64,000 bases of DNA from positions 62,001 to 126,000 of the forward strand of contig NZ_PIPI01000008.1 in NCBI RefSeq assembly GCF_003987315.1, read 5' to 3'. The stretch comes from Aliidiomarina haloalkalitolerans (lineage in GTDB: Bacteria > Pseudomonadota > Gammaproteobacteria > Enterobacterales > Alteromonadaceae). Every line of letters starts with the position of its first letter. Within the stretch, counting starts at the first letter, position 1. The translations under genes were made by a program, and so were the position numbers. The notes below the pieces were generated by a model that was not told the DNA's origin, did no database searches, and saw only the letters and a list, made by a program, of their open reading frames with translations. Below are positions 1 to 64,000 of the stretch, in pieces.

Positions 1-1
1 T

Positions 2-145
2 TTCTGGTTAGCAGAGCGTAATCAACATGCCTGGTTTAAGTACTTAAAACCCGAAAAATATGATTTAGGTACAGGTAAGCGCGTCATTGCGACGCAGGGC
101 CGACTAGAAAAAAAATGGCAGATCACAGTTCCTCGGGAGATGTAA
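2..145 (+). CDS. AbiEi-like antitoxin, C-terminal end only (partial)
   Basis: An open frame enters from the left edge and stops at a TAA six bases before the next gene. The 47 visible residues end in GKRVIATQGRLEKKWQITVP, which fits the C-terminal tail of AbiEi-type (type IV) antitoxins, where a 'GKR..' turn precedes a final 'y-x-ITVP' strand. The antitoxin function is inferred mainly from its tight coupling to the AbiEii-like toxin that follows. The 5' end lies outside the window, so neither start nor DNA-binding domain can be seen. Confidence 0.6.
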   Translation, partial: FWLAERNQHAWFKYLKPEKYDLGTGKRVIATQGRLEKKWQITVPREM

Positions 146-151
146 TGTTTC

Positions 152-1099
152 ATGGATAGAAGCAGTATTTATTATCAACAGGTACAGCTACTTATAGAAG
201 TGCTGCCATTTATTTCACGTTATGATTGCTTCGCCCTGAAAGGTGGCACAGCGATCAATTTATTTGTCCGAGATCTCCCTCGACTTTCAGTTGATATCGA
301 TCTTGTATTCTTACCAGATTTAGAGCGACGCGCTGCACTGCAGATGATTATGTCGAGTTTGGAAATGATCGCATCCAGACTCATGAGCGACTTAACAAAC
401 ATCATAGTCGTCAAGTCATTTAAAACTAACACAGATGCACTAAGGCTGATAGTTGAACGAACTTCCGCTAATCGAACTATTCAAGTGAAAATCGAGCTAT
501 CACCAGTGCTTCGCGGAACTGTTTATCCGCCGAGAATGCTACAGGTTACCGAAGCAGTTGAAAGCGAATTTGGGTTCGCTGAGACCTCTGTTGTCGACTT
601 ACCTGATCTCTATGCTGGAAAGATATGTGCCGCGTTAGACCGCCAGCATCCCAGAGACTTATTTGATGTCAAACTATTGCTACAACAGGAAGGACTAACC
701 ACCGAGATTCGTAAGGCACTCATCATTTACTTAATCAGCCACCAGCGTCCGATTGCAGAGTTACTTAAACCAACCTTTAAAGATATCTCCGCAATTTACG
801 ACAGCGAGTTCAAATCGATGACAGAAATAAATGTATCGCTCACTGAACTATATGACACTCGAATACAGCTTCTAGAGCTTATTCATGCAGAATTAACTGA
901 TGACGAACGGAAGTTTTTAATAACCTTTAAGTCACGCGACCCAAATTGGTCATTGCTTGGTTTAGCGCAAATCGAACAGATAAAAAAGCTTCCAGCTGTT
1001 CGCTGGAAGCTTCATAACCTAAACCTAATGAACGCAGACAAACATCAGACTGCGTTGGAAAAGCTAGCTTCGGCTCTCTTAACTACATCTAAAAGCTAA
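152..1099 (+). CDS. AbiEii/AbiGii-family nucleotidyltransferase toxin
   Basis: This 315-residue protein carries the MNT-type nucleotidyltransferase signature: a glycine-rich turn at residues 31-38 (GGTAINLF), followed by the metal-binding aspartates in R44-L-S-V-D48-I-D50. A second family block, AGKICAALDRQHPRDLFD, lies in the middle of the protein. Family members are the toxin half of type IV AbiE systems, which give phage abortive infection; MenA-type relatives transfer nucleotides to tRNA. The start at 152 is six bases after the upstream antitoxin stop, so the two are translationally coupled. The gene converges on the aminopeptidase gene with only three bases between stops. A strong hairpin in its last 120 bases appears to serve as terminator for the opposite strand. 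Family assignment is firm; the cellular target is unknown. Confidence 0.88.
   Translation: MDRSSIYYQQVQLLIEVLPFISRYDCFALKGGTAINLFVRDLPRLSVDIDLVFLPDLERRAALQMIMSSLEMIASRLMSDLTNIIVVKSFKTNTDALRLIVERTSANRTIQVKIELSPVLRGTVYPPRMLQVTEAVESEFGFAETSVVDLPDLYAGKICAALDRQHPRDLFDVKLLLQQEGLTTEIRKALIIYLISHQRPIAELLKPTFKDISAIYDSEFKSMTEINVSLTELYDTRIQLLELIHAELTDDERKFLITFKSRDPNWSLLGLAQIEQIKKLPAVRWKLHNLNLMNADKHQTALEKLASALLTTSKS
980..1012 (-). terminator. Rho-independent terminator of the aminopeptidase gene, inside the toxin CDS
   Basis: A perfect 11-bp inverted repeat (AAGCTTCCAGC, 5-nt loop, GCTGGAAGCTT) is followed on the minus strand by a run of six T. It lies about 90 bp beyond the aminopeptidase stop codon and inside the 3' end of the convergent toxin gene, where it encodes part of KKLPAVRWKLHN. 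Confidence 0.75.
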
Positions 1100-1102
1100 A
1101 CC

Positions 1103-2662
1103 CTACTTACGCAAAAACGCTCCAGCAAAGGCTAGTACCGGTGTTGCCGTTGGTTTGCCGTGTTGCCAGTCGCCACCTTCAACGCCGCTGCCGGCGATGT
1201 CGATGTGCACGTATGGAATCGGCTGACTGCTGCTCGCGTCATGCTTGTCCAAACCGGCCACTTCATGCAAAAACGCCATCGGGAACTGGTGTCCACGACG
1301 CGTCGTTGCTGACGGGCCATTGTTTGAGCTCAACAAGTCGTCGGCTTTGGTGCGTCCGCGTACAAAATCGAAGTCTTCACGACGGCTTGGCGACAGCTCC
1401 GCCGGATCAGACCACAACTCACCCGCGTTCAATAAAGCGTCGACAAAACCGCCCTGACGCGCCGCTTTGTTCGGCACTAACGCCGTGTACGGACCTTTCG
1501 CTAACGCCGCATGGCCGGTTAATGTTGCAACCGTATACACGCTTGGCTTGGTTTCGCCGGCCGCTTCGATGACTAATTTCGCCAAGCAGTCGGCCATCAC
1601 CAAACGCCCTTCTGCGTCGGTGTTACCAATGCGTACGCGCACGCCCGAGCGGCCAACAATAATTTCGTCACTCACAAACGCCAATGCGCCAATGTTGTTG
1701 CGCACCACCGCCAGCTCAGCCACAACTTTCACCCCTTGTGGGCGAATACCAGCCACCGCTTTGACAAAACCAGCGACGCCTGCGGCACCACCTTTGTCAC
1801 GGCTCATGCCGGCCATGTGACCGCCAGTTTTCAAATCCGCACCACCCGTGTCATAGGTAATCCCTTTACCGACCAGCATCAAAGTCTGCTCAACGGCGCC
1901 TTCCGGGGTGTACTCTAAACGAATCACGCACGGACGCTGATGGGTACCAAACGACGCCCGGCCAACTGCTGCTAGTAACGGGTACTCGTGCTCAAGTTGC
2001 GGTTTGTCGTCAATCACGGTGACTTTCACCGGGCTGTTAGCAAAGGCTTTTTGGCAATACTCGGCAAAGCGCAGTGGCGCCATGCGCTCTGGCTCGGTAC
2101 CACATAAGTCACGCGCCACGCGACGACCGGCTTCAACCGCTTGCAACCATTCGGCGCTAGTTTCTGCACTCAAAGCAGCTGAACGAATTAAACCAACCTG
2201 CTGAATGCCTTCGATTTCGTCACCGAAGTGCTCGCGCGCTTCTAATGGCTGCCAAATACCTTGAGCAAAACCAAACCAAACCGCTTCTACCGCATGGGCA
2301 AAGTCGTCTGCTTGGGTTTGGGCTTGCGGCGCCGCAGGCACCCACAATAGTGGCTTTCTTGCACCGGCATCGACAGCTGCCAAAGCAGCACTGCGCGCCG
2401 CGTCATAAAAACGACGGACGTCATCAAAATCACGATTCACTGGGCCCGTTGGCGCCAAAATCAAACGCTGACCCGGGGCTTTGTCACATAACAAAACCTG
2501 AGTCGACGAGGCAACTTTGGCATTCACGCGCTGCGCCGCAGCCACCGTGTCAGCAATTTCTGCCGGCAGGTTGCCAAGGTCGGAAGCAACCACCACCAAG
2601 GCATCATAATCATTTCCAGCAGCAGCTAAGCTGTCGACAAAAACCAGTTCTGTGTTCATCAT
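1103..2662 (-). CDS. M17 leucyl aminopeptidase family protein
   Basis: A 519-residue cytosolic dinuclear metallopeptidase that removes N-terminal residues from peptides. The M17 catalytic signatures are intact: GKGITYDTGG at residues 265-274, MSRDKGGAAG with the second metal aspartate near 289, and NTDAEGRLVMADCLA at 347-361. The N-terminal 200 residues are the variable M17 regulatory domain and resemble NPEPL1-type rather than classical PepA, so no symbol is given. The start is supported by a GAGG Shine-Dalgarno about nine bases upstream; the second codon is also Met. Its terminator lies inside the convergent toxin gene. The gene stands alone upstream of cysS on the same strand but 57 bp away. 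Confidence 0.9.
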   Translation of the reverse strand: MMNTELVFVDSLAAAGNDYDALVVVASDLGNLPAEIADTVAAAQRVNAKVASSTQVLLCDKAPGQRLILAPTGPVNRDFDDVRRFYDAARSAALAAVDAGARKPLLWVPAAPQAQTQADDFAHAVEAVWFGFAQGIWQPLEAREHFGDEIEGIQQVGLIRSAALSAETSAEWLQAVEAGRRVARDLCGTEPERMAPLRFAEYCQKAFANSPVKVTVIDDKPQLEHEYPLLAAVGRASFGTHQRPCVIRLEYTPEGAVEQTLMLVGKGITYDTGGADLKTGGHMAGMSRDKGGAAGVAGFVKAVAGIRPQGVKVVAELAVVRNNIGALAFVSDEIIVGRSGVRVRIGNTDAEGRLVMADCLAKLVIEAAGETKPSVYTVATLTGHAALAKGPYTALVPNKAARQGGFVDALLNAGELWSDPAELSPSRREDFDFVRGRTKADDLLSSNNGPSATTRRGHQFPMAFLHEVAGLDKHDASSSQPIPYVHIDIAGSGVEGGDWQHGKPTATPVLAFAGAFLRK

Positions 2663-2719
2663 AAAAAAATACCTCTAAAATTTGTTCGCTTGGGCTTTCT
2701 TCTCACCGCAAATTCGAGC

Positions 2720-4102
2720 TTAAGACTGACGCCGCCACAAAGTTCCTTCGGCGGTGTCTTCAAGCACAATCCCCATAGCGGTTAAGGCGTCACGCGCCGC
2801 GTCGGCACGGGCCCAATCGCGATCCTTACGCGCAGCATTGCGCTCAGCGATTAACGCTTCAATTTGAGCCACGTCGTCGCTGTCGCCACCACGTAAAAAC
2901 GCTTCTGGATCTTGTTCCAAAATACCCAGTACAGCGCCGTATTCTTTCAGCAAGCCAGCTAATTCAGCCGCCACCCCTGGGTTTTCCGCGCGTTGACGGT
3001 TCAGCTCACGGGTCATATCAAACAGCAAAGACATGGCTTCTGGCACGTTAAAATCGTCATTCAATGCGGTGCGGAAACGCTCTTCGTACAACTCGCGTAC
3101 GACCGCGCTTGGCGTTGACGGTTCAATGCCACGCAACGCCGTGTATAAACGCTCAAGACCAGCATGTGCCTGTTCTAGGTGCGCCTCAGAATAATTCAAT
3201 TGGCTACGATAATGCCCCGACAACAAGAAGAAGCGCACAGTTTCTGCGGTGTATGACTTCAACACGTCACGAATGGTGAAAAAGTTACCGAGTGACTTCG
3301 ACATTTTCTCTTGGTTCACTTGCACCATGCCGGTATGCATCCAGTAATTCACATACGGGGTGTCGTGGGCACAGCAGCTTTGCGCAATTTCGTTCTCGTG
3401 GTGCGGGAACATCAAGTCAGAACCGCCACCATGAATATCAAAATGGTCGCCCAAGTGCTTACCGTTCATGGCCGAACACTCAATGTGCCAGCCCGGACGC
3501 CCGTCACCCCACGGCGACGGCCAGCTTGGCTCACCCGGTTTCGCATGTTTCCAGAGTACGAAGTCGAGCGGATTTTGCTTGTCTTCCGACACGCCTACAC
3601 GGGCACCCGCTTGCAACTGCTCGAGGTTCTGGCCACTCAGCTTGCCGTAATTTGGGAAGCTCGACACGTCGAACAACACATCGCCACTGTCACTGACATA
3701 AGCGTGTTTTTTCGCAAGCAGTTGTTCAACAAGGTCGATAATTTCTTGCATATGGGTGGTCACGCGCGGCTCAATGTCCGGCTCAACTAAATTCAGCGCC
3801 GCAAAGTCTTCGTGCATGTAGGTCAAAAAGCGCTCGGTAACCGCGTCAATCGACTCGTTATTTTCTTGTGCACGACGAATAATTTTGTCGTCGACGTCGG
3901 TTACATTGCGCACAAACGTCACCTTGTAGCCCAAGTACCGCAAGTAACGCACCACCACGTCAAAGGCGACATAGGTACGCGCATGGCCAATGTGACAGAG
4001 GTCATAAATCGTGACACCACATACATACAGCTTTACTTCTCCCGGAGTTAATGGCCGGAATTCTTCCTTTTGCTGGGTCAGCGAGTTATATACCTTCAAC
4101 AT
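2720..4102 (-). CDS. cysS: Cysteinyl-tRNA synthetase
   Basis: This class I aminoacyl-tRNA synthetase charges tRNA-Cys. At 460 residues it matches the usual bacterial length. Visible motifs are HIGH at residues 37-40, KMSKS at 266-270, and the structural zinc ligands C28, C209, H234 and E238 in the canonical positions. The C-terminal 150 residues form the helical anticodon-recognition region. It is divergent from the LOG-family gene upstream; the 165 bp between them should hold both promoters. Nothing unusual was seen. Confidence 0.97.
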
Positions 4103-4202
4103 AGTTTCTGTCTCAAATTCTCTGCAATGTCAGTGTTGCAATGTCAGTTTCAAAAACAGCCACTTGCTCGTCGGCGCTGGCTAGAAGAGTGCGCCAAAGA
4201 GG

Positions 4203-4231
4203 GTGTCAGCCTTGTGGAAAGTGGGTATACT
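4203..4231 (+). promoter_or_regulatory. Candidate sigma-70 promoter for the LOG-family gene
   Basis: A TATACT -10 box at 4226-4231 lies about 37 bp upstream of the chosen start codon. The -35 is weak (gtgtca, 17-bp spacer). Its position inside the longest possible reading frame favours the shorter protein start at 4268. Confidence 0.4.
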
Positions 4232-4267
4232 AGCAGCTCTTACGTGAATTTTCAGCTGGAATCGCCC

Positions 4268-5023
4268 ATGGCCGTATCGTTCGACAATTTCAATGAAGAA
4301 CTGATTAAAATTAGCGAAACCCTTGAGGAAGAAGAACGTCAGCGCGCGGCGCTGCTTGCCGACGAGTGGCTGAAAGCCGAGTCGACGTTCAATGGTGAAG
4401 CCGTCAAGCACACCATTTCCATTTTCGGTAGTGCCCGTATTCCGGCGCCCGACCAATGTCATGAAGACAACCCCTGCTTAACTATGGCGAAATACTACGC
4501 CGAAGCAGAAGAATTGTCGTTCATGATTGGTGACTACCTCGAAGCTGAAAAACTTACCGACACCCGCCTGATTACCGGCGGTGGCCCAGGGATTATGGAA
4601 GCTGCAAGCCGCGGTGCACGCCGTGCTAACCACAACAGCATTGGCCTCAACATCGTCTTGCCACGTGAGCAACAAGTTAACCCATTCATTGCTGCCAAGC
4701 ACAGTATCGAGTTCCAATACTTTGCCTTGCGCAAAATGCACTTTCTCAAGCGCGCCAAAGCCTTGCTGGTCTTCCCCGGTGGTTTCGGTACCCTCGACGA
4801 ACTATTCGAAACCCTCACACTTATTCAAACCGGCAAAATGCCGCGTGTACCGGTGTTTTTATACGGCGACGAGTTCTGGGACAAAGTCATCAATATCGAG
4901 CATTTAGCCGATTGCGGCATGATCGACCAAGCCGACATCGACCTCTATCACCACGTGAATTCAGTGGCCGATGCATGGCAACGTCTTGAGCCGATTTTAA
5001 AGACCTTGAATCACCGCGCATAA
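4268..5023 (+). CDS. LOG-family Rossmann-fold protein (possible nucleotide 5'-monophosphate nucleosidase)
   Basis: A 251-residue protein with both LOG signatures: GGGPGIMEAA around residues 104-113 and PGGFGTLDELFE around 170-181. Family members such as PpnN and plant LOG hydrolyse nucleoside 5'-monophosphates to ribose-5-phosphate and base. Here the substrate is not determined. The reading frame extends upstream to 4070, but that would overlap the divergent cysS start. I chose the ATG at 4268 because alignable sequence begins there and a TATACT box lies just upstream; ATG 4128 is the alternative. A 45-residue charged helical N-terminus (ETLEEEERQRA) precedes the Rossmann core. Confidence 0.82.
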   Translation: MAVSFDNFNEELIKISETLEEEERQRAALLADEWLKAESTFNGEAVKHTISIFGSARIPAPDQCHEDNPCLTMAKYYAEAEELSFMIGDYLEAEKLTDTRLITGGGPGIMEAASRGARRANHNSIGLNIVLPREQQVNPFIAAKHSIEFQYFALRKMHFLKRAKALLVFPGGFGTLDELFETLTLIQTGKMPRVPVFLYGDEFWDKVINIEHLADCGMIDQADIDLYHHVNSVADAWQRLEPILKTLNHRA

Positions 5024-5140
5024 GACAACTGTTAAATACCAACTTCTGCGAAGCTGACCTAAACTAGGTGTTCAGCTGTACGCAATTTAAGCAATTATTT
5101 GAACTAAATGATTTTAACGCATGGAAAATAAGGACAGCGC

Positions 5141-5641
5141 ATGAACGTCACATTACATACCACTCACGGCGATATCGAAATCAAATTATTTGAAGACAAA
5201 GCGCCAGTTACCGCCGAAAATTTTGCCACCTATGTCCGTGAAGGCTTCTACAACAACACCATCTTTCACCGTGTTATCGACGGTTTCATGATCCAAGGCG
5301 GCGGGTTCGAGCCGGGTATGCAACAAAAAGCAACCAAAGATCCAATCAAAAACGAAGCCAACAACGGCGTGAAAAACAAGCGTGGCACTATTGCCATGGC
5401 GCGCACCAACGACCCGCATTCAGCCACCGCACAGTTCTTCATTAACATAAACGACAACGACTTCTTGAACTTCTCAAGCGAAAGTCCGAGCGGCTGGGGT
5501 TACTGTGTATTTGGTGAAGTGGTTAACGGCATGGACGTGGTCGACAAAATTCGTCACACTAAAACCGGCGCTGTTGCTTTCCACCAAGACGTTCCACTTG
5601 AAGACGTGGTGATTAACAAGGCAACCATTTCTCATTCTTAA
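5141..5641 (+). CDS. ppiB: Cyclophilin-type peptidyl-prolyl cis-trans isomerase B
   Basis: A 166-residue single-domain cyclophilin without a signal peptide, so cytosolic like E. coli PpiB (164 residues). It catalyses cis-trans isomerisation of peptidyl-proline bonds. The cyclophilin signature [18 protein letters not shown] and the active-site block TAQFFINI are present. AAGGA lies eight bases before the ATG. The next gene, lpxH, begins 16 bp after the stop, and the ppiB-lpxH pair is common in gammaproteobacteria, so they are probably co-transcribed. Confidence 0.96.
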
Positions 5642-5657
5642 GACATAAAAGAAGCGA

Positions 5658-6464
5658 ATGAAAACACTCTTCATTTCCGATCTTCACTTAAGCGCAGACA
5701 GGCCGGACATTACCGGCCTCTTTGTTGACTTTCTGCGTGGTGAAGCGCGCTCGGCCGACGCCCTGTATATTTTGGGCGACTTGGTCGAGTACTGGATTGG
5801 CGACGACGATAGCAACGAGTTTCACCTGCTGATAGAAACCGAGTTAGCTGCGGTCACCGCTAGCGGTGTGCCGGTGTATTTCATTCATGGTAATAGGGAT
5901 TTCCTCATTGGCGAGCGCTTTGCTGCGCGAACCGGCGTGGAAATCTTGCCAGAGCCGTCGGTGATTGACTTGTATGGTCGCCGCACTGTGATTCTGCACG
6001 GCGACACCTTGTGCACCAAAGACATCAGCTACCAACGCTTTCGCAAAGTCATTCGCCACCCCTGGCTGTTAGCGGTAACGACTCGTTTTCCATTAAGTTG
6101 GCGACGGGCGATTGCCAATAAGCTGCGTAGTTCGTCGGCGGGGAATCCGCCGGAGGGCGCTGATTCTGCGGGAGCGGGTTTACAAGAAAGCCAGGGGCTG
6201 ACGGCCGAGCAACTCGACCGTTACGACGCTCAGCCTGAAGCAGTTGTTCAGCTTATGCAAGAGACCGATACCCAGCTGATGATTCATGGTCATACGCATC
6301 GACCGGCGGTGCATGAGCATTGTGCTGGTTCTGGCTCTGCTGAGGGTGCGAGCAACGGAGCGGGCGAGTTAACTCGCGTGGTTTTGGGCGATTGGTACGA
6401 GCAAGGTAGCATTCTGACCGTCACGCCCGACGACTTTGCCTTGGAATCGCGGGCGCTAGATTAA
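5658..6464 (+). CDS. lpxH: UDP-2,3-diacylglucosamine diphosphatase
   Basis: A calcineurin-like metallophosphoesterase of lipid A synthesis that hydrolyses UDP-2,3-diacylglucosamine to lipid X and UMP at the inner membrane face. All metal-site blocks are present at E. coli-like positions: D8-x-H10, D41 (GDLVEYW), GNRDF, HGDTLC and HGHTHRP. At 268 residues it is about 28 longer than E. coli LpxH. The extra length is two low-complexity Ala/Gly/Ser stretches, one after the helical cap (SSAGNPPEGADSAGAG) and one after HGHTHRP (CAGSGSAEGASNGAG). These look like in-frame expansions in surface loops. It follows ppiB by 16 bp. Confidence 0.95.
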   Translation: MKTLFISDLHLSADRPDITGLFVDFLRGEARSADALYILGDLVEYWIGDDDSNEFHLLIETELAAVTASGVPVYFIHGNRDFLIGERFAARTGVEILPEPSVIDLYGRRTVILHGDTLCTKDISYQRFRKVIRHPWLLAVTTRFPLSWRRAIANKLRSSSAGNPPEGADSAGAGLQESQGLTAEQLDRYDAQPEAVVQLMQETDTQLMIHGHTHRPAVHEHCAGSGSAEGASNGAGELTRVVLGDWYEQGSILTVTPDDFALESRALD

Positions 6465-6502
6465 GGGCGCAGTTGGCTATTTAGTTGGCTATTAGCGGCC
6501 GC

Positions 6503-6521
6503 TGCGACAACGGGTGTCGCA
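6503..6521. terminator. Hairpin between convergent lpxH and miaE
   Basis: A perfect 7-bp inverted repeat (TGCGACA, 5-nt loop, TGTCGCA) sits midway between the two stop codons. No T-run follows on either strand, so intrinsic termination is uncertain. A short direct repeat (agttggctatt, twice) precedes it. Confidence 0.3.
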
Positions 6522-6540
6522 ATCCTCGCGACCCAATCAA

Positions 6541-7395
6541 CTAGTGCTTCAGCGGCCCGCTGTGAAAACGCAGCTCGAGGTCCGGCGTTTCAATCAACTT
6601 TTTCTCAAGCTCTAAGAAATACTGCACGCGACTTTGAATGTCTTCGCCTGCCACCTGTTCCGCCAACGCCAAATAATCCTCAAAATGCCGCGCTTCCGAG
6701 CGCAACAGCGACACATAGAACTTCGCCAGCTCGTCGTCTAAATACGGCACCAAGGCAGCAAAACGCTCGCACGAACGCGCTTCAATAATGGCGCCAATTA
6801 TCAGTTTATCGACCAAACCGCCCCGCTCCGAGCCACGAATTTTCCGCAGCAACTGCCCTGCATAACGCGACGCAGTAATCGGCTGCAGCGGAATATTGCG
6901 CGCTTCCATAATCTCCCACACCTGCTGAAAATGGTGCAGTTCTTCTTTCATCAGCAACATCATGCGGTCGACTAAACGGTGCTGCCACGCCTCACCTTCG
7001 TTCTCGTTCAGGCGCAAGCGCGGAATACCAGCGTTTTTCGACAGCTGTGACAAGTCCACACTCGGCTCACGGTGGCCGCGATACACTTTGTGCTCATACG
7101 GCTCCAGCCAACTGAGAATCTGTTCAGCGGCCGCTTGCCCATGCTCCTGCTGATGAAACGCATAACGGCGCAGCAATAAGCCCGCACTTTGCGCCGCTTT
7201 TAATTCGCAATGCAAATGGTCGGTGAGCAACATCGCCAGATTATCTGGGTGCTTAGCATCGTCCAGCCAAGCCTGCGGCGTTTGACACAACAAAAAGTTG
7301 TTCACCGGCGCTAAGAGCGACTGGTAGTTGGCAAGTCGCTCGTTGCTGAGCTGATCAGTTGCTACAGAATCCGTTGTCATCAAGGTTACACTCAC
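6541..7395 (-). CDS. miaE: tRNA 2-methylthio-N6-isopentenyladenosine-37 hydroxylase
   Basis: A 284-residue diiron mono-oxygenase that hydroxylates the isopentenyl group of ms2i6A37 in tRNAs reading UNN codons. The four-helix ferritin-like iron ligands are visible as HCELKAAQ, EELHHFQQVWEIM, EARSCERF and EARHFEDYL. The length is slightly above typical (about 250-270), with the extra residues at the N-terminus (MSVTLMTTDSVATDQ), so a later start is possible. It is transcribed divergently from the Yip1-like gene across a 157-bp intergenic region. It needs MiaA/MiaB, which are not in the window. Confidence 0.93.
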   Translation of the reverse strand: MSVTLMTTDSVATDQLSNERLANYQSLLAPVNNFLLCQTPQAWLDDAKHPDNLAMLLTDHLHCELKAAQSAGLLLRRYAFHQQEHGQAAAEQILSWLEPYEHKVYRGHREPSVDLSQLSKNAGIPRLRLNENEGEAWQHRLVDRMMLLMKEELHHFQQVWEIMEARNIPLQPITASRYAGQLLRKIRGSERGGLVDKLIIGAIIEARSCERFAALVPYLDDELAKFYVSLLRSEARHFEDYLALAEQVAGEDIQSRVQYFLELEKKLIETPDLELRFHSGPLKH

Positions 7396-7460
7396 TCAAA
7401 AATTTTTAACAACTATATAACAAAAAGGAATGAACAGATTTTACTCAGAATCTTTCAGTC

Positions 7461-7491
7461 TTGATTTTACATCAGTTCCCGCACCTATAAT
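7461..7491 (+). promoter_or_regulatory. Candidate promoter for the Yip1-like gene
   Basis: A perfect -10 TATAAT (7486-7491) with TTGATT 19 bp upstream. It lies 62 bp before the start codon chosen at 7553, inside the upstream extension of the same reading frame, which argues against the longer start. Confidence 0.5.
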
Positions 7492-7552
7492 GGAGTACCA
7501 CCATTGTGGTTCTCAATGGCATTCGGAGCTGCGGCTTCTAGGAGTTATATCA

Positions 7553-8152
7553 ATGATATTAAATCATATTTGGGGTCTCTACGCTCATCCGGTTGAAGAA
7601 TGGAAAACTATCGATCAGCGTCACGAGAGCCTGCGTTTTTCATTGTCACACATATTGCTGGTGGCGTTAATACCTTGCTTCGCTGCTTACTTTGCTTCGG
7701 CCAAAATTGGTTGGAACATCGGTGCGCGCGAAAGCATCTTTATGACCGAAAGTAGTGCCATGCTCATGGCCGTGTTTATGTATTTTGGGCTTATTGCGGG
7801 TGTGTTAGCACTTGCTTACCTGATTCACTGGATGGCGAAAACCTTTGGTGCTGCGCCAACCTTAACTCAGTCATTAGAACTAGCGGCTTACACGGCAACA
7901 CCAGTGCTCATGTCAGGCATTGCAGCCTTGTACCCAGAGCTGTGGTTCGTCGCCATGGTCTTCTTGGCGGGTGTGGCCTATTCGGTTTACTTATTGTACA
8001 CCGGCGTGCCAATTCTCATGCACATTCCAGAAGAGCGCGGCTTCATTTATGCTAGCTCGGTCGTTACCGCTGGGTTAATTCTTATGGTTGTATTGATGGC
8101 AGCAACCGTGATTGCATGGACCAACGGGTTTATTCCAACGTTTGTTAGCTAG
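7553..8152 (+). CDS. Yip1-family inner-membrane protein (YohC-like)
   Basis: A 199-residue hydrophobic protein with about five membrane-spanning segments. The N-terminus ILNHIWGLYAHPVEEWKTI is the typical cytosolic lead of bacterial Yip1-domain proteins such as E. coli YohC. The start at 7553 has AGGAG nine bases upstream and is preceded by a perfect TATAAT box; a longer frame to 7430 exists but lacks a ribosome binding site. The gene is monocistronic and ends at a strong terminator. The molecular function of bacterial Yip1 proteins is not established. Confidence 0.85.
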   Translation: MILNHIWGLYAHPVEEWKTIDQRHESLRFSLSHILLVALIPCFAAYFASAKIGWNIGARESIFMTESSAMLMAVFMYFGLIAGVLALAYLIHWMAKTFGAAPTLTQSLELAAYTATPVLMSGIAALYPELWFVAMVFLAGVAYSVYLLYTGVPILMHIPEERGFIYASSVVTAGLILMVVLMAATVIAWTNGFIPTFVS

Positions 8153-8195
8153 TGAATTAGCGTTAGAAAAGACTGTCAGTTTAGTTTGAATAGGA

Positions 8196-8220
8196 AGAGG
8201 AGCTGTCGCTCCTCTTTTTA
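8196..8220 (+). terminator. Rho-independent terminator after the Yip1-like gene
   Basis: An 8-bp perfect stem (AGAGGAGC, loop TGTC, GCTCCTCT) followed by TTTTTAT, 44 bp after the stop codon. Confidence 0.9.
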
Positions 8221-8245
8221 TTTGTGTCATTAACCGCCGAACTCT

Positions 8246-8273
8246 TTGGCAATTTCAAAGACTCTGGTACGCT
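8246..8273 (+). promoter_or_regulatory. Candidate promoter for the symporter gene
   Basis: -35 TTGGCA (8246-8251), 16-bp spacer, extended -10 TGG-TACGCT (8268-8273), 41 bp before the start codon. Confidence 0.4.
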
Positions 8274-8314
8274 AGGCGACTAATTAAAATTATCTAATTC
8301 AGGGAACAACTGTC

Positions 8315-9610
8315 ATGCCAACCAAGAAAATTGGCCTTACCGGTCGCATTGTTATCGGTATGTTTGCCGGCATCCTATTTGGTATTTTACTGAATCAATT
8401 TGCGGTCACCCCAGACAATTGGGTTCGTTTTGTGGTGGTCGACGGCGTGCTGCGCGTAGTTGGTGAATTCTTCATCACCAGTTTAATGATGCTCGTTGTA
8501 CCGTTGGTCTTTGTCTCGTTGGTGGTCGGTACCTGCTCCATGAGCGACCCGTCGAAGCTAGGCAGAATCGGCGGCAAAGCATTGTTTTTGTACCTAATCA
8601 CCACCGGCATCGCCATTAGTATCGCCCTCAGCGTTGCTTCCATTGTGAAGCCAGGCAGCGGCGGCTCAATGGCTGCGCAAGAAGTGAATTTCGAAGCAGC
8701 GCCAGCGCCAAGCTTCGTCGACGTGCTGATTAACATGGTGCCGCGCAACCCAATCAACGCCATGGCCGAAGGCAACATGCTGCAAATCATCGTCTTCGCC
8801 CTGTTGTTCGGTTTAGCCATGGCGCTGGTCGGCAAACCGGGCGAGCGTTTGAAAGGCTTCTTCGAAGACGTCAACGAAGTCATCATGAAACTGGTCATGA
8901 TCCTCATGCACGTTGCGCCATACGGTGTGTTTGCCTTATTAGCACGCACCTTCGCCGACCTTGGCTTCGGTGATTTGTTGGGCGACCTAGCCGTTTACTT
9001 CGTCACCGTGCTGGTCATTCTGTTGGTGCATGGCTTCATTGTCTACCCAACCATTTTGACCTTGCTGACGCGTTTGAACCCAATGATTTTCGTGCGCAAA
9101 ATGTTCAGCAACCAGATCTTCGCGTTTAGTATTTCAAGCAGCAACGCGACCATTCCGGTCACCATGCGCACCACCACCAAGCGCTTAGGTGTCGACAACA
9201 AAATCTCGTCATTCACCGTGCCATTGGGCGCCACCATCAACATGGACGGCACCGCAATTATGCAAGGCGTGGCGACCGTGTTCATTGCCCAGCTGTACGG
9301 CATTGACCTAACCATGAACCAGTACCTCATGGTCATCCTCACCGCGACCCTCGCGTCTATCGGTACCGCAGGCGTGCCAGGTGTAGGCCTAATCATGCTG
9401 GCCATGGTCTTACAACAAGTCGGCCTGCCCGTTGAAGCCATCGGCCTCATCATCGGTGTCGACCGCTTGCTCGACATGACCCGCACCGCCGTCAACATCA
9501 CCGGCGACGCCATGGTCACCACCGTCATAGGTAAATCCGAACAACAGCTCGACGAAGACGTCTACAACGACCCAGACGCCGGCGCCAAAGTCGAGAAGAT
9601 CGATAGCTGA
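8315..9610 (+). CDS. Dicarboxylate/amino acid:cation symporter (GltP/DctA family)
   Basis: A 431-residue inner-membrane secondary transporter of the DAACS family that moves glutamate/aspartate or C4-dicarboxylates with H+ or Na+. The serine-rich re-entrant loop SSSNATIPVTM (274-284), the NMDGTA sodium/substrate motif (309-314) and the C-terminal GVDRLLDMTRTAVNITGD block are intact. Eight transmembrane helices plus two hairpins are expected from the hydrophobicity. Substrate cannot be fixed from sequence alone. The gene is preceded by its own promoter and a terminator, and repeat cluster R1 begins directly after its TGA stop. Confidence 0.93.
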   Translation: MPTKKIGLTGRIVIGMFAGILFGILLNQFAVTPDNWVRFVVVDGVLRVVGEFFITSLMMLVVPLVFVSLVVGTCSMSDPSKLGRIGGKALFLYLITTGIAISIALSVASIVKPGSGGSMAAQEVNFEAAPAPSFVDVLINMVPRNPINAMAEGNMLQIIVFALLFGLAMALVGKPGERLKGFFEDVNEVIMKLVMILMHVAPYGVFALLARTFADLGFGDLLGDLAVYFVTVLVILLVHGFIVYPTILTLLTRLNPMIFVRKMFSNQIFAFSISSSNATIPVTMRTTTKRLGVDNKISSFTVPLGATINMDGTAIMQGVATVFIAQLYGIDLTMNQYLMVILTATLASIGTAGVPGVGLIMLAMVLQQVGLPVEAIGLIIGVDRLLDMTRTAVNITGDAMVTTVIGKSEQQLDEDVYNDPDAGAKVEKIDS

Positions 9611-9700
9611 TTGTAGCCCCGGTCCCTAATGCGATTAGGGACCGGGGCTGGAATGGTATTGGGGACCGGGGCTGGAATGGTATTGGGCGCGCCCAGTATG
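9611..9700. repeat. Modular repeat locus R1 (3 units plus degenerate end)
   Basis: Units at 9611-9630 (forward, degenerate left end), 9634-9654 and 9658-9678 (both reverse) with 3-bp linkers gcg and ggt. A partial unit (attgggcgcgcccagtat) follows at 9682-9699 and contains GGGCGCGCCC. The array abuts the symporter TGA. An 8-bp arm CCCAGTAT at 9692 pairs with ATACTGGG at 9710, across the stop codon of the next gene. Confidence 0.85.
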
Positions 9701-9707
9701 GCCGGGG

Positions 9708-10364
9708 CTATACTGGGACTGATTTAATCCCGCTGATGACCTTACTCACAAATGCCAAAGTTTCCCCGACAAGACGATAGTGGCTCGCATTAAGTATTTG
9801 CGTAGTGTTAACCCTACCTTTGCCAACCAGCGCAGCGAGCTCCTTGTGTGTCGACTTTTCATGGAGTAAAAAAGCGTGCAGCAGCCAAGCTTGGTCTTTC
9901 GTCAAATTACTTAACAGAGTGTCGAGATGCTGAACAAGGAGGTTAACGCAATTTAGAGCTTCATTTGTGTCAATCTCGAGCGACAATCGCTGATTTGTCA
10001 TTCTATCGAGGCCGCGCCCCGACAGCTCAAACACCTTGCCACGAATAGAATTTAATTCCGCAGTAACTTTCTGAATTTTACCCACACCAATACTTTGACG
10101 AACTTCCACGTGGGGCGATTGGTAATACAATGCTAGACGAATGAGCGTGGCGTACTTGAGCGCTTGGGAGCCCTCCGTCACGTACAACTGAAATGAATCA
10201 CCGCGGAATTTCTCGTAAAAGCTGTCACTAAGCGAACATATTGTCTCTAGAGCCACTTTAAGATTTGCTTGGACTTTATCGAAGTCCTGCTCACTAAGCT
10301 CCGTTGAGCGCACAATATCGCCGGTGATCACCGCAACGGGTTTTGAATTTACAAGCTTACTCAT
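9708..10364 (-). CDS. SatD/class III cyclase-like protein with C-terminal helix-turn-helix
   Basis: A 218-residue protein. Residues 10-140 resemble the SatD / class III nucleotidyl cyclase-like fold: ITGDIVRSTEL (13-23) matches the first metal-binding strand and FRGDSFQLY (53-61) the glycine-aspartate hairpin. Residues about 150-205 (LTKDQAWLLHAFLLHE...KELAALVGKGRVNTTQI) look like a helix-turn-helix. That layout suggests a ligand-sensing autoregulator. The three identical-geometry palindromes just upstream support this, because they end only 20 bp before the start codon. No DUF3307 membrane partner, often found with SatD genes, is present. No cyclase activity should be assumed. Function is unknown. 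Confidence 0.7.
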   Translation of the reverse strand: MSKLVNSKPVAVITGDIVRSTELSEQDFDKVQANLKVALETICSLSDSFYEKFRGDSFQLYVTEGSQALKYATLIRLALYYQSPHVEVRQSIGVGKIQKVTAELNSIRGKVFELSGRGLDRMTNQRLSLEIDTNEALNCVNLLVQHLDTLLSNLTKDQAWLLHAFLLHEKSTHKELAALVGKGRVNTTQILNASHYRLVGETLAFVSKVISGIKSVPV

Positions 10365-10383
10365 GACTATGCACTCTCAATCA

Positions 10384-10461
10384 ATGTAATCATTTTTAAT
10401 TACATCTCTAAATGTAAGTCATTTTAGTTACTTTGGCAAATGTAACCATTTTTGATTACAT
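10384..10461 (-). promoter_or_regulatory. Three phased palindromic operators upstream of the SatD-like gene
   Basis: Three copies of a 22-bp palindrome start at 10384, 10412 and 10440, exactly 28 bp apart. Each reads TGTAA-N10-TTAC with an AT-rich centre (catttt). Copies 1 and 3 are near-perfect inverted repeats; copy 2 has one weaker arm (TTACT). The block spans -20 to -97 from the start codon. It looks like a cooperative repressor or activator site. The geometry differs from TyrR boxes (TGTAAA-N6-TTTACA). Confidence 0.85.
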
Positions 10462-10467
10462 ACCCCG

Positions 10468-10512
10468 ATTCCGGCTACGGTCCGCAATCGCATTCCAGCT
10501 ACGGTTCACAAT
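10468..10512. repeat. Modular repeat locus R2 (2 forward units)
   Basis: Units at 10468-10488 and 10492-10512, both of the CTAC centre type, linker cgc, period 24 bp. They lie between the operators and the yjbE-like terminator. Confidence 0.9.
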
Positions 10513-10537
10513 GCGGTGTTGGTAAATCGCGGGCAAA

Positions 10538-10564
10538 AAAAAGCTGCGCAGTGCGCAGCTTTTT
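10538..10564 (-). terminator. Rho-independent terminator of the yjbE-like gene
   Basis: A 12-bp perfect stem (AAAAAGCTGCGC, loop AGT, GCGCAGCTTTTT) with extra A residues outside the left arm, giving a U-run on the minus transcript. It lies 29 bp after the stop codon. It could also act on the plus strand. Confidence 0.9.
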
Positions 10565-10592
10565 ATATGCAGTTAATTCGTGTCGACTCGAA

Positions 10593-10922
10593 TTAGCCGC
10601 CTACAGTAGTAGTTACTGTTGATGTCGTAGTTGGAGGCGCTACCGTAGTAGTGATAGTGCCTTCTTCTTCCTCGTCTTCATCATCGTCGTCGTCATCGAT
10701 GTCGTCAGCTGGGTTAGAAGACGATTGAGCAGCGGTAACGGTTGCAGTTGCAAACACGGTCGCTAAACCAGCGATTTGCAAACCAGTGAAACCACCGCCA
10801 GCTGCTGCGCCAGCACTTGAACCTGCTGCGCCTTGGTTTTGACCTTGTGGAGCTGGTTGAGCCATCACTGGCGTCAGTGCAAGACCTAACGCCGCTAATA
10901 CAGCAATTGTGATCTTTTTCAT
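10593..10922 (-). CDS. Small exported acidic protein, YjbE/GfcA-like
   Basis: A 109-residue protein with a clear signal peptide (MKKITIAVLAALGLALTPVMA, cleavage near residue 21). A Gly/Ala/Ser-rich segment with one hydrophobic helix follows, then a strongly acidic run (DDIDDDDDDEDEEEE, about 74-88) and a Thr/Val-rich tail (TTTVAPPTTTSTVTTTV). E. coli YjbE, the first gene of the exopolysaccharide operon yjbEFGH, has the same plan (signal peptide, Gly/Ser region, poly-Thr tail). Similarity is compositional, so the call rests also on the neighbouring yjbF and yjbGH genes. Here it comes last rather than first, 205 bp downstream of yjbGH. Confidence 0.65.
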   Translation of the reverse strand: MKKITIAVLAALGLALTPVMAQPAPQGQNQGAAGSSAGAAAGGGFTGLQIAGLATVFATATVTAAQSSSNPADDIDDDDDDEDEEEEGTITTTVAPPTTTSTVTTTVGG

Positions 10923-11046
10923 AAATTCATCCTACGTCTGATACATGTATCGTGTGCCCTGTTCGTCCTTAGAGCACGCCCTACTACTATGTATGAGTGA
11001 GTGTTAAATTGCAAATCAATTTTGTGTAAAGCCTGAGCTGTGTCGC

Positions 11047-11115
11047 ATTCCGGCCCCGGTTCGCAACGGCATTCCGGCCCCGGTCCCGAATGGCATTCGG
11101 GACCGGGGCTGGAAT
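11047..11115. repeat. Modular repeat locus R3 (3 units, forward-forward-reverse)
   Basis: Units at 11047-11067, 11071-11091 (forward, ATTCCGGC variants) and 11095-11115 (reverse), linkers ggc. The last two form a long perfect hairpin. The array lies between the yjbGH stop (13 bp away) and the yjbE-like gene. Confidence 0.9.
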
Positions 11116-11127
11116 GAGGGAGCCGAA

Positions 11128-14100
11128 TCAGCGGTTATAGTATGGCGCGCGCGGTTCGGTGACGCTGTGCAAGGTGCTGCGGCGTTGCAGCATCTGGCCG
11201 CCGTCACGGTTCAGCGGTATCCAACTAAAACCGATATGCTCTCTGCTTGGGAATACGCTCATAATGTCGAACGGGATCGTTAAGAAGAACCCTTTCGAGA
11301 AGCTGCCCTCGCCGTAATCGGTGGTTGACACGTCGGTAAACGATGCCCATGCACCGACCGTCACACCGCTGTCGAAGCGGCGCTGGAAGGTCACGTTCAC
11401 ACCTTTATCGCCGGCTAAGAACTGCCCTGCGCGCAAGGTCACCAACGAGTCGTGCAACCATGGCACTTGATAATACAGCGACACAAAGCCGGTCACTTCG
11501 TTGTAATCGCGGAAGCCAAACGCACCATTAAAGTCGCGCTGCCACACTTGGTTGACGTCAACGCCCACGGCCCAATTCCGATCAAGCGGTCGATACAACA
11601 ACTCACCACCGACACCGCCATACATGCGCTCAAGCATCCCGCCGTAGGCCATGGCATACACGTTGTCACTCAAACGGTCGTAATAGGTCGCCTGCAAGGT
11701 GTCGAGCCAAATGTCATTCAACATGTACTCGCGCACATAAGTACGGACCCGCGGCACTGGCAAGTCATCAAACGCATCAACGGTAAAATTAAATTTGTCG
11801 AAGTTATTAAACAGGTTCACGCCAACTTCACCGAACACTTCCACATTCGGCGACAACCAACGGCGCGCAAAGGCTTTCACACCCACTTGGTAGAAATGGA
11901 ACGTTTCCGGCGCACCAAAACTCTGCACCACGTGCGGCTTCATGCCGTAACTGTTGCTAAAGCGGTACTCCGGGTTATACACCCACAGTGAGTCGTCGAC
12001 AGACGCCATATCAGCGGCCTCTGAGCGCACAAACAACGGCGAGGTGTCGCGCGGGTTCACGTCTGGGTCGCGGTTGTCCACGGCGGCTTTAAACGCCTCA
12101 GCGTCGACCGTGGTTTTCACCATCGGCAAAAACGCACTTTGTTCAACAAATTCGTAAGTTTTCACCGAATCAGGCAACTCGGCAGCAAACACACGCGACG
12201 CACGGTCGAGCATGTCTTGGCCGTCACGCAAACGGCGTGGGTGCGCATACATGGTCACCACCTGCTCGTCTTCGTCGCCATGCACCAGGTAACGCCCACC
12301 CGAATACGCATACTGACGCTGCAAACTACGATTCACACTGCGCCAATTCACCGCGTCGACATACTCATACGTGCGCTCAGCGTCAGGCTGCGGCTGCACC
12401 GGCGCATTCATAATCTTCGGTTGCGACAGGGTGTTTAAATTGGTCCGCAAACTAAACCCGAACGTGAAGGTGTCGCCGCGCTCGTAGCCTGCATACAGGT
12501 CGAAAAAGTGATTCACCCGATAATTCAGGCCGACGTTAATGGGCGTGCGTGGCGTCATGTCAACGCGGGCAGCCTCATTGCTATAATCGTTACCGTCGTA
12601 CTCGACTTTTACCCTTAGCGGCGCCCACGGGGTTTGGTATTCCACCCCGGCAAACAGTGCCATTGGGCCACGGAACCACGAGTCATACTCGAACTTGCCG
12701 CCACGACCACTAAAGCCTGTAGGCCGGTCACACATACTGTCGACCAAGCTACAAAACGGCGAATCGAAGTGGTCACGGGTACCCATGCGCCCAAAACCAG
12801 CGCCAACGCTAAAATCGAACGGCCCGTATTGCTTACTGGCCACCAAATATTCCGCCGCAAACAACCCAGTACCACCAATGTCTTTAATGCCTAACGCCAC
12901 CTGCGGGAAATAGGCTGTTTCCTCCCACAAGCGCATTTTTAAATCAAAACCCTTGTCGGTGTAGATATTATTGCCACTAAAACCCGGCGAGTTACTATAC
13001 AACCGGCTTGGCACGCGCACATAAAACCCGGTCGCTTCCACCCAATCGAGCACTTGCAAACTGACCGCATAACGCTTGTATTCGTTCATGTCGGTGTAAC
13101 TGATGCGCACCTCGCCCTCTTCACCAAAGCGCGCATTAGGCATTTGCACTAAGCCTGCACCACCGTAATTGCCACTTGTTGCGCCACCAGGTGTCGCAGG
13201 GCGCGAAAGTCGTGACCAGTGATTCGCCGCCGGAGGTTCTGACGAGCTTCTTGTTATGTTTCGCTCAGCAGCCGCAGGCGCAGCTGTATTTGCAACATCA
13301 GCAACATTCCCCTCACTGCCACTGACAAAATGTTCCAGCAATGCCGGCAAGCTGTCATGTAAATGTCGATAGGCACGAGGCAAGCGCCACTTTTCAAAAC
13401 CAAGAAATAATGCGTCACCAGGCAACAACTCATGAGCTTCGGCATTGTGCATGCCCCAAGGTAGTTCTTTTATGTGGTCGGCTTCTTCACTAGAACCAGA
13501 ACCAGAACCCGCCCCAGAACCAACATGCCAAACTGTGTTTTGATTGATCACACCACCGGCGTTTGCGACACGAGATGTCGCACCAGAACCCGTTACATAC
13601 CCACGCACGGTTTGCCGCGGAATATGCGCGCTAGCCACAGCTGCCCCTGAGTCAGCGCCAGAGCCCGAGCCAGCGCCAACAGCGTCAGCAGCCCCTACGT
13701 CAGAAAGAAAGCCCAGCAACCAAATATGATCTGGCCGTGGCGGTAACCACAATTGATACTGACCTGGCGGTAATAAAGGGTTGTCGGCAATGTGTTGACG
13801 CGCATCGGCAATATCAATGCCAGCATAAGGCTGAAATCCTAACTGCCACTGACGAACTTGCGCGGCCATGGCGTCGGCCTTTGCCGCTTTTGCCGCATTG
13901 TCCGCCCCACCTTTGCCGCGCCAATAATTAGCGAGTCCATTTAAGTCGGCCAACACAGCTAAGCGCGCTGCTTCAACCTCAGCTTGGCGATCAAGCAGAA
14001 TCAGTCGTGCTTGCGGCCAATACACCTCGTGTACTTCTGCAGACGAATGTTCACCCGCGAGCGCATGCTGGCCATTGGCAATCACATATTCCAGCAGTTG

Positions 14101-14343
14101 TGACAGGCGCACCGGCTCGGCAATACTTAGCTCGACGTTATCGTTAATGCGAATATGGCGCATGGCCTGCTCTGTGCTTGCCGCTTCCGACGCTTCCGCG
14201 CCCGCCACAGCAGCGCTCCCCGCTACAGCACTGCCCGCAACAACAGCAGTCTCACCCGCATAAGCCACACCAACAAAACCAGTACTCAAACCTCCAAAAC
14301 ATGCAAGCGCAACCGCGCAGGCCACAGCAGTTCGTTTCATCAT
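11128..14343 (-). CDS. YjbG-YjbH (GfcC-GfcD) fusion, exopolysaccharide outer-membrane protein
   Basis: A 1071-residue protein. A signal peptide (1-29) precedes a GfcC/YjbG-like domain at about 60-345 (includes SQLLEYVIANGQHAL and LPPGQYQLWLPPRPDHIWLLG). A Gly/Ser/Ala-rich linker follows to about 385. Residues 388-1071 (GNYGGAGLVQMPNARFGEEG onward) are a complete YjbH/GfcD beta-barrel lipoprotein-like domain. In E. coli YjbG (about 245 residues) and YjbH (about 698) are separate genes. The fusion implies the two act together in the periplasm and outer membrane. The start codon directly follows the yjbF stop with no gap. Ser/Gly runs such as GAGSGSGAD occur within the GfcC part and linker. The family's role in polysaccharide export is supported genetically, but the mechanism is unclear. 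Confidence 0.85.
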   Translation of the reverse strand: MMKRTAVACAVALACFGGLSTGFVGVAYAGETAVVAGSAVAGSAAVAGAEASEAASTEQAMRHIRINDNVELSIAEPVRLSQLLEYVIANGQHALAGEHSSAEVHEVYWPQARLILLDRQAEVEAARLAVLADLNGLANYWRGKGGADNAAKAAKADAMAAQVRQWQLGFQPYAGIDIADARQHIADNPLLPPGQYQLWLPPRPDHIWLLGFLSDVGAADAVGAGSGSGADSGAAVASAHIPRQTVRGYVTGSGATSRVANAGGVINQNTVWHVGSGAGSGSGSSEEADHIKELPWGMHNAEAHELLPGDALFLGFEKWRLPRAYRHLHDSLPALLEHFVSGSEGNVADVANTAAPAAAERNITRSSSEPPAANHWSRLSRPATPGGATSGNYGGAGLVQMPNARFGEEGEVRISYTDMNEYKRYAVSLQVLDWVEATGFYVRVPSRLYSNSPGFSGNNIYTDKGFDLKMRLWEETAYFPQVALGIKDIGGTGLFAAEYLVASKQYGPFDFSVGAGFGRMGTRDHFDSPFCSLVDSMCDRPTGFSGRGGKFEYDSWFRGPMALFAGVEYQTPWAPLRVKVEYDGNDYSNEAARVDMTPRTPINVGLNYRVNHFFDLYAGYERGDTFTFGFSLRTNLNTLSQPKIMNAPVQPQPDAERTYEYVDAVNWRSVNRSLQRQYAYSGGRYLVHGDEDEQVVTMYAHPRRLRDGQDMLDRASRVFAAELPDSVKTYEFVEQSAFLPMVKTTVDAEAFKAAVDNRDPDVNPRDTSPLFVRSEAADMASVDDSLWVYNPEYRFSNSYGMKPHVVQSFGAPETFHFYQVGVKAFARRWLSPNVEVFGEVGVNLFNNFDKFNFTVDAFDDLPVPRVRTYVREYMLNDIWLDTLQATYYDRLSDNVYAMAYGGMLERMYGGVGGELLYRPLDRNWAVGVDVNQVWQRDFNGAFGFRDYNEVTGFVSLYYQVPWLHDSLVTLRAGQFLAGDKGVNVTFQRRFDSGVTVGAWASFTDVSTTDYGEGSFSKGFFLTIPFDIMSVFPSREHIGFSWIPLNRDGGQMLQRRSTLHSVTEPRAPYYNR

Positions 14344-15069
14344 TTAGCGGCCCACCCATTTCACTTGTGTTAACTGCAGCTCATCGGCACCCGGCGCTAA
14401 AGTCTGGCGACTTTTCACCACATGGCCGTCGGCTTCCACCCAAAACTCGTTGACAAACTTGCCGGTAGAGCCGGCCACACCAACAAACTGACCGCGCTCA
14501 ACCACGTGATAAACGTTCACTGCACCTGCTGGTAATTCCAACGACTGCGCACCACTTGCGACAAATTGTGACGCAGCAACCACGGAATAGCTTTCCCCAT
14601 TCACGGTATAGTCGACGGTGCGTTGCCAAGCGGCTTCGCCAACACCACTGCGCACCATGTCGCCAACGGGGTCGGCAGTGCCAGAGTAGGTCGCCAGAAT
14701 GCGGTAGTCACCCATGCGGCTCACCCGCTTTACGCGGCCGTTTTCGGTAACCAAGGTTTCTTGGTCGGCACTCACCCAGTGGTATTCGTAACCGCTACCA
14801 ACGGGGTCAATGTAGCCAAGCACAATGGTGGCTTGGCCACGGCTGCCGAGGCGTGCGTATTGCACGGTATAAGGAAAGGCTTCGATTTCTTCTGCGCTGA
14901 GTACGATGTCTTCTTGACCTTGAAAATACAGCTGCCAAGTTCGTTGCAGGTCATAGGTGACCGAGGAGCAACCGCTGACAGCAACAGCGCAAACAGCGGC
15001 AAAACCTGCTGTTCGCAACCAAGCTGCTGCCCGCGCTTTTCCCCGCACACACGAACGAAATCGATTCAT
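14344..15069 (-). CDS. GfcB/YjbF-family outer-membrane lipoprotein
   Basis: A 241-residue lipoprotein with a long charged leader (MNRFRSCVRGKARAAAWLR), a hydrophobic stretch and the lipobox VSGC. The mature part (TYDLQRTWQLYFQGQEDIVLS...ATIVLGYID) matches the GfcB/YjbF family of group 4 capsule and exopolysaccharide loci. It is first in the local operon, and its TAA is immediately followed by the ATG of the YjbGH fusion. It lies 45 bp upstream-strand of the ugd stop, so read-through from pgi-rfaH-ugd is not expected in this order. Confidence 0.85.
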   Translation of the reverse strand: MNRFRSCVRGKARAAAWLRTAGFAAVCAVAVSGCSSVTYDLQRTWQLYFQGQEDIVLSAEEIEAFPYTVQYARLGSRGQATIVLGYIDPVGSGYEYHWVSADQETLVTENGRVKRVSRMGDYRILATYSGTADPVGDMVRSGVGEAAWQRTVDYTVNGESYSVVAASQFVASGAQSLELPAGAVNVYHVVERGQFVGVAGSTGKFVNEFWVEADGHVVKSRQTLAPGADELQLTQVKWVGR

Positions 15070-15114
15070 AACATCGCCTTTTTGTTGTTATTTCGCTTCA
15101 GTAAACTGTAGCAC

Positions 15115-16284
15115 TTAATCTGAATTAAACAGGTCGCGGGTATAAACTTTTTCTGCGACGTCGGCGAGCTCTGCCGCCATGCGGTTCGACACAATCACGT
15201 CCGCTTCGGCTTTGAACGCCTCGAGGTCACGAATCACCCGCGACTTAAAGAATGTCTCTTCTTGCAGCACCGGCTCATACACAATCACTTCAATGCCTTT
15301 GGCTTTAATGCGCTTCATGACCCCTTGAATGGCCGACGCCCGGAAATTATCGGAACCGGTTTTCATTACCAGACGGTACACACCAACCACTTTCGGGTTT
15401 TTACGAATAATCGAGTCGGCAATAAAGTCTTTCCGGGTACGGTTCGCTTCCACGACCGCCTGAATGAGGTTCTGCGGCACTGCGTCGTAGTTGGCCAACA
15501 ACTGCTTAGTGTCTTTCGGTAAGCAATAGCCGCCATAACCAAAACTTGGGTTGTTGTAATGGCTGCCAATGCGTGGGTCGAGCCCTACCCCTTCAATAAT
15601 TTGCTTACTGTCTAGGTTATGCAGTTCGGCGTAGGTATCAAGCTCATTAAAGTAAGCAACACGTAAAGCTAAGTAGGTGTTCGAGAACAGCTTAATCGCT
15701 TCGGCTTCGGTACTGTCGGTAAATAGCACTGGAACGTCTTTCTTTACGGCCCCTTGCAGCAGTAACTGCGCAAAGTGCTCGGCACGCTCTGAGCGTTCAC
15801 CGACAATAATCCGTGACGGGTACAAGTTGTCGTACAACGCTTTACCTTCGCGCAAAAACTCTGGCGAAAAGACGATATTTTCAGTGCCAAAACGCTGCCG
15901 TGCCTCGGCGGTAAAACCAACCGGTACGGTCGACTTAATCACCATCATGGCCGTTGGGTTTAAGGCCATCACTTGCTGAATAACCGCTTCCACCGACTTG
16001 GTATTAAAGTAATTACTGATTGGGTCGTAGTCGGTTGGTGTGGCGATAATCACCACCTCGGCACCCGCGTAGGCTTCTTCTGGGTTCAGCGTTGCAGTAA
16101 AGTTCAGCTCTTTTTCTGCCAAAAACTGTTCAATTTCGATGTCTTCAATGGGGCACAAACCTTTATTCAGCATTTCTACCCGCTCTGGAACGATATCAAC
16201 AGCAACCACTGGGTTATGTTGCGCCAGTAAGATGCCATTTGAAAGACCGACGTAGCCTGTGCCTGCAACTGCTATTTTTGTCAT
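15115..16284 (-). CDS. ugd: UDP-glucose 6-dehydrogenase
   Basis: Oxidises UDP-glucose to UDP-glucuronate with two NAD+. At 389 residues it matches the E. coli Ugd class. Visible features are the N-terminal Rossmann loop GTGYVG (8-13), the STVPVGF segment, and the catalytic cysteine C254 in [12 protein letters not shown] longer frame starts at 16359 but would overlap rfaH; ATG 16284 begins at the conserved [13 protein letters not shown] with GGAG upstream, so I use it. It lies 34 bp after rfaH and probably in the same transcript as pgi. It supplies UDP-GlcA for the epimerase at 19555 and so a uronic acid for the polysaccharide. Confidence 0.95.
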
Positions 16285-16318
16285 TGTCGTATCAACTCCA
16301 TCCACAGAAAACTCTCGA

Positions 16319-16834
16319 TTACGAGTCGCTAACTCGCAGTATTTGTTCATCAATTTCAATATGTTGTTGTTTGCCGAGCATGTCGAGCAGCACTAAACAG
16401 CGGTCCTCACCTTTCGGCATTTCATACACGGCTTTTAAGCCAATAAATGGGCCGTCGGTAACTTCGACAACGGTGCCAGCCGCGAAACTACCGGCTGTTG
16501 CGCCTGCTTCGGCAGTTTTATTCTTGGTTAATTCGGCAAGCGCCAGCAGCTGTTGCATCACTGCGTCAGGAATTGTCGCAGGAATACCACCAAAGCGCAC
16601 AAACGCCAATACCCCGCGTGTGCTGCGCAAGGCATTGAAGTTCGCTGAGTTGGTGTCAAGCTGCACAAACAAGTAACCGGGAAACACGGCTTCAATAACG
16701 GTTTGGCGTTTACCACGTAACCGTTTGGTAATCGCCATTTGTGGCAAACAGGTCACATAGCCTTGGTTTTCAACGTTCAGCTTAGCGCGATCTTCTTGGC
16801 GCGCTTTACACTGGAGTACAAACCATTGCTGCAT
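16319..16834 (-). CDS. rfaH: RfaH-type transcription antitermination factor
   Basis: A 171-residue NusG paralogue. Residues 1-100 form the NGN domain ([12 protein letters not shown] start, [32 protein letters not shown]). Residues about 120-165 form the KOW domain ([21 protein letters not shown]). RfaH is recruited to paused RNA polymerase at ops sites and suppresses termination in long surface-polysaccharide operons. The start at 16834 overlaps the pgi stop as TAATG. The gene lies inside the very locus it probably controls, since an ops site occurs at 42068. A family-level NusG paralogue rather than strict RfaH is possible, but ops in cis supports the call. Confidence 0.88.
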
Positions 16835-18372
16835 TAATCGTTCATCCACTTCAGAATCGCTTGGGTGGAAGCATCGAAAGTTGCCGCATGCTCTCCGCTC
16901 TTTTCACTCGAAGCAATCGCAGCATAGGTGCTTTCCGCTACTTTTTTGCCGAGTTCCACACCCGGTTGGTCAAACGAATTTAAACCCCATGCTACGCCTT
17001 GGGTAAATACTTTATGCTCATAAGCCGCGATAATCGCGCCGAAGCTTTCAGGGGTCAGTTCTTTTAATGCAAACAAGCTACTCGGGTGGCCACCTGGGTA
17101 ATGCTCGGCGGGGTTATCACTTTTTTGGCCCATCGCCATTAAGCGCCGATGGGCTAAACAGTTTGCCACGGATAAGTCTTGCTGCGAACTTAAGCTGCGA
17201 CGTACTTTGTCGCTAAACTGTTTGGTATGCCGATGCAGTACACAAACAAAGTCAGCGGTAAAGGCGTCATAACCTTGGTGTAAATGCTGAAAGAACGCAT
17301 GTTGACCGTTGGGCCCAAAGCCACCCCAAATAATTGGGCCCGTGGGGTAGTTAATTGCTTTACCGTCGGCGGTGTATTGCTTGCCGTTACTTTCCATATC
17401 GAGCTGTTGTAAGTAGCTGGGTAAGTGCCGGAATCGGCCGTCGTAAGGTAAAATCGCGACGTTATTAATGCCCCGCTGTTCACGGTTATACAGGCCAATT
17501 AAGGCCATTAGCATGGGGATGTTTTCAGTTAATGGTGCGCTAGCAAAATGCTCGTCCATGAGCTTTGCGCCCTCGAGCATGCGCTCAAAAACTTGTACAC
17601 CACAGCTAGTGGCAATAGCGAGGCCAATGGCAGACCACATGGAGAAGCGCCCACCGATGGACTCGGGGAAAGTCAATTGATGCGCGGGTGGTATGCCGTA
17701 GTCGGTCATTTTCTTGGTGTTGGCCGACACGCCTATAACGTGGTGCTCAAGCCAGTCATGCAAAGTTTTACCTTTTTCAGTTATGCCTTGTGCCGATAAG
17801 CCTTCCTCCGCCCACACTTTGACGGTATTGACGTTAGCGAAGGTGTCTATGGTGCCAAATGACTTTGAGGTAATAATAAATAAGGTCGTTTCGGGGTCGA
17901 CAATGGGTAACACGGCATACAGCTGGCCGCCGTCCATGGACGAGACAAAATGGGTGTCGACATGGTGGTGGTGAATATCCGTGGCAAATTCTTTTAAGGC
18001 AAAGCTGGCCATAAGCGGCCCGAGGTCGGAGCCGCCTACGCCAATGTTGACGATGTCGGTAATCGGTTTGCCGGTGGCACCGAGCCATTGACCGCTGCGC
18101 AGTTTACGAGTGATTTTCGCAAATTTCGACTGGTCACCCTGCGACACAACCGAATGTCGACTACGCGAGAGCACATGACTGACGTCTCGTTTTTCAGACA
18201 CGTTTTGATACGTGCCATTTAAAAGCTGTTGGCGAGCAACGTCAAAACCCTCTGGCAAACGCTTTGCAGCAAATTCCGTCAGTTGCTCTGGCGTTAAAAA
18301 CTGATAACTCCAGTCGTAAATTAAGCCATTGCACGTAGCTTGTAATGCAGTTTTAGGCAGTTCCTTATGCAT
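16834..18372 (-). CDS. pgi: Glucose-6-phosphate isomerase
   Basis: Interconverts glucose-6-phosphate and fructose-6-phosphate, feeding nucleotide-sugar synthesis as well as glycolysis. The 512-residue protein is shorter than E. coli Pgi (549) but carries the core motifs NIGVGGSDLGPLMA, GGRFSMWSAIGLA (signature 1) and QLDMESNGKQ. Housekeeping pgi next to rfaH and ugd is common in polysaccharide loci. The gene starts just downstream of the galE terminator, so it likely opens a separate pgi-rfaH-ugd transcription unit. Confidence 0.95.
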   Translation of the reverse strand: MHKELPKTALQATCNGLIYDWSYQFLTPEQLTEFAAKRLPEGFDVARQQLLNGTYQNVSEKRDVSHVLSRSRHSVVSQGDQSKFAKITRKLRSGQWLGATGKPITDIVNIGVGGSDLGPLMASFALKEFATDIHHHHVDTHFVSSMDGGQLYAVLPIVDPETTLFIITSKSFGTIDTFANVNTVKVWAEEGLSAQGITEKGKTLHDWLEHHVIGVSANTKKMTDYGIPPAHQLTFPESIGGRFSMWSAIGLAIATSCGVQVFERMLEGAKLMDEHFASAPLTENIPMLMALIGLYNREQRGINNVAILPYDGRFRHLPSYLQQLDMESNGKQYTADGKAINYPTGPIIWGGFGPNGQHAFFQHLHQGYDAFTADFVCVLHRHTKQFSDKVRRSLSSQQDLSVANCLAHRRLMAMGQKSDNPAEHYPGGHPSSLFALKELTPESFGAIIAAYEHKVFTQGVAWGLNSFDQPGVELGKKVAESTYAAIASSEKSGEHAATFDASTQAILKWMND

Positions 18373-18420
18373 GGAGTCAACACCTTGTTCTTTTCAATTA
18401 AAAATTGCAGCGGCATAAAT

Positions 18421-18444
18421 GAAAAAGGCCGTACATGACGGCCT
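18421..18444 (-). terminator. Rho-independent terminator after galE
   Basis: On the minus strand, AGGCCGT, a 5-nt loop and ACGGCCT are followed by TTTTTC, 41 bp after the galE stop. This marks the end of the main polysaccharide transcript before pgi. Confidence 0.88.
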
Positions 18445-18484
18445 ATATTACTTTAAAATCATGACAACTCGCAATGAAACTGAG

Positions 18485-19501
18485 CTAACTTGATTTGTAT
18501 CCGTTCGGGTTTTTCGATTGCCAATTCCAAGTGTCGCGCATCATGTCTTCTAACCCAAGCTCCGCAACCCAATTGAGTTCTGACTGTGCTAGCTCTGTGT
18601 CTGCGTAACAGACTGCTATGTCGCCTGGTCTGCGCTCTACTATGTCATACGGAATTGCTCTTCCGCTTACTTTTGCAAACGCATTTACCATTTCTAGAAC
18701 GGAATACCCCTTACCTGTACCCAAGTTGTGAGCAAAACAACCTTTAGCGTCAGTCAGGAACTCTAATGCTTTGAGATGTCCTTTTGCTAAATCGACAACA
18801 TGAATATAGTCGCGAACGCCCGTTCCGTCCGATGTTGGATAGTCGCAACCAAAAACTTTAAGCGAAGGTAGTTTACCAATTGCTACTTGTGAAATGTAGG
18901 GAAGCAGATTATTTGGAATTCCGTTCGGGTCTTCACCGATCAACCCTGAGTTATGAGCTCCGACCGGATTAAAATACCTTAATAGTGACACACGCCAAGA
19001 CTTATCGGCCGCACAAATATCATGAAGCATCCGTTCGATCATATATTTACTCGTGCCGTATGGGTTGGTTGTTCCTCCGGTTGGTGCCGACTCGTTAATT
19101 GGGACTTCAATCGGGTCACCATAGACTGTTGCGGACGAGCTAAAAACAAGGCGTTTAACATTCGCTGTCGTCATGGCTTTTACTAATGTGTGCGTACCAA
19201 CGACATTATTCTCATAATATTTGCTCGGTTCAACCACACTTTCGCCAACCGACTTCAGTCCTGCAAAATGTATTACACCTGAGATATCGTATTGCGCGAA
19301 CGTCTGGTCAAGCAAGTTTTTGTCTAAAATATCACCTTGGATAAACGCAATACGCTGCCCCGTGATCTTTTCTACCCGATTCAAACTTTCTTTTGAGCTA
19401 TTGCATAGGTTATCTAAAACTAAGACGTCAAAACCTGCATTGACAAGTTCGACAACTGTGTGCGAGCCAATGTAACCTGCTCCGCCTGTTACCAAAATCA
19501 T
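18485..19501 (-). CDS. galE: UDP-glucose 4-epimerase
   Basis: A short-chain dehydrogenase/reductase that interconverts UDP-Glc and UDP-Gal (or the GlcNAc forms). With the ATG at 19501 it is 338 residues, exactly the E. coli length. The NAD loop GGAGYIG is at 6-12 and the catalytic Y148-x3-K152 (YGTSK) follows S124. AGGA lies six bases before this ATG; the frame extends five codons further without a better ribosome site. It lies 53 bp downstream of the UDP-glucuronate epimerase and ends at a terminator. Confidence 0.94.
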
Positions 19502-19554
19502 GTTGATTCCTATCAAATTTCCAAGTTCAAGCCATATCTCAAGAGGAAACGACT

Positions 19555-20607
19555 TTAAATATTATAAAAATTCCGATACCACGCTACGGTCCGGCGCATA
19601 CCCTCTTGAACTGAGGTATTGGGTTTGTAGTCCATGTCGCGCTCGAGGTCGCTTACGTCAGCATATGTCGCAACAACGTCACCGGGTTGGATGGGCAAAA
19701 ACTCTTTATTGATTTCTACACCGGTAGCGGCTTCAACGGCTTGAATAAAGTCCATCAGTTTCACTGTGTTGTTGTTACCGATGTTGTAAATTTTATACGG
19801 CGCAGACGAGCTGTCGGGGCTAGGTGTTTTGCCGCTCCAGTTAGGGTTTGCATGGCATGGGTTTTCAATGACTCGTACAACGCCTTCGACAATGTCGTCG
19901 ATGTAGGTGAAGTCGCGCTGCATGTTGCCGTGGTTAAATACTTTTATGGTGTCGCCATTAAATGCGGCTTTGGTGAAAATAAACGGTGCCATGTCTGGAC
20001 GGCCCCAAGGGCCATACACAGTGAAGAAACGCAAGCCGGTACACTGAATGCCATACAAATGGGCATAGGTATGTGCCATCAGCTCGTTGGACTTTTTCGT
20101 CGCTGCATACAAGCTAACTGGGTGGTCAACGTTGTGAGACGTTGAAAACGGCATAGTTTCGTTGAGGCCATACACTGAAGAACTAGACGCAAAGCTGAGG
20201 TTTTTCACACCGTTGTGACGGCAAGCTTCAAGAATGTTCATAAAGCCGAAGACATTGGCGTCAATGTATGCATGTGGGTTTTCCAGTGAGTAACGCACAC
20301 CCGCTTGAGCTGCGAGGTTACAAACCGCATCGAACTTGTGCTCGGTGAACAAACCATTCAGCGTTTCCCGATCTTCAAGGCTGGCTTGAATAAACTGATA
20401 GTTGGCATGCTTAACCGACTGAACCAGCTGCCCTGGTTGCACCTGCTCGCGCGCAAAGCCCGCTTCTGCCAAGCGACCATACTTAAGGTTGACATCGTAG
20501 TAATCGTTAATGTTATCGAGGCCAACAACGCTGTGCCCCATAGCGAGCAAGCGTAAGGCTGTAAAATGGCCGATAAAGCCAGCTGTACCAGTAACTAGAA
20601 TTTTCAT
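19555..20607 (-). CDS. UDP-glucuronate 4-epimerase-like NAD-dependent epimerase
   Basis: A 350-residue SDR enzyme. [13 protein letters not shown], the [12 protein letters not shown] segment (31-42) and YAATKKSNE (Y167, K171) are typical of UDP-GlcA 4-epimerases such as Cap1J and LspL, which make UDP-galacturonate. The DNxNDYYDxxLK block separates this group from GalE. Together with ugd it would supply a uronic acid. A candidate attenuator or small-RNA terminator sits in its leader. Substrate assignment is by subfamily motif only. Confidence 0.85.
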
Positions 20608-20638
20608 AAGGAGAGTATAAACGACATTGAGCAGAACT

Positions 20639-20693
20639 AAAAAAACCGGCTACTTCGATTTGCATGGATGAGACAAACAAAAGTAACCGGTTT
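20639..20693 (-). terminator. Terminator-like hairpin in the epimerase leader
   Basis: Minus-strand arms AAACCGGTTACTT and AAGTAGCCGGTTT (one mismatch) enclose a 25-nt loop and are followed by seven T. It ends 31 bp before the epimerase start codon. It may act as an attenuator overcome by RfaH, or end a small RNA. Confidence 0.65.
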
Positions 20694-20739
20694 GACGGTT
20701 GCGCTACGTGTTGCTGTAGCGACTTTTTCTAAGGAGACT

Positions 20740-20745
20740 TTTATA
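20740..20745 (-). promoter_or_regulatory. Candidate extended -10 element
   Basis: On the minus strand TGT-TATAAA forms an extended -10 box; no good -35 is seen. A transcript from here would start near 20733 and run about 95 nt to the hairpin at 20639-20693. Confidence 0.35.
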
Positions 20746-20820
20746 ACAATCTAAAATTAAACACTTGAATGCAAAATGTGTACTCGGCATCTGAATTCAA
20801 GGTCTTTACTTACCAAACTT

Positions 20821-20856
20821 ACTCGACATCGGACTCGACATCGAACTCGACATCGG
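20821..20856. repeat. 12-bp tandem repeat, three copies
   Basis: Three contiguous copies of ACTCGACATCGR with one varying base, followed by a partial fourth (ACTC). It lies in the leader between the CapD-like gene and the uronate epimerase. Confidence 0.85.
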
Positions 20857-21106
20857 ACTCCCCACCTCTACCATCCTTAGCAGAGTGATTTCTTTAGGAA
20901 CTTAGTCCCTTAAGAAACGTGGGGGCCGTACTACGTCTTAGTCGGTCAGGGCAGGAGGCTTAATCCAACCGACAAGTGAAGTTATACGCTTGTTGATTCA
21001 GGAATGAAATAGCTAAGCTGCTAGTTAAGCCATGGCTTACAAGAATAGACGGTTTTTAGTGCTTTAAGCATCGCCTAGCCACTGAAACACACGAGTAACC
21101 ACCGCT

Positions 21107-23047
21107 TCAGCGGCTATGTTCCTTGTTACTTGACGGGCTATTTGCAGTGCTAGTGCTTTGCCACACCAAGTCTGAAATCCCATCGTTGGGTGTGAACGCC
21201 AGCGGTGCTTTCTGCAGCAGTTGATGCACTTTGTCAATTTGGAACACATGGCAGTGTTGATCAAGTTCCGTCAGCAATGCTTCAACTTCTTCCCACGGTA
21301 AGTCTATTTCGTTGGCAGTCATAATGCGCGGGTGGTCGGTCGCGCGCACGTCATCACCAATTAATAGCTCTTCATAGAGTTTTTCACCTGGCCGTAAGCC
21401 AGAGTAATGAATTTCGATGTCGCCACGCGGGTGCTGGTCGTCTTTCACTGATTTACCCATAAGGTGAATCAGTTTGCGTGCCAGTTGTTCAATTTTTACG
21501 GGTTCACCCATATCGAGCACGAACACTTCCCCACCGGTGCCACTGCCGTCACAGCTCATCGCGCCAGCCTGTATCACTAACTGTGCTGCTTCGGGAATGG
21601 TCATAAAGTAACGGGTGATTTCTTTGTCGGTAACTGTAACCGGGCCACCCGCTTTTATCTGCTCGCGAAAACGTGGTACCACGGACCCTGAGGAGCCTAG
21701 GACATTACCGAAACGCACCATGCAGAAGCAGGTCCAGTCTTGACGTTTAGCCAGTGCTTGTAGCACTAACTCGGCCATGCGTTTCGTTGCGCCCATAACA
21801 TTGGTTGGGCGTACGGCTTTGTCGGTGGAAACCAGTACAAAGTTCTCGACCCCAGCATTAATGGCTGCCTCACCGGTAAACCAAGTACCGAAGACGTTGT
21901 TGCGCACGGCTTCAACTATGTTGTACTCAACCATGGGCACATGTTTATAAGCTGCGGCGTGGTAAACGGTTTGCACTTTAAAGGCGCGCATCACTGCTTC
22001 AATGCGGTTCTGGCGTTGTATTGTCCCCATAATGGGTACAATACGAACATCCTGCAGGCTTTCTGCTTCAACAAGCTCACGCAGTTCTTGTTCAATTGCG
22101 TACAGTGAGTATTCACTTAGTTCAAACAATACCAAGCACTTTGGTTTGTAGCGCACAATTTGGCGGCATAGCTCGGAGCCGATTGAACCGCCTGCGCCAG
22201 TAACTAATACGACTTTGCTGCGGATGTTTCTGTCCATCAGATGTTCGCGTGGTGGTACTGGATCTCGCCCAAGTAGGTCTTCAACGCGCACGTCTTCAAG
22301 GAGGTCGATTTGTCGGCCGGAAACAAGGTCTGCCATGCCCGGAATGGTCATTACTTGCACGGTGAGCGGCTCTAAGCGCTCTAGTACTCGCTTTCGCTCA
22401 CGCAAAGTGGCCGAAGGCATGGCTAATAGAACTCGTGTAACGCCTTTACGCTGGATGAGTGTTTCAATAGCGTCTGGTGAGTGCACACTTATGCTGAGTA
22501 TTGATGAGTTATGCAGGGTGCTGTCGTCGTCAATAAACGCTGTGGTGTAAAACTCATTGCCGTTCATGAGAGCTTGGGCAAGCTGGCGACCTGAAGCGCC
22601 AGCACCATAGATAATCACTGGTTGGCGTTTACCGCGATTACGCTGTTGCACCGAGCCGCGCAGTAACAAGCGCGAACCACCAATTAAAAGCAGTGACACT
22701 AATGCATAGGTGATAATCGCACTAATAGGAATGGGCGAAGCGGAGTAGTCTCGTAGTAAATACAGCAGCGCAGCAGAAAAGCTAACCCCAATCGACACAG
22801 TGACTAATGCCCGAAAGCCGATATAGCGGACAATAGCGCGATACAAACCGAGTAGTTTAAACACCCCAATGGACGCGGCGACGGTAATACCAGTTACGAG
22901 CCAAACACTATAGTGATTTGGCAAGTACAAGGTTTCGTAGCGGACGCTTAAGGCAAACCATAGGGAAAACAGCAAAAAGAGTACATCGACCATTAAGGCG
23001 ATACTGTTTTTTGCTCCACGCGGTAATTTAAACAATAAGTCCATCAT
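21107..23047 (-). CDS. WbpM/CapD-type UDP-GlcNAc 4,6-dehydratase, membrane-anchored
   Basis: A 646-residue protein with about four N-terminal transmembrane helices (15-125). A first Rossmann-like domain carries IIYGAGASGRQLAQAL (145-160). The catalytic SDR domain carries VLVTGAGGSIGSELC (280-294). The S-x10-M-x3-K triad (STDKAVRPTNVMGATKRMAE, M418, K422) has Met in place of Tyr, as in WbpM/FlaA1 dehydratases. These convert UDP-GlcNAc to the 4-keto-6-deoxy sugar, the first step to QuiNAc or FucNAc. The WbpV-like reductase at 25832 would finish that pathway. Some relatives make UDP-bacillosamine precursors, but no aminotransferase is present here. Confidence 0.9.
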   Translation of the reverse strand: MMDLLFKLPRGAKNSIALMVDVLFLLFSLWFALSVRYETLYLPNHYSVWLVTGITVAASIGVFKLLGLYRAIVRYIGFRALVTVSIGVSFSAALLYLLRDYSASPIPISAIITYALVSLLLIGGSRLLLRGSVQQRNRGKRQPVIIYGAGASGRQLAQALMNGNEFYTTAFIDDDSTLHNSSILSISVHSPDAIETLIQRKGVTRVLLAMPSATLRERKRVLERLEPLTVQVMTIPGMADLVSGRQIDLLEDVRVEDLLGRDPVPPREHLMDRNIRSKVVLVTGAGGSIGSELCRQIVRYKPKCLVLFELSEYSLYAIEQELRELVEAESLQDVRIVPIMGTIQRQNRIEAVMRAFKVQTVYHAAAYKHVPMVEYNIVEAVRNNVFGTWFTGEAAINAGVENFVLVSTDKAVRPTNVMGATKRMAELVLQALAKRQDWTCFCMVRFGNVLGSSGSVVPRFREQIKAGGPVTVTDKEITRYFMTIPEAAQLVIQAGAMSCDGSGTGGEVFVLDMGEPVKIEQLARKLIHLMGKSVKDDQHPRGDIEIHYSGLRPGEKLYEELLIGDDVRATDHPRIMTANEIDLPWEEVEALLTELDQHCHVFQIDKVHQLLQKAPLAFTPNDGISDLVWQSTSTANSPSSNKEHSR

Positions 23048-23099
23048 TGAGGGTTAGCTTCCGTAAACTATGGTTGTGTTGTTGCAAGGACAACAATAC

Positions 23100-23651
23100 C
23101 TATTTCCAAACTTCCCATGCAGGCACGTCGACTCCGTAGCCTGCACTGCGACCTGCCTGTAACCACGCACCTTCGCGGAGTGTCGCGGACCCAGCAATCG
23201 CAACACCGACACCTAGGTGCGCATAGTCTTCCATAATCGAGTCATGATCAGCAGTAGCATTTGCATTTAATATACAGCCCCGTCCAACTTTAGCATAAGG
23301 CCCAACAACTACACCTGCCATTATGCTCGTGCCAGCTCCAACGGTTGCATCTGCGCTGACATATGCTCGGGGATGAATAATAGTGGCTAACGACAAGCCT
23401 GTATCGAGAATCGATTCCGTAAGCTTTTTCCGAACCTGTCCGTTCCCAATCGCACAAATAGCTGCGTCATAACCTGCTGCAATGCGCTTTAGATCTTGAG
23501 ATCTCCCTACAACTTCAAAGTGACCACTCAAACTAACTTGAGGGAAATTATCGTCGAGCATTGCAATTTCTTCCCAGTCGCCAGTTAATTTCGCCGCTTC
23601 ACCAACGGTTCTGCCAAAACCTCCAGAACCTAAGATAAAAAGTCGCTTCAT
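23100..23651 (-). CDS. PglD-like sugar O/N-acyltransferase (left-handed beta-helix)
   Basis: A 183-residue protein. Residues 1-80 form a small Rossmann-like sugar-nucleotide domain (MKRLFILGSGGFGRTVGE). From about 95 on, hexapeptide repeats (VSADATVGAGTSIMAGVVVG, NATADHDS) build a left-handed beta-helix with the likely catalytic His in ADHDS. It resembles PglD/NeuD acyltransferases but is about 20-30 residues shorter, ending GYGVDVPAWEVWK where relatives have a final V-x-DVP-x5-G-x-PAK turn. Its ATGA overlap with the formyltransferase gene suggests coupled action on the same sugar. The acceptor is unknown. Confidence 0.78.
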   Translation of the reverse strand: MKRLFILGSGGFGRTVGEAAKLTGDWEEIAMLDDNFPQVSLSGHFEVVGRSQDLKRIAAGYDAAICAIGNGQVRKKLTESILDTGLSLATIIHPRAYVSADATVGAGTSIMAGVVVGPYAKVGRGCILNANATADHDSIMEDYAHLGVGVAIAGSATLREGAWLQAGRSAGYGVDVPAWEVWK

Positions 23652-24493
23652 ATTGATGGAATTTCCATTTCGTCAAACTCTACAAACTCAAGCCAACCGT
23701 CTTCGAACTGAAAGCCTGCGTTAGTTGTTGATTCTGACTTAACTTCTGCTTGCCAAATCACAAAACGACGACCATTAATGTCAATGAACGCACCTGGGTA
23801 GGGTCTTGTGACAGCTCTAACTAGTCGCTCAGCATCCTGAACGTTACCCTTTGGATCGATTCGACCATCTTCTGGTTTTCTTCCCGGCCACTCCGTCGCT
23901 TTCGAGTCGTCCTGTTCTGTTAAGGTTATCGAATTTGACATGAGCGCCGGCACCACTTTTTTCATTAACCGAATGTGCGCTTCGTCAACCAATTCGTAAA
24001 GCTCAGATGCGGTGGTTTTAGCAGAGAGCGGTATTTCCACTTGGTCGACGATCGGCCCTGTGTCAACGCCAGTGTCTAGCTTAAACAGAGTCACTCCGGT
24101 CTTATCTAGACCTTTTAGAATAGCCCATGGAATTGCAGCTCGACCTCGTCCTTTAGGTAGAAGTGTTGGGTGCATACCGAGCACTCCCTGCTTTGGCGCA
24201 TTTAATACTTCACTTCCAGCAATTTGCGACCAACCGATAATAAATAACCAGTCAATCTCATGCTGCTTAATCGCTTCAATTACGTCTTGGTTGTTTACAT
24301 GGCGCGATTTAAGCAACGGAATATTGTGCTTTAAACAGAAATTATCGAGATAGACTCGACCTGACTTATTAATTGCTTGATCATCATGGAGCGTCATAGC
24401 AAAACTAAGTTTTCCACCTGCACTATACAGGGCTTCCATGCATGATAGTCCAAGCTGTACGCAAGTGACGAATCCAATTCTAGGCATACTCAT
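23648..24493 (-). CDS. Formyltransferase-family protein (sugar N-formyltransferase-like, atypical active site)
   Basis: A 281-residue protein of the methionyl-tRNA formyltransferase fold. The core block is GVLGMHPTLLPKGRGRAAIPW (around 103-123), followed by TGVTLFKLDTGVDTGPI with D144. Canonical enzymes use N-x-H...D. Here H108 and D144 are kept, but glycine occupies the Asn position. The C-terminal 80 residues resemble the OB-like substrate domain (RLVRAVTRPYPGAFIDINGRRFVIW). A start at 24493 has AAGGG upstream; the longer frame overlaps the sugar transferase. The adjacent PIG-L deacetylase and PglD-like genes suggest it N-acylates a free amino sugar, perhaps by formylation. Confidence 0.78.
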   Translation of the reverse strand: MSMPRIGFVTCVQLGLSCMEALYSAGGKLSFAMTLHDDQAINKSGRVYLDNFCLKHNIPLLKSRHVNNQDVIEAIKQHEIDWLFIIGWSQIAGSEVLNAPKQGVLGMHPTLLPKGRGRAAIPWAILKGLDKTGVTLFKLDTGVDTGPIVDQVEIPLSAKTTASELYELVDEAHIRLMKKVVPALMSNSITLTEQDDSKATEWPGRKPEDGRIDPKGNVQDAERLVRAVTRPYPGAFIDINGRRFVIWQAEVKSESTTNAGFQFEDGWLEFVEFDEMEIPSI

Positions 24494-24509
24494 CGTGGAA
24501 TCCCTTCTT

Positions 24510-25097
24510 CTAATACACGGGTGGTGGCTTGAGCAAGTAAACAAAGGTACGCAAGATAATTTTAATATCTGATAGTAGAGTTACGTTCTTCGCGTACTTT
24601 CCATCAAAAGCTGCCTTTTCTGGTACGCTCATTCCATCAAACGACGATACCTGCGCTAAACCTGTTAGCCCTGGACGACAATTCAGTGCACCATTTTTCT
24701 GGCGAAGCTCGGTCAATTCGGCTTGGGCTGGAATGGGTGGTCGAGGTCCAACAATACTCATATCACCTTTGAGTACGTTAAAAAGTTGCGGAAGCTCGTC
24801 TAGATTAGTTCTTCGAATGAATTTGCCAACCCAGGTCAGCTTAACTTGCCCGACTTTATCTGATGGTAAGTCGCCGGTATTAATTGGCATACTACGAAAC
24901 TTGTAGAAATCGAAGGTTTCGCCATAGCGCCCAACTCTTTTCTGCTTAAAGATAACGGGGCCTGGGTCAAATATCTTTATTAATACGGCGATAAGCACCA
25001 TAAATGGAAGAAGAAGAATTGTGGCAGAAATAACGATTAAAAAGTCAACAAGCCGTTTGCCAACTTGCTCATAGAAAGATGCTGTTTTCACATACAC
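24510..25097 (-). CDS. PglC-like initiating phosphoglycosyl transferase
   Basis: A 195-residue monotopic phosphoglycosyl transferase that moves a sugar-1-phosphate from UDP-sugar to undecaprenyl phosphate, starting the repeat unit. One N-terminal re-entrant hydrophobic helix (17-43) precedes the catalytic core: [15 protein letters not shown], the D100-E101 dyad in [26 protein letters not shown] and [10 protein letters not shown]. The size matches small PglC/WecP-type enzymes rather than WbaP. Given the CapD- and WbpV-like genes nearby, UDP-QuiNAc or UDP-FucNAc is the likely donor. Confidence 0.9.
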
Positions 25098-25142
25098 TCC
25101 ATTGCGAAAGCCGAACCATTATAAGAAATAGATTTGCTCGAA

Positions 25143-25832
25143 CTATAAACCTTGTTTAAATACGAGTTGAAATGCCTCAGAATAATTCTGACCAGCTTGA
25201 CCGCCCCTGTACGCAGCAAGTCCGCGCAAAACTTCGTCACTCCGCGGGTGAGGAAAAGGCCGCATGACTTTGCGGTAGTGGCCAAGGGCTTTGATTTTTT
25301 TGTTTAAGAATTCTTCGCCAATTTCAACAAAAGTCGAGGGAATAAAATTTTCGCCGGTTGTTGAGAAACTCCAATCCGATGATGACAATATCTCCATGAA
25401 ATACAGACTTTCAAGCGGCGGAATATCCGAACGGCGCTGATACAAACGCGCTGCTGCCTGACAAGCTTTAGAGATTTGCACATGGTCGTCGTTCAAATCG
25501 CCAGGATGGTGAGTAAAAATGCGAGTCGGCTTAAACTTTTCGATCTGTTGTTCTATGAACTGCACTATTTCAATGTGCGGAACTGTATTCATGCGAATGT
25601 TTGGAAATGAGCCAAGCACCGGTTCGTTGAACCCAACCTCCGCATTAGCATTACACATGTCGGTGTATAACTCGTCATCTGACGGACGGTGGCTGCGAAC
25701 GTCAACATTCCCACAAAGAATAACAGGTTGAATAATTTCACCTGCAGCAGCAAGTTTCGCTCCCGTAGCTCCGAATCCAAGTATTTCGTCGTCGGGGTGG
25801 GCTACGACCACTAAGTTAACCGGTCTTTCCAT
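25143..25832 (-). CDS. PIG-L family N-deacetylase
   Basis: A 229-residue zinc hydrolase with the AHPDDE motif at 11-16 and the third ligand in HHPGDLNDDH (H117). PIG-L enzymes remove N-acetyl groups from GlcNAc-type sugars. Its start overlaps the reductase stop as TAATG. With the formyltransferase-like and PglD-like genes close downstream, a deacetylation/re-acylation route on a 2-acetamido sugar is plausible. The true substrate (nucleotide sugar, lipid-linked sugar or polymer) is not evident; no signal peptide is present, so action is cytosolic. Confidence 0.87.
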   Translation of the reverse strand: MERPVNLVVVAHPDDEILGFGATGAKLAAAGEIIQPVILCGNVDVRSHRPSDDELYTDMCNANAEVGFNEPVLGSFPNIRMNTVPHIEIVQFIEQQIEKFKPTRIFTHHPGDLNDDHVQISKACQAAARLYQRRSDIPPLESLYFMEILSSSDWSFSTTGENFIPSTFVEIGEEFLNKKIKALGHYRKVMRPFPHPRSDEVLRGLAAYRGGQAGQNYSEAFQLVFKQGL

Positions 25833-26785
25833 TAGGTGCGCTCCCCTGCATGTTGTATAAAGTGCAACGCTGTTTTATCCAACTGCTCCTGCATGGAAAA
25901 AGGGGGTTTCCAGCCAAGTAAACGAGTTGCCTTCTCTGAAGATACATATAGGTCGTCAAACAAGCGTTGTGCCATTTGCCCTTTACCTATAAGCTTCGCA
26001 CCAAAGTTCATTAAAGGAACAGGAACCGGCATAATAACCGATTTACTGCTTAATGACTTTTTCAGCTTCTGTAATAATTCTGATGTTGAAACGTCACATT
26101 GGTCAGAAATTAAAAAGGCTTCGTTTGCAGCTTCGGGATGTTCAATACACAATTGGATAAAATCACATAAATTATCTATGCCAACCAAACTACGCTTATT
26201 CTTAACCAAACCTAAAGGTATAGGTAATCCTTTATGAAGCCATTTCATCATACTCTCAAAGTTAGCTTTCACACCCGGACCATAAATTAACGGAGGTCGA
26301 ATAATAACGACTTCCATCCCTGTGTCAGCCGCTATTTTCCGCAAACCTATCTCTGCTTCTAACTTTGAAATACCGTACGGATCAACCGGCTCAAGCTGTT
26401 CTTCCTCGATAATCACGTTTCTTCCATGATTTCGTTCGCCATGCACTTTTATGGAACTAATATAAATAAATCGTTTTACTCCAGAAATAGCTGCAAAGTG
26501 AGCTAGGTTTAAAGTTCCCGCTGTATTTACTTTTCGATAGTCAGAAATTGGATCCTTCGAGCTTTCATTCATTATATGGGCTCGAGCCGCACAATGAATA
26601 ACTACATCAATACCTTCAAGCCACGCACATCTTCGCAAAGTCAGGCTTTCATCTATTTCACAACCTACGTAAGGAAAGTTGCTTTTTTTTCTAACCACAC
26701 CAAGAATAGAGTATACTGACGTCAATTTTTCAGCTAAGAATTGCCCAAGGAAACCTGAAACTCCTGTGATTGCAACATTCTTCAT
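25832..26785 (-). CDS. WbpV-like NAD-dependent epimerase/reductase
   Basis: A 317-residue extended SDR with the cofactor loop TGVSGFLGQ near the N-terminus, ISSIKVHGERN and the catalytic YGISK. WbpV/WreQ-type enzymes reduce the 4-keto sugar made by WbpM-type dehydratases to UDP-QuiNAc or the FucNAc epimer. Both a WbpM-type dehydratase and a PglC-type transferase are in this cluster, so this completes donor synthesis. It sits two bases after the upstream glycosyltransferase stop. Confidence 0.8.
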   Translation of the reverse strand: MKNVAITGVSGFLGQFLAEKLTSVYSILGVVRKKSNFPYVGCEIDESLTLRRCAWLEGIDVVIHCAARAHIMNESSKDPISDYRKVNTAGTLNLAHFAAISGVKRFIYISSIKVHGERNHGRNVIIEEEQLEPVDPYGISKLEAEIGLRKIAADTGMEVVIIRPPLIYGPGVKANFESMMKWLHKGLPIPLGLVKNKRSLVGIDNLCDFIQLCIEHPEAANEAFLISDQCDVSTSELLQKLKKSLSSKSVIMPVPVPLMNFGAKLIGKGQMAQRLFDDLYVSSEKATRLLGWKPPFSMQEQLDKTALHFIQHAGERT

Positions 26786-26787
26786 AA

Positions 26788-27969
26788 CTAATTGGGTTCT
26801 CGTGAAGTTTTAATGATTTGTTCTGCTAGCTCCTTGCAAATAGATGTTCTAGAGTAAGATGATACGAAGTCTGTTCTATCTATCTCTGAGCTGACTGCTA
26901 ATTCTTTAATAGCTTTAGCACCCGACTCATAATCACAAGGTTGAAAAACTTTTGAACCTCGAATTTTCTCACTAATAAACTCTGCTGCGTAGCCTCCAAC
27001 GCCTGCAGCGATTGGTTTTCCCGTTGAAGCATACTCGAACAATTTAGACGGCAGTACTTTTTCAAATGCTGGAACGTCATTAAGGTGTAAAAACAATATA
27101 TCTGCTCTTGAATACTCTGCAAGTAAAGAGGCCCTATCTATAGGAGGAATCAATTCAACATTTTCTAATTGATACTTCCTTATTTTCTCTTCAAGTAATA
27201 ATCGTTTACCTCCATCTCCAATCAATCTGAATTGATATCTTTCACCCAATTGTTTTGCTAATGGTGGTACAATTATGTGTAAGCCTTGACTATCACCCAT
27301 ATTCCCTGCATACAGGATTACAGTAACTTCTTGAACTCCTTTAGGTTTTGGCCAAGGGTGATTTATAAAAACCTCATCTATCCCATTCGGAAAATACATA
27401 AAACGTGATGATGTATACCTCTGTTGAAAATACGAACGGAACCCTTCACTAACTAAGTTTACTTTATCTGCATGATTTATACTGTAACGTTCTAGTATGC
27501 CAAACATCGGTAAAGCCCATGCTGTAATATACTTTGGAAAAACATCAGAAATTGTATCGACAAAAATATCCCGGATATCAAGAAATAACTTTGCTTTTAG
27601 TTTTCTTGACATATATGAAGCTAAAACTGCAGTCATAAGTCTTGACGAAGTGCCAAAAACCAAGTCGTAAGACTGCCCTTTTGTAACTCTACGCACAAAA
27701 TTGACATAGTGTCGAAAAGTGAGCGCCTGATCTATAAATCCATTCTTGTGTTCTGGCAGTTTTATCCTGTGAATCGTCGTGATATCCCGTCGCTCAATAT
27801 CGCATGACTCTTTTGTATATGTGTGATACCGGTTAGGTTGTGTTGTAACTACGTCTAGTTTACTTCCCTTTGGAAGCTGCTCCTCTAGCTCTTTAACTAG
27901 CGCTGTAGCTCTAAATGAACCAGCAGACAAATCTGGCTCAAAGTAATAAGTTAAAAAAAGTATCTTCAT
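26788..27969 (-). CDS. Glycosyltransferase family 4 protein
   Basis: A 393-residue GT-B fold enzyme. The N-terminus ILFLTYYFEPDLSAGSFRA is typical of WbuB/WecE-type GT4 enzymes. The C-terminal domain has VILYAGNMGDSQGL, LIGDGGKR and LPSKLFEYASTGKPIAAGVGG, the donor-binding block with its conserved Glu. ATGA overlap with the heparinase-like gene indicates coupled translation. Donor and acceptor are not predictable. The nucleotide composition is clearly AT-richer than flanking housekeeping genes. Confidence 0.87.
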   Translation of the reverse strand: MKILFLTYYFEPDLSAGSFRATALVKELEEQLPKGSKLDVVTTQPNRYHTYTKESCDIERRDITTIHRIKLPEHKNGFIDQALTFRHYVNFVRRVTKGQSYDLVFGTSSRLMTAVLASYMSRKLKAKLFLDIRDIFVDTISDVFPKYITAWALPMFGILERYSINHADKVNLVSEGFRSYFQQRYTSSRFMYFPNGIDEVFINHPWPKPKGVQEVTVILYAGNMGDSQGLHIIVPPLAKQLGERYQFRLIGDGGKRLLLEEKIRKYQLENVELIPPIDRASLLAEYSRADILFLHLNDVPAFEKVLPSKLFEYASTGKPIAAGVGGYAAEFISEKIRGSKVFQPCDYESGAKAIKELAVSSEIDRTDFVSSYSRTSICKELAEQIIKTSREPN

Positions 27970-29585
27970 GATGAAATCGTTGTTACCAACTTGTCCTTAA
28001 AGAGAACAGAAATTTTCTTGTTCGGTATTGCTTTACCAAATTCCGGATACCACTCACCACACTCTATCCTAAGTGTTTCCGCATGTTCTGAAAAATTTAT
28101 ATGAACTAAAGATCCGCCAACCTCTGCCGCTAAACTGTGTGTGTCTAAAACTGACAATTGACACGCCGGATGGAAGTGAAAGTGTGCACATCCAAATACT
28201 CCGCTAGATATTACGTCATGGATTACGAGGCTCTTCTTGTTTTGAGCTCCAAAATCAAATTTACGAACGTGAGTAGAGGTTATGTTGTTCAACCAGAAAC
28301 CTTCGATTCTGCATTCAAATGAGTGTTCGGTAATTTGTTTACTTACGCTTGCTCTCCGTGCCACTCGAAAACCTGACCAAACTTCAGAACTATTCAATAC
28401 TTGACCGTCTCTTATAATCTCAACCGTGTTATGCGAACAAGTTGATCTTTGTTTAAGTCGACGACGGCTCATTCCATATTCATCGATTCCAGAGTTCACT
28501 AGTATGCGTTGTGTGCCGATTGATAGTTCAAACGAGCCCGCTTCCGCATGAGCATGACCAGGCTGGTACTTGGGCGCTATTTCACCAACGTCAGCCACTA
28601 GAGTAAATGGTCCAACTTTTTGCTTAATAAAATTGCTTTGGTCCAGCTGAAGTAAAGAAGGCCTTATACCTAGCGCTTCTGCGTATTCTTGGATTTGGTG
28701 CACTTTAGGCGCAATCCCGAATGTTGAGTCATTAAAAAAGGGGATTTCACCATCTGTATGAATAATATTCGATAACCAACTTAATCCATTCTCAACTTTA
28801 ACTTTTATTTTCTCGATGACAGGCCTTGCTTCTGGATCACGTGAACTAAACAAACAATAGAGATCTAAAAGATCCCACATCAAAATGCAATGATACATCG
28901 GTGAGCGTTCGTAGTGAGCGCCGTCATTTAAAAACTGTTCTTTTAGCTCTGCTGTGAGAAGTCGGTTACTTAATTTGCGCCAACGTTTGGCTTCTAATCC
29001 TGCAAAGAATTGCCCCGCGAACGCAAGTGCTTTCGCATTAGCGAACAAATGATTTGCTAGTATGTGGAACTCTAATTGTTTTTCTAACGCTCTCACCTGC
29101 GTATGCAGGCTATTAAGAATGGTTTGATCTACATACTCAGGATTACGCGAACACCACTTTATCCAATTAACAATTCGAAGTGAAAGCGGATAAGCTTCCC
29201 AACCGTCCCCATGCATAATTGGATTCTCATTAATCCATTTGTGGATTAACCTTTCATGTTCTAACACCCTCTGATCACTATTCGTTGAGTTTAGGTCATC
29301 AAAATAATGTAGATTATATCGCCATAGTTTTTCTAATATCGGAGAGTGCCAGTCATCGGTACTTCTTATCTCAAAGCTAAAATTCAGAAAGTTGAATCTT
29401 GATTCCGAAAAGAACGACTGAGAAGAGTAAAGATGCCCATGCCACTCATTAAATGTCTTAATTTCAGCTTTAGCAGTACCGGCTATTCTTGGTATCGGTC
29501 TTAATCTATACCATATCTGGAACGTCACTTGTTTTAAACGCAAGTAACGAACGGTACGTAGCAACAATAAAAGCCCTTTTAACAT
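27966..29585 (-). CDS. Heparinase II/III-like family protein
   Basis: A 539-residue protein. The N-terminal half is an (alpha/alpha) toroid (WRYNLHYFDDLN, GDGWEAYPLSLRIVNWIKW, SPMYHCILMWDLLDL). The C-terminal beta-sandwich has the family block QPGHAHAEAGSFELSI and SRRRLKQRSTCSHNTVEI. These domains occur in polysaccharide lyases, yet members inside Wzx/Wzy clusters lack signal peptides and have unknown roles. This one also has no secretion signal. It could trim or modify the lipid-linked repeat unit, but that is speculation. Confidence 0.82.
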   Translation of the reverse strand: MLKGLLLLLRTVRYLRLKQVTFQIWYRLRPIPRIAGTAKAEIKTFNEWHGHLYSSQSFFSESRFNFLNFSFEIRSTDDWHSPILEKLWRYNLHYFDDLNSTNSDQRVLEHERLIHKWINENPIMHGDGWEAYPLSLRIVNWIKWCSRNPEYVDQTILNSLHTQVRALEKQLEFHILANHLFANAKALAFAGQFFAGLEAKRWRKLSNRLLTAELKEQFLNDGAHYERSPMYHCILMWDLLDLYCLFSSRDPEARPVIEKIKVKVENGLSWLSNIIHTDGEIPFFNDSTFGIAPKVHQIQEYAEALGIRPSLLQLDQSNFIKQKVGPFTLVADVGEIAPKYQPGHAHAEAGSFELSIGTQRILVNSGIDEYGMSRRRLKQRSTCSHNTVEIIRDGQVLNSSEVWSGFRVARRASVSKQITEHSFECRIEGFWLNNITSTHVRKFDFGAQNKKSLVIHDVISSGVFGCAHFHFHPACQLSVLDTHSLAAEVGGSLVHINFSEHAETLRIECGEWYPEFGKAIPNKKISVLFKDKLVTTISS

Positions 29586-29597
29586 AAATAAGTCAGA

Positions 29598-30743
29598 TTA
29601 ACTTGTTGCCTTCACTTGACTCAAAAAAGTTGCAATTCGGCTACAAGCTTTTCCGTCTCCATAGGGGTTGTGTGCTCGAGACATCTCAGAGTATTTGGAT
29701 TCGTCATTAAGCAATACAGTAACATTCTCAACAATAGCTACTACATCAGTGCCAACTAATTTTACTGTTCCTGCTTCCACTGCTTCAGGTCGCTCAGTTG
29801 TGTCTCGCATAACTAAAACTGGCTTACCAAGTCCTGGAGCTTCTTCCTGAACACCACCGCTATCGGTCAATACTAAATAACATTGCTGCATTAGTTGTAC
29901 AAATGGCTCATAGCCAAGAGGCTCTATAAGGTGAACATTGTTTAACCCTGCCAACAAAGTCTTTACTGGCCTCTGAACATTTGGATTAAGATGAACTGGA
30001 TAAACAAAATGAACATTAGGATGATTGATAGCCAGTGTTCGAAGTGCTTGGCAGATACTCTCGAAACCTTGTCCAAAGTTCTCTCTACGATGGCCCGTGA
30101 TCAATACGAAGCGTTTGCTTGAAAGATCGATTGAAAGACCTGCTTTAATTAGTTGGTTTTGAATCGAAATACGCAGTGTCTTATCTTGTTTGATCTTTTC
30201 AGTAACCCAGTGCAATGCGTCAATCACAGTATTGCCAGTCACAAGTATCGCATCTCTCGCTACATTTTCCTCGAGTAGATCAAGTCTATTCCTTTCTGTC
30301 GGTGCGAAATGCCATTTTGCTATTCGACCTGTAAGTTGGCGGTTAGCTTCTTCGGGCCATGGCGAATATAAATCATGAGTACGTAATCCTGCCTCAACAT
30401 GACCGACTGGGATTCGAGCATAAAAAGCGGCCAGTGTTGCTGCAAAAGTTGTAGCTGTATCACCATGCACGAGGACTATATCGGGCCTAGATTGGTCTAA
30501 AACATCGCGGAGCCCAAGCAGCACACCCGCAGTTATGTCATATAAGTCTTGTCCAGCACGCATTAAATTTAAGTCGTAGTCTGGAGTTATTTCAAACAAC
30601 TTCAAGACTTGATCAAGCATTTCTCTGTGTTGAGCAGTGACAGCTACAACAACTTCGAAATCAGTTTCCGCTTGTAGTGTTTTGACTAATGGTGCCATCT
30701 TAATGGCTTCGGGTCGCGTACCAAATGCCAGTAGTATCTTCAC
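29598..30743 (-). CDS. wecB: UDP-N-acetylglucosamine 2-epimerase (non-hydrolysing)
   Basis: A 381-residue GT-B-like epimerase that converts UDP-GlcNAc to UDP-ManNAc. The N-terminus [18 protein letters not shown], the active-site region [34 protein letters not shown], and [22 protein letters not shown] are all canonical. It lies 20 bp downstream of wecC, which would oxidise the product to UDP-ManNAcA. Confidence 0.96.
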
Positions 30744-30763
30744 GTATTGCCCTTTTCAATCCG

Positions 30764-31957
30764 TTAAACCGTTACAGTTACACCGCAAAAATCGAGGATT
30801 TCTCCGTTCACATGCAAGTGCTTAAACTCATTATGAGCGACAAGATAAACCACTATATCTGCGTTCTGTGCAGCATCTCGATAGCTAGTTAACTTAATCG
30901 ATTTGTGCTCTGATAGATTCGGCTCTACTGCAAGTACATCAACTCCAGCATTTTGAAGCGAATGGAAAACCTCAAGTGCTGGAGCTTCTCGGAGGTCATC
31001 GATATTTGGTTTAAACGCTAACCCCATACACGCAATCAATGGGCTCCGACCATTATTAGTTTTAAATGATTCTATTTGACTTAAAATGCGGTCTATAACC
31101 CACACTGTTTTATAGTCATTTATCTCTCGTGCAGCTCGAATAATTCGAGCATCATCGCCTCCGGCATGCACGATGAACCATGGGTCCACGGCAATACAAT
31201 GGCCTCCAACTCCAGTTCCAGGTTGGAGAATATTAACGCGAGGATGTCTGTTCGCCAGCCGAATCAATTCCCAAACGTCAATGCTAAATTTCTCGCACAA
31301 AATAGAAAGTTCGTTTGCAAAAGCAATGTTCACATCACGAAAGCTGTTCTCAGTTAATTTTGCCATCTCTGCTGTTCGAGCGTCAGTTACCAATACATCT
31401 CCAGAAACAAAGCCCCGATAGAACTCCGCAACTTTTTGACCGGCTTCCGCGGTAAGTCCTCCGACAATTCGATCGTTCTCAACCAGCTCTCGCATAATGT
31501 GACCAGGCAGCACTCGCTCTGGACAATGAGCGATAAACAATGACGAAACATCTACCCCCTCTTCTGTAAGGACTTCAGCAACTCGCTCTGTAGTTCCGAT
31601 AGGAGATGTCGACTCGAGGATAACTAGATCGCCTTTCTTGACAACGCCAGCAATTGATCTAGTTGCTGCAACAACATAATCTATATTTGGAACATGATTG
31701 CCGTGAAATGGTGTAGGAACCGCAAGTATAAAAACATCAGCCGGTGAAGGCGTTAATGAAGCTATTAACCCCTTAGATTTGACTACTTTAGCTACGTAGG
31801 CGTCCAGTTCAGGCTCAACAATGTGGATTTCTCCTCGATTAATTACATCGACCACTGATGAGGAAACATCTACACCAATCACTCGATGACCTTGGTTCGC
31901 CAATAGAGCAGCTGTTGGCAAGCCAATATAACCAAGGCCAACTACGCATACCACCAT
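30764..31957 (-). CDS. wecC: UDP-N-acetyl-D-mannosamine dehydrogenase
   Basis: A 397-residue nucleotide-sugar dehydrogenase that oxidises UDP-ManNAc to UDP-ManNAcA. VVCVVGLGYIGLPTAAL is the N-terminal Rossmann loop, and the catalytic Cys lies in GTGVGGHCIAVDPWF. The IGLPTA and HCIAVDPWF forms mark the WecC rather than Ugd branch. Paired with wecB, it makes an acidic sugar for the repeat unit. Confidence 0.94.
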   Translation of the reverse strand: MVVCVVGLGYIGLPTAALLANQGHRVIGVDVSSSVVDVINRGEIHIVEPELDAYVAKVVKSKGLIASLTPSPADVFILAVPTPFHGNHVPNIDYVVAATRSIAGVVKKGDLVILESTSPIGTTERVAEVLTEEGVDVSSLFIAHCPERVLPGHIMRELVENDRIVGGLTAEAGQKVAEFYRGFVSGDVLVTDARTAEMAKLTENSFRDVNIAFANELSILCEKFSIDVWELIRLANRHPRVNILQPGTGVGGHCIAVDPWFIVHAGGDDARIIRAAREINDYKTVWVIDRILSQIESFKTNNGRSPLIACMGLAFKPNIDDLREAPALEVFHSLQNAGVDVLAVEPNLSEHKSIKLTSYRDAAQNADIVVYLVAHNEFKHLHVNGEILDFCGVTVTV

Positions 31958-32005
31958 AATGTAACTCCGTACATAGAATTTCGAATAGAATAGTTGTTTT
32001 TATAT

Positions 32006-33004
32006 CTATTGGTAAATAGATATAACCGAATCGGCGAATTTAGTCCCTTCATTGTCCGAAGCTAAACTACGCTCTTTGTTCAGTAACTCTTTCGTCTTAA
32101 AAAGAAAATCATTAAAATCCAAAGAACGATATACCACTGCATTCTGAGGACGCTCTACAACATCACTACATAAAACATTGCACCCAGAGCATAGAGCTTC
32201 TCGAACAGACAATGCATCGCCATCGGTCATCGTTGGTCGAATAAATAATTGTGCAAATTTGAGTAACTCCTGAATATTAATAGCTCTATCGAAATAATAA
32301 GTACGTTCTCGCAATAAAGCACTGGAGCTAGATTCCATGGTAGATTTGTACTTGCCAGTCGTATCAATTACTACAAAATTAAAATCAGGTGCCAAATGAC
32401 TACTTGCTAGCATACTCAAAGCTCTACACGCAAATCTTACGCCATATAGGTCATGGCCTTCGAATTCAGCATAAGATGTCGCAATCATAAATATGGTTGG
32501 CGATGTCCTATCAACATGGGCTATGTTTGCTGATTGACCAACATCGCACATATCAAAGCTACTAGGAATGTAGGCTGGAATAATTGATAAGAAATCAGGA
32601 GGAATTTCCTTGTCTAGCTCTTTCCCCAGCTTACCATTTACAAATATTGTATGCACGGAGAAAAAGGACATTATTTTTAAAAAATAGGTTGGAGGTCGCC
32701 TGTTGTTATGGTGAGTGTAAATAACGCGCTTTCGAAAAAAGAACCCGAGAACAATTAAAATTGAATTAATTATAGGCGATGACAGTTGGACATGCCAATT
32801 GTTAGCAGCAAATACTAAAAAAAAGAGTTCTGGTAAACCTAGTCTTTTAAAAACACCTTTTTCATTTAGGGCATTTAATAGTTTTAAATCAACCACTATT
32901 GCCTTGTGCCCTTTTTGCGACAAGAATCTCTGCAACCTTAGTGAATGGGATGCAATTCCTCCCACTCTGGGATAAACTGGGCTAAATATTGCGACTTTTT
33001 TCAT
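32006..33004 (-). CDS. Glycosyltransferase, GT4-like (divergent)
   Basis: A 332-residue cytosolic GT-B-like protein. The N-terminus VAIFSPVYPRVGGIASHSLRL is the nucleotide-free start of GT4 enzymes. The C-terminal donor site is DGDALSVREALCSGCNVLCSD, with the conserved E-x7 pattern slightly altered. It is divergent from common families, and its AT-rich composition suggests import with the variable core of the locus. It is one of only three glycosyltransferases besides the initiating enzyme. Confidence 0.75.
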   Translation of the reverse strand: MKKVAIFSPVYPRVGGIASHSLRLQRFLSQKGHKAIVVDLKLLNALNEKGVFKRLGLPELFFLVFAANNWHVQLSSPIINSILIVLGFFFRKRVIYTHHNNRRPPTYFLKIMSFFSVHTIFVNGKLGKELDKEIPPDFLSIIPAYIPSSFDMCDVGQSANIAHVDRTSPTIFMIATSYAEFEGHDLYGVRFACRALSMLASSHLAPDFNFVVIDTTGKYKSTMESSSSALLRERTYYFDRAINIQELLKFAQLFIRPTMTDGDALSVREALCSGCNVLCSDVVERPQNAVVYRSLDFNDFLFKTKELLNKERSLASDNEGTKFADSVISIYQ

Positions 33005-33016
33005 AAAGGTTAAATT

Positions 33017-34090
33017 CTATATCTTGGCTATCCGAGTAAATTCCTCAACGAAATTCTCATTTGAGTAATTATTGCTTAATAAATAAGATTCCCAAGAGAA
33101 ATTCACCATAGTATCAGGTGACGAAATAAGACTATCAATTTTAGACGCAATTTCGACTGGGGATCTGGTATTAAACAAGTAACCTGTCTTGTCGTGAACT
33201 ATTAACTCTCTAGGCCCTGTAGGACAATCTACTGAAAAAACGGGCAACGCCCGAGAGTTTGCTTCAGGTATTACCATAGGGAGCCCTTCATACTTTGAAG
33301 TTAAAACCAAAGCGCTACTAGTAGAGTAAAGTTCTTCTATATTGCTAACAAAACCGACAAATCGAACTCTCTCTTCTATTCCTAGCTCAAATGCTAGTTC
33401 TTTAAGTGATATCTCGTCGGGGCCCGTCCCTGCTATTACTAGCTCAAAGCGAACTGGCAAACACGAGAGTATGTTTAACATCAAAGGATAATCTTTCTGC
33501 TTTGTTAACCGCCCTACCGCTAATAAAGTGATAGTATCCCGATTAAGCTTGCGAAGTGTTGATCGTTTCACCTCATCGAAACTTAAGCCAATTGACTCTA
33601 TCCCAAGGGGATTCGCAAGAACTTTTAATTTACTTCTTAATAAAATTGGATATTGCTCAACGTCTCTGCTTGTAAGAACTGTAACTGCTCTAGCTCGAAT
33701 GTAAGCGATATTTCTCAGGAACCTTATAAATCGAGAATCAACGGAATAATAATGGTTATGCTCGCACACTACCACTTTCGTTTTAAGTCCTAAACAGGAA
33801 AAAATAACTCTAATCGACTCAAAGGTCTTAAAAGCAATCACATAATCAAAATCTTTTAATTTTTTTCTTAACAGAAAAGTTTTCATTATCAAGCTATTAA
33901 ATTTATTGTAATTTTCGAATGCTAACGATGCCCTCTTCAAATTCTTTGTGTTGTATACATCAACAGCATTAGAGTACGTAGTTATTATAGTCACATCATG
34001 ACCATTTGAAGTTAACAAGTTTGCCAAAATAACAGCAACGCGTTCAGCGCCACCGGATGACAATGTACTAATTACTACAGCGATTCTCAT
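33017..34090 (-). CDS. Glycosyltransferase family 4 protein
   Basis: A 357-residue GT4 enzyme. IAVVISTLSSGGAERVAVILA is the acceptor-domain start. LLAVGRLTKQKDYPLML and SKYEGLPMVIPEANSRALPV form the retaining GT4 donor site, with E in the EGLP-x2-x-x-E frame. It resembles PglA/PglJ/WbnH-like transferases adding HexNAc. It overlaps the HprK-like gene by ATGA. Linkage and donor are unknown. Confidence 0.88.
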   Translation of the reverse strand: MRIAVVISTLSSGGAERVAVILANLLTSNGHDVTIITTYSNAVDVYNTKNLKRASLAFENYNKFNSLIMKTFLLRKKLKDFDYVIAFKTFESIRVIFSCLGLKTKVVVCEHNHYYSVDSRFIRFLRNIAYIRARAVTVLTSRDVEQYPILLRSKLKVLANPLGIESIGLSFDEVKRSTLRKLNRDTITLLAVGRLTKQKDYPLMLNILSCLPVRFELVIAGTGPDEISLKELAFELGIEERVRFVGFVSNIEELYSTSSALVLTSKYEGLPMVIPEANSRALPVFSVDCPTGPRELIVHDKTGYLFNTRSPVEIASKIDSLISSPDTMVNFSWESYLLSNNYSNENFVEEFTRIAKI

Positions 34091-35187
34091 TGTTGCAAGA
34101 TCCTTTTACAATAATCCTCTGGGGTCTTTGAGAAGTCGTTAACTAAGATACTAAACTTTGTTGACAAAAGCGCCTTCTTCATTACCTTCGATATATAGTT
34201 TTCAGCATCTTCTATATTCTCGATAGAGTCGATACCGAAGAATCTAAAAAAGTGAGAATTATATGCAATTAACTCATACGCACCTTTAAACTCTGTTCTT
34301 AACACTGCTAAATGATGCGATATATAAGCATCGATACCTTCACCGTAGCTATCGCCTTTCGATTTTGGAAGTAACCACGTGAGCTTATCAATCGGTAATA
34401 ATTCTTCAGTTTTTGATAATGTATATAAACGATGAGGTGGAACTCGCCTGCAGACTGCCTTCACTCCGAAAATAAGACGTCGAAAGTGCCAATGAATAAA
34501 TCCTAACTTGCGTAAAAAAGTCCCTTCGTCAAATGAAACCTGATCATAACTAACACCGTTATATGGATACACATGAACGGCCATCAGATTTATATAGCAA
34601 TTACCAGCATCATCAACATAAACTAAGTCATCTGCCAAAAATTCTGCACCAAATTTTTTAAGTGCCGTGTAAGAAAGCGTGGTTTTACCAACCCCACCCG
34701 ACCCACTCAAAACATGAACTCTTGAATCAGCGACAAAAGCGCTAGCATGCATAATAATATGTCCTTTTGACAAGGACACCATAAAAACGTTAAACAGAAT
34801 TACATTATATAAAATGGACGCATATTGCTGTTCCGCAGCTGTTACAAATTTAATCGTTAATAGCTTTTGTAAGAGATTAGGAATCTTTTTACCTAGTTTC
34901 ATTCGTAATGAAGACTTCAAAGAAACAACGCAAACCACTAATCCAGTCGCGTCTTTATAGTAGAGAAAGTCTGCAATATGGTTTGAGTACTCAATAATGC
35001 CTTCCCGATCACGGTCGAAATTAAGAAATTTTTTGTTACTTAAAAAGATAAAAGTAATATCGTAAAGAGGGAGTTCATTGTCTACCCTATCTCCAGCTCT
35101 GAAATCATAACTTAAAGAGCGATGTAAAGTGTCAGCAGCTTCCACTCGAAAGTTCACTTTACCAATTTTATAATACCTATATTGCAT
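34087..35187 (-). CDS. HPr kinase-like P-loop protein in the polysaccharide cluster
   Basis: A 366-residue protein of unknown function. A perfect Walker A (SGSGGVGKTT, 161-170) follows IIMHASAFV. It is followed by an HprK-like second motif LADDLVYVD (about 184-192), the aspartates that in HprK bind metal and activate the acceptor serine. No HPr or PTS genes are nearby and the HprK N-terminal domain is absent. Residues 1-140 are unlike known domains. It overlaps the GT4 gene by 4 bp and is 4 bp from wzy, so it is an integral operon member. Possible roles include sugar or protein phosphorylation. I do not assign one. Confidence 0.75.
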   Translation of the reverse strand: MQYRYYKIGKVNFRVEAADTLHRSLSYDFRAGDRVDNELPLYDITFIFLSNKKFLNFDRDREGIIEYSNHIADFLYYKDATGLVVCVVSLKSSLRMKLGKKIPNLLQKLLTIKFVTAAEQQYASILYNVILFNVFMVSLSKGHIIMHASAFVADSRVHVLSGSGGVGKTTLSYTALKKFGAEFLADDLVYVDDAGNCYINLMAVHVYPYNGVSYDQVSFDEGTFLRKLGFIHWHFRRLIFGVKAVCRRVPPHRLYTLSKTEELLPIDKLTWLLPKSKGDSYGEGIDAYISHHLAVLRTEFKGAYELIAYNSHFFRFFGIDSIENIEDAENYISKVMKKALLSTKFSILVNDFSKTPEDYCKRILQQ

Positions 35188-35191
35188 CTTA

Positions 35192-36280
35192 TTAACTCAC
35201 TAACACTGAGGAATACGCCGGCGTATTGCTAAAATTAAACCAAAACAAGACGGAACTGTATATAACCATTCCAAAAATCACTATATGACGGTAAACCAAT
35301 CCTTTTTGATACTCTAAGTGCAGTGGAATTAGAAATGAAAGTGACAACATAATGAATAAATCAGAGAAACGGCTAGCTACAGTATTAAAATCGAAAAATA
35401 GAAAATACATTGAAACACCGAATGCCAATGCATAAATTAATATGTCTTGCAGACTACTCTCAAAACCAAGTTTCATTCTATAAATTAGAAAATACAATGC
35501 AAAAAAGAGTGAGGTTAAATTAAAGTAATTAAGGCTAATTGACTCATAATTAAATGCACCATAGTAGTAACCAATAACCTTATTGGAAACCGACGCCCCA
35601 AAAAATGTAGAAGCATATATTAATAAATTCCCTATACCACCGTAAGCTATAGCGACTGCGAAACTTAAACCTATAATTACTAAAAACAGCCCAGGCGTAA
35701 TAATTTTCTTAATGAAAATAAAAAATAAGCTAGAAAATGAGAAAACCTGAATTAGCCCAGACGACAGCAAGAGCATGGTTCCTGCTCGGCCTTTGCTACT
35801 TGAATATAGAAATAAGGCCAACATTACAAAGCTACCTGCGAGCATACTTCTAATCTGTGAAAGCTCTTTAAAAAAGATAAATGACATAAACAACAAGCAA
35901 CCAAGCCAGAAGTACTGTAATCGCGAGTAAAGGTAAAACTTTATTCCAATTGAGAAAGTGGCAACAACCACAAAAAGAGTCGTGTGATTAAGCCCCAGAG
36001 CTTTTATTATAGATACAACTGTCGCAAATATAAATTCATTACCGGTGGTATCTCCAACTGAGCGATAAAATGGAAATCCAAATTCACTAAAGCTTACTCG
36101 ATGAAATATGTCGATGTAAGCATAGTAATCTATTGAGTCGTACCTAAACCCTACAACAATTATTAGGAGGATGCTGAAAATAGAAAATACAAATTTATTA
36201 AGTGCAGCTGTTGTATTTGGAAGTAACGACTGAATACAAGTAAATATTGCAGCTATTGTAAAGAACGAAATAAAAATCAT
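35192..36280 (-). CDS. wzy: EpsG-family polysaccharide polymerase (Wzy)
   Basis: A 362-residue polytopic membrane protein with about ten hydrophobic segments and the EpsG-type lead VVGFRYDSIDYYAYIDIFH, followed by a periplasmic loop. Such proteins polymerise undecaprenyl-linked repeats in the periplasm. Sequence conservation in Wzy is low, so the call rests on topology, the DY-x-YID-type motif and position between wzx and the transferases. It overlaps wzx by ATGA and is very AT-rich. Confidence 0.8.
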   Translation of the reverse strand: MIFISFFTIAAIFTCIQSLLPNTTAALNKFVFSIFSILLIIVVGFRYDSIDYYAYIDIFHRVSFSEFGFPFYRSVGDTTGNEFIFATVVSIIKALGLNHTTLFVVVATFSIGIKFYLYSRLQYFWLGCLLFMSFIFFKELSQIRSMLAGSFVMLALFLYSSSKGRAGTMLLLSSGLIQVFSFSSLFFIFIKKIITPGLFLVIIGLSFAVAIAYGGIGNLLIYASTFFGASVSNKVIGYYYGAFNYESISLNYFNLTSLFFALYFLIYRMKLGFESSLQDILIYALAFGVSMYFLFFDFNTVASRFSDLFIMLSLSFLIPLHLEYQKGLVYRHIVIFGMVIYSSVLFWFNFSNTPAYSSVLVS

Positions 36281-37593
36281 CGACTCTTCACTTCACTAAG
36301 GTAGCGTTCTATCACGGTTGCAGATCGCTTTAAAGCCCGATAGTCAAAGTTCAATAGCATTACGTCTTCCTCTTTGTAGAGAAGAATCAAAATAGAGCCA
36401 TTTTGGATTAAGAAATAGGCTAGAGCTATCAGTGACACACCTAGAGAGCCAAAGTAGTAGGAAATCGGTACGAGTATGACCAAGCATACAATATTGTTAA
36501 TAACAGTGATATTTCTGACCTTTTCTTGGTAACCAATAAGCATAGCAATGTATGCACAAGGACCACTTAGAGTGTTTATAAGCTGACCAGCCGAAAGTAT
36601 AAGCAGCAAATAGAAAACTTGATTACTTTCTACCCCGTAAATTCCAAGCAGAGGCTTACCTAGTGCGGCAATAGCTAGAAAGACTAACAGCCCTACAAAA
36701 CCAGATATTAAAACAGTAGCGCGGGTAACAAGAAAGAAGTCCTCTTTTCTCCCATGTGAATATATATAGGAAACAAGTGGTGGCAAAATTGCATTTATAA
36801 CATAGAGCATTAAGCTTGATAATATGGCTAATTGCTCTGCTGCTCGATATTCTCCTAATGCTTGCGCCCCGATCAAGCCGATCGTAATTACTGGCGTTAG
36901 CTGAAAAAAAGAAGATGAAAAAAAATTAATTAAAAAGTAATCCCGACTGAGCTGAGCGAAACGAAAATATTTAATTCGTTCTCTAAGTGCAGAGCAAAAA
37001 TAATCTACAATACCAAATCTATTTAAAACATAAGAAAACCCAATTAAGTATGTAAGAAACATAAAGAATAGGATGGTTCGTTCTGGATTTTGAATTGAAA
37101 AAAACTCTAAGATAGAGTTTGCGATAAGAAAAAGAACAAACAGAACCATTATACAGCCTGATTCGAATATTATAGACTGAGCACCTTTCCCTATTGTCTT
37201 CAATTCCGCAGCATACAAGTAAAGGTTGGCATGAAAAAAACCAATAATAACAAGAATGAGTAAGTCAACTTGCGAAAAACTTTCAATATAAGCACCTATC
37301 AATAAGGACATAAATATCATTATCATTAGATTTATAGATAAAAATCTTATTGCTTTAGATAATCCATTTTGACTACTCCCTTTTAAGCTCGTCCTATGTG
37401 ATAGATACCAAAGGTCGCAACCAAACCTTAAGACACTTGAAATAATATAGATTAAAGTATGGAAAACCGCATAGATAGCTAAAAATTCTATACCAAATAT
37501 CCTGGATACTAAAATTGAACTTATTAGCATTAAGAGCATTCCAAGGCCTTTAAATAAGAAACCATTGGTCATTGCTTTTGCGATTACCTTCAA
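36277..37593 (-). CDS. wzx: Oligosaccharide flippase (Wzx, MOP superfamily)
   Basis: A 438-residue protein with about 12 transmembrane segments. GFLFKGLGMLLMLISSILVSRIFG is a typical first helix of Wzx/RfbX flippases (listed in parts: GFLFKGLGM, LISSILVSRIFG). Wzx moves the undecaprenyl-diphosphate-linked unit to the periplasm. It lies 40 bp after wzc and overlaps wzy by 4 bp. AT-rich like wzy. Confidence 0.87.
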   Translation of the reverse strand: MKVIAKAMTNGFLFKGLGMLLMLISSILVSRIFGIEFLAIYAVFHTLIYIISSVLRFGCDLWYLSHRTSLKGSSQNGLSKAIRFLSINLMIMIFMSLLIGAYIESFSQVDLLILVIIGFFHANLYLYAAELKTIGKGAQSIIFESGCIMVLFVLFLIANSILEFFSIQNPERTILFFMFLTYLIGFSYVLNRFGIVDYFCSALRERIKYFRFAQLSRDYFLINFFSSSFFQLTPVITIGLIGAQALGEYRAAEQLAILSSLMLYVINAILPPLVSYIYSHGRKEDFFLVTRATVLISGFVGLLVFLAIAALGKPLLGIYGVESNQVFYLLLILSAGQLINTLSGPCAYIAMLIGYQEKVRNITVINNIVCLVILVPISYYFGSLGVSLIALAYFLIQNGSILILLYKEEDVMLLNFDYRALKRSATVIERYLSEVKSR

Positions 37594-37633
37594 CGTCGGA
37601 TGCCTATTGTTGTTCCATTACGACTTATTAACT

Positions 37634-39922
37634 TTATTTAACGCTTTCATATCCGTATGAATAATACCCATAACTACCATAACCGTAGGAGCTACGGGCA
37701 GTTCTTTCAATGCCATTCAGTATGACACCTTTAATTTCAATACCGGCTTTCTCAAAGCGTTCTATGGTGTATTCCACTTCTTTCACTTGGTTTTTCATAA
37801 AGCGTGCAACAATTAAGTTGGTGCCGGTGTAACGGCCAACAATGGCTGGGTCCGTAACCGCAAGAATCGGAGGTGTGTCTACTAGTACGATGTCGTAGCT
37901 TTCGTTTGCCCATTCCAGCAACTCCGCAAAGCCCTTGTGCATCAGCAACTCTGAAGGGTTTGGTGGCACGGTACCACGTGCCATAAACGCTAGGTTTTCA
38001 ACATCGGTTTTTTGCACTGCCGTATTGCGGTCTGTCCGTCCCGCTAGTAGGTCTGAAAGGCCGTTGTCATTGCTTAAGCTAAACGTAGTGTGTAAATAGC
38101 CACGGCGTAAGTCAGCATCAATAATCAATACCTTCATACCTGCCTGTGCAAGTACCACCGCTAAGTTTGAAGTCACAAATGTTTTTCCAACTTCTGGGCT
38201 TGGGCCAGAAATCATCACAATCTTGTTCTTGGCTTCCATCATGGCAAAGTGCAGGCTCGTGCGCAGTGAACGTAACGCTTCGATGGCGTTGTCTTCCGGG
38301 TTGTCTCGCGCTAACAACAAGGTATTAAATTTCTGTTTGTTTGCGTGGTTTTTACTACGGCGCACGGCCTGTTTAATCTTGTCTTCAATTTTCAGCTGTT
38401 GTTCAGACAGCGGCACCGACGCATACACAGAAATGCCTGCGTCTTCTAATTCTTTTGGTGTTTCAATACCACGGCGGACAAAACCAAGTACAAATGCAAT
38501 ACCAACACCCACCATGCCGCCAAGAATGAGTGAGAGTAAAAGGATTAATGCCTTTTTTGGTGCAATCGGTTCAATCCGCACCATGGCGTCATCAATAATA
38601 CGTACGTTGCCAACCGTACCTGCACGCATAATGTTCAGCTCTTGCACTTGGTTTAATAGCTGCACATAAATCTCTTGGTTCACTTGCACGTCGCGGGTTA
38701 AACGCAATACTTCTTGTTGGGTTTCTGGCAGGTTTTGAATTTGACTCCGCAGCTGGTCGCGGTCTGCCCGCAGCTTGTCTTGCTGTTCAATGAGCGCTTT
38801 ATAAGTCGGGTGGTTACGCGTGTATAAGCGGCTAAGCTCAGCTTCACGGAATGCCAACTCATTAATTTGCTTTTCAAGCTCGACTATTTGTTGCAATAAG
38901 CCCTGGGTTTCCAATTGAATGTCCACCGACTCACTTTGTAACCGGTAAGCATTCAGTTTGTCTTCGGCTATTTGCAAGTCTGCGCGCACTTCTGGCAGCT
39001 GCTCTTGCAAAAACTCTAAGCTCTTTTCCGCTTCCGCAGCGTTACGGCGAATGTTCTGCAGCAAATATTCTTGCGTAATCGCGTGTAAAATTTGCTGAAT
39101 CTGTTGTGGGTTTTCACCCGCTAACGTCGCACTTAAAATACCACTTTGGCGGCCACGCTCGCTCACCCTGACTTCTTGTTGTAAATCGTTAATCACGCGC
39201 AAACGGTGCTGTTGCTGCACACTAAACTCAGTTCCTGGTCGCGCTTGAATTTCTGCCACACGAATGGTTATTTGGCCAAATGGTGTGGTTTGCTCAATGG
39301 TTTCGCCTGTAACGCCATTAACCAATACTTGTCCGTCAAATTCAAGGGTAAAGCGGGTTTGGCTGTTGCCGCTGCTGTTGGCAGTCGCTTCGCCAGCAAC
39401 TAGCGTTAAGCCTTCGCCAATAAGTGCGCGTGGTAAACGCAATTCGCTTACTTCGAGTGCTTCGCCACCCCAGGCATAGCTAGTGAACACATTCGCCGGT
39501 TTTGGCTCGTCGCCACTGTAACGGCGCGCCATCCAATCACCAATAATAGGGAAACGTTTAGGCTGCACTTGAATGTCTAAACGCAGTTGGTCCACTACCG
39601 TACCCACCACCATGCGCGAGCGGATAATCTCAATTTCGGTTACCGCTGAGCTTTCTTGCGCGAACATTTCGCCTAAGTCACCTAAGCCGGGAATGCCTTT
39701 GGCTTTCTCTTCAACTTGCAATAGTGCATCGGCTTGATAGGTCGGGTTGGTTAAAATAGCATAGCTTGCACCAATGGCGCCTGCTGCAAAGGTACAGCCG
39801 ATCACCCACCATTTGTAATCAAATAGGGTTCCAATTAAGCGACCTAAATCGATCTCGTCATTTGCGCTTGTATTTGAAGAGTTACTCTGAGACATACTGC
39901 TTACTTTGGTTGAATCAGTCAT
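37634..39922 (-). CDS. wzc: Wzc-type polysaccharide co-polymerase / BY tyrosine kinase
   Basis: A 762-residue inner-membrane protein. The N-terminal Wzz domain has a first transmembrane helix near 35-55, a long periplasmic coiled-coil region rich in Gln/Glu, and a second helix (LILLLSLILGGMVGVGIAFV). The cytosolic kinase has Walker A ISGPSPEVGKTFVTSN, Walker A' LIIDADLRRG and a DTPP Walker B. The C-terminal tyrosine cluster SSYGYGSYGYYSYGYESVK is the autophosphorylation site. Wzc controls chain length with Wzb and joins the Wza channel. Order wza-wzb-wzc is canonical. Confidence 0.96.
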   Translation of the reverse strand: MTDSTKVSSMSQSNSSNTSANDEIDLGRLIGTLFDYKWWVIGCTFAAGAIGASYAILTNPTYQADALLQVEEKAKGIPGLGDLGEMFAQESSAVTEIEIIRSRMVVGTVVDQLRLDIQVQPKRFPIIGDWMARRYSGDEPKPANVFTSYAWGGEALEVSELRLPRALIGEGLTLVAGEATANSSGNSQTRFTLEFDGQVLVNGVTGETIEQTTPFGQITIRVAEIQARPGTEFSVQQQHRLRVINDLQQEVRVSERGRQSGILSATLAGENPQQIQQILHAITQEYLLQNIRRNAAEAEKSLEFLQEQLPEVRADLQIAEDKLNAYRLQSESVDIQLETQGLLQQIVELEKQINELAFREAELSRLYTRNHPTYKALIEQQDKLRADRDQLRSQIQNLPETQQEVLRLTRDVQVNQEIYVQLLNQVQELNIMRAGTVGNVRIIDDAMVRIEPIAPKKALILLLSLILGGMVGVGIAFVLGFVRRGIETPKELEDAGISVYASVPLSEQQLKIEDKIKQAVRRSKNHANKQKFNTLLLARDNPEDNAIEALRSLRTSLHFAMMEAKNKIVMISGPSPEVGKTFVTSNLAVVLAQAGMKVLIIDADLRRGYLHTTFSLSNDNGLSDLLAGRTDRNTAVQKTDVENLAFMARGTVPPNPSELLMHKGFAELLEWANESYDIVLVDTPPILAVTDPAIVGRYTGTNLIVARFMKNQVKEVEYTIERFEKAGIEIKGVILNGIERTARSSYGYGSYGYYSYGYESVK

Positions 39923-39970
39923 TCTATTGTCGCTTTCAAGTTAATCTTAAAATTCATGGTGAATGTCGAG

Positions 39971-40402
39971 TTAAACAAGCTTTTTCGACCAGCTTAACGC
40001 GCTTGTTTCGAGCATTTTGAAAATCTGCTTAAATACTTCGTCGCTCTTTTTGTAAGGGTCCGGAATGTCTTTACCGCCGTCCCAGTGGCCGAGCAACATG
40101 GTTTTCGCCAAAGCTTCAGGGAAACGCTTGGCAATGTCGTCGCGGTGACGTTTTTCCATCACTAAAATCAGGTCGTACTGCTTGGCCAGCTCCGACGTAA
40201 ACTGTCGCGCTGTATGCTCCGGGCACGGCACACCGTTTGCTTCCGCAATTGTCCGCGCCTGATCATTCATGTCGTGCCCTTGCATGGCATACAAACCTGC
40301 CGACGCAACGTCTTTATGCGGTAGTTCCCGCTTTAGCAGAAACTCTGCAGTTGGCGAGCGGCAGATATTGCCAATACAAACAACGAGTATTTTGTTAAAC
40401 AT
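39971..40402 (-). CDS. wzb: Low-molecular-weight protein-tyrosine phosphatase
   Basis: A 143-residue LMW-PTP that dephosphorylates the Wzc tyrosine cluster. The P-loop is C9-I-G-N-I-C-R15-S (C-x5-R) and the general acid lies in DIPDPYKKS near residue 115. It begins two bases after the wza stop and ends 48 bp before wzc. Confidence 0.96.
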   Translation of the reverse strand: MFNKILVVCIGNICRSPTAEFLLKRELPHKDVASAGLYAMQGHDMNDQARTIAEANGVPCPEHTARQFTSELAKQYDLILVMEKRHRDDIAKRFPEALAKTMLLGHWDGGKDIPDPYKKSDEVFKQIFKMLETSALSWSKKLV

Positions 40403-40404
40403 AA

Positions 40405-41526
40405 TTAGTTACGTGTCGTGATTGTGTCTTCAGTCAAGCTCAAGAAGTACAAGCTTTGCGCGGTCGGCAGTAACTGACTAACAATGCGGTTCCAGCGGCT
40501 CATTGGTGCCGTGGTCACGTACACAATGTCACGCTCTTGTAAGCGGAACTGGTCGGCCATAACCAACGCAGACGCTTGTCGTGCGTCCAACTGAAACACA
40601 TCAATTAAGTTTTCCGCGTCATTCGGCGCTAAACGCATGACAAACACACCCGAGGCGTTGGCGTGCATGTTGTTAATGCCACCGACGTCAGAAATAGCTT
40701 CGGCTAAGGTCATGCCAGCACGACCCATAATCACGCTGCGCGGCTCGTTCACTTCACCCATGACAAATACTTTGTTGGCATCGTTACGTTCAACGTGCAA
40801 AACGTCGCCGGCTTTTAGCAGCACGTTCTGACGGGTGTCGCCACGCTGATACAGTTCCTGCAGAGAAAAGCGATACTCACGGCCTTCACGGGTTAAGACC
40901 ACGTTGCGCCAGTCGGCGAGTTCGGTAATGCCGCCAGAATGATTAATAGCGTCGAGTAAGGTAAGAGGGACGTTGGTGATGGGGAGTGTGCCTGGCTGCA
41001 TGACTTCGCCAGTGACGTAAATGCGCTTTGAGCGGAACGCCGCAACGGTGACATCCACTTGAGGGTTTTCGATGTAGTTTTCGAGCTTGGCAATGAGCTC
41101 TTCACGAATTTGTGTGACGCGTTTGCCAGCAACAGGGAGTTTGCCGACATACGGGTAGAAGATGGTACCGTCGTTGTGTACCCAGTTCCCTGCTTCTTGG
41201 GCGCTACGCATTGAGCCGGCAGGAATGGTTAACTCAGGGTGGTTCCACACGGTGATGTTCAGGATATCCCCAACACCGACCACATAGTCATACTCTGCAC
41301 GCATTTGCTCGAGTTCTGGGTTTAGTTCCGGAGTGGTTTGCGGCGTGCGCAACTGATTTACAAGGCTGGGGGTGATGGCGTAAATACGAACCTGTTCGTT
41401 GAGGTCTTCGCGGGCGTTTACGGTGTCTTGGTTGGTTGGCATGTGAGTGCCGGGGAACATTGCACAACCTGAGAGCACGACGGTTGCAATAGTAGCAACG
41501 ATTAACTTTTGAAGAGATCCACTCAT
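40405..41526 (-). CDS. wza: Outer-membrane polysaccharide export lipoprotein
   Basis: A 373-residue lipoprotein (lipobox LSGC at about 17-20) forming the octameric export channel. The PES domain (DYVVGVGDILNITVWNHPEL) is followed by two SLBB repeats (VYVTGEVMQPGTLPI-type and KVFVMGEVNEPRSVI). The C-terminus (NRIVSQLLPTAQSLYFL) is the amphipathic helix that spans the outer membrane. A TATACT box lies 50 bp upstream within the 119-bp gap, so an internal promoter is possible. Confidence 0.96.
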   Translation of the reverse strand: MSGSLQKLIVATIATVVLSGCAMFPGTHMPTNQDTVNAREDLNEQVRIYAITPSLVNQLRTPQTTPELNPELEQMRAEYDYVVGVGDILNITVWNHPELTIPAGSMRSAQEAGNWVHNDGTIFYPYVGKLPVAGKRVTQIREELIAKLENYIENPQVDVTVAAFRSKRIYVTGEVMQPGTLPITNVPLTLLDAINHSGGITELADWRNVVLTREGREYRFSLQELYQRGDTRQNVLLKAGDVLHVERNDANKVFVMGEVNEPRSVIMGRAGMTLAEAISDVGGINNMHANASGVFVMRLAPNDAENLIDVFQLDARQASALVMADQFRLQERDIVYVTTAPMSRWNRIVSQLLPTAQSLYFLSLTEDTITTRN

Positions 41527-41597
41527 GCCGTTTTTTACCTTGTTGTTGTCTTTATGCTACTTAGTATAGAACTTTGCGGTACGTTACATACGTCGAA

Positions 41598-41631
41598 TAA
41601 ACCATTAAATTGTAGCTTATTTAGTGGTTTA
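41598..41631. promoter_or_regulatory. Hairpin/operator candidate upstream of wza
   Basis: Thirteen-bp arms TAAACCATTAAAT and ATTTAGTGGTTTA (one mismatch) with an 8-nt loop. There is no T-run, so it is not a clear terminator. It lies between the 81-codon gene and wza and may be an operator, pause site or processing site. Confidence 0.5.
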
Positions 41632-41645
41632 AGACTTTGAATAGC

Positions 41646-41891
41646 TTACGTCCGCAATTTAATCGCCGCAATGTGGGCACTTATCCAACCGTCGTCCGCA
41701 TCAATTTCGACCGTTTTGCCACTTAAACCGCGGATAACCGCATGGCTCGCAGTCGGAATTCGGCTCATTTCGCGTTGAGCCATCGTAATTACGTTCAGCA
41801 CCGACGTAGTTTTCGGGGCGCCTAGAGTAATAATGACGTCATCGCCGCTGAGAATCTCTACTTTGTAGCGAGAATGTAATGTTTCACCCAT
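41646..41891 (-). CDS. Small conserved-looking protein of unknown function at the operon head
   Basis: An 81-residue protein starting MGETLHSRYKVEILSGDDVI, with AAGGA six bases before this ATG. A longer frame to 41930 lacks a ribosome site. Alternating hydrophobic and charged residues (YKVEILSGDDVIITLGAP, AVIRGLSGKTVEIDADDGW) suggest a small beta-rich domain. No signal peptide or membrane segment is present. I do not recognise the family. It is the first gene after the ops site, 119 bp before wza, so it would be co-transcribed with the export genes. Confidence 0.6.
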   Translation of the reverse strand: MGETLHSRYKVEILSGDDVIITLGAPKTTSVLNVITMAQREMSRIPTASHAVIRGLSGKTVEIDADDGWISAHIAAIKLRT

Positions 41892-42067
41892 CGTCAGTCC
41901 TTGTGTATCCCTGTGACACTTCAGTTTCATACGGAAGTGCGATCGCAGTAAACGTGCTTTTTTAGCCGTTTTTGATGTTTTTATTATTGTTTTTTTGGGG
42001 GAGTGACTTTGTGGGTTTTGTACGGGTGCTTTTGAGCGTGTTTGTTGGCGCTTTGTTGGCGCGCAGG

Positions 42068-42079
42068 CACGCTACCGCC
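42068..42079 (-). promoter_or_regulatory. ops element (RfaH recruitment site)
   Basis: The minus strand reads GGCGGTAGCGTG, the conserved core of the JUMPstart/ops element, here followed by CCTG. It lies 177 bp upstream of the first small gene and about 540 bp upstream of wza, in the orientation of the polysaccharide operon. RfaH is encoded 25 kb downstream in the same locus. Confidence 0.88.
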
Positions 42080-42523
42080 CGTGGGTTCAGGGCCCCAAAA
42101 TCCCAAAGTCTTTTTATTTTGTGTTCTTTGTTTACTTTTCGTTCAGTTTAATATTACTCAAACTGTTTAGCCCACGCAGCAGAAAACGCCAAAGCATGGG
42201 CTTTGAGATGAAGAATTTTTTTGTAATCGAACCGCTGAAAGATAGCACATGGCCGCGGTTTTCCATAAGACTGTGTTTGGTGTGGCCGAACGCGTATAAG
42301 ACCGCAATGATTCTTTAGCTTCCATACCAAATTTACAGCATTCCATAATTCTTCGCTCTCGACTCGCCTGCTGAATTGTCATTTGCACATCAAATTGATT
42401 GCTTTTTGCACAACCCATAAAGTCTCTGCAGCGCTTAATTTAAGCAGCTTTCAAAGACCTACAAGCGAGTGCCGAGTATACCCCAAAATTTCCCCTCATC
42501 CAACGCTCAAATGTAAAAAATTG

Positions 42524-42568
42524 GTTAGGAACCGGGGCTGGAATCACATTGTGAACCGTAGCTGGAAT
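42524..42568. repeat. Modular repeat locus R4 (2 reverse units)
   Basis: Units at 42524-42544 (GGGG type) and 42548-42568 (GTAG type), linker cac. The array ends with GCTAACCC, a flank also found after R6 and (shortened) R9. Confidence 0.88.
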
Positions 42569-42611
42569 GCTAACCCGCTGTATTGGCGCAAATTTCGCTT
42601 GCGCGCAATAT

Positions 42612-42628
42612 TGTAACTAACTGTTACA
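42612..42628. promoter_or_regulatory. 17-bp perfect palindrome
   Basis: TGTAAC-N5-GTTACA. It shares the TGTAA/TTACA half-sites with the operators at 10384-10461 but with shorter spacing. It lies 167 bp upstream of the beta-CASP gene start. Confidence 0.4.
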
Positions 42629-42632
42629 TCGC

Positions 42633-42677
42633 ATTGGGGACCGGGGCTGGAATGGCATTCCAGCCCCGGTCCGCAAT
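42633..42677. repeat. Modular repeat locus R5 (inverted pair)
   Basis: A reverse unit (42633-42653) and a forward unit (42657-42677) joined by ggc, forming an almost perfect 21-bp stem with a 3-nt loop. Confidence 0.9.
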
Positions 42678-42794
42678 GAGCACATTCAGCGATCGCTGAC
42701 AGTTTTTGGACGTGCATCTTCGTTGGCCTTTGCTAAAGTGAACGCAGCTTCAATGTCGAAGCGTTACATTTCCGAACCTAAAAAGGAGGTTTAC

Positions 42795-44306
42795 ATGGAA
42801 GTTCAAATCGTTCATCACGGTGCGGCTCAGGGCGTGACCGGTTCTTGTCACGAGCTTCGGCTGCCCAACGGTCAGGCGGTGCTCATAGATATTGGTTTGT
42901 TTCAGGGGGCGGAAACGGAGTCGGCGGCGAACTCGTTCACTGCCGCGATGGACGCGGAGTCACGCGAACGGATGCAACAGGCGATCGAATTCGACATTAG
43001 CGACATTGAGGCGCTGGTCATCACCCACTGCCACATCGACCACGTCGGCCGCCTGCCCTGGTTGCTTATTGCCGGTTATCGCGGGCCGATTTATTGCACC
43101 GCCGCCACTGCGCATTTGCTGCCGATGGTCATTGAAGACGCCCTGAAAGTTGGCATTACCCGCAATTCGCAGTTAATTAGCGCGGTGCTGAAACTGCTCG
43201 ACGGCCTGCTGCAACCGCTCGACTATAAAGAGTGGGCGCAGGTCAGCGAGCCGCTTCGTGTGCGTTTTCGTCAAGCCGGCCACATTCTTGGCTCGGCGTA
43301 TGTGGAATGCGACATTGACACCGGCGAGGAGCTGCAGCGGGTGGTGTTTTCGGGCGACCTTGGTTGCAAGAATTCGCCGCTACTGCCCGACCCTGAGCCG
43401 CTTGAGTTCGCCGATGTGCTGGTTTTGGAAAGCACCTATGGCGACAAGAATCACGAAAGTCGCCTAGAGCGGCAAGACCGCCTGCGGCAGGTGATTGAGC
43501 ATTGTGTGGCCGACCGCGGCGCGGTGCTGATTCCGGCGTTTAGTATCGGCCGCACGCAAGAGCTGCTGTATGAGCTTGAGGATATTATTCATGGGTATCA
43601 GGCTGCGGGTTTGGGGGTTGCTGCGGGGGCGGCGGTTGCTGCAGACTCAATGGCGGAAAACTCAGTGGAGGAAAACCCAGTAAGCGACATTTGGGACAAT
43701 ATAATGGTTGTAGTCGACTCGCCAATGGCTGCGGAATTTACGCACCAATACCGAAAAATGAAGGCGTTGTGGGACGAAGAGGCTCTTGAGCGTGTGGCGG
43801 AGAACCGGCACCCGTTGAATTTTGCGCGGTTGCATATTGTCGAAACTCACGACGAACATTTGCGCTTGGTGAACTACCTGCGCAGTACCGGCGACCCGTG
43901 CATTGTCATTGCCGCCAGCGGTATGTGCACCGGCGGCCGTATGGTGAATTATTTAAAAGCCTTGCTGCCCGACCCGCGCACCGACGTGTTATTTGTTGGC
44001 TTTCAAGCGCGAGGTACACCCGGCCACGACATTCAGAAATATGGCCCACGCGGCGGCTATGTCATGCTCGACAACGAGCGCGTCGACATTAAAGCGCAAA
44101 TTCACACCCTCGGCGGCTACTCGGCACACGCCGACCAAGACGAGCTCATCGAGTTTATCGCCAACGCTGCCTATGTCGGCCACGTCCGCCTCGTGCACGG
44201 TGATCCCGACGTCCAGCGCGCCTTCGCCGACACCCTGCGCACCCGCTTCCCCGGCCTCCCCGTCACCTGCGCGTGTGATTCGGGACCGGGGCTGGAATGC
44301 GGTTAG
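42795..44306 (+). CDS. MBL-fold beta-CASP nuclease (RNA-specificity domain)
   Basis: A 503-residue metallo-beta-lactamase/beta-CASP protein. Metal motifs are THCHIDHVGRLPW (H78, H80, D82, H83), SGDLGCKNSPLLP and GYSAHADQDELI. ASGMCTGGRMVNYLKALLPD is the beta-CASP motif of RNA-processing members. It begins at an ATG with a textbook AAGGAGG seven bases upstream (42795), not at the earlier frame start. A low-complexity insert (GVAAGAAVAADSMAENSVEENP, in two parts GVAAGAAVAAD and SMAENSVEENP) interrupts the region after HGYQAAG. The last residues, SGPGLECG and the stop, are encoded by repeat locus R6. An RNase role is family-based inference. Confidence 0.9.
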   Translation: MEVQIVHHGAAQGVTGSCHELRLPNGQAVLIDIGLFQGAETESAANSFTAAMDAESRERMQQAIEFDISDIEALVITHCHIDHVGRLPWLLIAGYRGPIYCTAATAHLLPMVIEDALKVGITRNSQLISAVLKLLDGLLQPLDYKEWAQVSEPLRVRFRQAGHILGSAYVECDIDTGEELQRVVFSGDLGCKNSPLLPDPEPLEFADVLVLESTYGDKNHESRLERQDRLRQVIEHCVADRGAVLIPAFSIGRTQELLYELEDIIHGYQAAGLGVAAGAAVAADSMAENSVEENPVSDIWDNIMVVVDSPMAAEFTHQYRKMKALWDEEALERVAENRHPLNFARLHIVETHDEHLRLVNYLRSTGDPCIVIAASGMCTGGRMVNYLKALLPDPRTDVLFVGFQARGTPGHDIQKYGPRGGYVMLDNERVDIKAQIHTLGGYSAHADQDELIEFIANAAYVGHVRLVHGDPDVQRAFADTLRTRFPGLPVTCACDSGPGLECG

Positions 44307-44322
44307 GGACCGGGGCTGGAAT
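44278..44322. repeat. Modular repeat locus R6 (2 reverse units) overlapping the beta-CASP 3' end
   Basis: Units at 44278-44298 and 44302-44322, linker gcg. The first unit encodes the protein's C-terminal residues and the second provides its TAG stop. It ends with the flank GCTAACCC. Confidence 0.92.
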
Positions 44323-44438
44323 GCTAACCCACTGATTTAAGAAGCTATCCGAAAGGTTCGGTTCGCTGTAGATACATTTGCTGCGCATTGTGCGCACCCT
44401 TCGGGCGCGCGCACTGCGAAAAATTGAAAGGGATTCAC

Positions 44439-45152
44439 TTGGGTATCGATGTTACGGAAGATAAATATGTGACTTTGAATGAAGGCCACCACAAACGTCT
44501 CGTGACTTGCCCTTCTCGAAATCCGGTATTTAAAAAATATCCCGGTCTTGTTACTCAAAGTGTGTATCGTCGGACCAAAGATGGCGACAAAGAACGAGAC
44601 GGCAACCCTTTTATTTATGCATTAAAGAAAACACGAGGGTATAGAATACGCAGTCGCGAGCTAGTGAAGTTCAAACCTAGTTTCGACGCTATCCTTTATA
44701 AAATTATTGATAAGTTTCCAGGCGCTTGTTTGGTAACACTACCTTCTTCTTATCCTATAGCCGAAATTCTTGCCCGTCGCATCGCGAGAAAAAACGGGGC
44801 TCAGATTTTCAATCGCATTTTCAGAAAGGCGACTGTCGCAGAGGTTCTTGCAAACTTTGATCCCCACGCAGTTAAGAAACAACATCAAGCTGAAATTAAC
44901 TCTCAATTAGCGACCTTTAACAAGCTTGACCCAAATGAGTTGGTCAATCTCAAAGAAATGCGCAACAGAATCCGTAGTTATTTCAATCCAATATCCATAA
45001 ACTCTGATTTGCTAGGGCAGCTACCAACTACAAAATTGTTGCTAGTTGATGACTTACTTTCGACAGGAACAACCATTACAAATGCCGCCAACTTATTGAA
45101 ATACAATAACTTCACTGTTGTAGGCGCAGTCTGTTTATTTAGCGCGTTATAA
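44439..45152 (+). CDS. Phosphoribosyltransferase-like protein
   Basis: About 237 residues. The C-terminal region has the PRPP loop LLLVDDLLSTGTTITNAANLL, the hallmark of type I phosphoribosyltransferases and ComF-like proteins. The N-terminal part includes LVTLPSSYPIAEILARRIARKNG, similar to ComF-type hood regions. There is no ATG at a good position; I propose TTG 44439, which follows AAAGGGATTCAC, with TTG 44388 as an alternative. The gene stands alone between repeats and a candidate small RNA. Substrate is unknown. Confidence 0.72.
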   Translation: MGIDVTEDKYVTLNEGHHKRLVTCPSRNPVFKKYPGLVTQSVYRRTKDGDKERDGNPFIYALKKTRGYRIRSRELVKFKPSFDAILYKIIDKFPGACLVTLPSSYPIAEILARRIARKNGAQIFNRIFRKATVAEVLANFDPHAVKKQHQAEINSQLATFNKLDPNELVNLKEMRNRIRSYFNPISINSDLLGQLPTTKLLLVDDLLSTGTTITNAANLLKYNNFTVVGAVCLFSAL

Positions 45153-45235
45153 TGTACGTCACTTGAATTTTACACGAGAAACAACTACTATGAGCGCTAG
45201 ACCAAGTTTACGCCCCTTCGGTCTTTAAATATGAG

Positions 45236-45276
45236 ACAAGTTGTAAAACTTGTGGGTCCGTGCAAGCACCTATACT
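45236..45276 (+). promoter_or_regulatory. Palindrome-controlled promoter of the candidate small RNA
   Basis: A perfect 7-4-7 inverted repeat (ACAAGTT-GTAA-AACTTGT, 45236-45253) ends 17 bp before a TATACT -10 box (45271-45276), so it covers the -35 position. That geometry fits an operator. Confidence 0.5.
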
Positions 45277-45281
45277 GCGGT

Positions 45282-45386
45282 CGACTCGTAAGGAGTAAAA
45301 GGCAGTTGAGAATGGCAGCGGCTTCTCCTTCCAGCTAATCTGGTCGTAAGAAAAAACATAGGGAGCCTTTCTAGGCTCCCTTTTTC
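45282..45386 (+). ncRNA. Candidate small RNA (about 105 nt)
   Basis: A TATACT box is followed by about 105 nt with no reading frame and then a strong terminator. The body contains AAGGAG near 45290 and a complementary CTCCTT near 45325, which could pair, with a C/U-rich segment (CTTCTCCTTCC) able to bind Shine-Dalgarno sequences. It matches none of the classes I know (4.5S, 6S, tmRNA, Spot 42, RNase P). Confidence 0.5.
45360..45386 (+). terminator. Rho-independent terminator of the candidate small RNA
   Basis: Stem AGGGAGCC, 6-nt loop, GGCTCCCT, then TTTTTCG, a strong intrinsic terminator located 207 bp after the phosphoribosyltransferase stop. Confidence 0.9.
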
Positions 45387-45392
45387 GTTGTC

Positions 45393-45426
45393 ATTCCAGC
45401 TACGGGTTCTACCGGGCGCGCCTAAT
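45393..45426. repeat. Modular repeat remnant R7
   Basis: One forward CTAC-type unit (attccagctacgggttctac) runs into CGGGCGCGCCTAAT. The GGGCGCGCC element is shared with the degenerate end of R1 and, in part, R14. Confidence 0.75.
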
Positions 45427-45437
45427 GCGAAACAAGG

Positions 45438-45481
45438 AGGGGTTCTCCGCTGCCCACGTATACTGAGGTGGAGGAACCCCT
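45438..45481 (+). promoter_or_regulatory. Hairpin across the ribosome binding site of the M20 gene
   Basis: Arms AGGGGTTC (45438-45445) and GAACCCCT (45474-45481) are perfectly complementary; the right arm joins the GGAGG Shine-Dalgarno directly to the ATG. A TATACT sequence lies in the loop (45459-45464); if that is the promoter, the left arm would not be transcribed. Confidence 0.45.
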
Positions 45482-46783
45482 ATGAAACTATCGTTACTCG
45501 CTTTATCACTTTGCGCCGCTTCGGCCGCATTCACCTTGCCAACATTTGCCGCAGGCTCCACGGAACCGGCTCGCATCGACACCAACCTCGAACAGCGCGT
45601 CATCGAATGGCGCCGCGACATTCACCAACACCCCGAGCTGAGCAATCGCGAATTCCGCACCGCTGCATTGGTTGCTGAACACCTCGAGGCGCTCGGCATG
45701 GAAGTGCACACCGGCATTGCCCACACCGGCGTCGTCGGTATTTTACGCGGCGCAAAGCCCGGTCCTACTGTCGCCTTGCGCGCAGACATGGACGCCCTGC
45801 CCGTACGGGAACAAACCGGCCTGCCATTTGCATCCACCGTCACCGCCGAGTTTAACGGCGCCGAAGTCCCCGTCATGCACGCTTGCGGCCACGACATGCA
45901 CGTCGCCATGCTCATGGGCGCGGCGGAATATTTAGCGCAAAACCGCGACGACATTAGCGGCTCGGTCATGTTCATTTTCCAACCTGCTGAAGAAGGCGCG
46001 CCAGCTGGCGAAGAAGGTGGTGCGCAACTTATGATCAAAGAAGGTATCTTCGAACGTTTCGAGCGCCCAGACGCAATCTTCGGCATTCACGTCGGTTCCA
46101 TGAGCCACACCGGCCACGTCGGCTACCGCTCCGGCCCAATCATGGCCTCGTCTGACCGCTTCAACGTTCGTGTCCGCGGTGAACAAACTCACGGCTCGCG
46201 CCCATGGGGCGGCGTCGACCCCATCGTCGCGGCAGCAGCTATTGTCACGAACAGCCAAAGTATTGTCAGCCGCAAGCTCGACCTTACAAAAGCGCCAGCC
46301 GTGCTGAGTTTCGGAGTTATTCAAGGTGGTGTGCGCAACAATATTATCCCTGACGAGGTTTACCTTGAGGGAACTATGCGTAACTTCGACATGGACACGC
46401 GCGCGCAAATGTTCGAGAAGTTTACCCGCGTTGCCGAGTCAACTGCTGCTGCACACGGCGCTACAGCCGAAGTGGTTATTAACGAGGGATATCGGGTCAC
46501 TATCAATAGCCCCGATTTGATGGAAAGGATGCTACCCACCACGCGCGCGGTCGTCGGCGATGCGTACTTAACGGAAGCCTCTCTCGGCACGGCCTCGGAA
46601 GACTTCTCGTTCTTTGCCCTCGAGGTACCCGGCAAGTATGTGTTTCTTGGTGCAACGCCTTACGGCCAAGATCCTGCAACGGCTCCGGGCAACCATTCGC
46701 CATTCTTCAACCCTGACGAAGCGGCTATGAAAGTCGGCACCGAGCTCTTTATCAACTGGACGCTAAACTTTTCGGCGGAGTAA
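45482..46783 (+). CDS. Exported M20 family amidohydrolase/peptidase
   Basis: A 433-residue zinc hydrolase with a signal peptide (MKLSLLALSLCAASAAFTLPTFAAG). M20D blocks are WRRDIHQHPELSNREFRTA, LRADMDALPVREQTG (metal Asp), HACGHDMHVAMLMGAA, QPAEEG with the catalytic Glu pair and GIHVGS. The family includes hippurate hydrolases, N-acyl amino acid hydrolases and IAA-amide hydrolases. Here the enzyme is periplasmic. It converges on the M14 peptidase gene, the gap being exactly filled by repeat pair R8, whose first base is the last base of this TAA. The neighbouring peptidase and TonB receptor suggest peptide or amide scavenging. Confidence 0.92.
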   Translation: MKLSLLALSLCAASAAFTLPTFAAGSTEPARIDTNLEQRVIEWRRDIHQHPELSNREFRTAALVAEHLEALGMEVHTGIAHTGVVGILRGAKPGPTVALRADMDALPVREQTGLPFASTVTAEFNGAEVPVMHACGHDMHVAMLMGAAEYLAQNRDDISGSVMFIFQPAEEGAPAGEEGGAQLMIKEGIFERFERPDAIFGIHVGSMSHTGHVGYRSGPIMASSDRFNVRVRGEQTHGSRPWGGVDPIVAAAAIVTNSQSIVSRKLDLTKAPAVLSFGVIQGGVRNNIIPDEVYLEGTMRNFDMDTRAQMFEKFTRVAESTAAAHGATAEVVINEGYRVTINSPDLMERMLPTTRAVVGDAYLTEASLGTASEDFSFFALEVPGKYVFLGATPYGQDPATAPGNHSPFFNPDEAAMKVGTELFINWTLNFSAE

Positions 46784-46827
46784 TTCGGGACCGGGGCTGG
46801 AATGCCATTCCAGCCCCGGTCCGCAAT
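46783..46827. repeat. Modular repeat locus R8 (inverted pair between two stop codons)
   Basis: A reverse unit (46783-46803) and a forward unit (46807-46827), linker gcc. The pair overlaps the M20 stop codon by one base and ends one base before the M14 stop codon. It forms a hairpin that could end transcription in both directions. Confidence 0.92.
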
Positions 46828-46828
46828 A

Positions 46829-48049
46829 CTAGCGCTCGAGCATGTACTGCATAAGGACTCGGGCGGCGGCGCGGGCGGTGGTATCGATTTCACCGCGGTC
46901 AGTTTCGTCACCCACTTCGTAAGTCACTGAATGTACGCCATATTCGTCGGCCATGTATTGTTTGAAGATACCCCGGCCAGGTGCTGCGCTGGCTTGCTCT
47001 TCCACTTCATACGGCACCGCTGCGCCTAATCGCTGCAGCCACTCTTGGCTGAACGTCGACTCGCGCGCCACGTAATCCACCGGCATGGTGTAATACACGT
47101 TGCGCCAGGTCGAATGAAAATCGACGCCGTACACCAAGTCACCGCCTTCCGCGACAATTTGCTGCAAGTAAGTATGAACCGCCGCAATTTCTGGCTGTGA
47201 ACGGTCGAACCAATCACGATTCAAGTCCAGCCCGCCAGTACTATGCCGCCAGTTCCCCAACGCCACGCCATCCGGGTTCAAGTTTGGTGCAATCAACACG
47301 TTATAACGATCTAAAAATTCCGCCCCTTCACTCAGCATTTCTTCCACAAATGCCCGCATTGCCATTGCACCCGTCAACTCGGGTGGATGTTGCCGACCAA
47401 TTAACACCAACCATTCGTCACCCGACCCGTAACTCACTAGCGCCGGCATCTGCCGCCCTTGCGCACTGTAGCCAATGGTAAAACGCCGCAACTCATATTC
47501 ACGCGCCAGCCCATCAACCCATTGCCAATAGTCGTCATTGCCAAACATTTCTTGTCCGGCGACCCAAACCGGCTGCGGCCCAACGTCCAACGAGAAGTAA
47601 ATCGAATGGTCGCTTTTGCTATGTTCGATGTCTTGCCAACTTGCCCCGTCCGTACTTACTTTTGGGTTATACCGCGCACGCCCTCGTTCCAGCGCCAACA
47701 CTTCCAGCGCTACTGTTTGCGGCTCGGCAGCAACAACCTGAAATGCATACCAAGGGCTTGGGTTAATCGGCTGATTCTCCGGCCCCGTCATCACCACAAT
47801 CGTGCCGTCCTCGCGCTGCTCACAACCGTCCACGCGCGCTTGCGGAAAGTCATAACGCACTTCAACGCCGTCAAACACGCACGCGTGCCCTAATGACTCC
47901 GCCCGCGCAACTGCCGCTGCTTGCTCGTCAAACTCATACAGCCCTGCCGACGCAGTCGTCGTTCCAACTGGCGCCGCACCACCGCATGCGCTCAACATCA
48001 CACTCGCAGCAGCAACGACGACACTTGTTCGTAATAAATAATTTTTCAC
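46829..48049 (-). CDS. M14-family zinc carboxypeptidase lipoprotein
   Basis: About 406 residues. A lipoprotein signal (lipobox LSACG) precedes an N-terminal sandwich domain and an M14 peptidase domain from about residue 195. Zinc and catalytic blocks are IGRQHPPELTGAMAMRAFVEE (H and E), NPDGVALGNWRHSTGGLDLN (substrate Arg) and GVDFHSTWRNVYY (third zinc His). The catalytic Glu is probably in TYEVGDET. I use GTG 48049 as start because VKNYLLRTSVVV gives a normal signal peptide; GTG 48061 is possible. Probable role: cleaving C-terminal residues of peptides at the outer membrane. Confidence 0.87.
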   Translation of the reverse strand: MKNYLLRTSVVVAAASVMLSACGGAAPVGTTTASAGLYEFDEQAAAVARAESLGHACVFDGVEVRYDFPQARVDGCEQREDGTIVVMTGPENQPINPSPWYAFQVVAAEPQTVALEVLALERGRARYNPKVSTDGASWQDIEHSKSDHSIYFSLDVGPQPVWVAGQEMFGNDDYWQWVDGLAREYELRRFTIGYSAQGRQMPALVSYGSGDEWLVLIGRQHPPELTGAMAMRAFVEEMLSEGAEFLDRYNVLIAPNLNPDGVALGNWRHSTGGLDLNRDWFDRSQPEIAAVHTYLQQIVAEGGDLVYGVDFHSTWRNVYYTMPVDYVARESTFSQEWLQRLGAAVPYEVEEQASAAPGRGIFKQYMADEYGVHSVTYEVGDETDRGEIDTTARAAARVLMQYMLER

Positions 48050-48074
48050 ATGAATGCCCACGAAGATTGAAAGA

Positions 48075-48111
48075 CAAAAAACGGGCGCCCTTCGTCAAAA
48101 GGACGCCCGTT
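48075..48111 (-). terminator. Rho-independent terminator of the TonB receptor gene
   Basis: On the minus strand AACGGGCG and CGCCCGTT pair around a 16-nt interior and are followed by TTTTT. It ends a few bases after the receptor stop codon. Confidence 0.88.
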
Positions 48112-48116
48112 CCTGC

Positions 48117-51100
48117 TTAGAAGCGATAAGTGATATCGCCGAAGATGTAACGACCACGGTTCGAATGCACGTCCGACACGTAACCGAAGCTGCCACTGGT
48201 CACTGGCGGCGCCTTGTCGGTCAAGTTACGCACACCCACACGCAGGCGCGTATTCCCAAGCTTGCTGCCTTCGCTGAACTGATACGACGCATTCAAGTCA
48301 TAGGTGCGCCATACCGGAATCGGCAGATCTTCGCCGTCTGAAGTCCGCACCCAAGTGCTCGCAAAGCGGCCAATGTAGTTCATCCGACCGTTCACGTTCC
48401 ACTGGTTATAGCGCCAGTTCAACGACGCATTCGCGCGCCATTCTGGGTTACCGTTAATCGCCAGCAAGTCCCCCGCGCCAAGCACGGCAATGTTGTCTGG
48501 CACCGCCGGGTTACCCGCCGCTTGTTCACGCAAAACCAGCGCACTAATTGGGTCTGGCGTTTGCTCAAACTTCTTCAGTTGCGCCACGTTCACCCGAAAA
48601 TCGAAGCGTCCGTAATCGGTGTCAAAGCGGTAGTTGAACATCACGTCCATCCCTGCAATCGACCGCGGGTTCAGGTTCGAGTAGGTGTTCACCACGTGGC
48701 TAACAAAGCCGTCTTCGTCACGCACAATCGCCGGGTTCACTTCACCGTTGGCGCGCAGGTATGCATCATACAAAAGGTGCGTTTGGCTGTTCAAAATACC
48801 AACAATGCCTTTTTGCTCGATGTCCCAAAAGTCGACGGTAATCAACATGTTCTGCACCGGCGCAAGGGCGACACCATACGACAAATGCTTACTTTCTTCC
48901 GGCTCGAGGTCGGTGTTACCACCACGAATTTCGGCCACGCCATAACGTTGATCCAGCAGCGGATCATAGCGCGTGTTCGAACGCACCACGCCGTCTTCAA
49001 CGACTTGCGGCAAGTTCGGTGCCCGGAAACCTTCAGCGTACGCCGCCCGGAATTGCACCATGTCATGCGGTGCCCAGCTTAGCGCTACTTTTGGTTTGGT
49101 CACTGAACCAACGTCCGAGAAGCTCTCAAAACGTGCTGCCAACTGCATGTTCACGGTTTCATGCAAGGGTACGTCAAGCTCAAGAAACGCCGAATACACT
49201 TCACGACTGCCGCTCGCCGATGGGGTCGCGCTTGATCCAAGGGCGTTGCTGTCCGACAGTAAATCGCCGGTGACGAGGTCAAATTGCGGGATTTCGCCAC
49301 TTAGCAATGGGTCGCGTTTGTCGGAATAACTCTCATAGCGAAACTCGACGCCGGCCGCCATGCCGATGTCTCCCGCATACCAATAAAGGGCGTCTGGGCT
49401 CGACACTTTGAAGTCCCATAATGCCAGCTCGGTTTCACTTTCCCGCGTCACGTCAACGGTAAAGGTGTCAATGACCGACTGGGCGTTGCGTGGGCCAATG
49501 CCGGTGTTAGGGTTCAGCGGGTCGCCACCAATAAATGGGTTGTAGGCGAGGTTTGGGTCGGTTTGGTTAATCGCCGCCTGAAATGCGTCGGCACGAATCC
49601 GATTGCGGTCAGTGTCGAGCGTGTTGGCTAACGAGTAAAGTACCGCCGATTCCCAGTCCCAGTTTTGGTGCATGCCGCGCAAGCCGGTCAGCAAGCGATA
49701 GCTGTAGTCTTCCACGACAATGCGGCGCGGGCCGGTGTCCGTTGGGCGAATGTTGCGAATTTCAACGTCTTCGCCGAATGGGTTGTAAGCAGCGTCGGCG
49801 GCAATGGTGAAGCGCTGAGCAGCGAGGTTGGCGTTTTGCTCGCGTAAGCGAATTGACTCGGCCGAGTACCACAAGGCTTCCGCAAACAATTCGGTGGTTG
49901 CGCTAATTTCGTGGGTTAGGTAGCCGAACACGTTGAAGCGTTCAACGTCTGAGGTCATCGACCGTTCCACCGCTGCGTCATAACGCCAGTCAGTTGGCAA
50001 CGAGCCGCCGGCACCACATACGTTGTCGTCGATGGCAATCGAGCAGTTACCTTGGTCGCTCGGCAGTAAGTGGAATGTGCCGTTACTTGGGCTCCAAAAC
50101 GTGCCCCACGGGCTTGCTAACAAGCGGCCGTCGAGTGCACCCGCACCTTGAAATCGCTCTGGTACGCCGGGGTGAAAGCGCGTGTCGAGGCTAGCCGAAT
50201 AGCTGCGTTCGCTGGCCATCATGCCGTCGCGATTGTAGTAGGCGCCCGACAAGCTTAAGTAGGTGCGGCCGTCGTTAAAGCGTAAACCGGTGAGTGCGTT
50301 AATGGTGGTTTGCGCAAAATTTGTCCCGTCGGTACCGCCATGGCTAACCGAGATTTCAGTGGTGTCGACGTCGTCTTTCAAGACATAGTTAACCACACCG
50401 GCAATCGCGTCAGAACCGTAGATTGCGGCTGCGCCGTCTCTTAGTACTTCAAGGCGAGCCAAGCCGCGCACCGGTAAGGTGTTCGAGTTGACGGTGGCAA
50501 CTGGCACGAAGTTTTCGGTTTGCGTGCCCGGGTGGAGTACCAATCGACGACCGTTTAATGTCGTCAATGTGTAACCGGTGCCGATGCCTCTTAAGTTAAT
50601 TGAACTAACGTCGCCGCGCGCGTCATTAACACCACCAATCACTCGTTCGTTGTTAAACGCAACGTCACCAATTTGTGGAATCGAGCGCAATAGTTCGTCG
50701 CCGCTCATGGCGTTGGTGTTGATAATGTCTTCTTCGTTTAGCGACGTAACCGGTAATGCCCCAGCCGAGCGAGCACCACGAATGTTCGACCCCACCACTT
50801 GAATGCGTTCAACCCGATCGGTTTCCGCAGTTTCTGTGCTGTCGCTGCTATTGTTGCGGTCGCGGACGACGTAGAGGGTGTCGTTTTGTTTCACAAACTC
50901 AAGCTGAGTATTGCTGAGGATGCGTTGAATGGCTTCGCTAACGGTCAGTTGCCCTGCAATTGCAGGAGCATTGACTGACCGTAGCGCTTCCGGGGAGAAG
51001 ATGATTTGAACATTGGCTTCTTCAGCCAGTTCCAGTAATGCGCTGGCAGCGTTTTGCGCCGGAATATTAATTTCCTGCGCGGGCTCGTCAGCAGCATTCG

Positions 51101-51194
51101 CCGCCGTAATTGCGAGAGGTACCGTTAGCGACGCCCCCAGCGCCAGTAACGTACAGCGGGCGAGATACCCAAGTTTAAAACCGTGATTAGACAT
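48117..51194 (-). CDS. TonB-dependent receptor with N-terminal signalling (STN) domain
   Basis: A 1025-residue outer-membrane receptor. A signal peptide ends near residue 34 (TAANAADEPAQ). The STN domain spans about 40-115 (IPAQNAASALLELAEEANVQI). The plug starts with VERIQVVGSNIRG and has NLRGIGTGYTLTTLNGRR and DGAAAIYGSDAIAGVVNYV. The barrel ends in ITYRF with the usual terminal aromatic residue. STN domains touch FecR-type regulators, and fecI/fecR-like genes lie directly upstream on the same strand. The plug and barrel resemble receptors of marine bacteria that take up peptides or other large ligands; with M14 and M20 peptidases next door, peptides are a reasonable guess. Iron uptake is not excluded. 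Confidence 0.93.
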   Translation of the reverse strand: MSNHGFKLGYLARCTLLALGASLTVPLAITAANAADEPAQEINIPAQNAASALLELAEEANVQIIFSPEALRSVNAPAIAGQLTVSEAIQRILSNTQLEFVKQNDTLYVVRDRNNSSDSTETAETDRVERIQVVGSNIRGARSAGALPVTSLNEEDIINTNAMSGDELLRSIPQIGDVAFNNERVIGGVNDARGDVSSINLRGIGTGYTLTTLNGRRLVLHPGTQTENFVPVATVNSNTLPVRGLARLEVLRDGAAAIYGSDAIAGVVNYVLKDDVDTTEISVSHGGTDGTNFAQTTINALTGLRFNDGRTYLSLSGAYYNRDGMMASERSYSASLDTRFHPGVPERFQGAGALDGRLLASPWGTFWSPSNGTFHLLPSDQGNCSIAIDDNVCGAGGSLPTDWRYDAAVERSMTSDVERFNVFGYLTHEISATTELFAEALWYSAESIRLREQNANLAAQRFTIAADAAYNPFGEDVEIRNIRPTDTGPRRIVVEDYSYRLLTGLRGMHQNWDWESAVLYSLANTLDTDRNRIRADAFQAAINQTDPNLAYNPFIGGDPLNPNTGIGPRNAQSVIDTFTVDVTRESETELALWDFKVSSPDALYWYAGDIGMAAGVEFRYESYSDKRDPLLSGEIPQFDLVTGDLLSDSNALGSSATPSASGSREVYSAFLELDVPLHETVNMQLAARFESFSDVGSVTKPKVALSWAPHDMVQFRAAYAEGFRAPNLPQVVEDGVVRSNTRYDPLLDQRYGVAEIRGGNTDLEPEESKHLSYGVALAPVQNMLITVDFWDIEQKGIVGILNSQTHLLYDAYLRANGEVNPAIVRDEDGFVSHVVNTYSNLNPRSIAGMDVMFNYRFDTDYGRFDFRVNVAQLKKFEQTPDPISALVLREQAAGNPAVPDNIAVLGAGDLLAINGNPEWRANASLNWRYNQWNVNGRMNYIGRFASTWVRTSDGEDLPIPVWRTYDLNASYQFSEGSKLGNTRLRVGVRNLTDKAPPVTSGSFGYVSDVHSNRGRYIFGDITYRF

Positions 51195-51261
51195 TGTTGT
51201 TACCTTATTTTTTTTGAATTATCACTAATGTATACGCACCCCCTTCAAGATCCCTCCATTA

Positions 51262-51354
51262 ATTGCGGACCGTAGCTGGAATGGCATTAGGGACCGTAGC
51301 TGGAATGGCATTAGGGACCGTAGCTGGAATCGCATTAGGGACCGTAGCTGGAAT
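51262..51354. repeat. Modular repeat locus R9 (4 reverse units, all GTAG type)
   Basis: Units start at 51262, 51286, 51310 and 51334 with exact 24-bp period. Three are identical (attagggaccgtagctgg core), suggesting local duplication. The array ends with GCTAACC. It lies between fecR-like and receptor genes. Confidence 0.93.
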
Positions 51355-51388
51355 GCTAACCGTATGAGTTCTCGCGGGTTCTCAGATG

Positions 51389-52456
51389 CTATTCGCGGAT
51401 ATGAACTAATAACTCGGTATTAGTCTCTTCGATTTCAATAGGTAAGGTCGCGCGTAATGCGTCAACAAGGCCTTCGCCTCGGCCGAAGTGAAATACGCCA
51501 CTGATACGTAAGTCGGCAGCTTCCGAATCAACAATCCGAAGCTTGCGTGTGCGGTAACGATTAAACTCTTTAACCACAACGTCCAAACGTTCCTCGTCAA
51601 AACGGAAAACACCTTGGCGCCAACTTTGCGCATCAGTGACTTGCTCAAAGCTTGAGGGAACAACAACTTCTGCGGTTTCCGAGAAAGACCCGACGCTTCC
51701 CGCATTCAGGACATAATCTGTAGCAGTTTCAGCATCTACGCCGTCATCTTGGTCAGGTCGCTGGCTACGTGAAACCGAAACCGTGCCTTCGACAACCGCG
51801 ACTCGAACGTCACCGTTTGACTTACGCACATTAAATTTCGTCCCAATCACGCGAATTTTCTGAGAGCCAGTGTCGATAATAAACGGTCGTGACGGGTCAG
51901 AAGTCACATCAAAAAACGCCTCACCCTCAAGCAAAATCACATTTCTCTCATACTCATTGAACGAAACTTGCAAGACAGTTTGCGTGTTCAGAGTGACCGA
52001 GGTGCCATCGGAAAGTCCCACCGTATCAACTTCTCCTGATTCGGTCATAACATAGCGACGTTCTATTTTCGGCACTTCCGGAGCGGACTCTTTAACACTT
52101 TGAAAAGATTCGTCATTTTCTTGAACGGAAACAACAGGCAGCTCAGATGGTACACCGGTTGGGCTCACCAATGGATTTAACGTGTATATAAGTAGAGCGG
52201 AAATCGCTATCGTTGCAGCAGTTGAAAGCCCCCAAAATGCGTAGCGACGCTTGCGGGCATATTTGGATTTCACGGGCTGGTATAAACTATTGCTCAAATC
52301 CCAAAGATTAAGCATGGTTTGAAATTCAGCTTCGTTTTGCGAACTTAGTTTTCGCCACGCGAGAATTTCACGCTCTTCTTGCGCTGATAATTCTCCCGAA
52401 TGAATTCGAGTAACATAATATGCAGCTTGCTCTTGCGTGGTTAATTTTTTATTCAT
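51389..52456 (-). CDS. FecR-family sigma factor regulator
   Basis: A 355-residue single-pass membrane protein. The N-terminal cytosolic DUF4880 part (AAYYVTRIHSGELSAQEE) holds the sigma factor, a helix (about 74-92) crosses the membrane, and the periplasmic FecR domain carries DGTSVTLNTQTVLQV, LLEGEAFFDVTSDPSRPFII and GTKFNVRKSNGDVRVAVVEG. A C-terminal STN-like segment (VVKEFNRYRTRKLRI) matches the region that meets the receptor. Its ATG overlaps the sigma gene stop as TAATG. It relays receptor occupancy to the sigma factor. Confidence 0.93.
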   Translation of the reverse strand: MNKKLTTQEQAAYYVTRIHSGELSAQEEREILAWRKLSSQNEAEFQTMLNLWDLSNSLYQPVKSKYARKRRYAFWGLSTAATIAISALLIYTLNPLVSPTGVPSELPVVSVQENDESFQSVKESAPEVPKIERRYVMTESGEVDTVGLSDGTSVTLNTQTVLQVSFNEYERNVILLEGEAFFDVTSDPSRPFIIDTGSQKIRVIGTKFNVRKSNGDVRVAVVEGTVSVSRSQRPDQDDGVDAETATDYVLNAGSVGSFSETAEVVVPSSFEQVTDAQSWRQGVFRFDEERLDVVVKEFNRYRTRKLRIVDSEAADLRISGVFHFGRGEGLVDALRATLPIEIEETNTELLVHIRE

Positions 52457-53004
52457 TAGCCCATCACCTTCTCGCGCACTGCTAATAGAGCCGCTGAAAT
52501 ATACTTCTCAACCGTACTCACAGAAATTCCCATCGTGTCACTAATTTCCCTGTAACTCATATTATCCATCCGACTAAGTAAGAATGCTTGCTGATATTCC
52601 GGCTTAATTTTACTCAGAGCCTGTTGAATTTGCTGCAATCGCCGCTTGCCCTCTAACTGGCGTTCTGGTGATGTGAGCGTTGTGACTATATTCATGGCCT
52701 CGCCGGAAATATGATCCGCCTCTTTCCTTACGACTGACTTTCGATATCGATCACGAATAAGATTAACTGCTATTTGGAAAAGATAGTTTCTTACAGTGTC
52801 GAGTCGCTCCTCAACCTGAGCTTCTAAATCTTCAATCTGCGCTAAACGTGAATATAAATCTTGGATAATATCGTCGCAATCTGAAGGTACGCTAATTCGC
52901 ACACGAATAAAACGCCGCAGCGCAGAATCATGTTCTTGAATTAACAGTTCGAGAAACTTATCTCGACTCTGTTTTTGCGGCTTGTCCTTGATTACGTAAA
53001 GCAC
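52456..53004 (-). CDS. FecI-type ECF sigma factor
   Basis: A 182-residue ECF sigma factor. Region 2 (about 20-90) includes DCDDIIQDLYSRL and VRNYLFQIAVNLIRDRYR. Region 4 (about 125-178) includes LSKIKPEYQQAFLLSRMDNMSYREISDTMGISVSTVEKYI, with its helix-turn-helix. It is the first gene of a sigma-FecR-receptor unit typical of cell-surface signalling. No Fur box was seen upstream. Array R10 lies close upstream and could carry or disturb its promoter. Confidence 0.94.
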   Translation of the reverse strand: MLYVIKDKPQKQSRDKFLELLIQEHDSALRRFIRVRISVPSDCDDIIQDLYSRLAQIEDLEAQVEERLDTVRNYLFQIAVNLIRDRYRKSVVRKEADHISGEAMNIVTTLTSPERQLEGKRRLQQIQQALSKIKPEYQQAFLLSRMDNMSYREISDTMGISVSTVEKYISAALLAVREKVMG

Positions 53005-53085
53005 AGATTTCCAACCGAATGAATTCCCATACCCTTATATACGCGAAAAAACCCTCTCCCCTCCAGAAAATTTGTAATGTTTCGC

Positions 53086-53226
53086 ATTCCAGCTACGGTT
53101 CGGAATCGCATTCCAGCCCCGGTCCCTAATGCCATTCCAGCTACGGGCTACAATGCCATTCCAGCTACGGGCTACAATGCCATTCCAGCTACGGGCTACA
53201 ATGCCATTCCAGCTACGGGCCACAAT
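53086..53226. repeat. Modular repeat locus R10 (6 forward units)
   Basis: Units start at 53086, 53110, 53134, 53158, 53182 and 53206, exact 24-bp period. Unit 2 is CCCC type; the other five are CTAC type. Units 3-5 are identical (variable block GCTAC) and unit 6 differs by one base, indicating recent tandem duplication. It lies between the sigma gene and the fbpC stop, 7 bp from the latter. Confidence 0.95.
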
Positions 53227-53232
53227 GCGGAG

Positions 53233-54288
53233 CTAGGTGTCGCAATAACCGGCGGGGAACAGGACGAGGTGATCGAGGTTGAGGCGCAGGCCGACGTCTT
53301 GGCCGACGGCGTATTCGTGGTGCGACGAGGCCATGCAGAGTACGTGGCTGCCGTCGCCGAGTTCGGCGGTGTATAAAAAGTGTGAGCCGCGAAAGCCACG
53401 CGCAACAATGCGGGCGCGACGTTCGGCGCTATCATCAATGACGATGTCGTCGGGACGAATCAGCACGTCCACCGCTTCGCCTTCGGCACCGCGCGGCACG
53501 TCGTCACCGACTAACAAACCGAGCGCAGTTTGCACTTTCAGGTCGTCGGTAATTTGCCCGTGCATCAACACGCCAACGCCGATGAAGTCTGCAACTAAAT
53601 GGTGCGACGGCTGGTGGTAAAGCCCATACGGCGTGTCCCACTGCAACAACCGGCCGTGGTACATCACCCCTGCTCGGTCCGCCAAGGCAAATGCTTCTTG
53701 CTGATCATGCGTCACTAGCAACGCAGTAATCCCTTCTTCTTTCAATAACTTACGAACTTCAGTTGCGAGCGACTCACGCAATTCAGCGTCTAAGCTACTG
53801 AATGGTTCGTCGAGCAACAACAAGCGCGGCTTCGGTGCCAACGCTCGCGCCAAGGCAATCCGCTGCTGCTGACCACCCGACAATTGATGCGGATAACGCG
53901 GCCCATAACCGGCCAAGCCGACATGCGACAAAAGCTGGTTCACCCGCTTGCGCTGTTCGTCTGTCGGTTGGTGGCGAATGCCAAACGCGACATTTTCGAA
54001 CACGGTCAGGTGAGGAAATAGCGCAAAATCCTGAAACACCATGCCAACGCCGCGCTTCTCCGGCGGCAGTTGCTGCGCAGGCGAGCTAACGAGTTGCCCG
54101 GCAAGTTCAATACGCCCCGCCGACACCGGCTCAAAGCCTGCAATGGCGCGCAGTAACGTGGTTTTACCGCAGCCGCTTGGGCCCAGCAAACAGCCGATTT
54201 CACCTTCTTTTAAGGAGAACGTCACGTTGTCGACAATCGTGTTGCGGCCGTATCCGACCTCGACGCCACTAAGCTTTAACAGGCTCAT
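53233..54288 (-). CDS. fbpC: Ferric iron ABC transporter ATP-binding protein
   Basis: A 351-residue ABC ATPase. Walker A GPSGCGKTTLL is near residue 37, Q-loop FQDFALFPHLTV, signature LSGGQQQRIALARAL, Walker B RLLLLDEPFSSLD and the H-loop LLVTHDQQEAFALAD. A C-terminal TOBE-like extension (about 240-351) is typical of FbpC/AfuC. Its start overlaps the permease 3' end by 20 bp. Together the three genes form a complete ferric importer. Array R10 follows its stop. Confidence 0.93.
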   Translation of the reverse strand: MSLLKLSGVEVGYGRNTIVDNVTFSLKEGEIGCLLGPSGCGKTTLLRAIAGFEPVSAGRIELAGQLVSSPAQQLPPEKRGVGMVFQDFALFPHLTVFENVAFGIRHQPTDEQRKRVNQLLSHVGLAGYGPRYPHQLSGGQQQRIALARALAPKPRLLLLDEPFSSLDAELRESLATEVRKLLKEEGITALLVTHDQQEAFALADRAGVMYHGRLLQWDTPYGLYHQPSHHLVADFIGVGVLMHGQITDDLKVQTALGLLVGDDVPRGAEGEAVDVLIRPDDIVIDDSAERRARIVARGFRGSHFLYTAELGDGSHVLCMASSHHEYAVGQDVGLRLNLDHLVLFPAGYCDT

Positions 54289-56041
54289 AAATCTCCCCCG
54301 GACGCGGATCGAGCGCCCGTGCTTCTTGCTGCTGCCGGCGATTCATCGCTCGGCTCAATAAAATCACTGGAATTAACCCGGCTAGCACGATCATCAAGGC
54401 GGCTGGCCCGGCGTCCGCTAACCGCTCGTCCCCTGCCATCTCGTAGGCGCGTACGGCTAACGTGTTGAAATTAAACGGTCTTAACACCAATGTTGCGGGT
54501 AATTCTTTCAATACGTCAACGAAAACCAAGATGCCTGCGGTGAGCAAACTGGTGCGTAATAATGGAAAATGGATGCGCGTTAAAACTTCTTTCGATTTCA
54601 GGCCGAGAATGCGTCCCGACTCGTCCATGGCGTGGCTGATTTGGCTTAATCCGCTGTCGACGGTTTGAATGGAGATCGACAAAAATCGCACTAAGTACGC
54701 GAATAATAAGGCAATTATTGTGCCTGATAGGAGCAGGCCTGGGTTCACGCCGAATACGCTTTCGCTGAAGCTGATAATGCGATGGTCGAGCCAGGTCAGT
54801 GGCACTAAGACGCCGACGGCGATGACCACGCCCGGAATGGCGTAGCCGAGTGACGCAAAGGCGACGCTGCCGCGGGTGATTTTAGCGATGGTAGCTCCGT
54901 TGCCAGCGATGGTCCGCTTGCCCGCGACGCGTTTGCCGTAGCACAGCCACAACGCAAAAATGACGGTAATAATGGCGGCCAAAGCGGCAAGTGTTAAGCT
55001 GTTGCCGATGAGGTTCCAGAAGTTCGGGTCGAGCCAAGTGTCGAGGCGGTCGTAGGACCAAACTAATAGTTGCAGCGCGGGTAGCAGGAAGCCGAAAAGC
55101 ACCGGTAAAAAGCACGCGGTGAAAGCGGCGAAGGCTTTGAAGCCTTTTAGTTTCATGGCGCGTGAGCCTTGCTGGGCGCGGCCTGCGTGGTGGTAGCGTG
55201 ACTGTTTTCGGGAGATTCGCTCGACCACCATCAAGATGACCACGGCGCTTAATAATAGGCTGGCGAGTTGCAGCGCGCCGACTTTGTCCGCCATTCCGTA
55301 CCAGGTCCGGAATATGCCGGTGGTGAAGGTGGTGACGCCGTAAAAGTGCACGGTGCCGTAGTCGGCGAGGGTTTCCATGAGCGCGAGGGTGACGCCGGTG
55401 GCGATCGCTGGGCGCGCCATGGGTAAGGCGACGCGGTAAAAACTGGCCCACGGTCCGAGCCCTAAAGTACGGCCGGCCTCAATAGCGGCGCGGCTTTGCT
55501 CGATGAAAGCGGCGCGGGTAATTAGGTAAACGTAGGGGAAAAGCACGAAGCCCATGACGAGGATGGCGCCGGTGAGCGAGCGAATTTCTGGGAAGAAATA
55601 GTCGCCGAGTTGCCAGCCGGTGATGGCGCGCAGGCCGCTTTGTACCGGGCCTTCGAAGCTGAGCATGCCGCTGTAGGTGTAGGCGGTGATGTAGGCCGGC
55701 ATGGCCAAGGGTAATAATAGTGCCCAGCGCAGCCATTTCACGCCGGGGAATTCGCAGGCGGTGGTTAGCCACGCTGCTGTGACGCCGATGACGAGGACGA
55801 GTAAGCCGACGCCGACCATGAGGATGGCGCTGTGGCGGACGTATTCGCCGATGACGTTGTCGAACAGGTGCGCAAGCGTCGCGCGTTGTTCTTCTCCAGC
55901 GAGGCCGATGAAAAAACTGACGCCGACAACAATGAGTGGCAAGCATATAATCAGCGCCACGATGGGCAATGACAATTGCTGCCACGTCGCCCAGAAGCCT
56001 TTGCGGGCGTTGATTAGCGAGTTGCGGAGCGCGTTAACCAT
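54269..56041 (-). CDS. fbpB: Ferric iron ABC transporter permease (fused, two halves)
   Basis: A 590-residue inner-membrane permease with about 12 transmembrane segments and two EAA loops: EAGRTLGLGPWASFYRVALP in the first half and DESGRILGLKSKEVLTRIHFP in the second, as in FbpB/AfuB-type proteins. It forms the channel with FbpC. Its start codon lies 14 bp after repeat array R11, with AGAGG as ribosome site just outside the array. An internal linker (QSRYHHAGRAQQGSRAMKLKG) joins the halves. Confidence 0.93.
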   Translation of the reverse strand: MVNALRNSLINARKGFWATWQQLSLPIVALIICLPLIVVGVSFFIGLAGEEQRATLAHLFDNVIGEYVRHSAILMVGVGLLVLVIGVTAAWLTTACEFPGVKWLRWALLLPLAMPAYITAYTYSGMLSFEGPVQSGLRAITGWQLGDYFFPEIRSLTGAILVMGFVLFPYVYLITRAAFIEQSRAAIEAGRTLGLGPWASFYRVALPMARPAIATGVTLALMETLADYGTVHFYGVTTFTTGIFRTWYGMADKVGALQLASLLLSAVVILMVVERISRKQSRYHHAGRAQQGSRAMKLKGFKAFAAFTACFLPVLFGFLLPALQLLVWSYDRLDTWLDPNFWNLIGNSLTLAALAAIITVIFALWLCYGKRVAGKRTIAGNGATIAKITRGSVAFASLGYAIPGVVIAVGVLVPLTWLDHRIISFSESVFGVNPGLLLSGTIIALLFAYLVRFLSISIQTVDSGLSQISHAMDESGRILGLKSKEVLTRIHFPLLRTSLLTAGILVFVDVLKELPATLVLRPFNFNTLAVRAYEMAGDERLADAGPAALMIVLAGLIPVILLSRAMNRRQQQEARALDPRPGEIYEPVKA

Positions 56042-56055
56042 TTGCCTCTTTCCGC

Positions 56056-56148
56056 ATTGCGGACCGTAGCTGGAATGGCATTGCGGACCGGGGCTGGAAT
56101 GGCATTGCGAACCGGGGCTGGAATGCGATTCCAGCTACGGTCCCTAAT
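56056..56148. repeat. Modular repeat locus R11 (4 units inside the fbp operon)
   Basis: Units at 56056 and 56080, 56104 (reverse) and 56128 (forward), 24-bp period, linkers ggc, ggc, gcg. The last two form a long hairpin in the mRNA between fbpA and fbpB. Confidence 0.93.
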
Positions 56149-56170
56149 CCGGTATGTGCTGCGCGGTGGA

Positions 56171-57208
56171 TTAGCGCCATCCTGCACGATCCATCAGGCG
56201 TACCGCCGTTGCATTGTTTTCACCCAGCACCGACATCGAAATGTCGTCAGCCTTAAACTCGCCCCAGCTCTGCAGCGTTTCGCTCCACTCTGCTTCCGGG
56301 TTCACCGGGTACTCCGAGTTCGCATTTGCATACCAAGTCTGTGCTTGGCGCGAAGCAAGGAAGTCCATGAGTTTCTTAGCATTTTCTTCGTTGCGAGCGT
56401 GCTTAATCAGGCCAATACCCGACACATTCACGTGCACGCCGTAACTGTCTTGCGCCGGCCAAGCGATAGCAACTTTGCTCACCGTGTCGCGGTTGGTAGC
56501 GCTGTCGCTATTCACCATTCCGCCAAAATAGTAAGTGTTTGCTATCGCGATATCACACACGCCAGAAGCAACTGCATGAATCTGGTCGCGGTCACCACCA
56601 ACTGGGCTACGCGCAAAATTGGCCACTAAACCACGCGCCCACTCTTCCGTTGCCGCTTCGCCGTGATGATCAATCAGCGCCGCAACCATGGACTGGTTAT
56701 AGATGTTGTCCGACGAGCGCACGCAAATGCGACCGCGCCATTTTTCGTTGGCAAGGTCCATGTAATCGGTAATTTCACTTGGGTCGACGCGGTCAATCGC
56801 GTAGAAAATCGGACGCGCCCGCATACTCAGGCCATACCAATGATTTTCTTGATCTTTTAAATGCTCGGGGATTTTTTCGCTAAGTGCTTGTGTGGTCACC
56901 GGCTGGAATAAATCAGCTTGCTTCGCACGATGCAATGCACCCGCATCAACAGTAAGGAAAAGGTCCGCCGGCGTATTTTGGCCTTCGCTTTGCAAGCGCG
57001 ATAACAGCCCATCGCCCGAGCCCGTCAGCAAGTTCACTCGAATACCGGTTTCCGCAGTAAATTCGTCGAGCAGCGGTTTAATTAAACCTTCGTTGCGCGA
57101 AGAATACAGGTTGACCTGATCATCACTACCACCACTACAAGCCGTAATCGCCGTTGCTGCAACCGTCGCGGTCAGCGCCGTCACTAGAATTTTTAGACCT
57201 CGAGACAT
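56171..57208 (-). CDS. fbpA: Ferric iron ABC transporter substrate-binding protein
   Basis: A 345-residue periplasmic iron-binding protein of the FbpA/FutA type. The signal ends with the lipobox-like ITACSGG, so it may be lipid-anchored. Mature motifs are VNLYSSRNEGLIKPLLDEF, RLQSEGQNTPADLFLTVDAG, and the iron-binding Tyr pair region AIANTYYFGGMV. ATG 57208 has GAGGAGG eight bases upstream; the longer frame runs through the promoter. A near-consensus Fur box overlaps the -35, so expression should rise on iron starvation. Confidence 0.94.
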   Translation of the reverse strand: MSRGLKILVTALTATVAATAITACSGGSDDQVNLYSSRNEGLIKPLLDEFTAETGIRVNLLTGSGDGLLSRLQSEGQNTPADLFLTVDAGALHRAKQADLFQPVTTQALSEKIPEHLKDQENHWYGLSMRARPIFYAIDRVDPSEITDYMDLANEKWRGRICVRSSDNIYNQSMVAALIDHHGEAATEEWARGLVANFARSPVGGDRDQIHAVASGVCDIAIANTYYFGGMVNSDSATNRDTVSKVAIAWPAQDSYGVHVNVSGIGLIKHARNEENAKKLMDFLASRQAQTWYANANSEYPVNPEAEWSETLQSWGEFKADDISMSVLGENNATAVRLMDRAGWR

Positions 57209-57238
57209 CTTCGTACCTCCTCGTTTTTGAGGGTTCCT

Positions 57239-57276
57239 AGTGTACGAAAACTTAACGCAAATGACAATAGTTATCA
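57239..57276 (-). promoter_or_regulatory. Fur-controlled promoter of fbpABC
   Basis: On the minus strand, -35 TTGTCA, 17-bp spacer, -10 TACACT (57239-57244). The Fur box TGATAAC-T-ATTGTCA (57262-57276) matches 12 of 14 positions of the 7-1-7 consensus and overlaps the -35. Confidence 0.85.
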
Positions 57277-57302
57277 TTTACTTTACGGAGTACCTCTAAT
57301 TG

Positions 57303-57371
57303 ATTAGGGACCGGGGCTGGAATGGCATTAGGGACCGGGGCTGGAATCGCATTGCGGACCGTAGCTGGAAC
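57303..57371. repeat. Modular repeat locus R12 (3 reverse units)
   Basis: Units at 57303, 57327 and 57351, two GGGG type then one GTAG type. The third unit overlaps the first base of the phosphodiesterase-like stop codon. Confidence 0.93.
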
Positions 57372-58123
57372 TACAACACCTTGTATTTCTTAGATAACTG
57401 CGGACGTAGTTCGGCTGCACAAGAAGGCTTAAGGTGGCTAATCCAGACCTCTTTCGGGGCTCGAGATAAATTACTCAGCGTATTATCTACCATTTGCGGC
57501 GTCATATGTTTCGTTTGCACCGCAAGCTCATGCTTATCATCAGTGAACGAACACTCGATCATAAGCACATCGATTTCACCGAGCTTATTCAACTCACGGT
57601 CAAGTAAATCACCGGCTGTGGTGTCAGACGTGAACACAAAATGACTGCTGTCATCGCGCACCGAAACCCCAACAGTCGGCACCGTATGGTCTACCGGAAA
57701 CAACGTCAGCATTCCAGCCCCGGTCCCGAATGGCATTAGGGACCGTAGCTGGAATGAATCACCAGGTGCGGTTTCGATAAATTTCACAATTGGGCTCTGG
57801 GCTGTAGGTACTTTGCGAAAGTCAGGCCAAATTTCATTATTGAAAATATGCGTGGTGAGCTTCTCAATCGTGTGCGCCTGTGCGTACACCTTTACCTGGT
57901 GGTCGACCTTCTCAAACATATTGCTGAGAAACATCGGTAAAGCCGCAATGTGATCCATGTGCGAGTGCGTCAAAAAAATGTGCTCAATTTTGCGCATCTC
58001 ATCGATGCTCAGCGCGCTCAATCCGGTGCCGGCATCAATAAGGATATTCTCTCCTACTCGAATGCAAGTGCTGCCGCCGGCGGAATCGAGTCCGCCCGAG
58101 CAACCAAGAACGCGAATTGCCAT
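57371..58123 (-). CDS. MBL-fold cyclic-nucleotide phosphodiesterase-like protein with in-frame repeat insertion
   Basis: A 250-residue protein of the class II 3',5'-cyclic nucleotide phosphodiesterase-like MBL group. IRVLGCSGGLDSAGGSTC starts it, THSHMDHIAALPMFL is the metal site, and the later metal blocks are VDHTVPTVGV, FTSDTTAGD and ISHLKPS. Between ETAPGDSF and LTLFPVDHTVP, 15 residues (from repeat R13) are inserted in frame, ending FGTGAGM. Without them the length is close to 235. The insertion lies in the strand leading to the metal-binding VDHT; activity may or may not survive. It ends in R12 and follows the DUF3429 gene by three bases. Confidence 0.85.
   Translation of the reverse strand: MAIRVLGCSGGLDSAGGSTCIRVGENILIDAGTGLSALSIDEMRKIEHIFLTHSHMDHIAALPMFLSNMFEKVDHQVKVYAQAHTIEKLTTHIFNNEIWPDFRKVPTAQSPIVKFIETAPGDSFQLRSLMPFGTGAGMLTLFPVDHTVPTVGVSVRDDSSHFVFTSDTTAGDLLDRELNKLGEIDVLMIECSFTDDKHELAVQTKHMTPQMVDNTLSNLSRAPKEVWISHLKPSCAAELRPQLSKKYKVL
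57711..57755. repeat. Modular repeat pair R13 inside a coding gene
   Basis: Forward unit 57711-57731 (CCCC type) and reverse unit 57735-57755 (GTAG type), linker ggc. The 45-bp insert keeps the reading frame of the phosphodiesterase-like gene. Confidence 0.95.
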
Positions 58124-58126
58124 GAC

Positions 58127-58567
58127 TTACCCTACTCTCAACTCAGTCGCGAGCGTGATGAACCATAAAAAATGGCTTCCGGCGACGACGAATGTGACCG
58201 GTTGGCGGATTTGTTCGTACCATTTTTCGTTGACGCGGCGGATGTCGTAGCGCAACCAAATTAAATAGATGAATCCGAGTGCCGCGATTGCCCACAGCAC
58301 TGGCAAAAACGCGACCGCTCCCCACGCTGCAAGGCTTGGGAACATGCAGATTATTAGCGAGCCTTGCGGGTTCTCGAGGCGGCCCGCCATGACTAAGCCC
58401 CAATGGATGCCGCCAAGGAACGACAGAATCACAGCACTATATATAAGGAAGGCGTGCGCGAGTTGGTCCTGCCAAACACCGATTGCCCCTAAAATGGCGC
58501 TGCCCAAAAACGGTACAATGCCCGCCCATGTTAAGCGGTTCGCTGTCACTATCGTTGCTTCATTCAT
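58127..58567 (-). CDS. DUF3429 family membrane protein
   Basis: A 146-residue protein with four to five transmembrane helices and the family block AVILSFLGGIHWGLVMAG. DUF3429 proteins are widespread in proteobacteria and have no assigned function. Its stop lies three bases before the phosphodiesterase-like start, so the two are co-transcribed. Array R14 ends 17 bp upstream of its start codon, which places the promoter in or beyond the array, or makes it part of a longer transcript from the cation exchanger gene. Confidence 0.87.
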   Translation of the reverse strand: MNEATIVTANRLTWAGIVPFLGSAILGAIGVWQDQLAHAFLIYSAVILSFLGGIHWGLVMAGRLENPQGSLIICMFPSLAAWGAVAFLPVLWAIAALGFIYLIWLRYDIRRVNEKWYEQIRQPVTFVVAGSHFLWFITLATELRVG

Positions 58568-58584
58568 ATCTCTGCTCTTTCCTC

Positions 58585-58749
58585 ATTCCAGCTACGGGCT
58601 CTAATGCCATTCCAGTCCCGGTCCCTAACGCCATTCCAGCCCCGGTCCCTAATGCCATTCCAGCCCCGGTCCCTAACGCCGTTCCAGCCCCGGTCCCTAA
58701 CGCCATTCCAGCCCCGGTCCCTAACGTCATTCCAGCCCCGGTCCCTAAC
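58585..58749. repeat. Modular repeat locus R14 (7 forward units, longest array)
   Basis: Units start at 58585, 58609, 58633, 58657, 58681, 58705 and 58729, exact 24-bp period. The first is CTAC type with variable block GCTCT; the rest are CCCC type. Linkers are gcc with one gtc. GGGCGCGCGC follows directly. Both strands are open through the whole array. Confidence 0.95.
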
Positions 58750-58770
58750 GGGCGCGCGCAATGCGCGCAA

Positions 58771-59736
58771 TTAACCAGCTATGATCCACGCTAGGTAACC
58801 TACATAGGCGACGACGAAAAAGCCACCTTCGAGGCGATTAATCCGCCCTGGCCGGCGAGCCTTTTTGACGCGGAAGGCAAACAGCAAAATACATAAAGTC
58901 ATTAACGCCATTACCGCGTAGTCGCGAGTTAACACGGCCGCTTCAAGCTCGAACGGTTGAATCGCACCGGCAATTCCCACTACGGCCAAGGTATTAAATA
59001 AGTTCGATCCGATGACATTACCCAACGCCAAGTCGTGCTCATTTTTGCGAATTGCTGCGATGGCGCTCGCCAACTCCGGCAGAGACGTGCCGATGGCAAC
59101 AATGGTCAGGCCGATAACCAGGTCACTCACCCCGAATGCTTCGGCAATTTCGACCGCGCCCCACACCAAAACGCGCGAGCTTAAAATCAGCAGAACCAAG
59201 CCGATCACCAACCAAATCAAGGCTTTCTTTAATGGCATCGGGTGGCTGTCAATTTCTGCTTCGGTTTCTAATCCTAGCGCGTCTTCGCCATTCAAACCCT
59301 GTTTGATCGACCAACCCATAACCGCGAAAAATAACACCAACAAAATCCAAGCGTCACGCGCACTGATGTTGCCGTCAAAAATCAACCACCCAGCCAACAC
59401 AGTTACACCGATTAAAACCGGCATTTCTCGGCGCAATACATTCGACTGCACGGTTATCGGTGCGATTAATGCGGTAATACCGAGCACCATGCCGATGTTG
59501 GCGGTGTTCGAGCCGAACGCGTTTCCAAGCGCAAGGCCCGGGTTTCCGCCGACGGCAGCGAAAGCCGACACCACCATTTCTGGCGCTGAAGTACCGAAAC
59601 CGATGATGAGCATACCGATTAAAAGTGGCGACATGCCTAAATGTCGAGCGGTCGCGGCTGCGCCATCGATAAATCGGTCAGCGGACCAAATTAGCAAAAC
59701 CAGACCAAAAATGACTGCAACTGCTGCTAAAAGCAT
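58771..59736 (-). CDS. Sodium/calcium exchanger family protein (CaCA, YrbG-like)
   Basis: A 321-residue, ten-helix cation antiporter. The two inverted alpha repeats are present: GFGTSAPEMVVSAFAA with GNAFGSNTANIG, and AIGTSLPELASAIAA with GNVIGSNLFNTL, each with the conserved acidic residue. It probably exports Ca2+ (or another divalent cation) for Na+ or H+. It lies 16 bp after the Na/Pi cotransporter gene, so the pair is likely one unit. Confidence 0.93.
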   Translation of the reverse strand: MLLAAVAVIFGLVLLIWSADRFIDGAAATARHLGMSPLLIGMLIIGFGTSAPEMVVSAFAAVGGNPGLALGNAFGSNTANIGMVLGITALIAPITVQSNVLRREMPVLIGVTVLAGWLIFDGNISARDAWILLVLFFAVMGWSIKQGLNGEDALGLETEAEIDSHPMPLKKALIWLVIGLVLLILSSRVLVWGAVEIAEAFGVSDLVIGLTIVAIGTSLPELASAIAAIRKNEHDLALGNVIGSNLFNTLAVVGIAGAIQPFELEAAVLTRDYAVMALMTLCILLFAFRVKKARRPGRINRLEGGFFVVAYVGYLAWIIAG

Positions 59737-59752
59737 CGATATTCCTCGTTAT

Positions 59753-61327
59753 TTAATCTATCTCGTTGGTTGGATAAATTGTTGCGGCAACGTGCACGAT
59801 TCGCTTCGCGCAGTCTTCGAACAAACTAATAATGTGCAGGTAACTCGTCACTAAAGGCGCAGCCTTTTGATTGTCACGAACTTCATTCAAAAGCTCTGCA
59901 CGCCTTGCGCGACGGGCACTACGTATCGTTTCTAAGTGTGCCGCCCGCTCTTCTATACTCATGGCTTTTAAGTCACCCGTGCGGAGCAACTTCAGTAACG
60001 CCTCACGCAGCTCATCCGAAAATGCCTTTTCGATGTCATTACGCGGTAAGTTCGCCAAAATATGGAACGTTTCCCGTAGTTCGAGGCATTCTTCACGCGC
60101 CCAACTTAGATTCAGAAATTGCTCGGCAGAATCATCCAGTGGAGCCTTGGTTGCGAGTCGATTGCCAAAATCTTGGATAGTCTCAAGCAACGCTTTGGTG
60201 TCCATTTCCTCTTCGGGTTTGGGTGCGTCCGGGTCTAAAACGGTACGCCCTCGCAATAGTAACTGTTTGAAAACTCGCTTAATTTCGGAGTGCATCGCCG
60301 CTACACCCATGCTCGGAATCCCAACGACGGTGTCATCGAGGTAGCGCGGTTTAACCGAGGTTAATTCTGGTTGTTTAATCCAACGTTCGACGCGACGCAG
60401 GATTTTATCCGCCAAAAACCACATAAGTACAAGGCCGAGCAAGTTGAATAAAGTGTGATAAAGGGCCAGCCCAGTTGAAATGTTCTGCCGCCCGTCGCCT
60501 CCCGACAACCACTCAGCGACCCACCACATTGGCGCGAGCAAAATCAGCGCAATTACTGCGGTGAAAACTTTTTCGGTGACGTGCACGAGTGCGAGCCGCC
60601 GCGCGTTCGTAGTCGCGCCAATCGTCGCCAATAAGCTTGTGGCCGTGGTGCCGATGTTCGCGCCTATCACCAGCGCCGCGCCAAGCAACGGAGTCAAAAC
60701 GCCGGTTACCGATGCGGTCAAAATGATTGCGATGGCGGCTGAGGACGACTGAATTAATGCAGTTAATAGCGCACCGATGAGCACGCCGAGCACAATGCCA
60801 AACACGCCGGTGGCGCCAAGTTGTTCGATAGGAATCCAGTCGGCAACGTCGACAAAGGCGTCGCGCAGCAATCCGAGGCCGAGGAATAACACGCCAAAAC
60901 CGGTGAAAGTCATGCCTAAATGTGCGGCTCGACTGTCTTTGAAGATGAGTTTCATGAACATGCCGATGCCGATGAGCGGCAAGGCGATAAGTTCGACGCG
61001 GATTTTTAGACCGACCAACGCGACTATCCACGCGGTCATGGTGGTGCCGAGGTTACTACCGAACACGACCCACGCGGCCTGGCGTAATTTCAGCATGCCG
61101 GCGTTTGTGAAACCGAGGGTTGCGACGATCACCGCGCTACTACTTTGCACCAGTGCTGTGATGCTAAAGCCTGTAAACGCAGCTTTTAAGCGGGTTTGAG
61201 TGGAGCGTTCAAGAAATGTCGCAAGAGAATTACCAGCAGCTGCTTTCAGGCCGTCGGTCATCATGGCCATGCCTAACAGCAATAGCCCGAGGCCGCCCAA
61301 CGTCATCGTTACCGTAGTCCACGCCAT
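59753..61327 (-). CDS. Na/Pi cotransporter family protein (YjbB/NptA-like)
   Basis: A 524-residue membrane protein. Two QSSSA repeats (ALVQSSSAVIVATLGF and ALIQSSSAAIAIILTA) mark the inverted transport halves of the Na+/phosphate cotransporter family. GLLLLGMAMMTDGLKAAAG is the N-terminal block. Residues about 340-520 form a cytosolic PhoU-like helical domain (FKQLLLRG, ARRARRAELLNEVRDNQ). Relatives such as YjbB export phosphate. Co-transcription with the CaCA exchanger is likely. Array R15 lies upstream. Confidence 0.93.
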   Translation of the reverse strand: MAWTTVTMTLGGLGLLLLGMAMMTDGLKAAAGNSLATFLERSTQTRLKAAFTGFSITALVQSSSAVIVATLGFTNAGMLKLRQAAWVVFGSNLGTTMTAWIVALVGLKIRVELIALPLIGIGMFMKLIFKDSRAAHLGMTFTGFGVLFLGLGLLRDAFVDVADWIPIEQLGATGVFGIVLGVLIGALLTALIQSSSAAIAIILTASVTGVLTPLLGAALVIGANIGTTATSLLATIGATTNARRLALVHVTEKVFTAVIALILLAPMWWVAEWLSGGDGRQNISTGLALYHTLFNLLGLVLMWFLADKILRRVERWIKQPELTSVKPRYLDDTVVGIPSMGVAAMHSEIKRVFKQLLLRGRTVLDPDAPKPEEEMDTKALLETIQDFGNRLATKAPLDDSAEQFLNLSWAREECLELRETFHILANLPRNDIEKAFSDELREALLKLLRTGDLKAMSIEERAAHLETIRSARRARRAELLNEVRDNQKAAPLVTSYLHIISLFEDCAKRIVHVAATIYPTNEID

Positions 61328-61392
61328 CCGTTTCCCCTTCTACACCGTTCCTCGCCATAGAATAACTTGTTTCTTACTTGCTGGTAAGCCCC

Positions 61393-61509
61393 ATTCCGGA
61401 CCGGGGCTGGAATGCGATTAGGGACCGGGGCTGGAATGGCGTTCGGGACCGGGGCTGGAATGCGATTAGGGACCGGGGCTGGAATGGCGTTCGGGACCGG
61501 GGCTGGAAC
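61393..61509. repeat. Modular repeat locus R15 (5 reverse units)
   Basis: Units start at 61393, 61417, 61441, 61465 and 61489, all GGGG type, exact 24-bp period, linkers alternating gcg and ggc. Units alternate ATTAGGG and GTTCGGG, consistent with duplication of a 48-bp pair. It ends 9 bp from the GDT1-family stop. Confidence 0.95.
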
Positions 61510-61518
61510 GAGCCAGCG

Positions 61519-62091
61519 CTACAGCTCACTCAGTATGCTAAACAGGCCAAGCCCGACAAATACAACACAGCCAACGTAGCGTATAACATGCATTGGAACT
61601 CGGTTGGTGACCCAAGCACCGAAGAATACAACCGGCAACAATAGTAAGTTCATTCCAACCACCGCGCCTAATGCAACCGGTACAATTGTCTCATAGCGGG
61701 CGGCGAGCATCATGGTAACTATCTGAGATTTATCAGCAATTTCTGACAAGCTTAACAATAGGAAGGACGCAACAAAGGCACCGTATTTGAAATACTTCGA
61801 CGAATTGGAATCTTCATCATCGCCTTTATCAGGGCGAAGCATAGCTAAGCCCATGATAATAAAAACTATCCCCACAACGAAAGAAATCACAGAACCGGAC
61901 ATAAAGTCGCCTAACACGAAGCCTAGAGAACTCGCGATTCCATGCATAACAATAGTGGAAAGCACGACACCGGCAACAACTGCTGCGCGTTGGTTAGAAT
62001 AGCGAGCCGCTAATAACAACGCGATAAACTGTGTTTTGTCGCCTAATTCTGCTGCAGCTACTGCAATTAAAGTCGTGAAGAATTCGTTCAT
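61519..62091 (-). CDS. TMEM165/GDT1 family cation exporter (MneA-like)
   Basis: A 190-residue six-helix protein with the two diagnostic motifs ELGDKTQFIALLLAARY and EIADKSQIVTMMLAARY, the E-x-G/A-D-K-T/S repeats that bind Mn2+ or Ca2+. Bacterial members such as Vibrio MneA export manganese. A candidate Mn riboswitch was looked for upstream and not seen; instead array R16 lies about 80 bp upstream. Confidence 0.92.
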   Translation of the reverse strand: MNEFFTTLIAVAAAELGDKTQFIALLLAARYSNQRAAVVAGVVLSTIVMHGIASSLGFVLGDFMSGSVISFVVGIVFIIMGLAMLRPDKGDDEDSNSSKYFKYGAFVASFLLLSLSEIADKSQIVTMMLAARYETIVPVALGAVVGMNLLLLPVVFFGAWVTNRVPMHVIRYVGCVVFVGLGLFSILSEL

Positions 62092-62169
62092 TTCGCACCC
62101 TAGATAAAAAGCGCGAGGAGTCTAACATATTTCTTTTTATTTTTCGGCAATTTGTAATTAGGCGCACCC

Positions 62170-62262
62170 GTTAGGGACCGGGGCTGGAATGCCGTTCCAG
62201 CCCCGGTCCCGAACGCCATTCCAGCCCCGGTCCCTAATCGCGTTCCAGCCCCGGTCCGCAAT
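62170..62262. repeat. Modular repeat locus R16 (4 units, reverse then three forward)
   Basis: Units at 62170 (reverse), 62194, 62218 and 62242 (forward), 24-bp period; three of the four begin with G instead of A. The first two form an almost perfect hairpin. It lies between divergent genes. Confidence 0.93.
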
Positions 62263-62374
62263 GCGAGCAGCAATGCCAACTCATTGTTCTATATACCTCT
62301 TTCGAAAGTGGCGGAGGCTTCATTCTGCACCTACACTAAACATAGGCACATGAACGATAACGATAGGAGGTTCT

Positions 62375-63205
62375 ATGTTTTTCAGAACCAGTACGTTTTT
62401 AGTAGTGGCTGTAGCTTGGTTGGTGGGCTGCACACCAGCAAATCAAGGGGAAGTTGATGTTCCAGAGCTTGAAGCAGCAGTCGAGCAAGCGGCTGAGCCA
62501 CGCCCTCCTTGCCAATTAACTTTCGGCTTTGAAAGTTGGGAGCCTTATCAATACCTTAGCGTCGGTGGTGAAGTCGGCGGTGTTGATGTTGAAATAGCCC
62601 AACGCGTTGCAAATGAAATTGGTTGTACATTAAAAGCCGAGCAAGGCAGCTGGATGGAATTGCTTGAATGGCTTCAAAACGGCGAAATTGATTTCATCAT
62701 GGGCGCATCAATGACCGAAAGTCGCAGAGAATATGCCCACTTTTCAATACCCTACCGTCAAGAACAATTTAGCCTATTTGTTCGCGCAGAAGAATTACCA
62801 CGCTATACGATGGATACCATCGAAGAATTTTTGAGTGAAGGCTACCGAATGGGTGTCGTCAACGAATACTTTTACGGTGATGATTTACAAGGATTGATGC
62901 ATGAATCTGAATATTCCGACCAGTTTGTCGGTACTATTTTGAATGAAATGAATATGGCGCGACTTTTAGATGCCGATATTGACGGCTTTTTAGAAGACAA
63001 CTTAGTTGCAGCTTCTATTATCCGTCGACGCGGCCTGAGTGAACGCATAGCTCGCACTGAAATCCATTTGGACTCATCTGATGTTTACATTATGTTCTCA
63101 CGCAGCTCAGTTTCAGAGAGTGAAATCGATGCGTTCAACAATGCTTTAAGAACAGCAATTAACAGCGGATATATTGATTCTCTCATTCGTCGATACGGTG
63201 GATAA
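62375..63205 (+). CDS. Solute-binding (SBP_bac_3-like) lipoprotein
   Basis: A 276-residue protein with a lipoprotein signal (VAWLVGC) and a Glu/Ala-rich linker. The SBP_bac_3 core follows: LTFGFESWEPYQYLSVGGEVGG, VDVEIAQRVANEIG, EWLQNGEIDFIMGASMTESRR, ISNPY-like FSIPYRQEQFSL. These bind amino acids or similar small ligands, but no ABC permease or ATPase accompanies it, so it may be a sensor or an orphan. AGGAGG lies six bases before the ATG. A strong hairpin separates it from the transposase. Confidence 0.88.
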   Translation: MFFRTSTFLVVAVAWLVGCTPANQGEVDVPELEAAVEQAAEPRPPCQLTFGFESWEPYQYLSVGGEVGGVDVEIAQRVANEIGCTLKAEQGSWMELLEWLQNGEIDFIMGASMTESRREYAHFSIPYRQEQFSLFVRAEELPRYTMDTIEEFLSEGYRMGVVNEYFYGDDLQGLMHESEYSDQFVGTILNEMNMARLLDADIDGFLEDNLVAASIIRRRGLSERIARTEIHLDSSDVYIMFSRSSVSESEIDAFNNALRTAINSGYIDSLIRRYGG

Positions 63206-63218
63206 AACTCACTCATAA

Positions 63219-63251
63219 CTCCGCCTGAATTAAAATCTGATTCAGGCGGAG
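63219..63251. terminator. Hairpin between the convergent lipoprotein and transposase genes
   Basis: A perfect 12-bp stem (CTCCGCCTGAAT / ATTCAGGCGGAG) with a 9-nt loop. It lacks a strong T-run, but it is the only likely terminator in the 51-bp gap. Confidence 0.6.
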
Positions 63252-63256
63252 ATCTA

Positions 63257-64000
63257 TTAAGATGCTTTTTTAACTCTTTTTTCTTTTTCGAATTCTTCTA
63301 GTTCCCGCCAACGTCTAAACTGCTCCTCGCTCACAATATCCAATTTTTGTTCAAGACGCAGCTGCTTTGGTGCAGTGAAATCATAAGCGTCACGGTGCAC
63401 GCCATCACAGAAAATATACTGCTTTTCCTTAGGTTTCTTAGAATTACCGGGTTTAAAATAATGCTGACTAACACCGATCTCCCTCTCTAAAGAAATACAG
63501 TATTCTCGGCTGGCAATTGCAATTCTCCGCCGTGTCGCCTGGCGTATACCGTCCAGTTCTTCCGGTGGAATTGTTTGCCGACACCAGTCTCGGTAATTCT
63601 CCTCCCGCTCATATTGATTCTCACCAAGCTCTAGAAAATAAGGATGAGGTGAGATTAATTTATCTGGTCTCCCATGCCCGTTAGCTCGATAGCTAGTAAA
63701 CTTAGCCGCGAATAAAGTACGCGCCATTCCGGCCCGCAAAGGGTTATTTTCAATATACCGCATGGTATTTAAAAGGTATTGCTCGGTGTCCACAACAGAC
63801 GCAAAAAACCGCCCTTGATAGAGTGTTCCCACACGCTCATAAGTTCTATTAACATGGGTCACATAATTTGAACCAAGATCTCGCATGGTTTTTGAAATTG
63901 CGTGTTCTTTGACTTGTGTCAGTAATAAATGAAAGTGGTTATCCATAAGCGCATAAGCATGAATTAAAACGCCATGCTTAAGTGAGTATTTTCGCAACCA
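63257..64000 (-). mobile_element. REP-associated tyrosine transposase (RAYT, IS200/IS605-like), 5' end outside window
   Basis: At least 247 residues of a Y1 (HUH) transposase. AYALMDNHFHLLLTQ supplies the H-x-H metal motif. MRDLGSNYVTHVNRTYERVGTLYQGRFF holds the catalytic-Tyr region, given in parts as NYVTHVNRTY and GTLYQGRFF. YIENNPLRAGM and TSYRANGHGR match the RAYT family. The C-terminal extension (about 150 residues) is typical of some RAYT groups. The N-terminal 40 or so residues lie past 64000. RAYTs process and move REP sequences; the nearest array R16 is 1 kb away. No flanking inverted repeat was seen on this side. Confidence 0.88.

What the first reader, a model, noticed from the sequence alone, without database searches (positions are those of the whole stretch)
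9611..62262. A 24-bp modular repeat family with about 52 units at 16 loci
Seen directly: a 21-bp unit (ATTCCAGC, then CCC or TAC, GG, a variable 5-nt block, AAT) recurs with 3-bp linkers at an exact 24-bp period in arrays of 1-7 units. Both orientations occur and many arrays contain inverted junctions forming long hairpins. Two centre types (CCCC/GGGG and CTAC/GTAG) mix freely. The spread is uneven: none in 0-9.6 kb, none in the 27-kb polysaccharide locus, dense in 42.5-62.3 kb. Unlike ordinary REP/BIME elements, the unit alone is not a good hairpin and the spacing is strictly modular. I do not recognise this as a named family.
Basis: partly seen in the sequence, partly recalled or inferred. 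Interest (0 to 1): 0.88.

Follow-up and report, generated by a model that had tools for sequence, protein, structure and literature searches.

The report
REP-like repeats clustered beside their transposase
The 24-base modules are a new family of short mobile repeats (REP type) crowded around the transposase-like gene that probably spreads them, and a sister species has a differently spelled repeat at many of the same chromosomal sites, so the sites seem to be kept while their sequence is rewritten.

Summary
The repeat is REP-type. The genome (an Aliidiomarina species, by kinship) has one Y1/HUH gene of the RAYT kind, cut by the window's right edge (window 63257 to 64114), with units from 131 bp upstream of its start. 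Array density falls from 6.0 per 10 kb within 10 kb of the gene to 0.095 per 10 kb outside its contig. Its model matches the E. coli RAYT-REP structure 4ER8 best.

Of 17 genus genomes, this one and sister species G005 alone showed this transposase beside gap; G005 has a related palindrome. In 43 comparable spacers, 16 hold repeats in both species but of different type, one holds a G005-type copy in both, and 26 are empty in both (p=6e-11).

REP families, fast-evolving rayt genes and REPs crowded around rayt are published (Nunvar 2010). Unusual here are the mostly head-to-tail 24-bp modules, a transposase nearest to a subclass reported without REPs, and the family-wide change of type at kept sites. 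How modules are joined and replaced is inferred.

The parts
9610..9678 (.). array of 3 units (><<), sharing the last base of ORF 8315-9610
10468..10512 (+). array of 2 units (>>), TAC centres
11047..11115 (.). array of 3 units (>><), CCC centres
42524..42568 (-). array of 2 units (<<), followed by GCTAAC
42633..42677 (.). inverted pair (<>), CCC centres
44278..44322 (-). array of 2 units (<<), overlapping the end of ORF 42723-44306, followed by GCTAAC
45393..45413 (+). single unit followed by GGGCGCGCC (long-tail form)
46783..46827 (.). inverted pair (<>) filling the spacer between two convergent genes; the G015 and G005 orthologues of the left gene end in terminator-like hairpins there (by eye)
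51262..51354 (-). array of 4 units (<<<<), TAC centres, followed by GCTAAC
53086..53226 (+). array of 6 units
56056..56148 (.). array of 4 units (<<<>)
57303..57371 (-). array of 3 units (<<<), sharing the last base of ORF 57371-58123 (-)
57711..57755 (.). inverted pair (><) inside ORF 57371-58123 (-)
58585..58749 (+). array of 7 units, 22 bp from the stop of the Na/Ca exchanger gene; the 3' side of that gene holds another repeat type in G012 and G015
61393..61509 (-). array of 5 units (<<<<<)
62170..62262 (.). array of 4 units (<>>>), nearest array on the 3' side of the transposase gene
63257..64000 (-). 3' part of the Y1/HUH transposase (tnpA, RAYT-like) gene; the gene runs to C28:126114 (= window 64114), 285 aa, the only PF01797 match in the genome; further units lie at C28:126245-126363, from 131 bp upstream of its start

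Best explanation
The 24-bp modules are a REP-type family of non-autonomous repeats served by the single Y1/HUH transposase-like protein (RAYT/TnpA-REP kind) encoded at the window's right edge. The effective element is an inverted pair: foot GTAG (or GGGG), stem CTGGAAT, 3-nt loop, stem ATTCCAG, foot CTAC (CCCC). Shown: the link in location, the co-occurrence of gene and repeats in two sister species, their co-divergence, the RAYT fold of the predicted model, and that at shared sites the two species hold different repeat types. Inferred: the protein binds the single-stranded hairpin, cleaves and rejoins next to it, adds copies preferentially near its own gene, and puts current-type units in place of older units at existing sites. 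Arrays then grow head-to-tail by slippage or repeated joining. Because nearly every junction reads AAY-NNN-RTT, a nascent 3' end could fold back on it and copy the unit, giving inverted units with the same 3-nt linker.
For: Only one PF01797 match in the genome, over the family cut-off, at C28:125743-126081. Arrays per 10 kb: 6.0 at 0-10 kb, 4.5 at 10-20, 1.8 at 20-30, 1.2 at 30-55, 0 at 55-75, and 0.095 outside contig C28. Of 17 genus genomes, 16 have some Y1 gene, but only G000 and G005 showed this one beside gap, and they are sisters in a gap tree (100/98). G005 has a related 21-mer with 56 matches per strand; G000 has 3 and the other 15 genomes none. The G000-type core has 0-2 matches in each of the 16 other genus genomes. 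Protein identity is 48-49%, against 82-97% for 7 of 8 neighbouring gene products and 56% for the eighth; dN 0.48 against 0.09-0.12 for four neighbours. AlphaFold model pLDDT 86, pTM 0.86; best PDB match 4ER8, the E. coli RAYT bound to a REP hairpin, E 8.8e-8. Spacer co-occupancy 16/0/1/26, p=6e-11. Adjacent head-to-tail units are more alike (0.894) than in 2000 permutations (mean 0.823, none as high).
Against: The gene is not tightly bracketed by two inverted units: the nearest on the 3' side is about 1 kb away, beyond another ORF. The CCC type and the G005 type lack GTAG (GGGG, GGAG). Only 46 of 145 units take part in an inverted 3-bp junction, and 11 of 18 '<>' junctions have a perfect 13-bp inner stem. 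The protein misses the NCBIfam RAYT cut-off (54.9 of 80 bits) and has Y, or F in G005, where 18 of 20 aligned rows have W; four more distant genus proteins also have F there. Its nearest subclass is reported without REPs (PMC6006769). Two G000 places inside genes (C28:129702 in gltB, and 137170) have no G005 unit at the corresponding place. No biochemical or expression evidence. The gradient around the gene could also reflect where insertions are tolerated.
Confidence: 0.82

Rival explanations
1. Arrays are binding sites for a sequence-specific DNA-binding protein (operator or nucleoid-protein sites), kept at fixed places by selection; the transposase-like gene is a neighbour, or is itself only a DNA-binding protein now.
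For: Sites are shared between species while the sequence changes together with the protein, as expected for a protein and its sites; rigid 24-bp spacing.
Against: Both orientations mix freely; where an upstream gene points into the spacer, units mostly sit just after its stop codon; two in-frame units lie inside gltB of G000 where G005 has none; many sites changing in the same way needs copying rather than separate point mutations (inference).
Confidence: 0.1
2. Arrays are kept as RNA elements at gene 3' ends (terminators or mRNA stabilisers); the family is selected for this and copying is incidental.
For: 28 of 31 measurable arrays lie within 81 bp of an upstream stop; at the M20 peptidase gene the array fills the whole convergent spacer where G015 and G005 have terminator-like hairpins (by eye); head-to-tail dimers with the TCCGG tail fold well (-14.3 kcal/mol).
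Against: Head-to-tail dimers with the commonest tail, TCCCT, fold poorly (-5.6 and -6.3 kcal/mol); no T-run beside the M20 array (by eye); 10 of 50 arrays lie in divergent spacers. Published REPs also lie at 3' ends, so this does not separate the two.
Confidence: 0.15
3. Plain tandem repeats (VNTR-like) grown by replication slippage, scattered by chance or by rearrangement.
For: Neighbouring head-to-tail units are unusually alike; 12 of 63 such pairs are identical.
Against: Inverted junctions use the same 3-bp linker (23 cases), and inverted neighbours are also alike (0.874, 4 of 2000 permutations as high); units are spread over 50 loci in 7 contigs and graded around one gene.
Confidence: 0.04

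Closest known systems
REP / RAYT (TnpA-REP) systems, REPtrons
   Same: Short extragenic repeats with a GTAG-footed hairpin (TAC-type pairs), one chromosomal Y1/HUH gene, co-divergence of gene and repeat, gene evolving faster than its neighbours, 3'-end location, in-frame copies inside genes
   Different: Single unit not a hairpin in this species; foot partly GGGG; arrays mostly head-to-tail with a fixed 24-bp step; gene has units close by on one side only
REPs accumulated around rayt in three marine gammaproteobacteria and Thauera (Nunvar 2010, PMC2817692, sections 7-9 read)
   Same: Repeats concentrated in a region of at most 200 kb around the transposase gene
   Different: Here also sites elsewhere in the genome, many shared with a sister species that has another repeat type
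REPINs and BIMEs, and tandem REP or REPIN clusters of P. fluorescens SBW25 (PMC3116915, passages)
   Same: Inverted pairs forming long hairpins; 13 of 59 groups joined by 3-bp linkers are plain '<>' pairs; ordered tandem clusters are known
   Different: [quoted passage not shown] the SBW25 spacings in the passages seen are 71-184 bp, not 24
TnpA-Y1 subclass 2.1 / Bertels group 1 / TIRYT
   Same: Relatives across the order (28-43% identity) mostly have NHVH, WEGR, YIELNP and 209-242 residues, and three genus proteins that group weakly (82/80) with it have NHYH and FQGRF; both motif sets resemble those listed for subclass 2.1 in Quentin 2018. This protein has NHFH, YQ, YIENNP and 285 residues
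   Different: Subclass 2.1 is reported without REP-like sequences; here a large repeat family goes with the gene

Membership tests
RAYT / TnpA-REP (protein) | HUH motif and Y-x-x-NP motif of the Y1 core | tested here: met
   NHFH and YIENNP, 61 residues apart; Pfam PF01797 over cut-off
RAYT / TnpA-REP (protein) | NP(L/V)(R/K)xG motif after the tyrosine (Nunvar 2010) | tested here: met
   NPLRAG in the sequence, read by eye
RAYT / TnpA-REP (protein) | Fold of the E. coli RAYT | tested here: met
   4ER8 ranks first in a library of 350,542 chains, E 8.8e-8, TM 0.75 by target and 0.45 by query length
RAYT / TnpA-REP (protein) | Conserved W of the W[EQ] motif | tested here: not met
   Y99 here and F in G005; W in the other 18 of 20 aligned rows; four further genus proteins outside that alignment have F
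RAYT / TnpA-REP (protein) | NCBIfam REP_Tyr_transpos cut-off of 80 bits | tested here: not met
   54.9 and 56.0 bits for the G000 and G005 proteins
RAYT / TnpA-REP (protein) | Gene bracketed by two inverted REPs | tested here: inconclusive
   4 units 131-249 bp upstream; nearest downstream array about 1 kb off, beyond another ORF
RAYT / TnpA-REP (protein) | Cleaves and joins single-stranded REP | not testable with these tools
   needs purified protein
GTAG-type REP | GT[AG]G at the foot of a hairpin | tested here: inconclusive
   Met by TAC-type '<>' pairs (9 of 18 '<>' junctions are TAC/TAC); not met by CCC-type (GGGG) or by the G005 type (GGAG)
GTAG-type REP | The single unit is palindromic and forms a hairpin | tested here: not met
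   -0.1 kcal/mol for one G000 unit; met by a G005 unit, -9.1 kcal/mol
GTAG-type REP | High copy, mainly extragenic | tested here: met
   145 units in the fetched stretches; 41 of 50 arrays outside ORFs, 9 inside ORFs of an automatic ORF call, some probably spurious
BIME (alternating REPs) | Neighbouring REPs in alternating orientation | tested here: not met
   63 of 86 three-bp junctions are head-to-tail
TIRtron / TIRYT | GGGGWSAS terminal inverted repeats flanking the gene | not tested
   no dedicated search was made

The most novel reading that the evidence does not exclude
REP sites in this genus act as lasting sockets: the same spacers, and one in-frame site inside gltB, are kept through speciation, while the transposase rewrites the repeat at each socket to the type it currently recognises. 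A dispersed repeat family thus changes sequence in concert with its enzyme, instead of spreading anew. The fixed 24-bp step is the footprint of this replace-and-join reaction.
Probability: 0.4. Interest if true: 0.82.

Novelty: new variant of a known kind. Interest (0 to 1): 0.62.

Why it matters
How RAYTs spread REPs is still described as unresolved (PMC8266576, introduction read). Here two sister species hold different repeat types at many of the same sites, with one locus where the older type survives in both. That gives a before-and-after picture of a family-wide switch and an enzyme pair for swap experiments. The regular 24-bp steps give a simple, countable product for any joining model, and the protein may extend REP partnership to a Y1 lineage thought to lack it.

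Tried and rejected
CRISPR: rejected, no unique spacers, 3-bp linkers. Structured RNA family: no Rfam match at gathering scores in the window. tRNA-related: none in the window. Plasmid or phage origin: no blastn match of the 7-unit array in plasmids or phages. Family in other genera: the tandem pattern is absent from genome contigs and viral contigs, though records near the window's own genome may be left out there; the 13-base core has at most one match in each of the 41 genomes of other genera. In genus members a looser tandem pattern (3 mismatches) gave 0-2 matches in each of 16 genomes, against 0-1 for the backward control: taken as background, with one G005 match lying on its transposase contig, which led to the G005 family. 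PDB sequence search with the two-protein profile found nothing; the fold search did. A genome-contig search for the protein, limited to two peptide patterns, gave 5 relatives, only G005's above 40% identity. The idea that local clustering around the gene is new was dropped after reading Nunvar 2010. Enrichment in one class of spacer was dropped: arrays per spacer length are similar in tandem, divergent and convergent spacers. No null model was run for closeness to stop codons. dN/dS could not be given for the transposase because synonymous sites are saturated. Replication strand or terminus effects were not resolved; only a GC-skew profile was made. The E. coli rayT locus was fetched for the tree, but my motif filter left it out together with seven genus loci and one order locus, so the tree (48 rows) has no named RAYT reference. 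Whether the other Y1 relatives of the order have repeats beside them was not tested.

Literature: searches. No paper was found with the five sequence strings tried. No paper on in-place change of REP type at shared sites appeared in the listings (20, 12 and 20 titles listed); most subscription papers are not in the library. Seen in part: PMC6006769 (abstract, sections 8, 11, 12, 15), PMC3733652 (part 1 of 8 of the text, section 15, passages), PMC2817692 (sections 7-9, passages), PMC8266576 (abstract, sections 3, 28, 29), PMC3116915, PMC8049555, PMC3686654 and PMC12306157 (passages only). Bertels 2017 was not read; its group numbers are taken from PMC6006769 and PMC8266576.
Full report
What is there. 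A 21-position profile gives 52 units in 16 arrays between window 9610 and 62262, all 36 internal junctions with 3-bp linkers. The window is G000:C28:62001-126000 of a 2.68-Mb genome in 29 contigs. The fetched stretches hold 145 units in 50 loci on 7 contigs. A loose pattern counts 144 places genome-wide, 140 of them in those stretches, so little was missed. Three-bp junctions: 63 head-to-tail, 18 '<>', 5 '><'. Seven head-to-tail neighbours are 16 bp apart, one '><' pair 15 bp and one head-to-tail pair 5 bp; the 15-16 bp cases carry a longer tail with GCGCGCC or GGCGCGC.

Organism. G005's contig is NZ_JAIUMR010000021.1, a metagenome-assembled Aliidiomarina, and G005 is in the same genus as G000. 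The species of G000 is unnamed. Lineage: Gammaproteobacteria, Alteromonadales, Idiomarinaceae.

The gene in the middle. The genome has one Y1_Tnp match: a 285-residue reading frame at C28:125257-126114, minus strand, whose 3' part is window 63257-64000. Four units lie 131 to 249 bp upstream of its start. Array density falls off with distance: 12 arrays within 10 kb, 9 at 10-20 kb, 2 at 20-30 kb, 3 at 30-55 kb, none at 55-75 kb on this contig, and 24 on the other 2.53 Mb. The contig ends 21 kb beyond the gene, and contig order is unknown, so the true neighbourhood may be wider. CCC-centre units lead on C28 (49 CCC, 32 TAC) and TAC elsewhere (11 CCC, 49 TAC; p=5e-7); 4 units have other centres. 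Plain '<>' pairs are commoner off C28 (9 of 24 loci against 2 of 26, p=0.016).

What kind of protein. HUH motif NHFH, Y motif YIENNP. The AlphaFold model (20-row alignment, pLDDT 86, pTM 0.86) matches 4ER8, the E. coli RAYT with a REP hairpin, best in the PDB, followed by IS200/IS605 transposases. In a tree of 48 Y1 proteins it groups with the G005 protein (100/96), then weakly (82/80) with three genus proteins that have NHYH and FQGRF, beside 35 rows that mostly have NHVH, WEGR and YIELNP. Both motif sets resemble those listed for subclass 2.1 in the table of Quentin 2018, for which that paper found no REP-like sequences. The tree has long branches and no named reference, so the subclass is a best reading, not a proof.

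Sister species G005. It has the same gene next to gap, 48-49% identical, while 7 of 8 neighbouring gene products are 82-97% identical and one 56%. dN is 0.48 against 0.12 (gap), 0.11 (gltB), 0.09 (gltD) and 0.12 (one more), with synonymous sites saturated in all but gltD. None of the other 15 best gap loci shows the gene within the 1.5-kb flanks; for G013 the best gap match is only 60% identical and may be a paralogue. G005 carries the 21-bp palindrome ATTCYGGCTCSGAGCCRGAAT, 56 matches on each strand as a palindrome must; G000 has 3 and the other 15 genomes none. A profile finds 62 units in the fetched G005 stretches, 8 of them on the 13-kb contig with the gene (p about 8e-10). A second G005 cluster lies at C2:187-243 kb, away from that contig as assembled. 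G005 inverted pairs read GGAG-CCGGAAT-4 nt-ATTCCGG-CTCC where G000 reads GTAG-CTGGAAT-3 nt-ATTCCAG-CTAC, so the two families look homologous (sequence reading).

Same sites, different spelling. G000 stretches were chosen for G000-type units and G005 stretches for G005-type units, except one G000 stretch (C23:88000-96000) taken because it holds G005-type copies. Of 24 G000 loci off contig C28, 17 correspond to a place where G005 has its own type: 13 in paired intervals under 0.7 kb, 3 in intervals of 2.4-5.6 kb, and 1 placed by eye (C23:61255 or 55672). The other 7 are at contig ends, without fetched counterpart, inside ORFs or ambiguous. On C28, 5 of 26 loci correspond: tnpA-gap, gap-gltB, one place inside gltB, gltD-next gene, and one more. 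Two G000 places inside genes, C28:129702 in gltB and 137170, have no G005 unit at the corresponding place. Among 43 syntenic spacers that could be paired strictly, 16 are occupied in both, 0 in G000 only, 1 in G005 only and 26 in neither (p=6e-11; with spacers of at least 70 bp in both, 15/0/1/19, p=5e-9). The odd one is C23:91925-92121, where G000 keeps a G005-type copy inside near-identical DNA; so the G005 type was probably present in the common ancestor and the G000 type is the newer one. At some sites flank similarity runs up to the element edge, clearest at C1:763633; at others the spacer alignment is poor (11 sites). Limit: the table only covers stretches that hold repeats, so G000-only sites are under-counted; C28:104-125 kb, the dense part of the window, has no counterpart in the fetched G005 stretches. 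For two of its genes I looked further: the G005 M20 peptidase gene is elsewhere (C1:130 kb) with a terminator-like hairpin and no unit, and the Na/Ca exchanger has no G005 match at E<=1e-60. The dense part is therefore best read as newer growth near the gene; this is an inference.

A third and fourth case. G012 and G015 carry GTTYCACCCCTGGGGCGYAAC (64 forward and 71 reverse matches; 40 and 55), with one match in G006 and none in the other 14 genomes. It agrees with a G000 CCC-type unit at 15 of 21 positions (by eye). In G012 there are 48 units in the 19 kb around its own Y1 gene, many with a 24-bp spacer (45-bp period), and every G012 place listed lies on C4:983-1159 kb, which contains that gene, or on C6:111-184 kb (the list is not complete). 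The 3' sides of gap and of the Na/Ca exchanger carry units in G012 and G015 too, although the next gene after gap is not gltB within the flanks seen there. So the 3' side of gap holds repeats in four species, with three repeat types.

Place relative to genes. Of 50 arrays, 26 are in tandem spacers, 10 divergent, 5 convergent, 9 inside ORFs of an automatic call; 28 of 31 measured distances to an upstream stop are 81 bp or less, 3 of them overlapping and 6 zero (unit sharing the last base of the stop codon). In gltB two units add residues in frame relative to G005, and another unit sits at the same place in both species with each species' own type.

How it probably works. The constant 3-nt linker at head-to-tail, '<>' and '><' junctions says that units are joined at a fixed point whatever their orientation. 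Slippage explains longer head-to-tail runs (neighbours 0.894 identical against 0.823 in permutations) but not inverted joins, whose units are also alike (0.874; 4 of 2000 permutations as high). A HUH enzyme that cleaves and rejoins single-stranded hairpins, or a nascent strand folding back on AAY-NNN-RTT, would give both. These steps are inference.

Known and new. Known from Nunvar 2010: rayt genes evolving faster than neighbours, co-evolution with REPs, and REPs crowded around rayt in three marine gammaproteobacteria and Thauera. Known from Di Nocera 2013: 3'-end location, REPs within genes, rarity of head-to-tail pairs, and one family clustered in blocks at few loci. Known from Bertels and Rainey 2011: ordered tandem REP and REPIN clusters. 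Not found in my searches: a family-wide change of REP type at kept sites between species, and REPs with a Y1 protein nearest to subclass 2.1 (papers read only in part). Verdict: new variant of a known kind.

Noticed in passing
G012 (L066, L124, L164) and G015 (L126, L162, L170): Another 21-bp repeat family, GTTYCACCCCTGGGGCGYAAC, in 45-bp steps around G012's own Y1 gene (L066:9301-10008); possibly related to the family studied here.
   Followed up: partly
L052 (G015:C1, near 5675): The Y1 gene copy of G015 has an open frame of only 122 residues that lacks the Y motif, although the genome is rich in the repeat: gene perhaps decayed or split by assembly.
   Followed up: no
G000 C28:129702-129746 and 130213-130233: Repeat units inside the gltB coding sequence, in frame; the second place is shared with G005, with G005's own repeat type.
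   Followed up: partly
   Followed up: no
C28:125140-125270: A strong hairpin CTCCGCCTGAAT...ATTCAGGCGGAG lies at the 3' end of the transposase gene (sequence); either a terminator or a diverged relative of the element.
   Followed up: no
window 42569, 44323, 51355 and C28:135702: Four arrays that end with the ATTCC side outward are followed by GCTAAC, and many G005 units by NNTAAC or NNTATC: a possible shared outer boundary motif; other arrays lack it.
   Followed up: no
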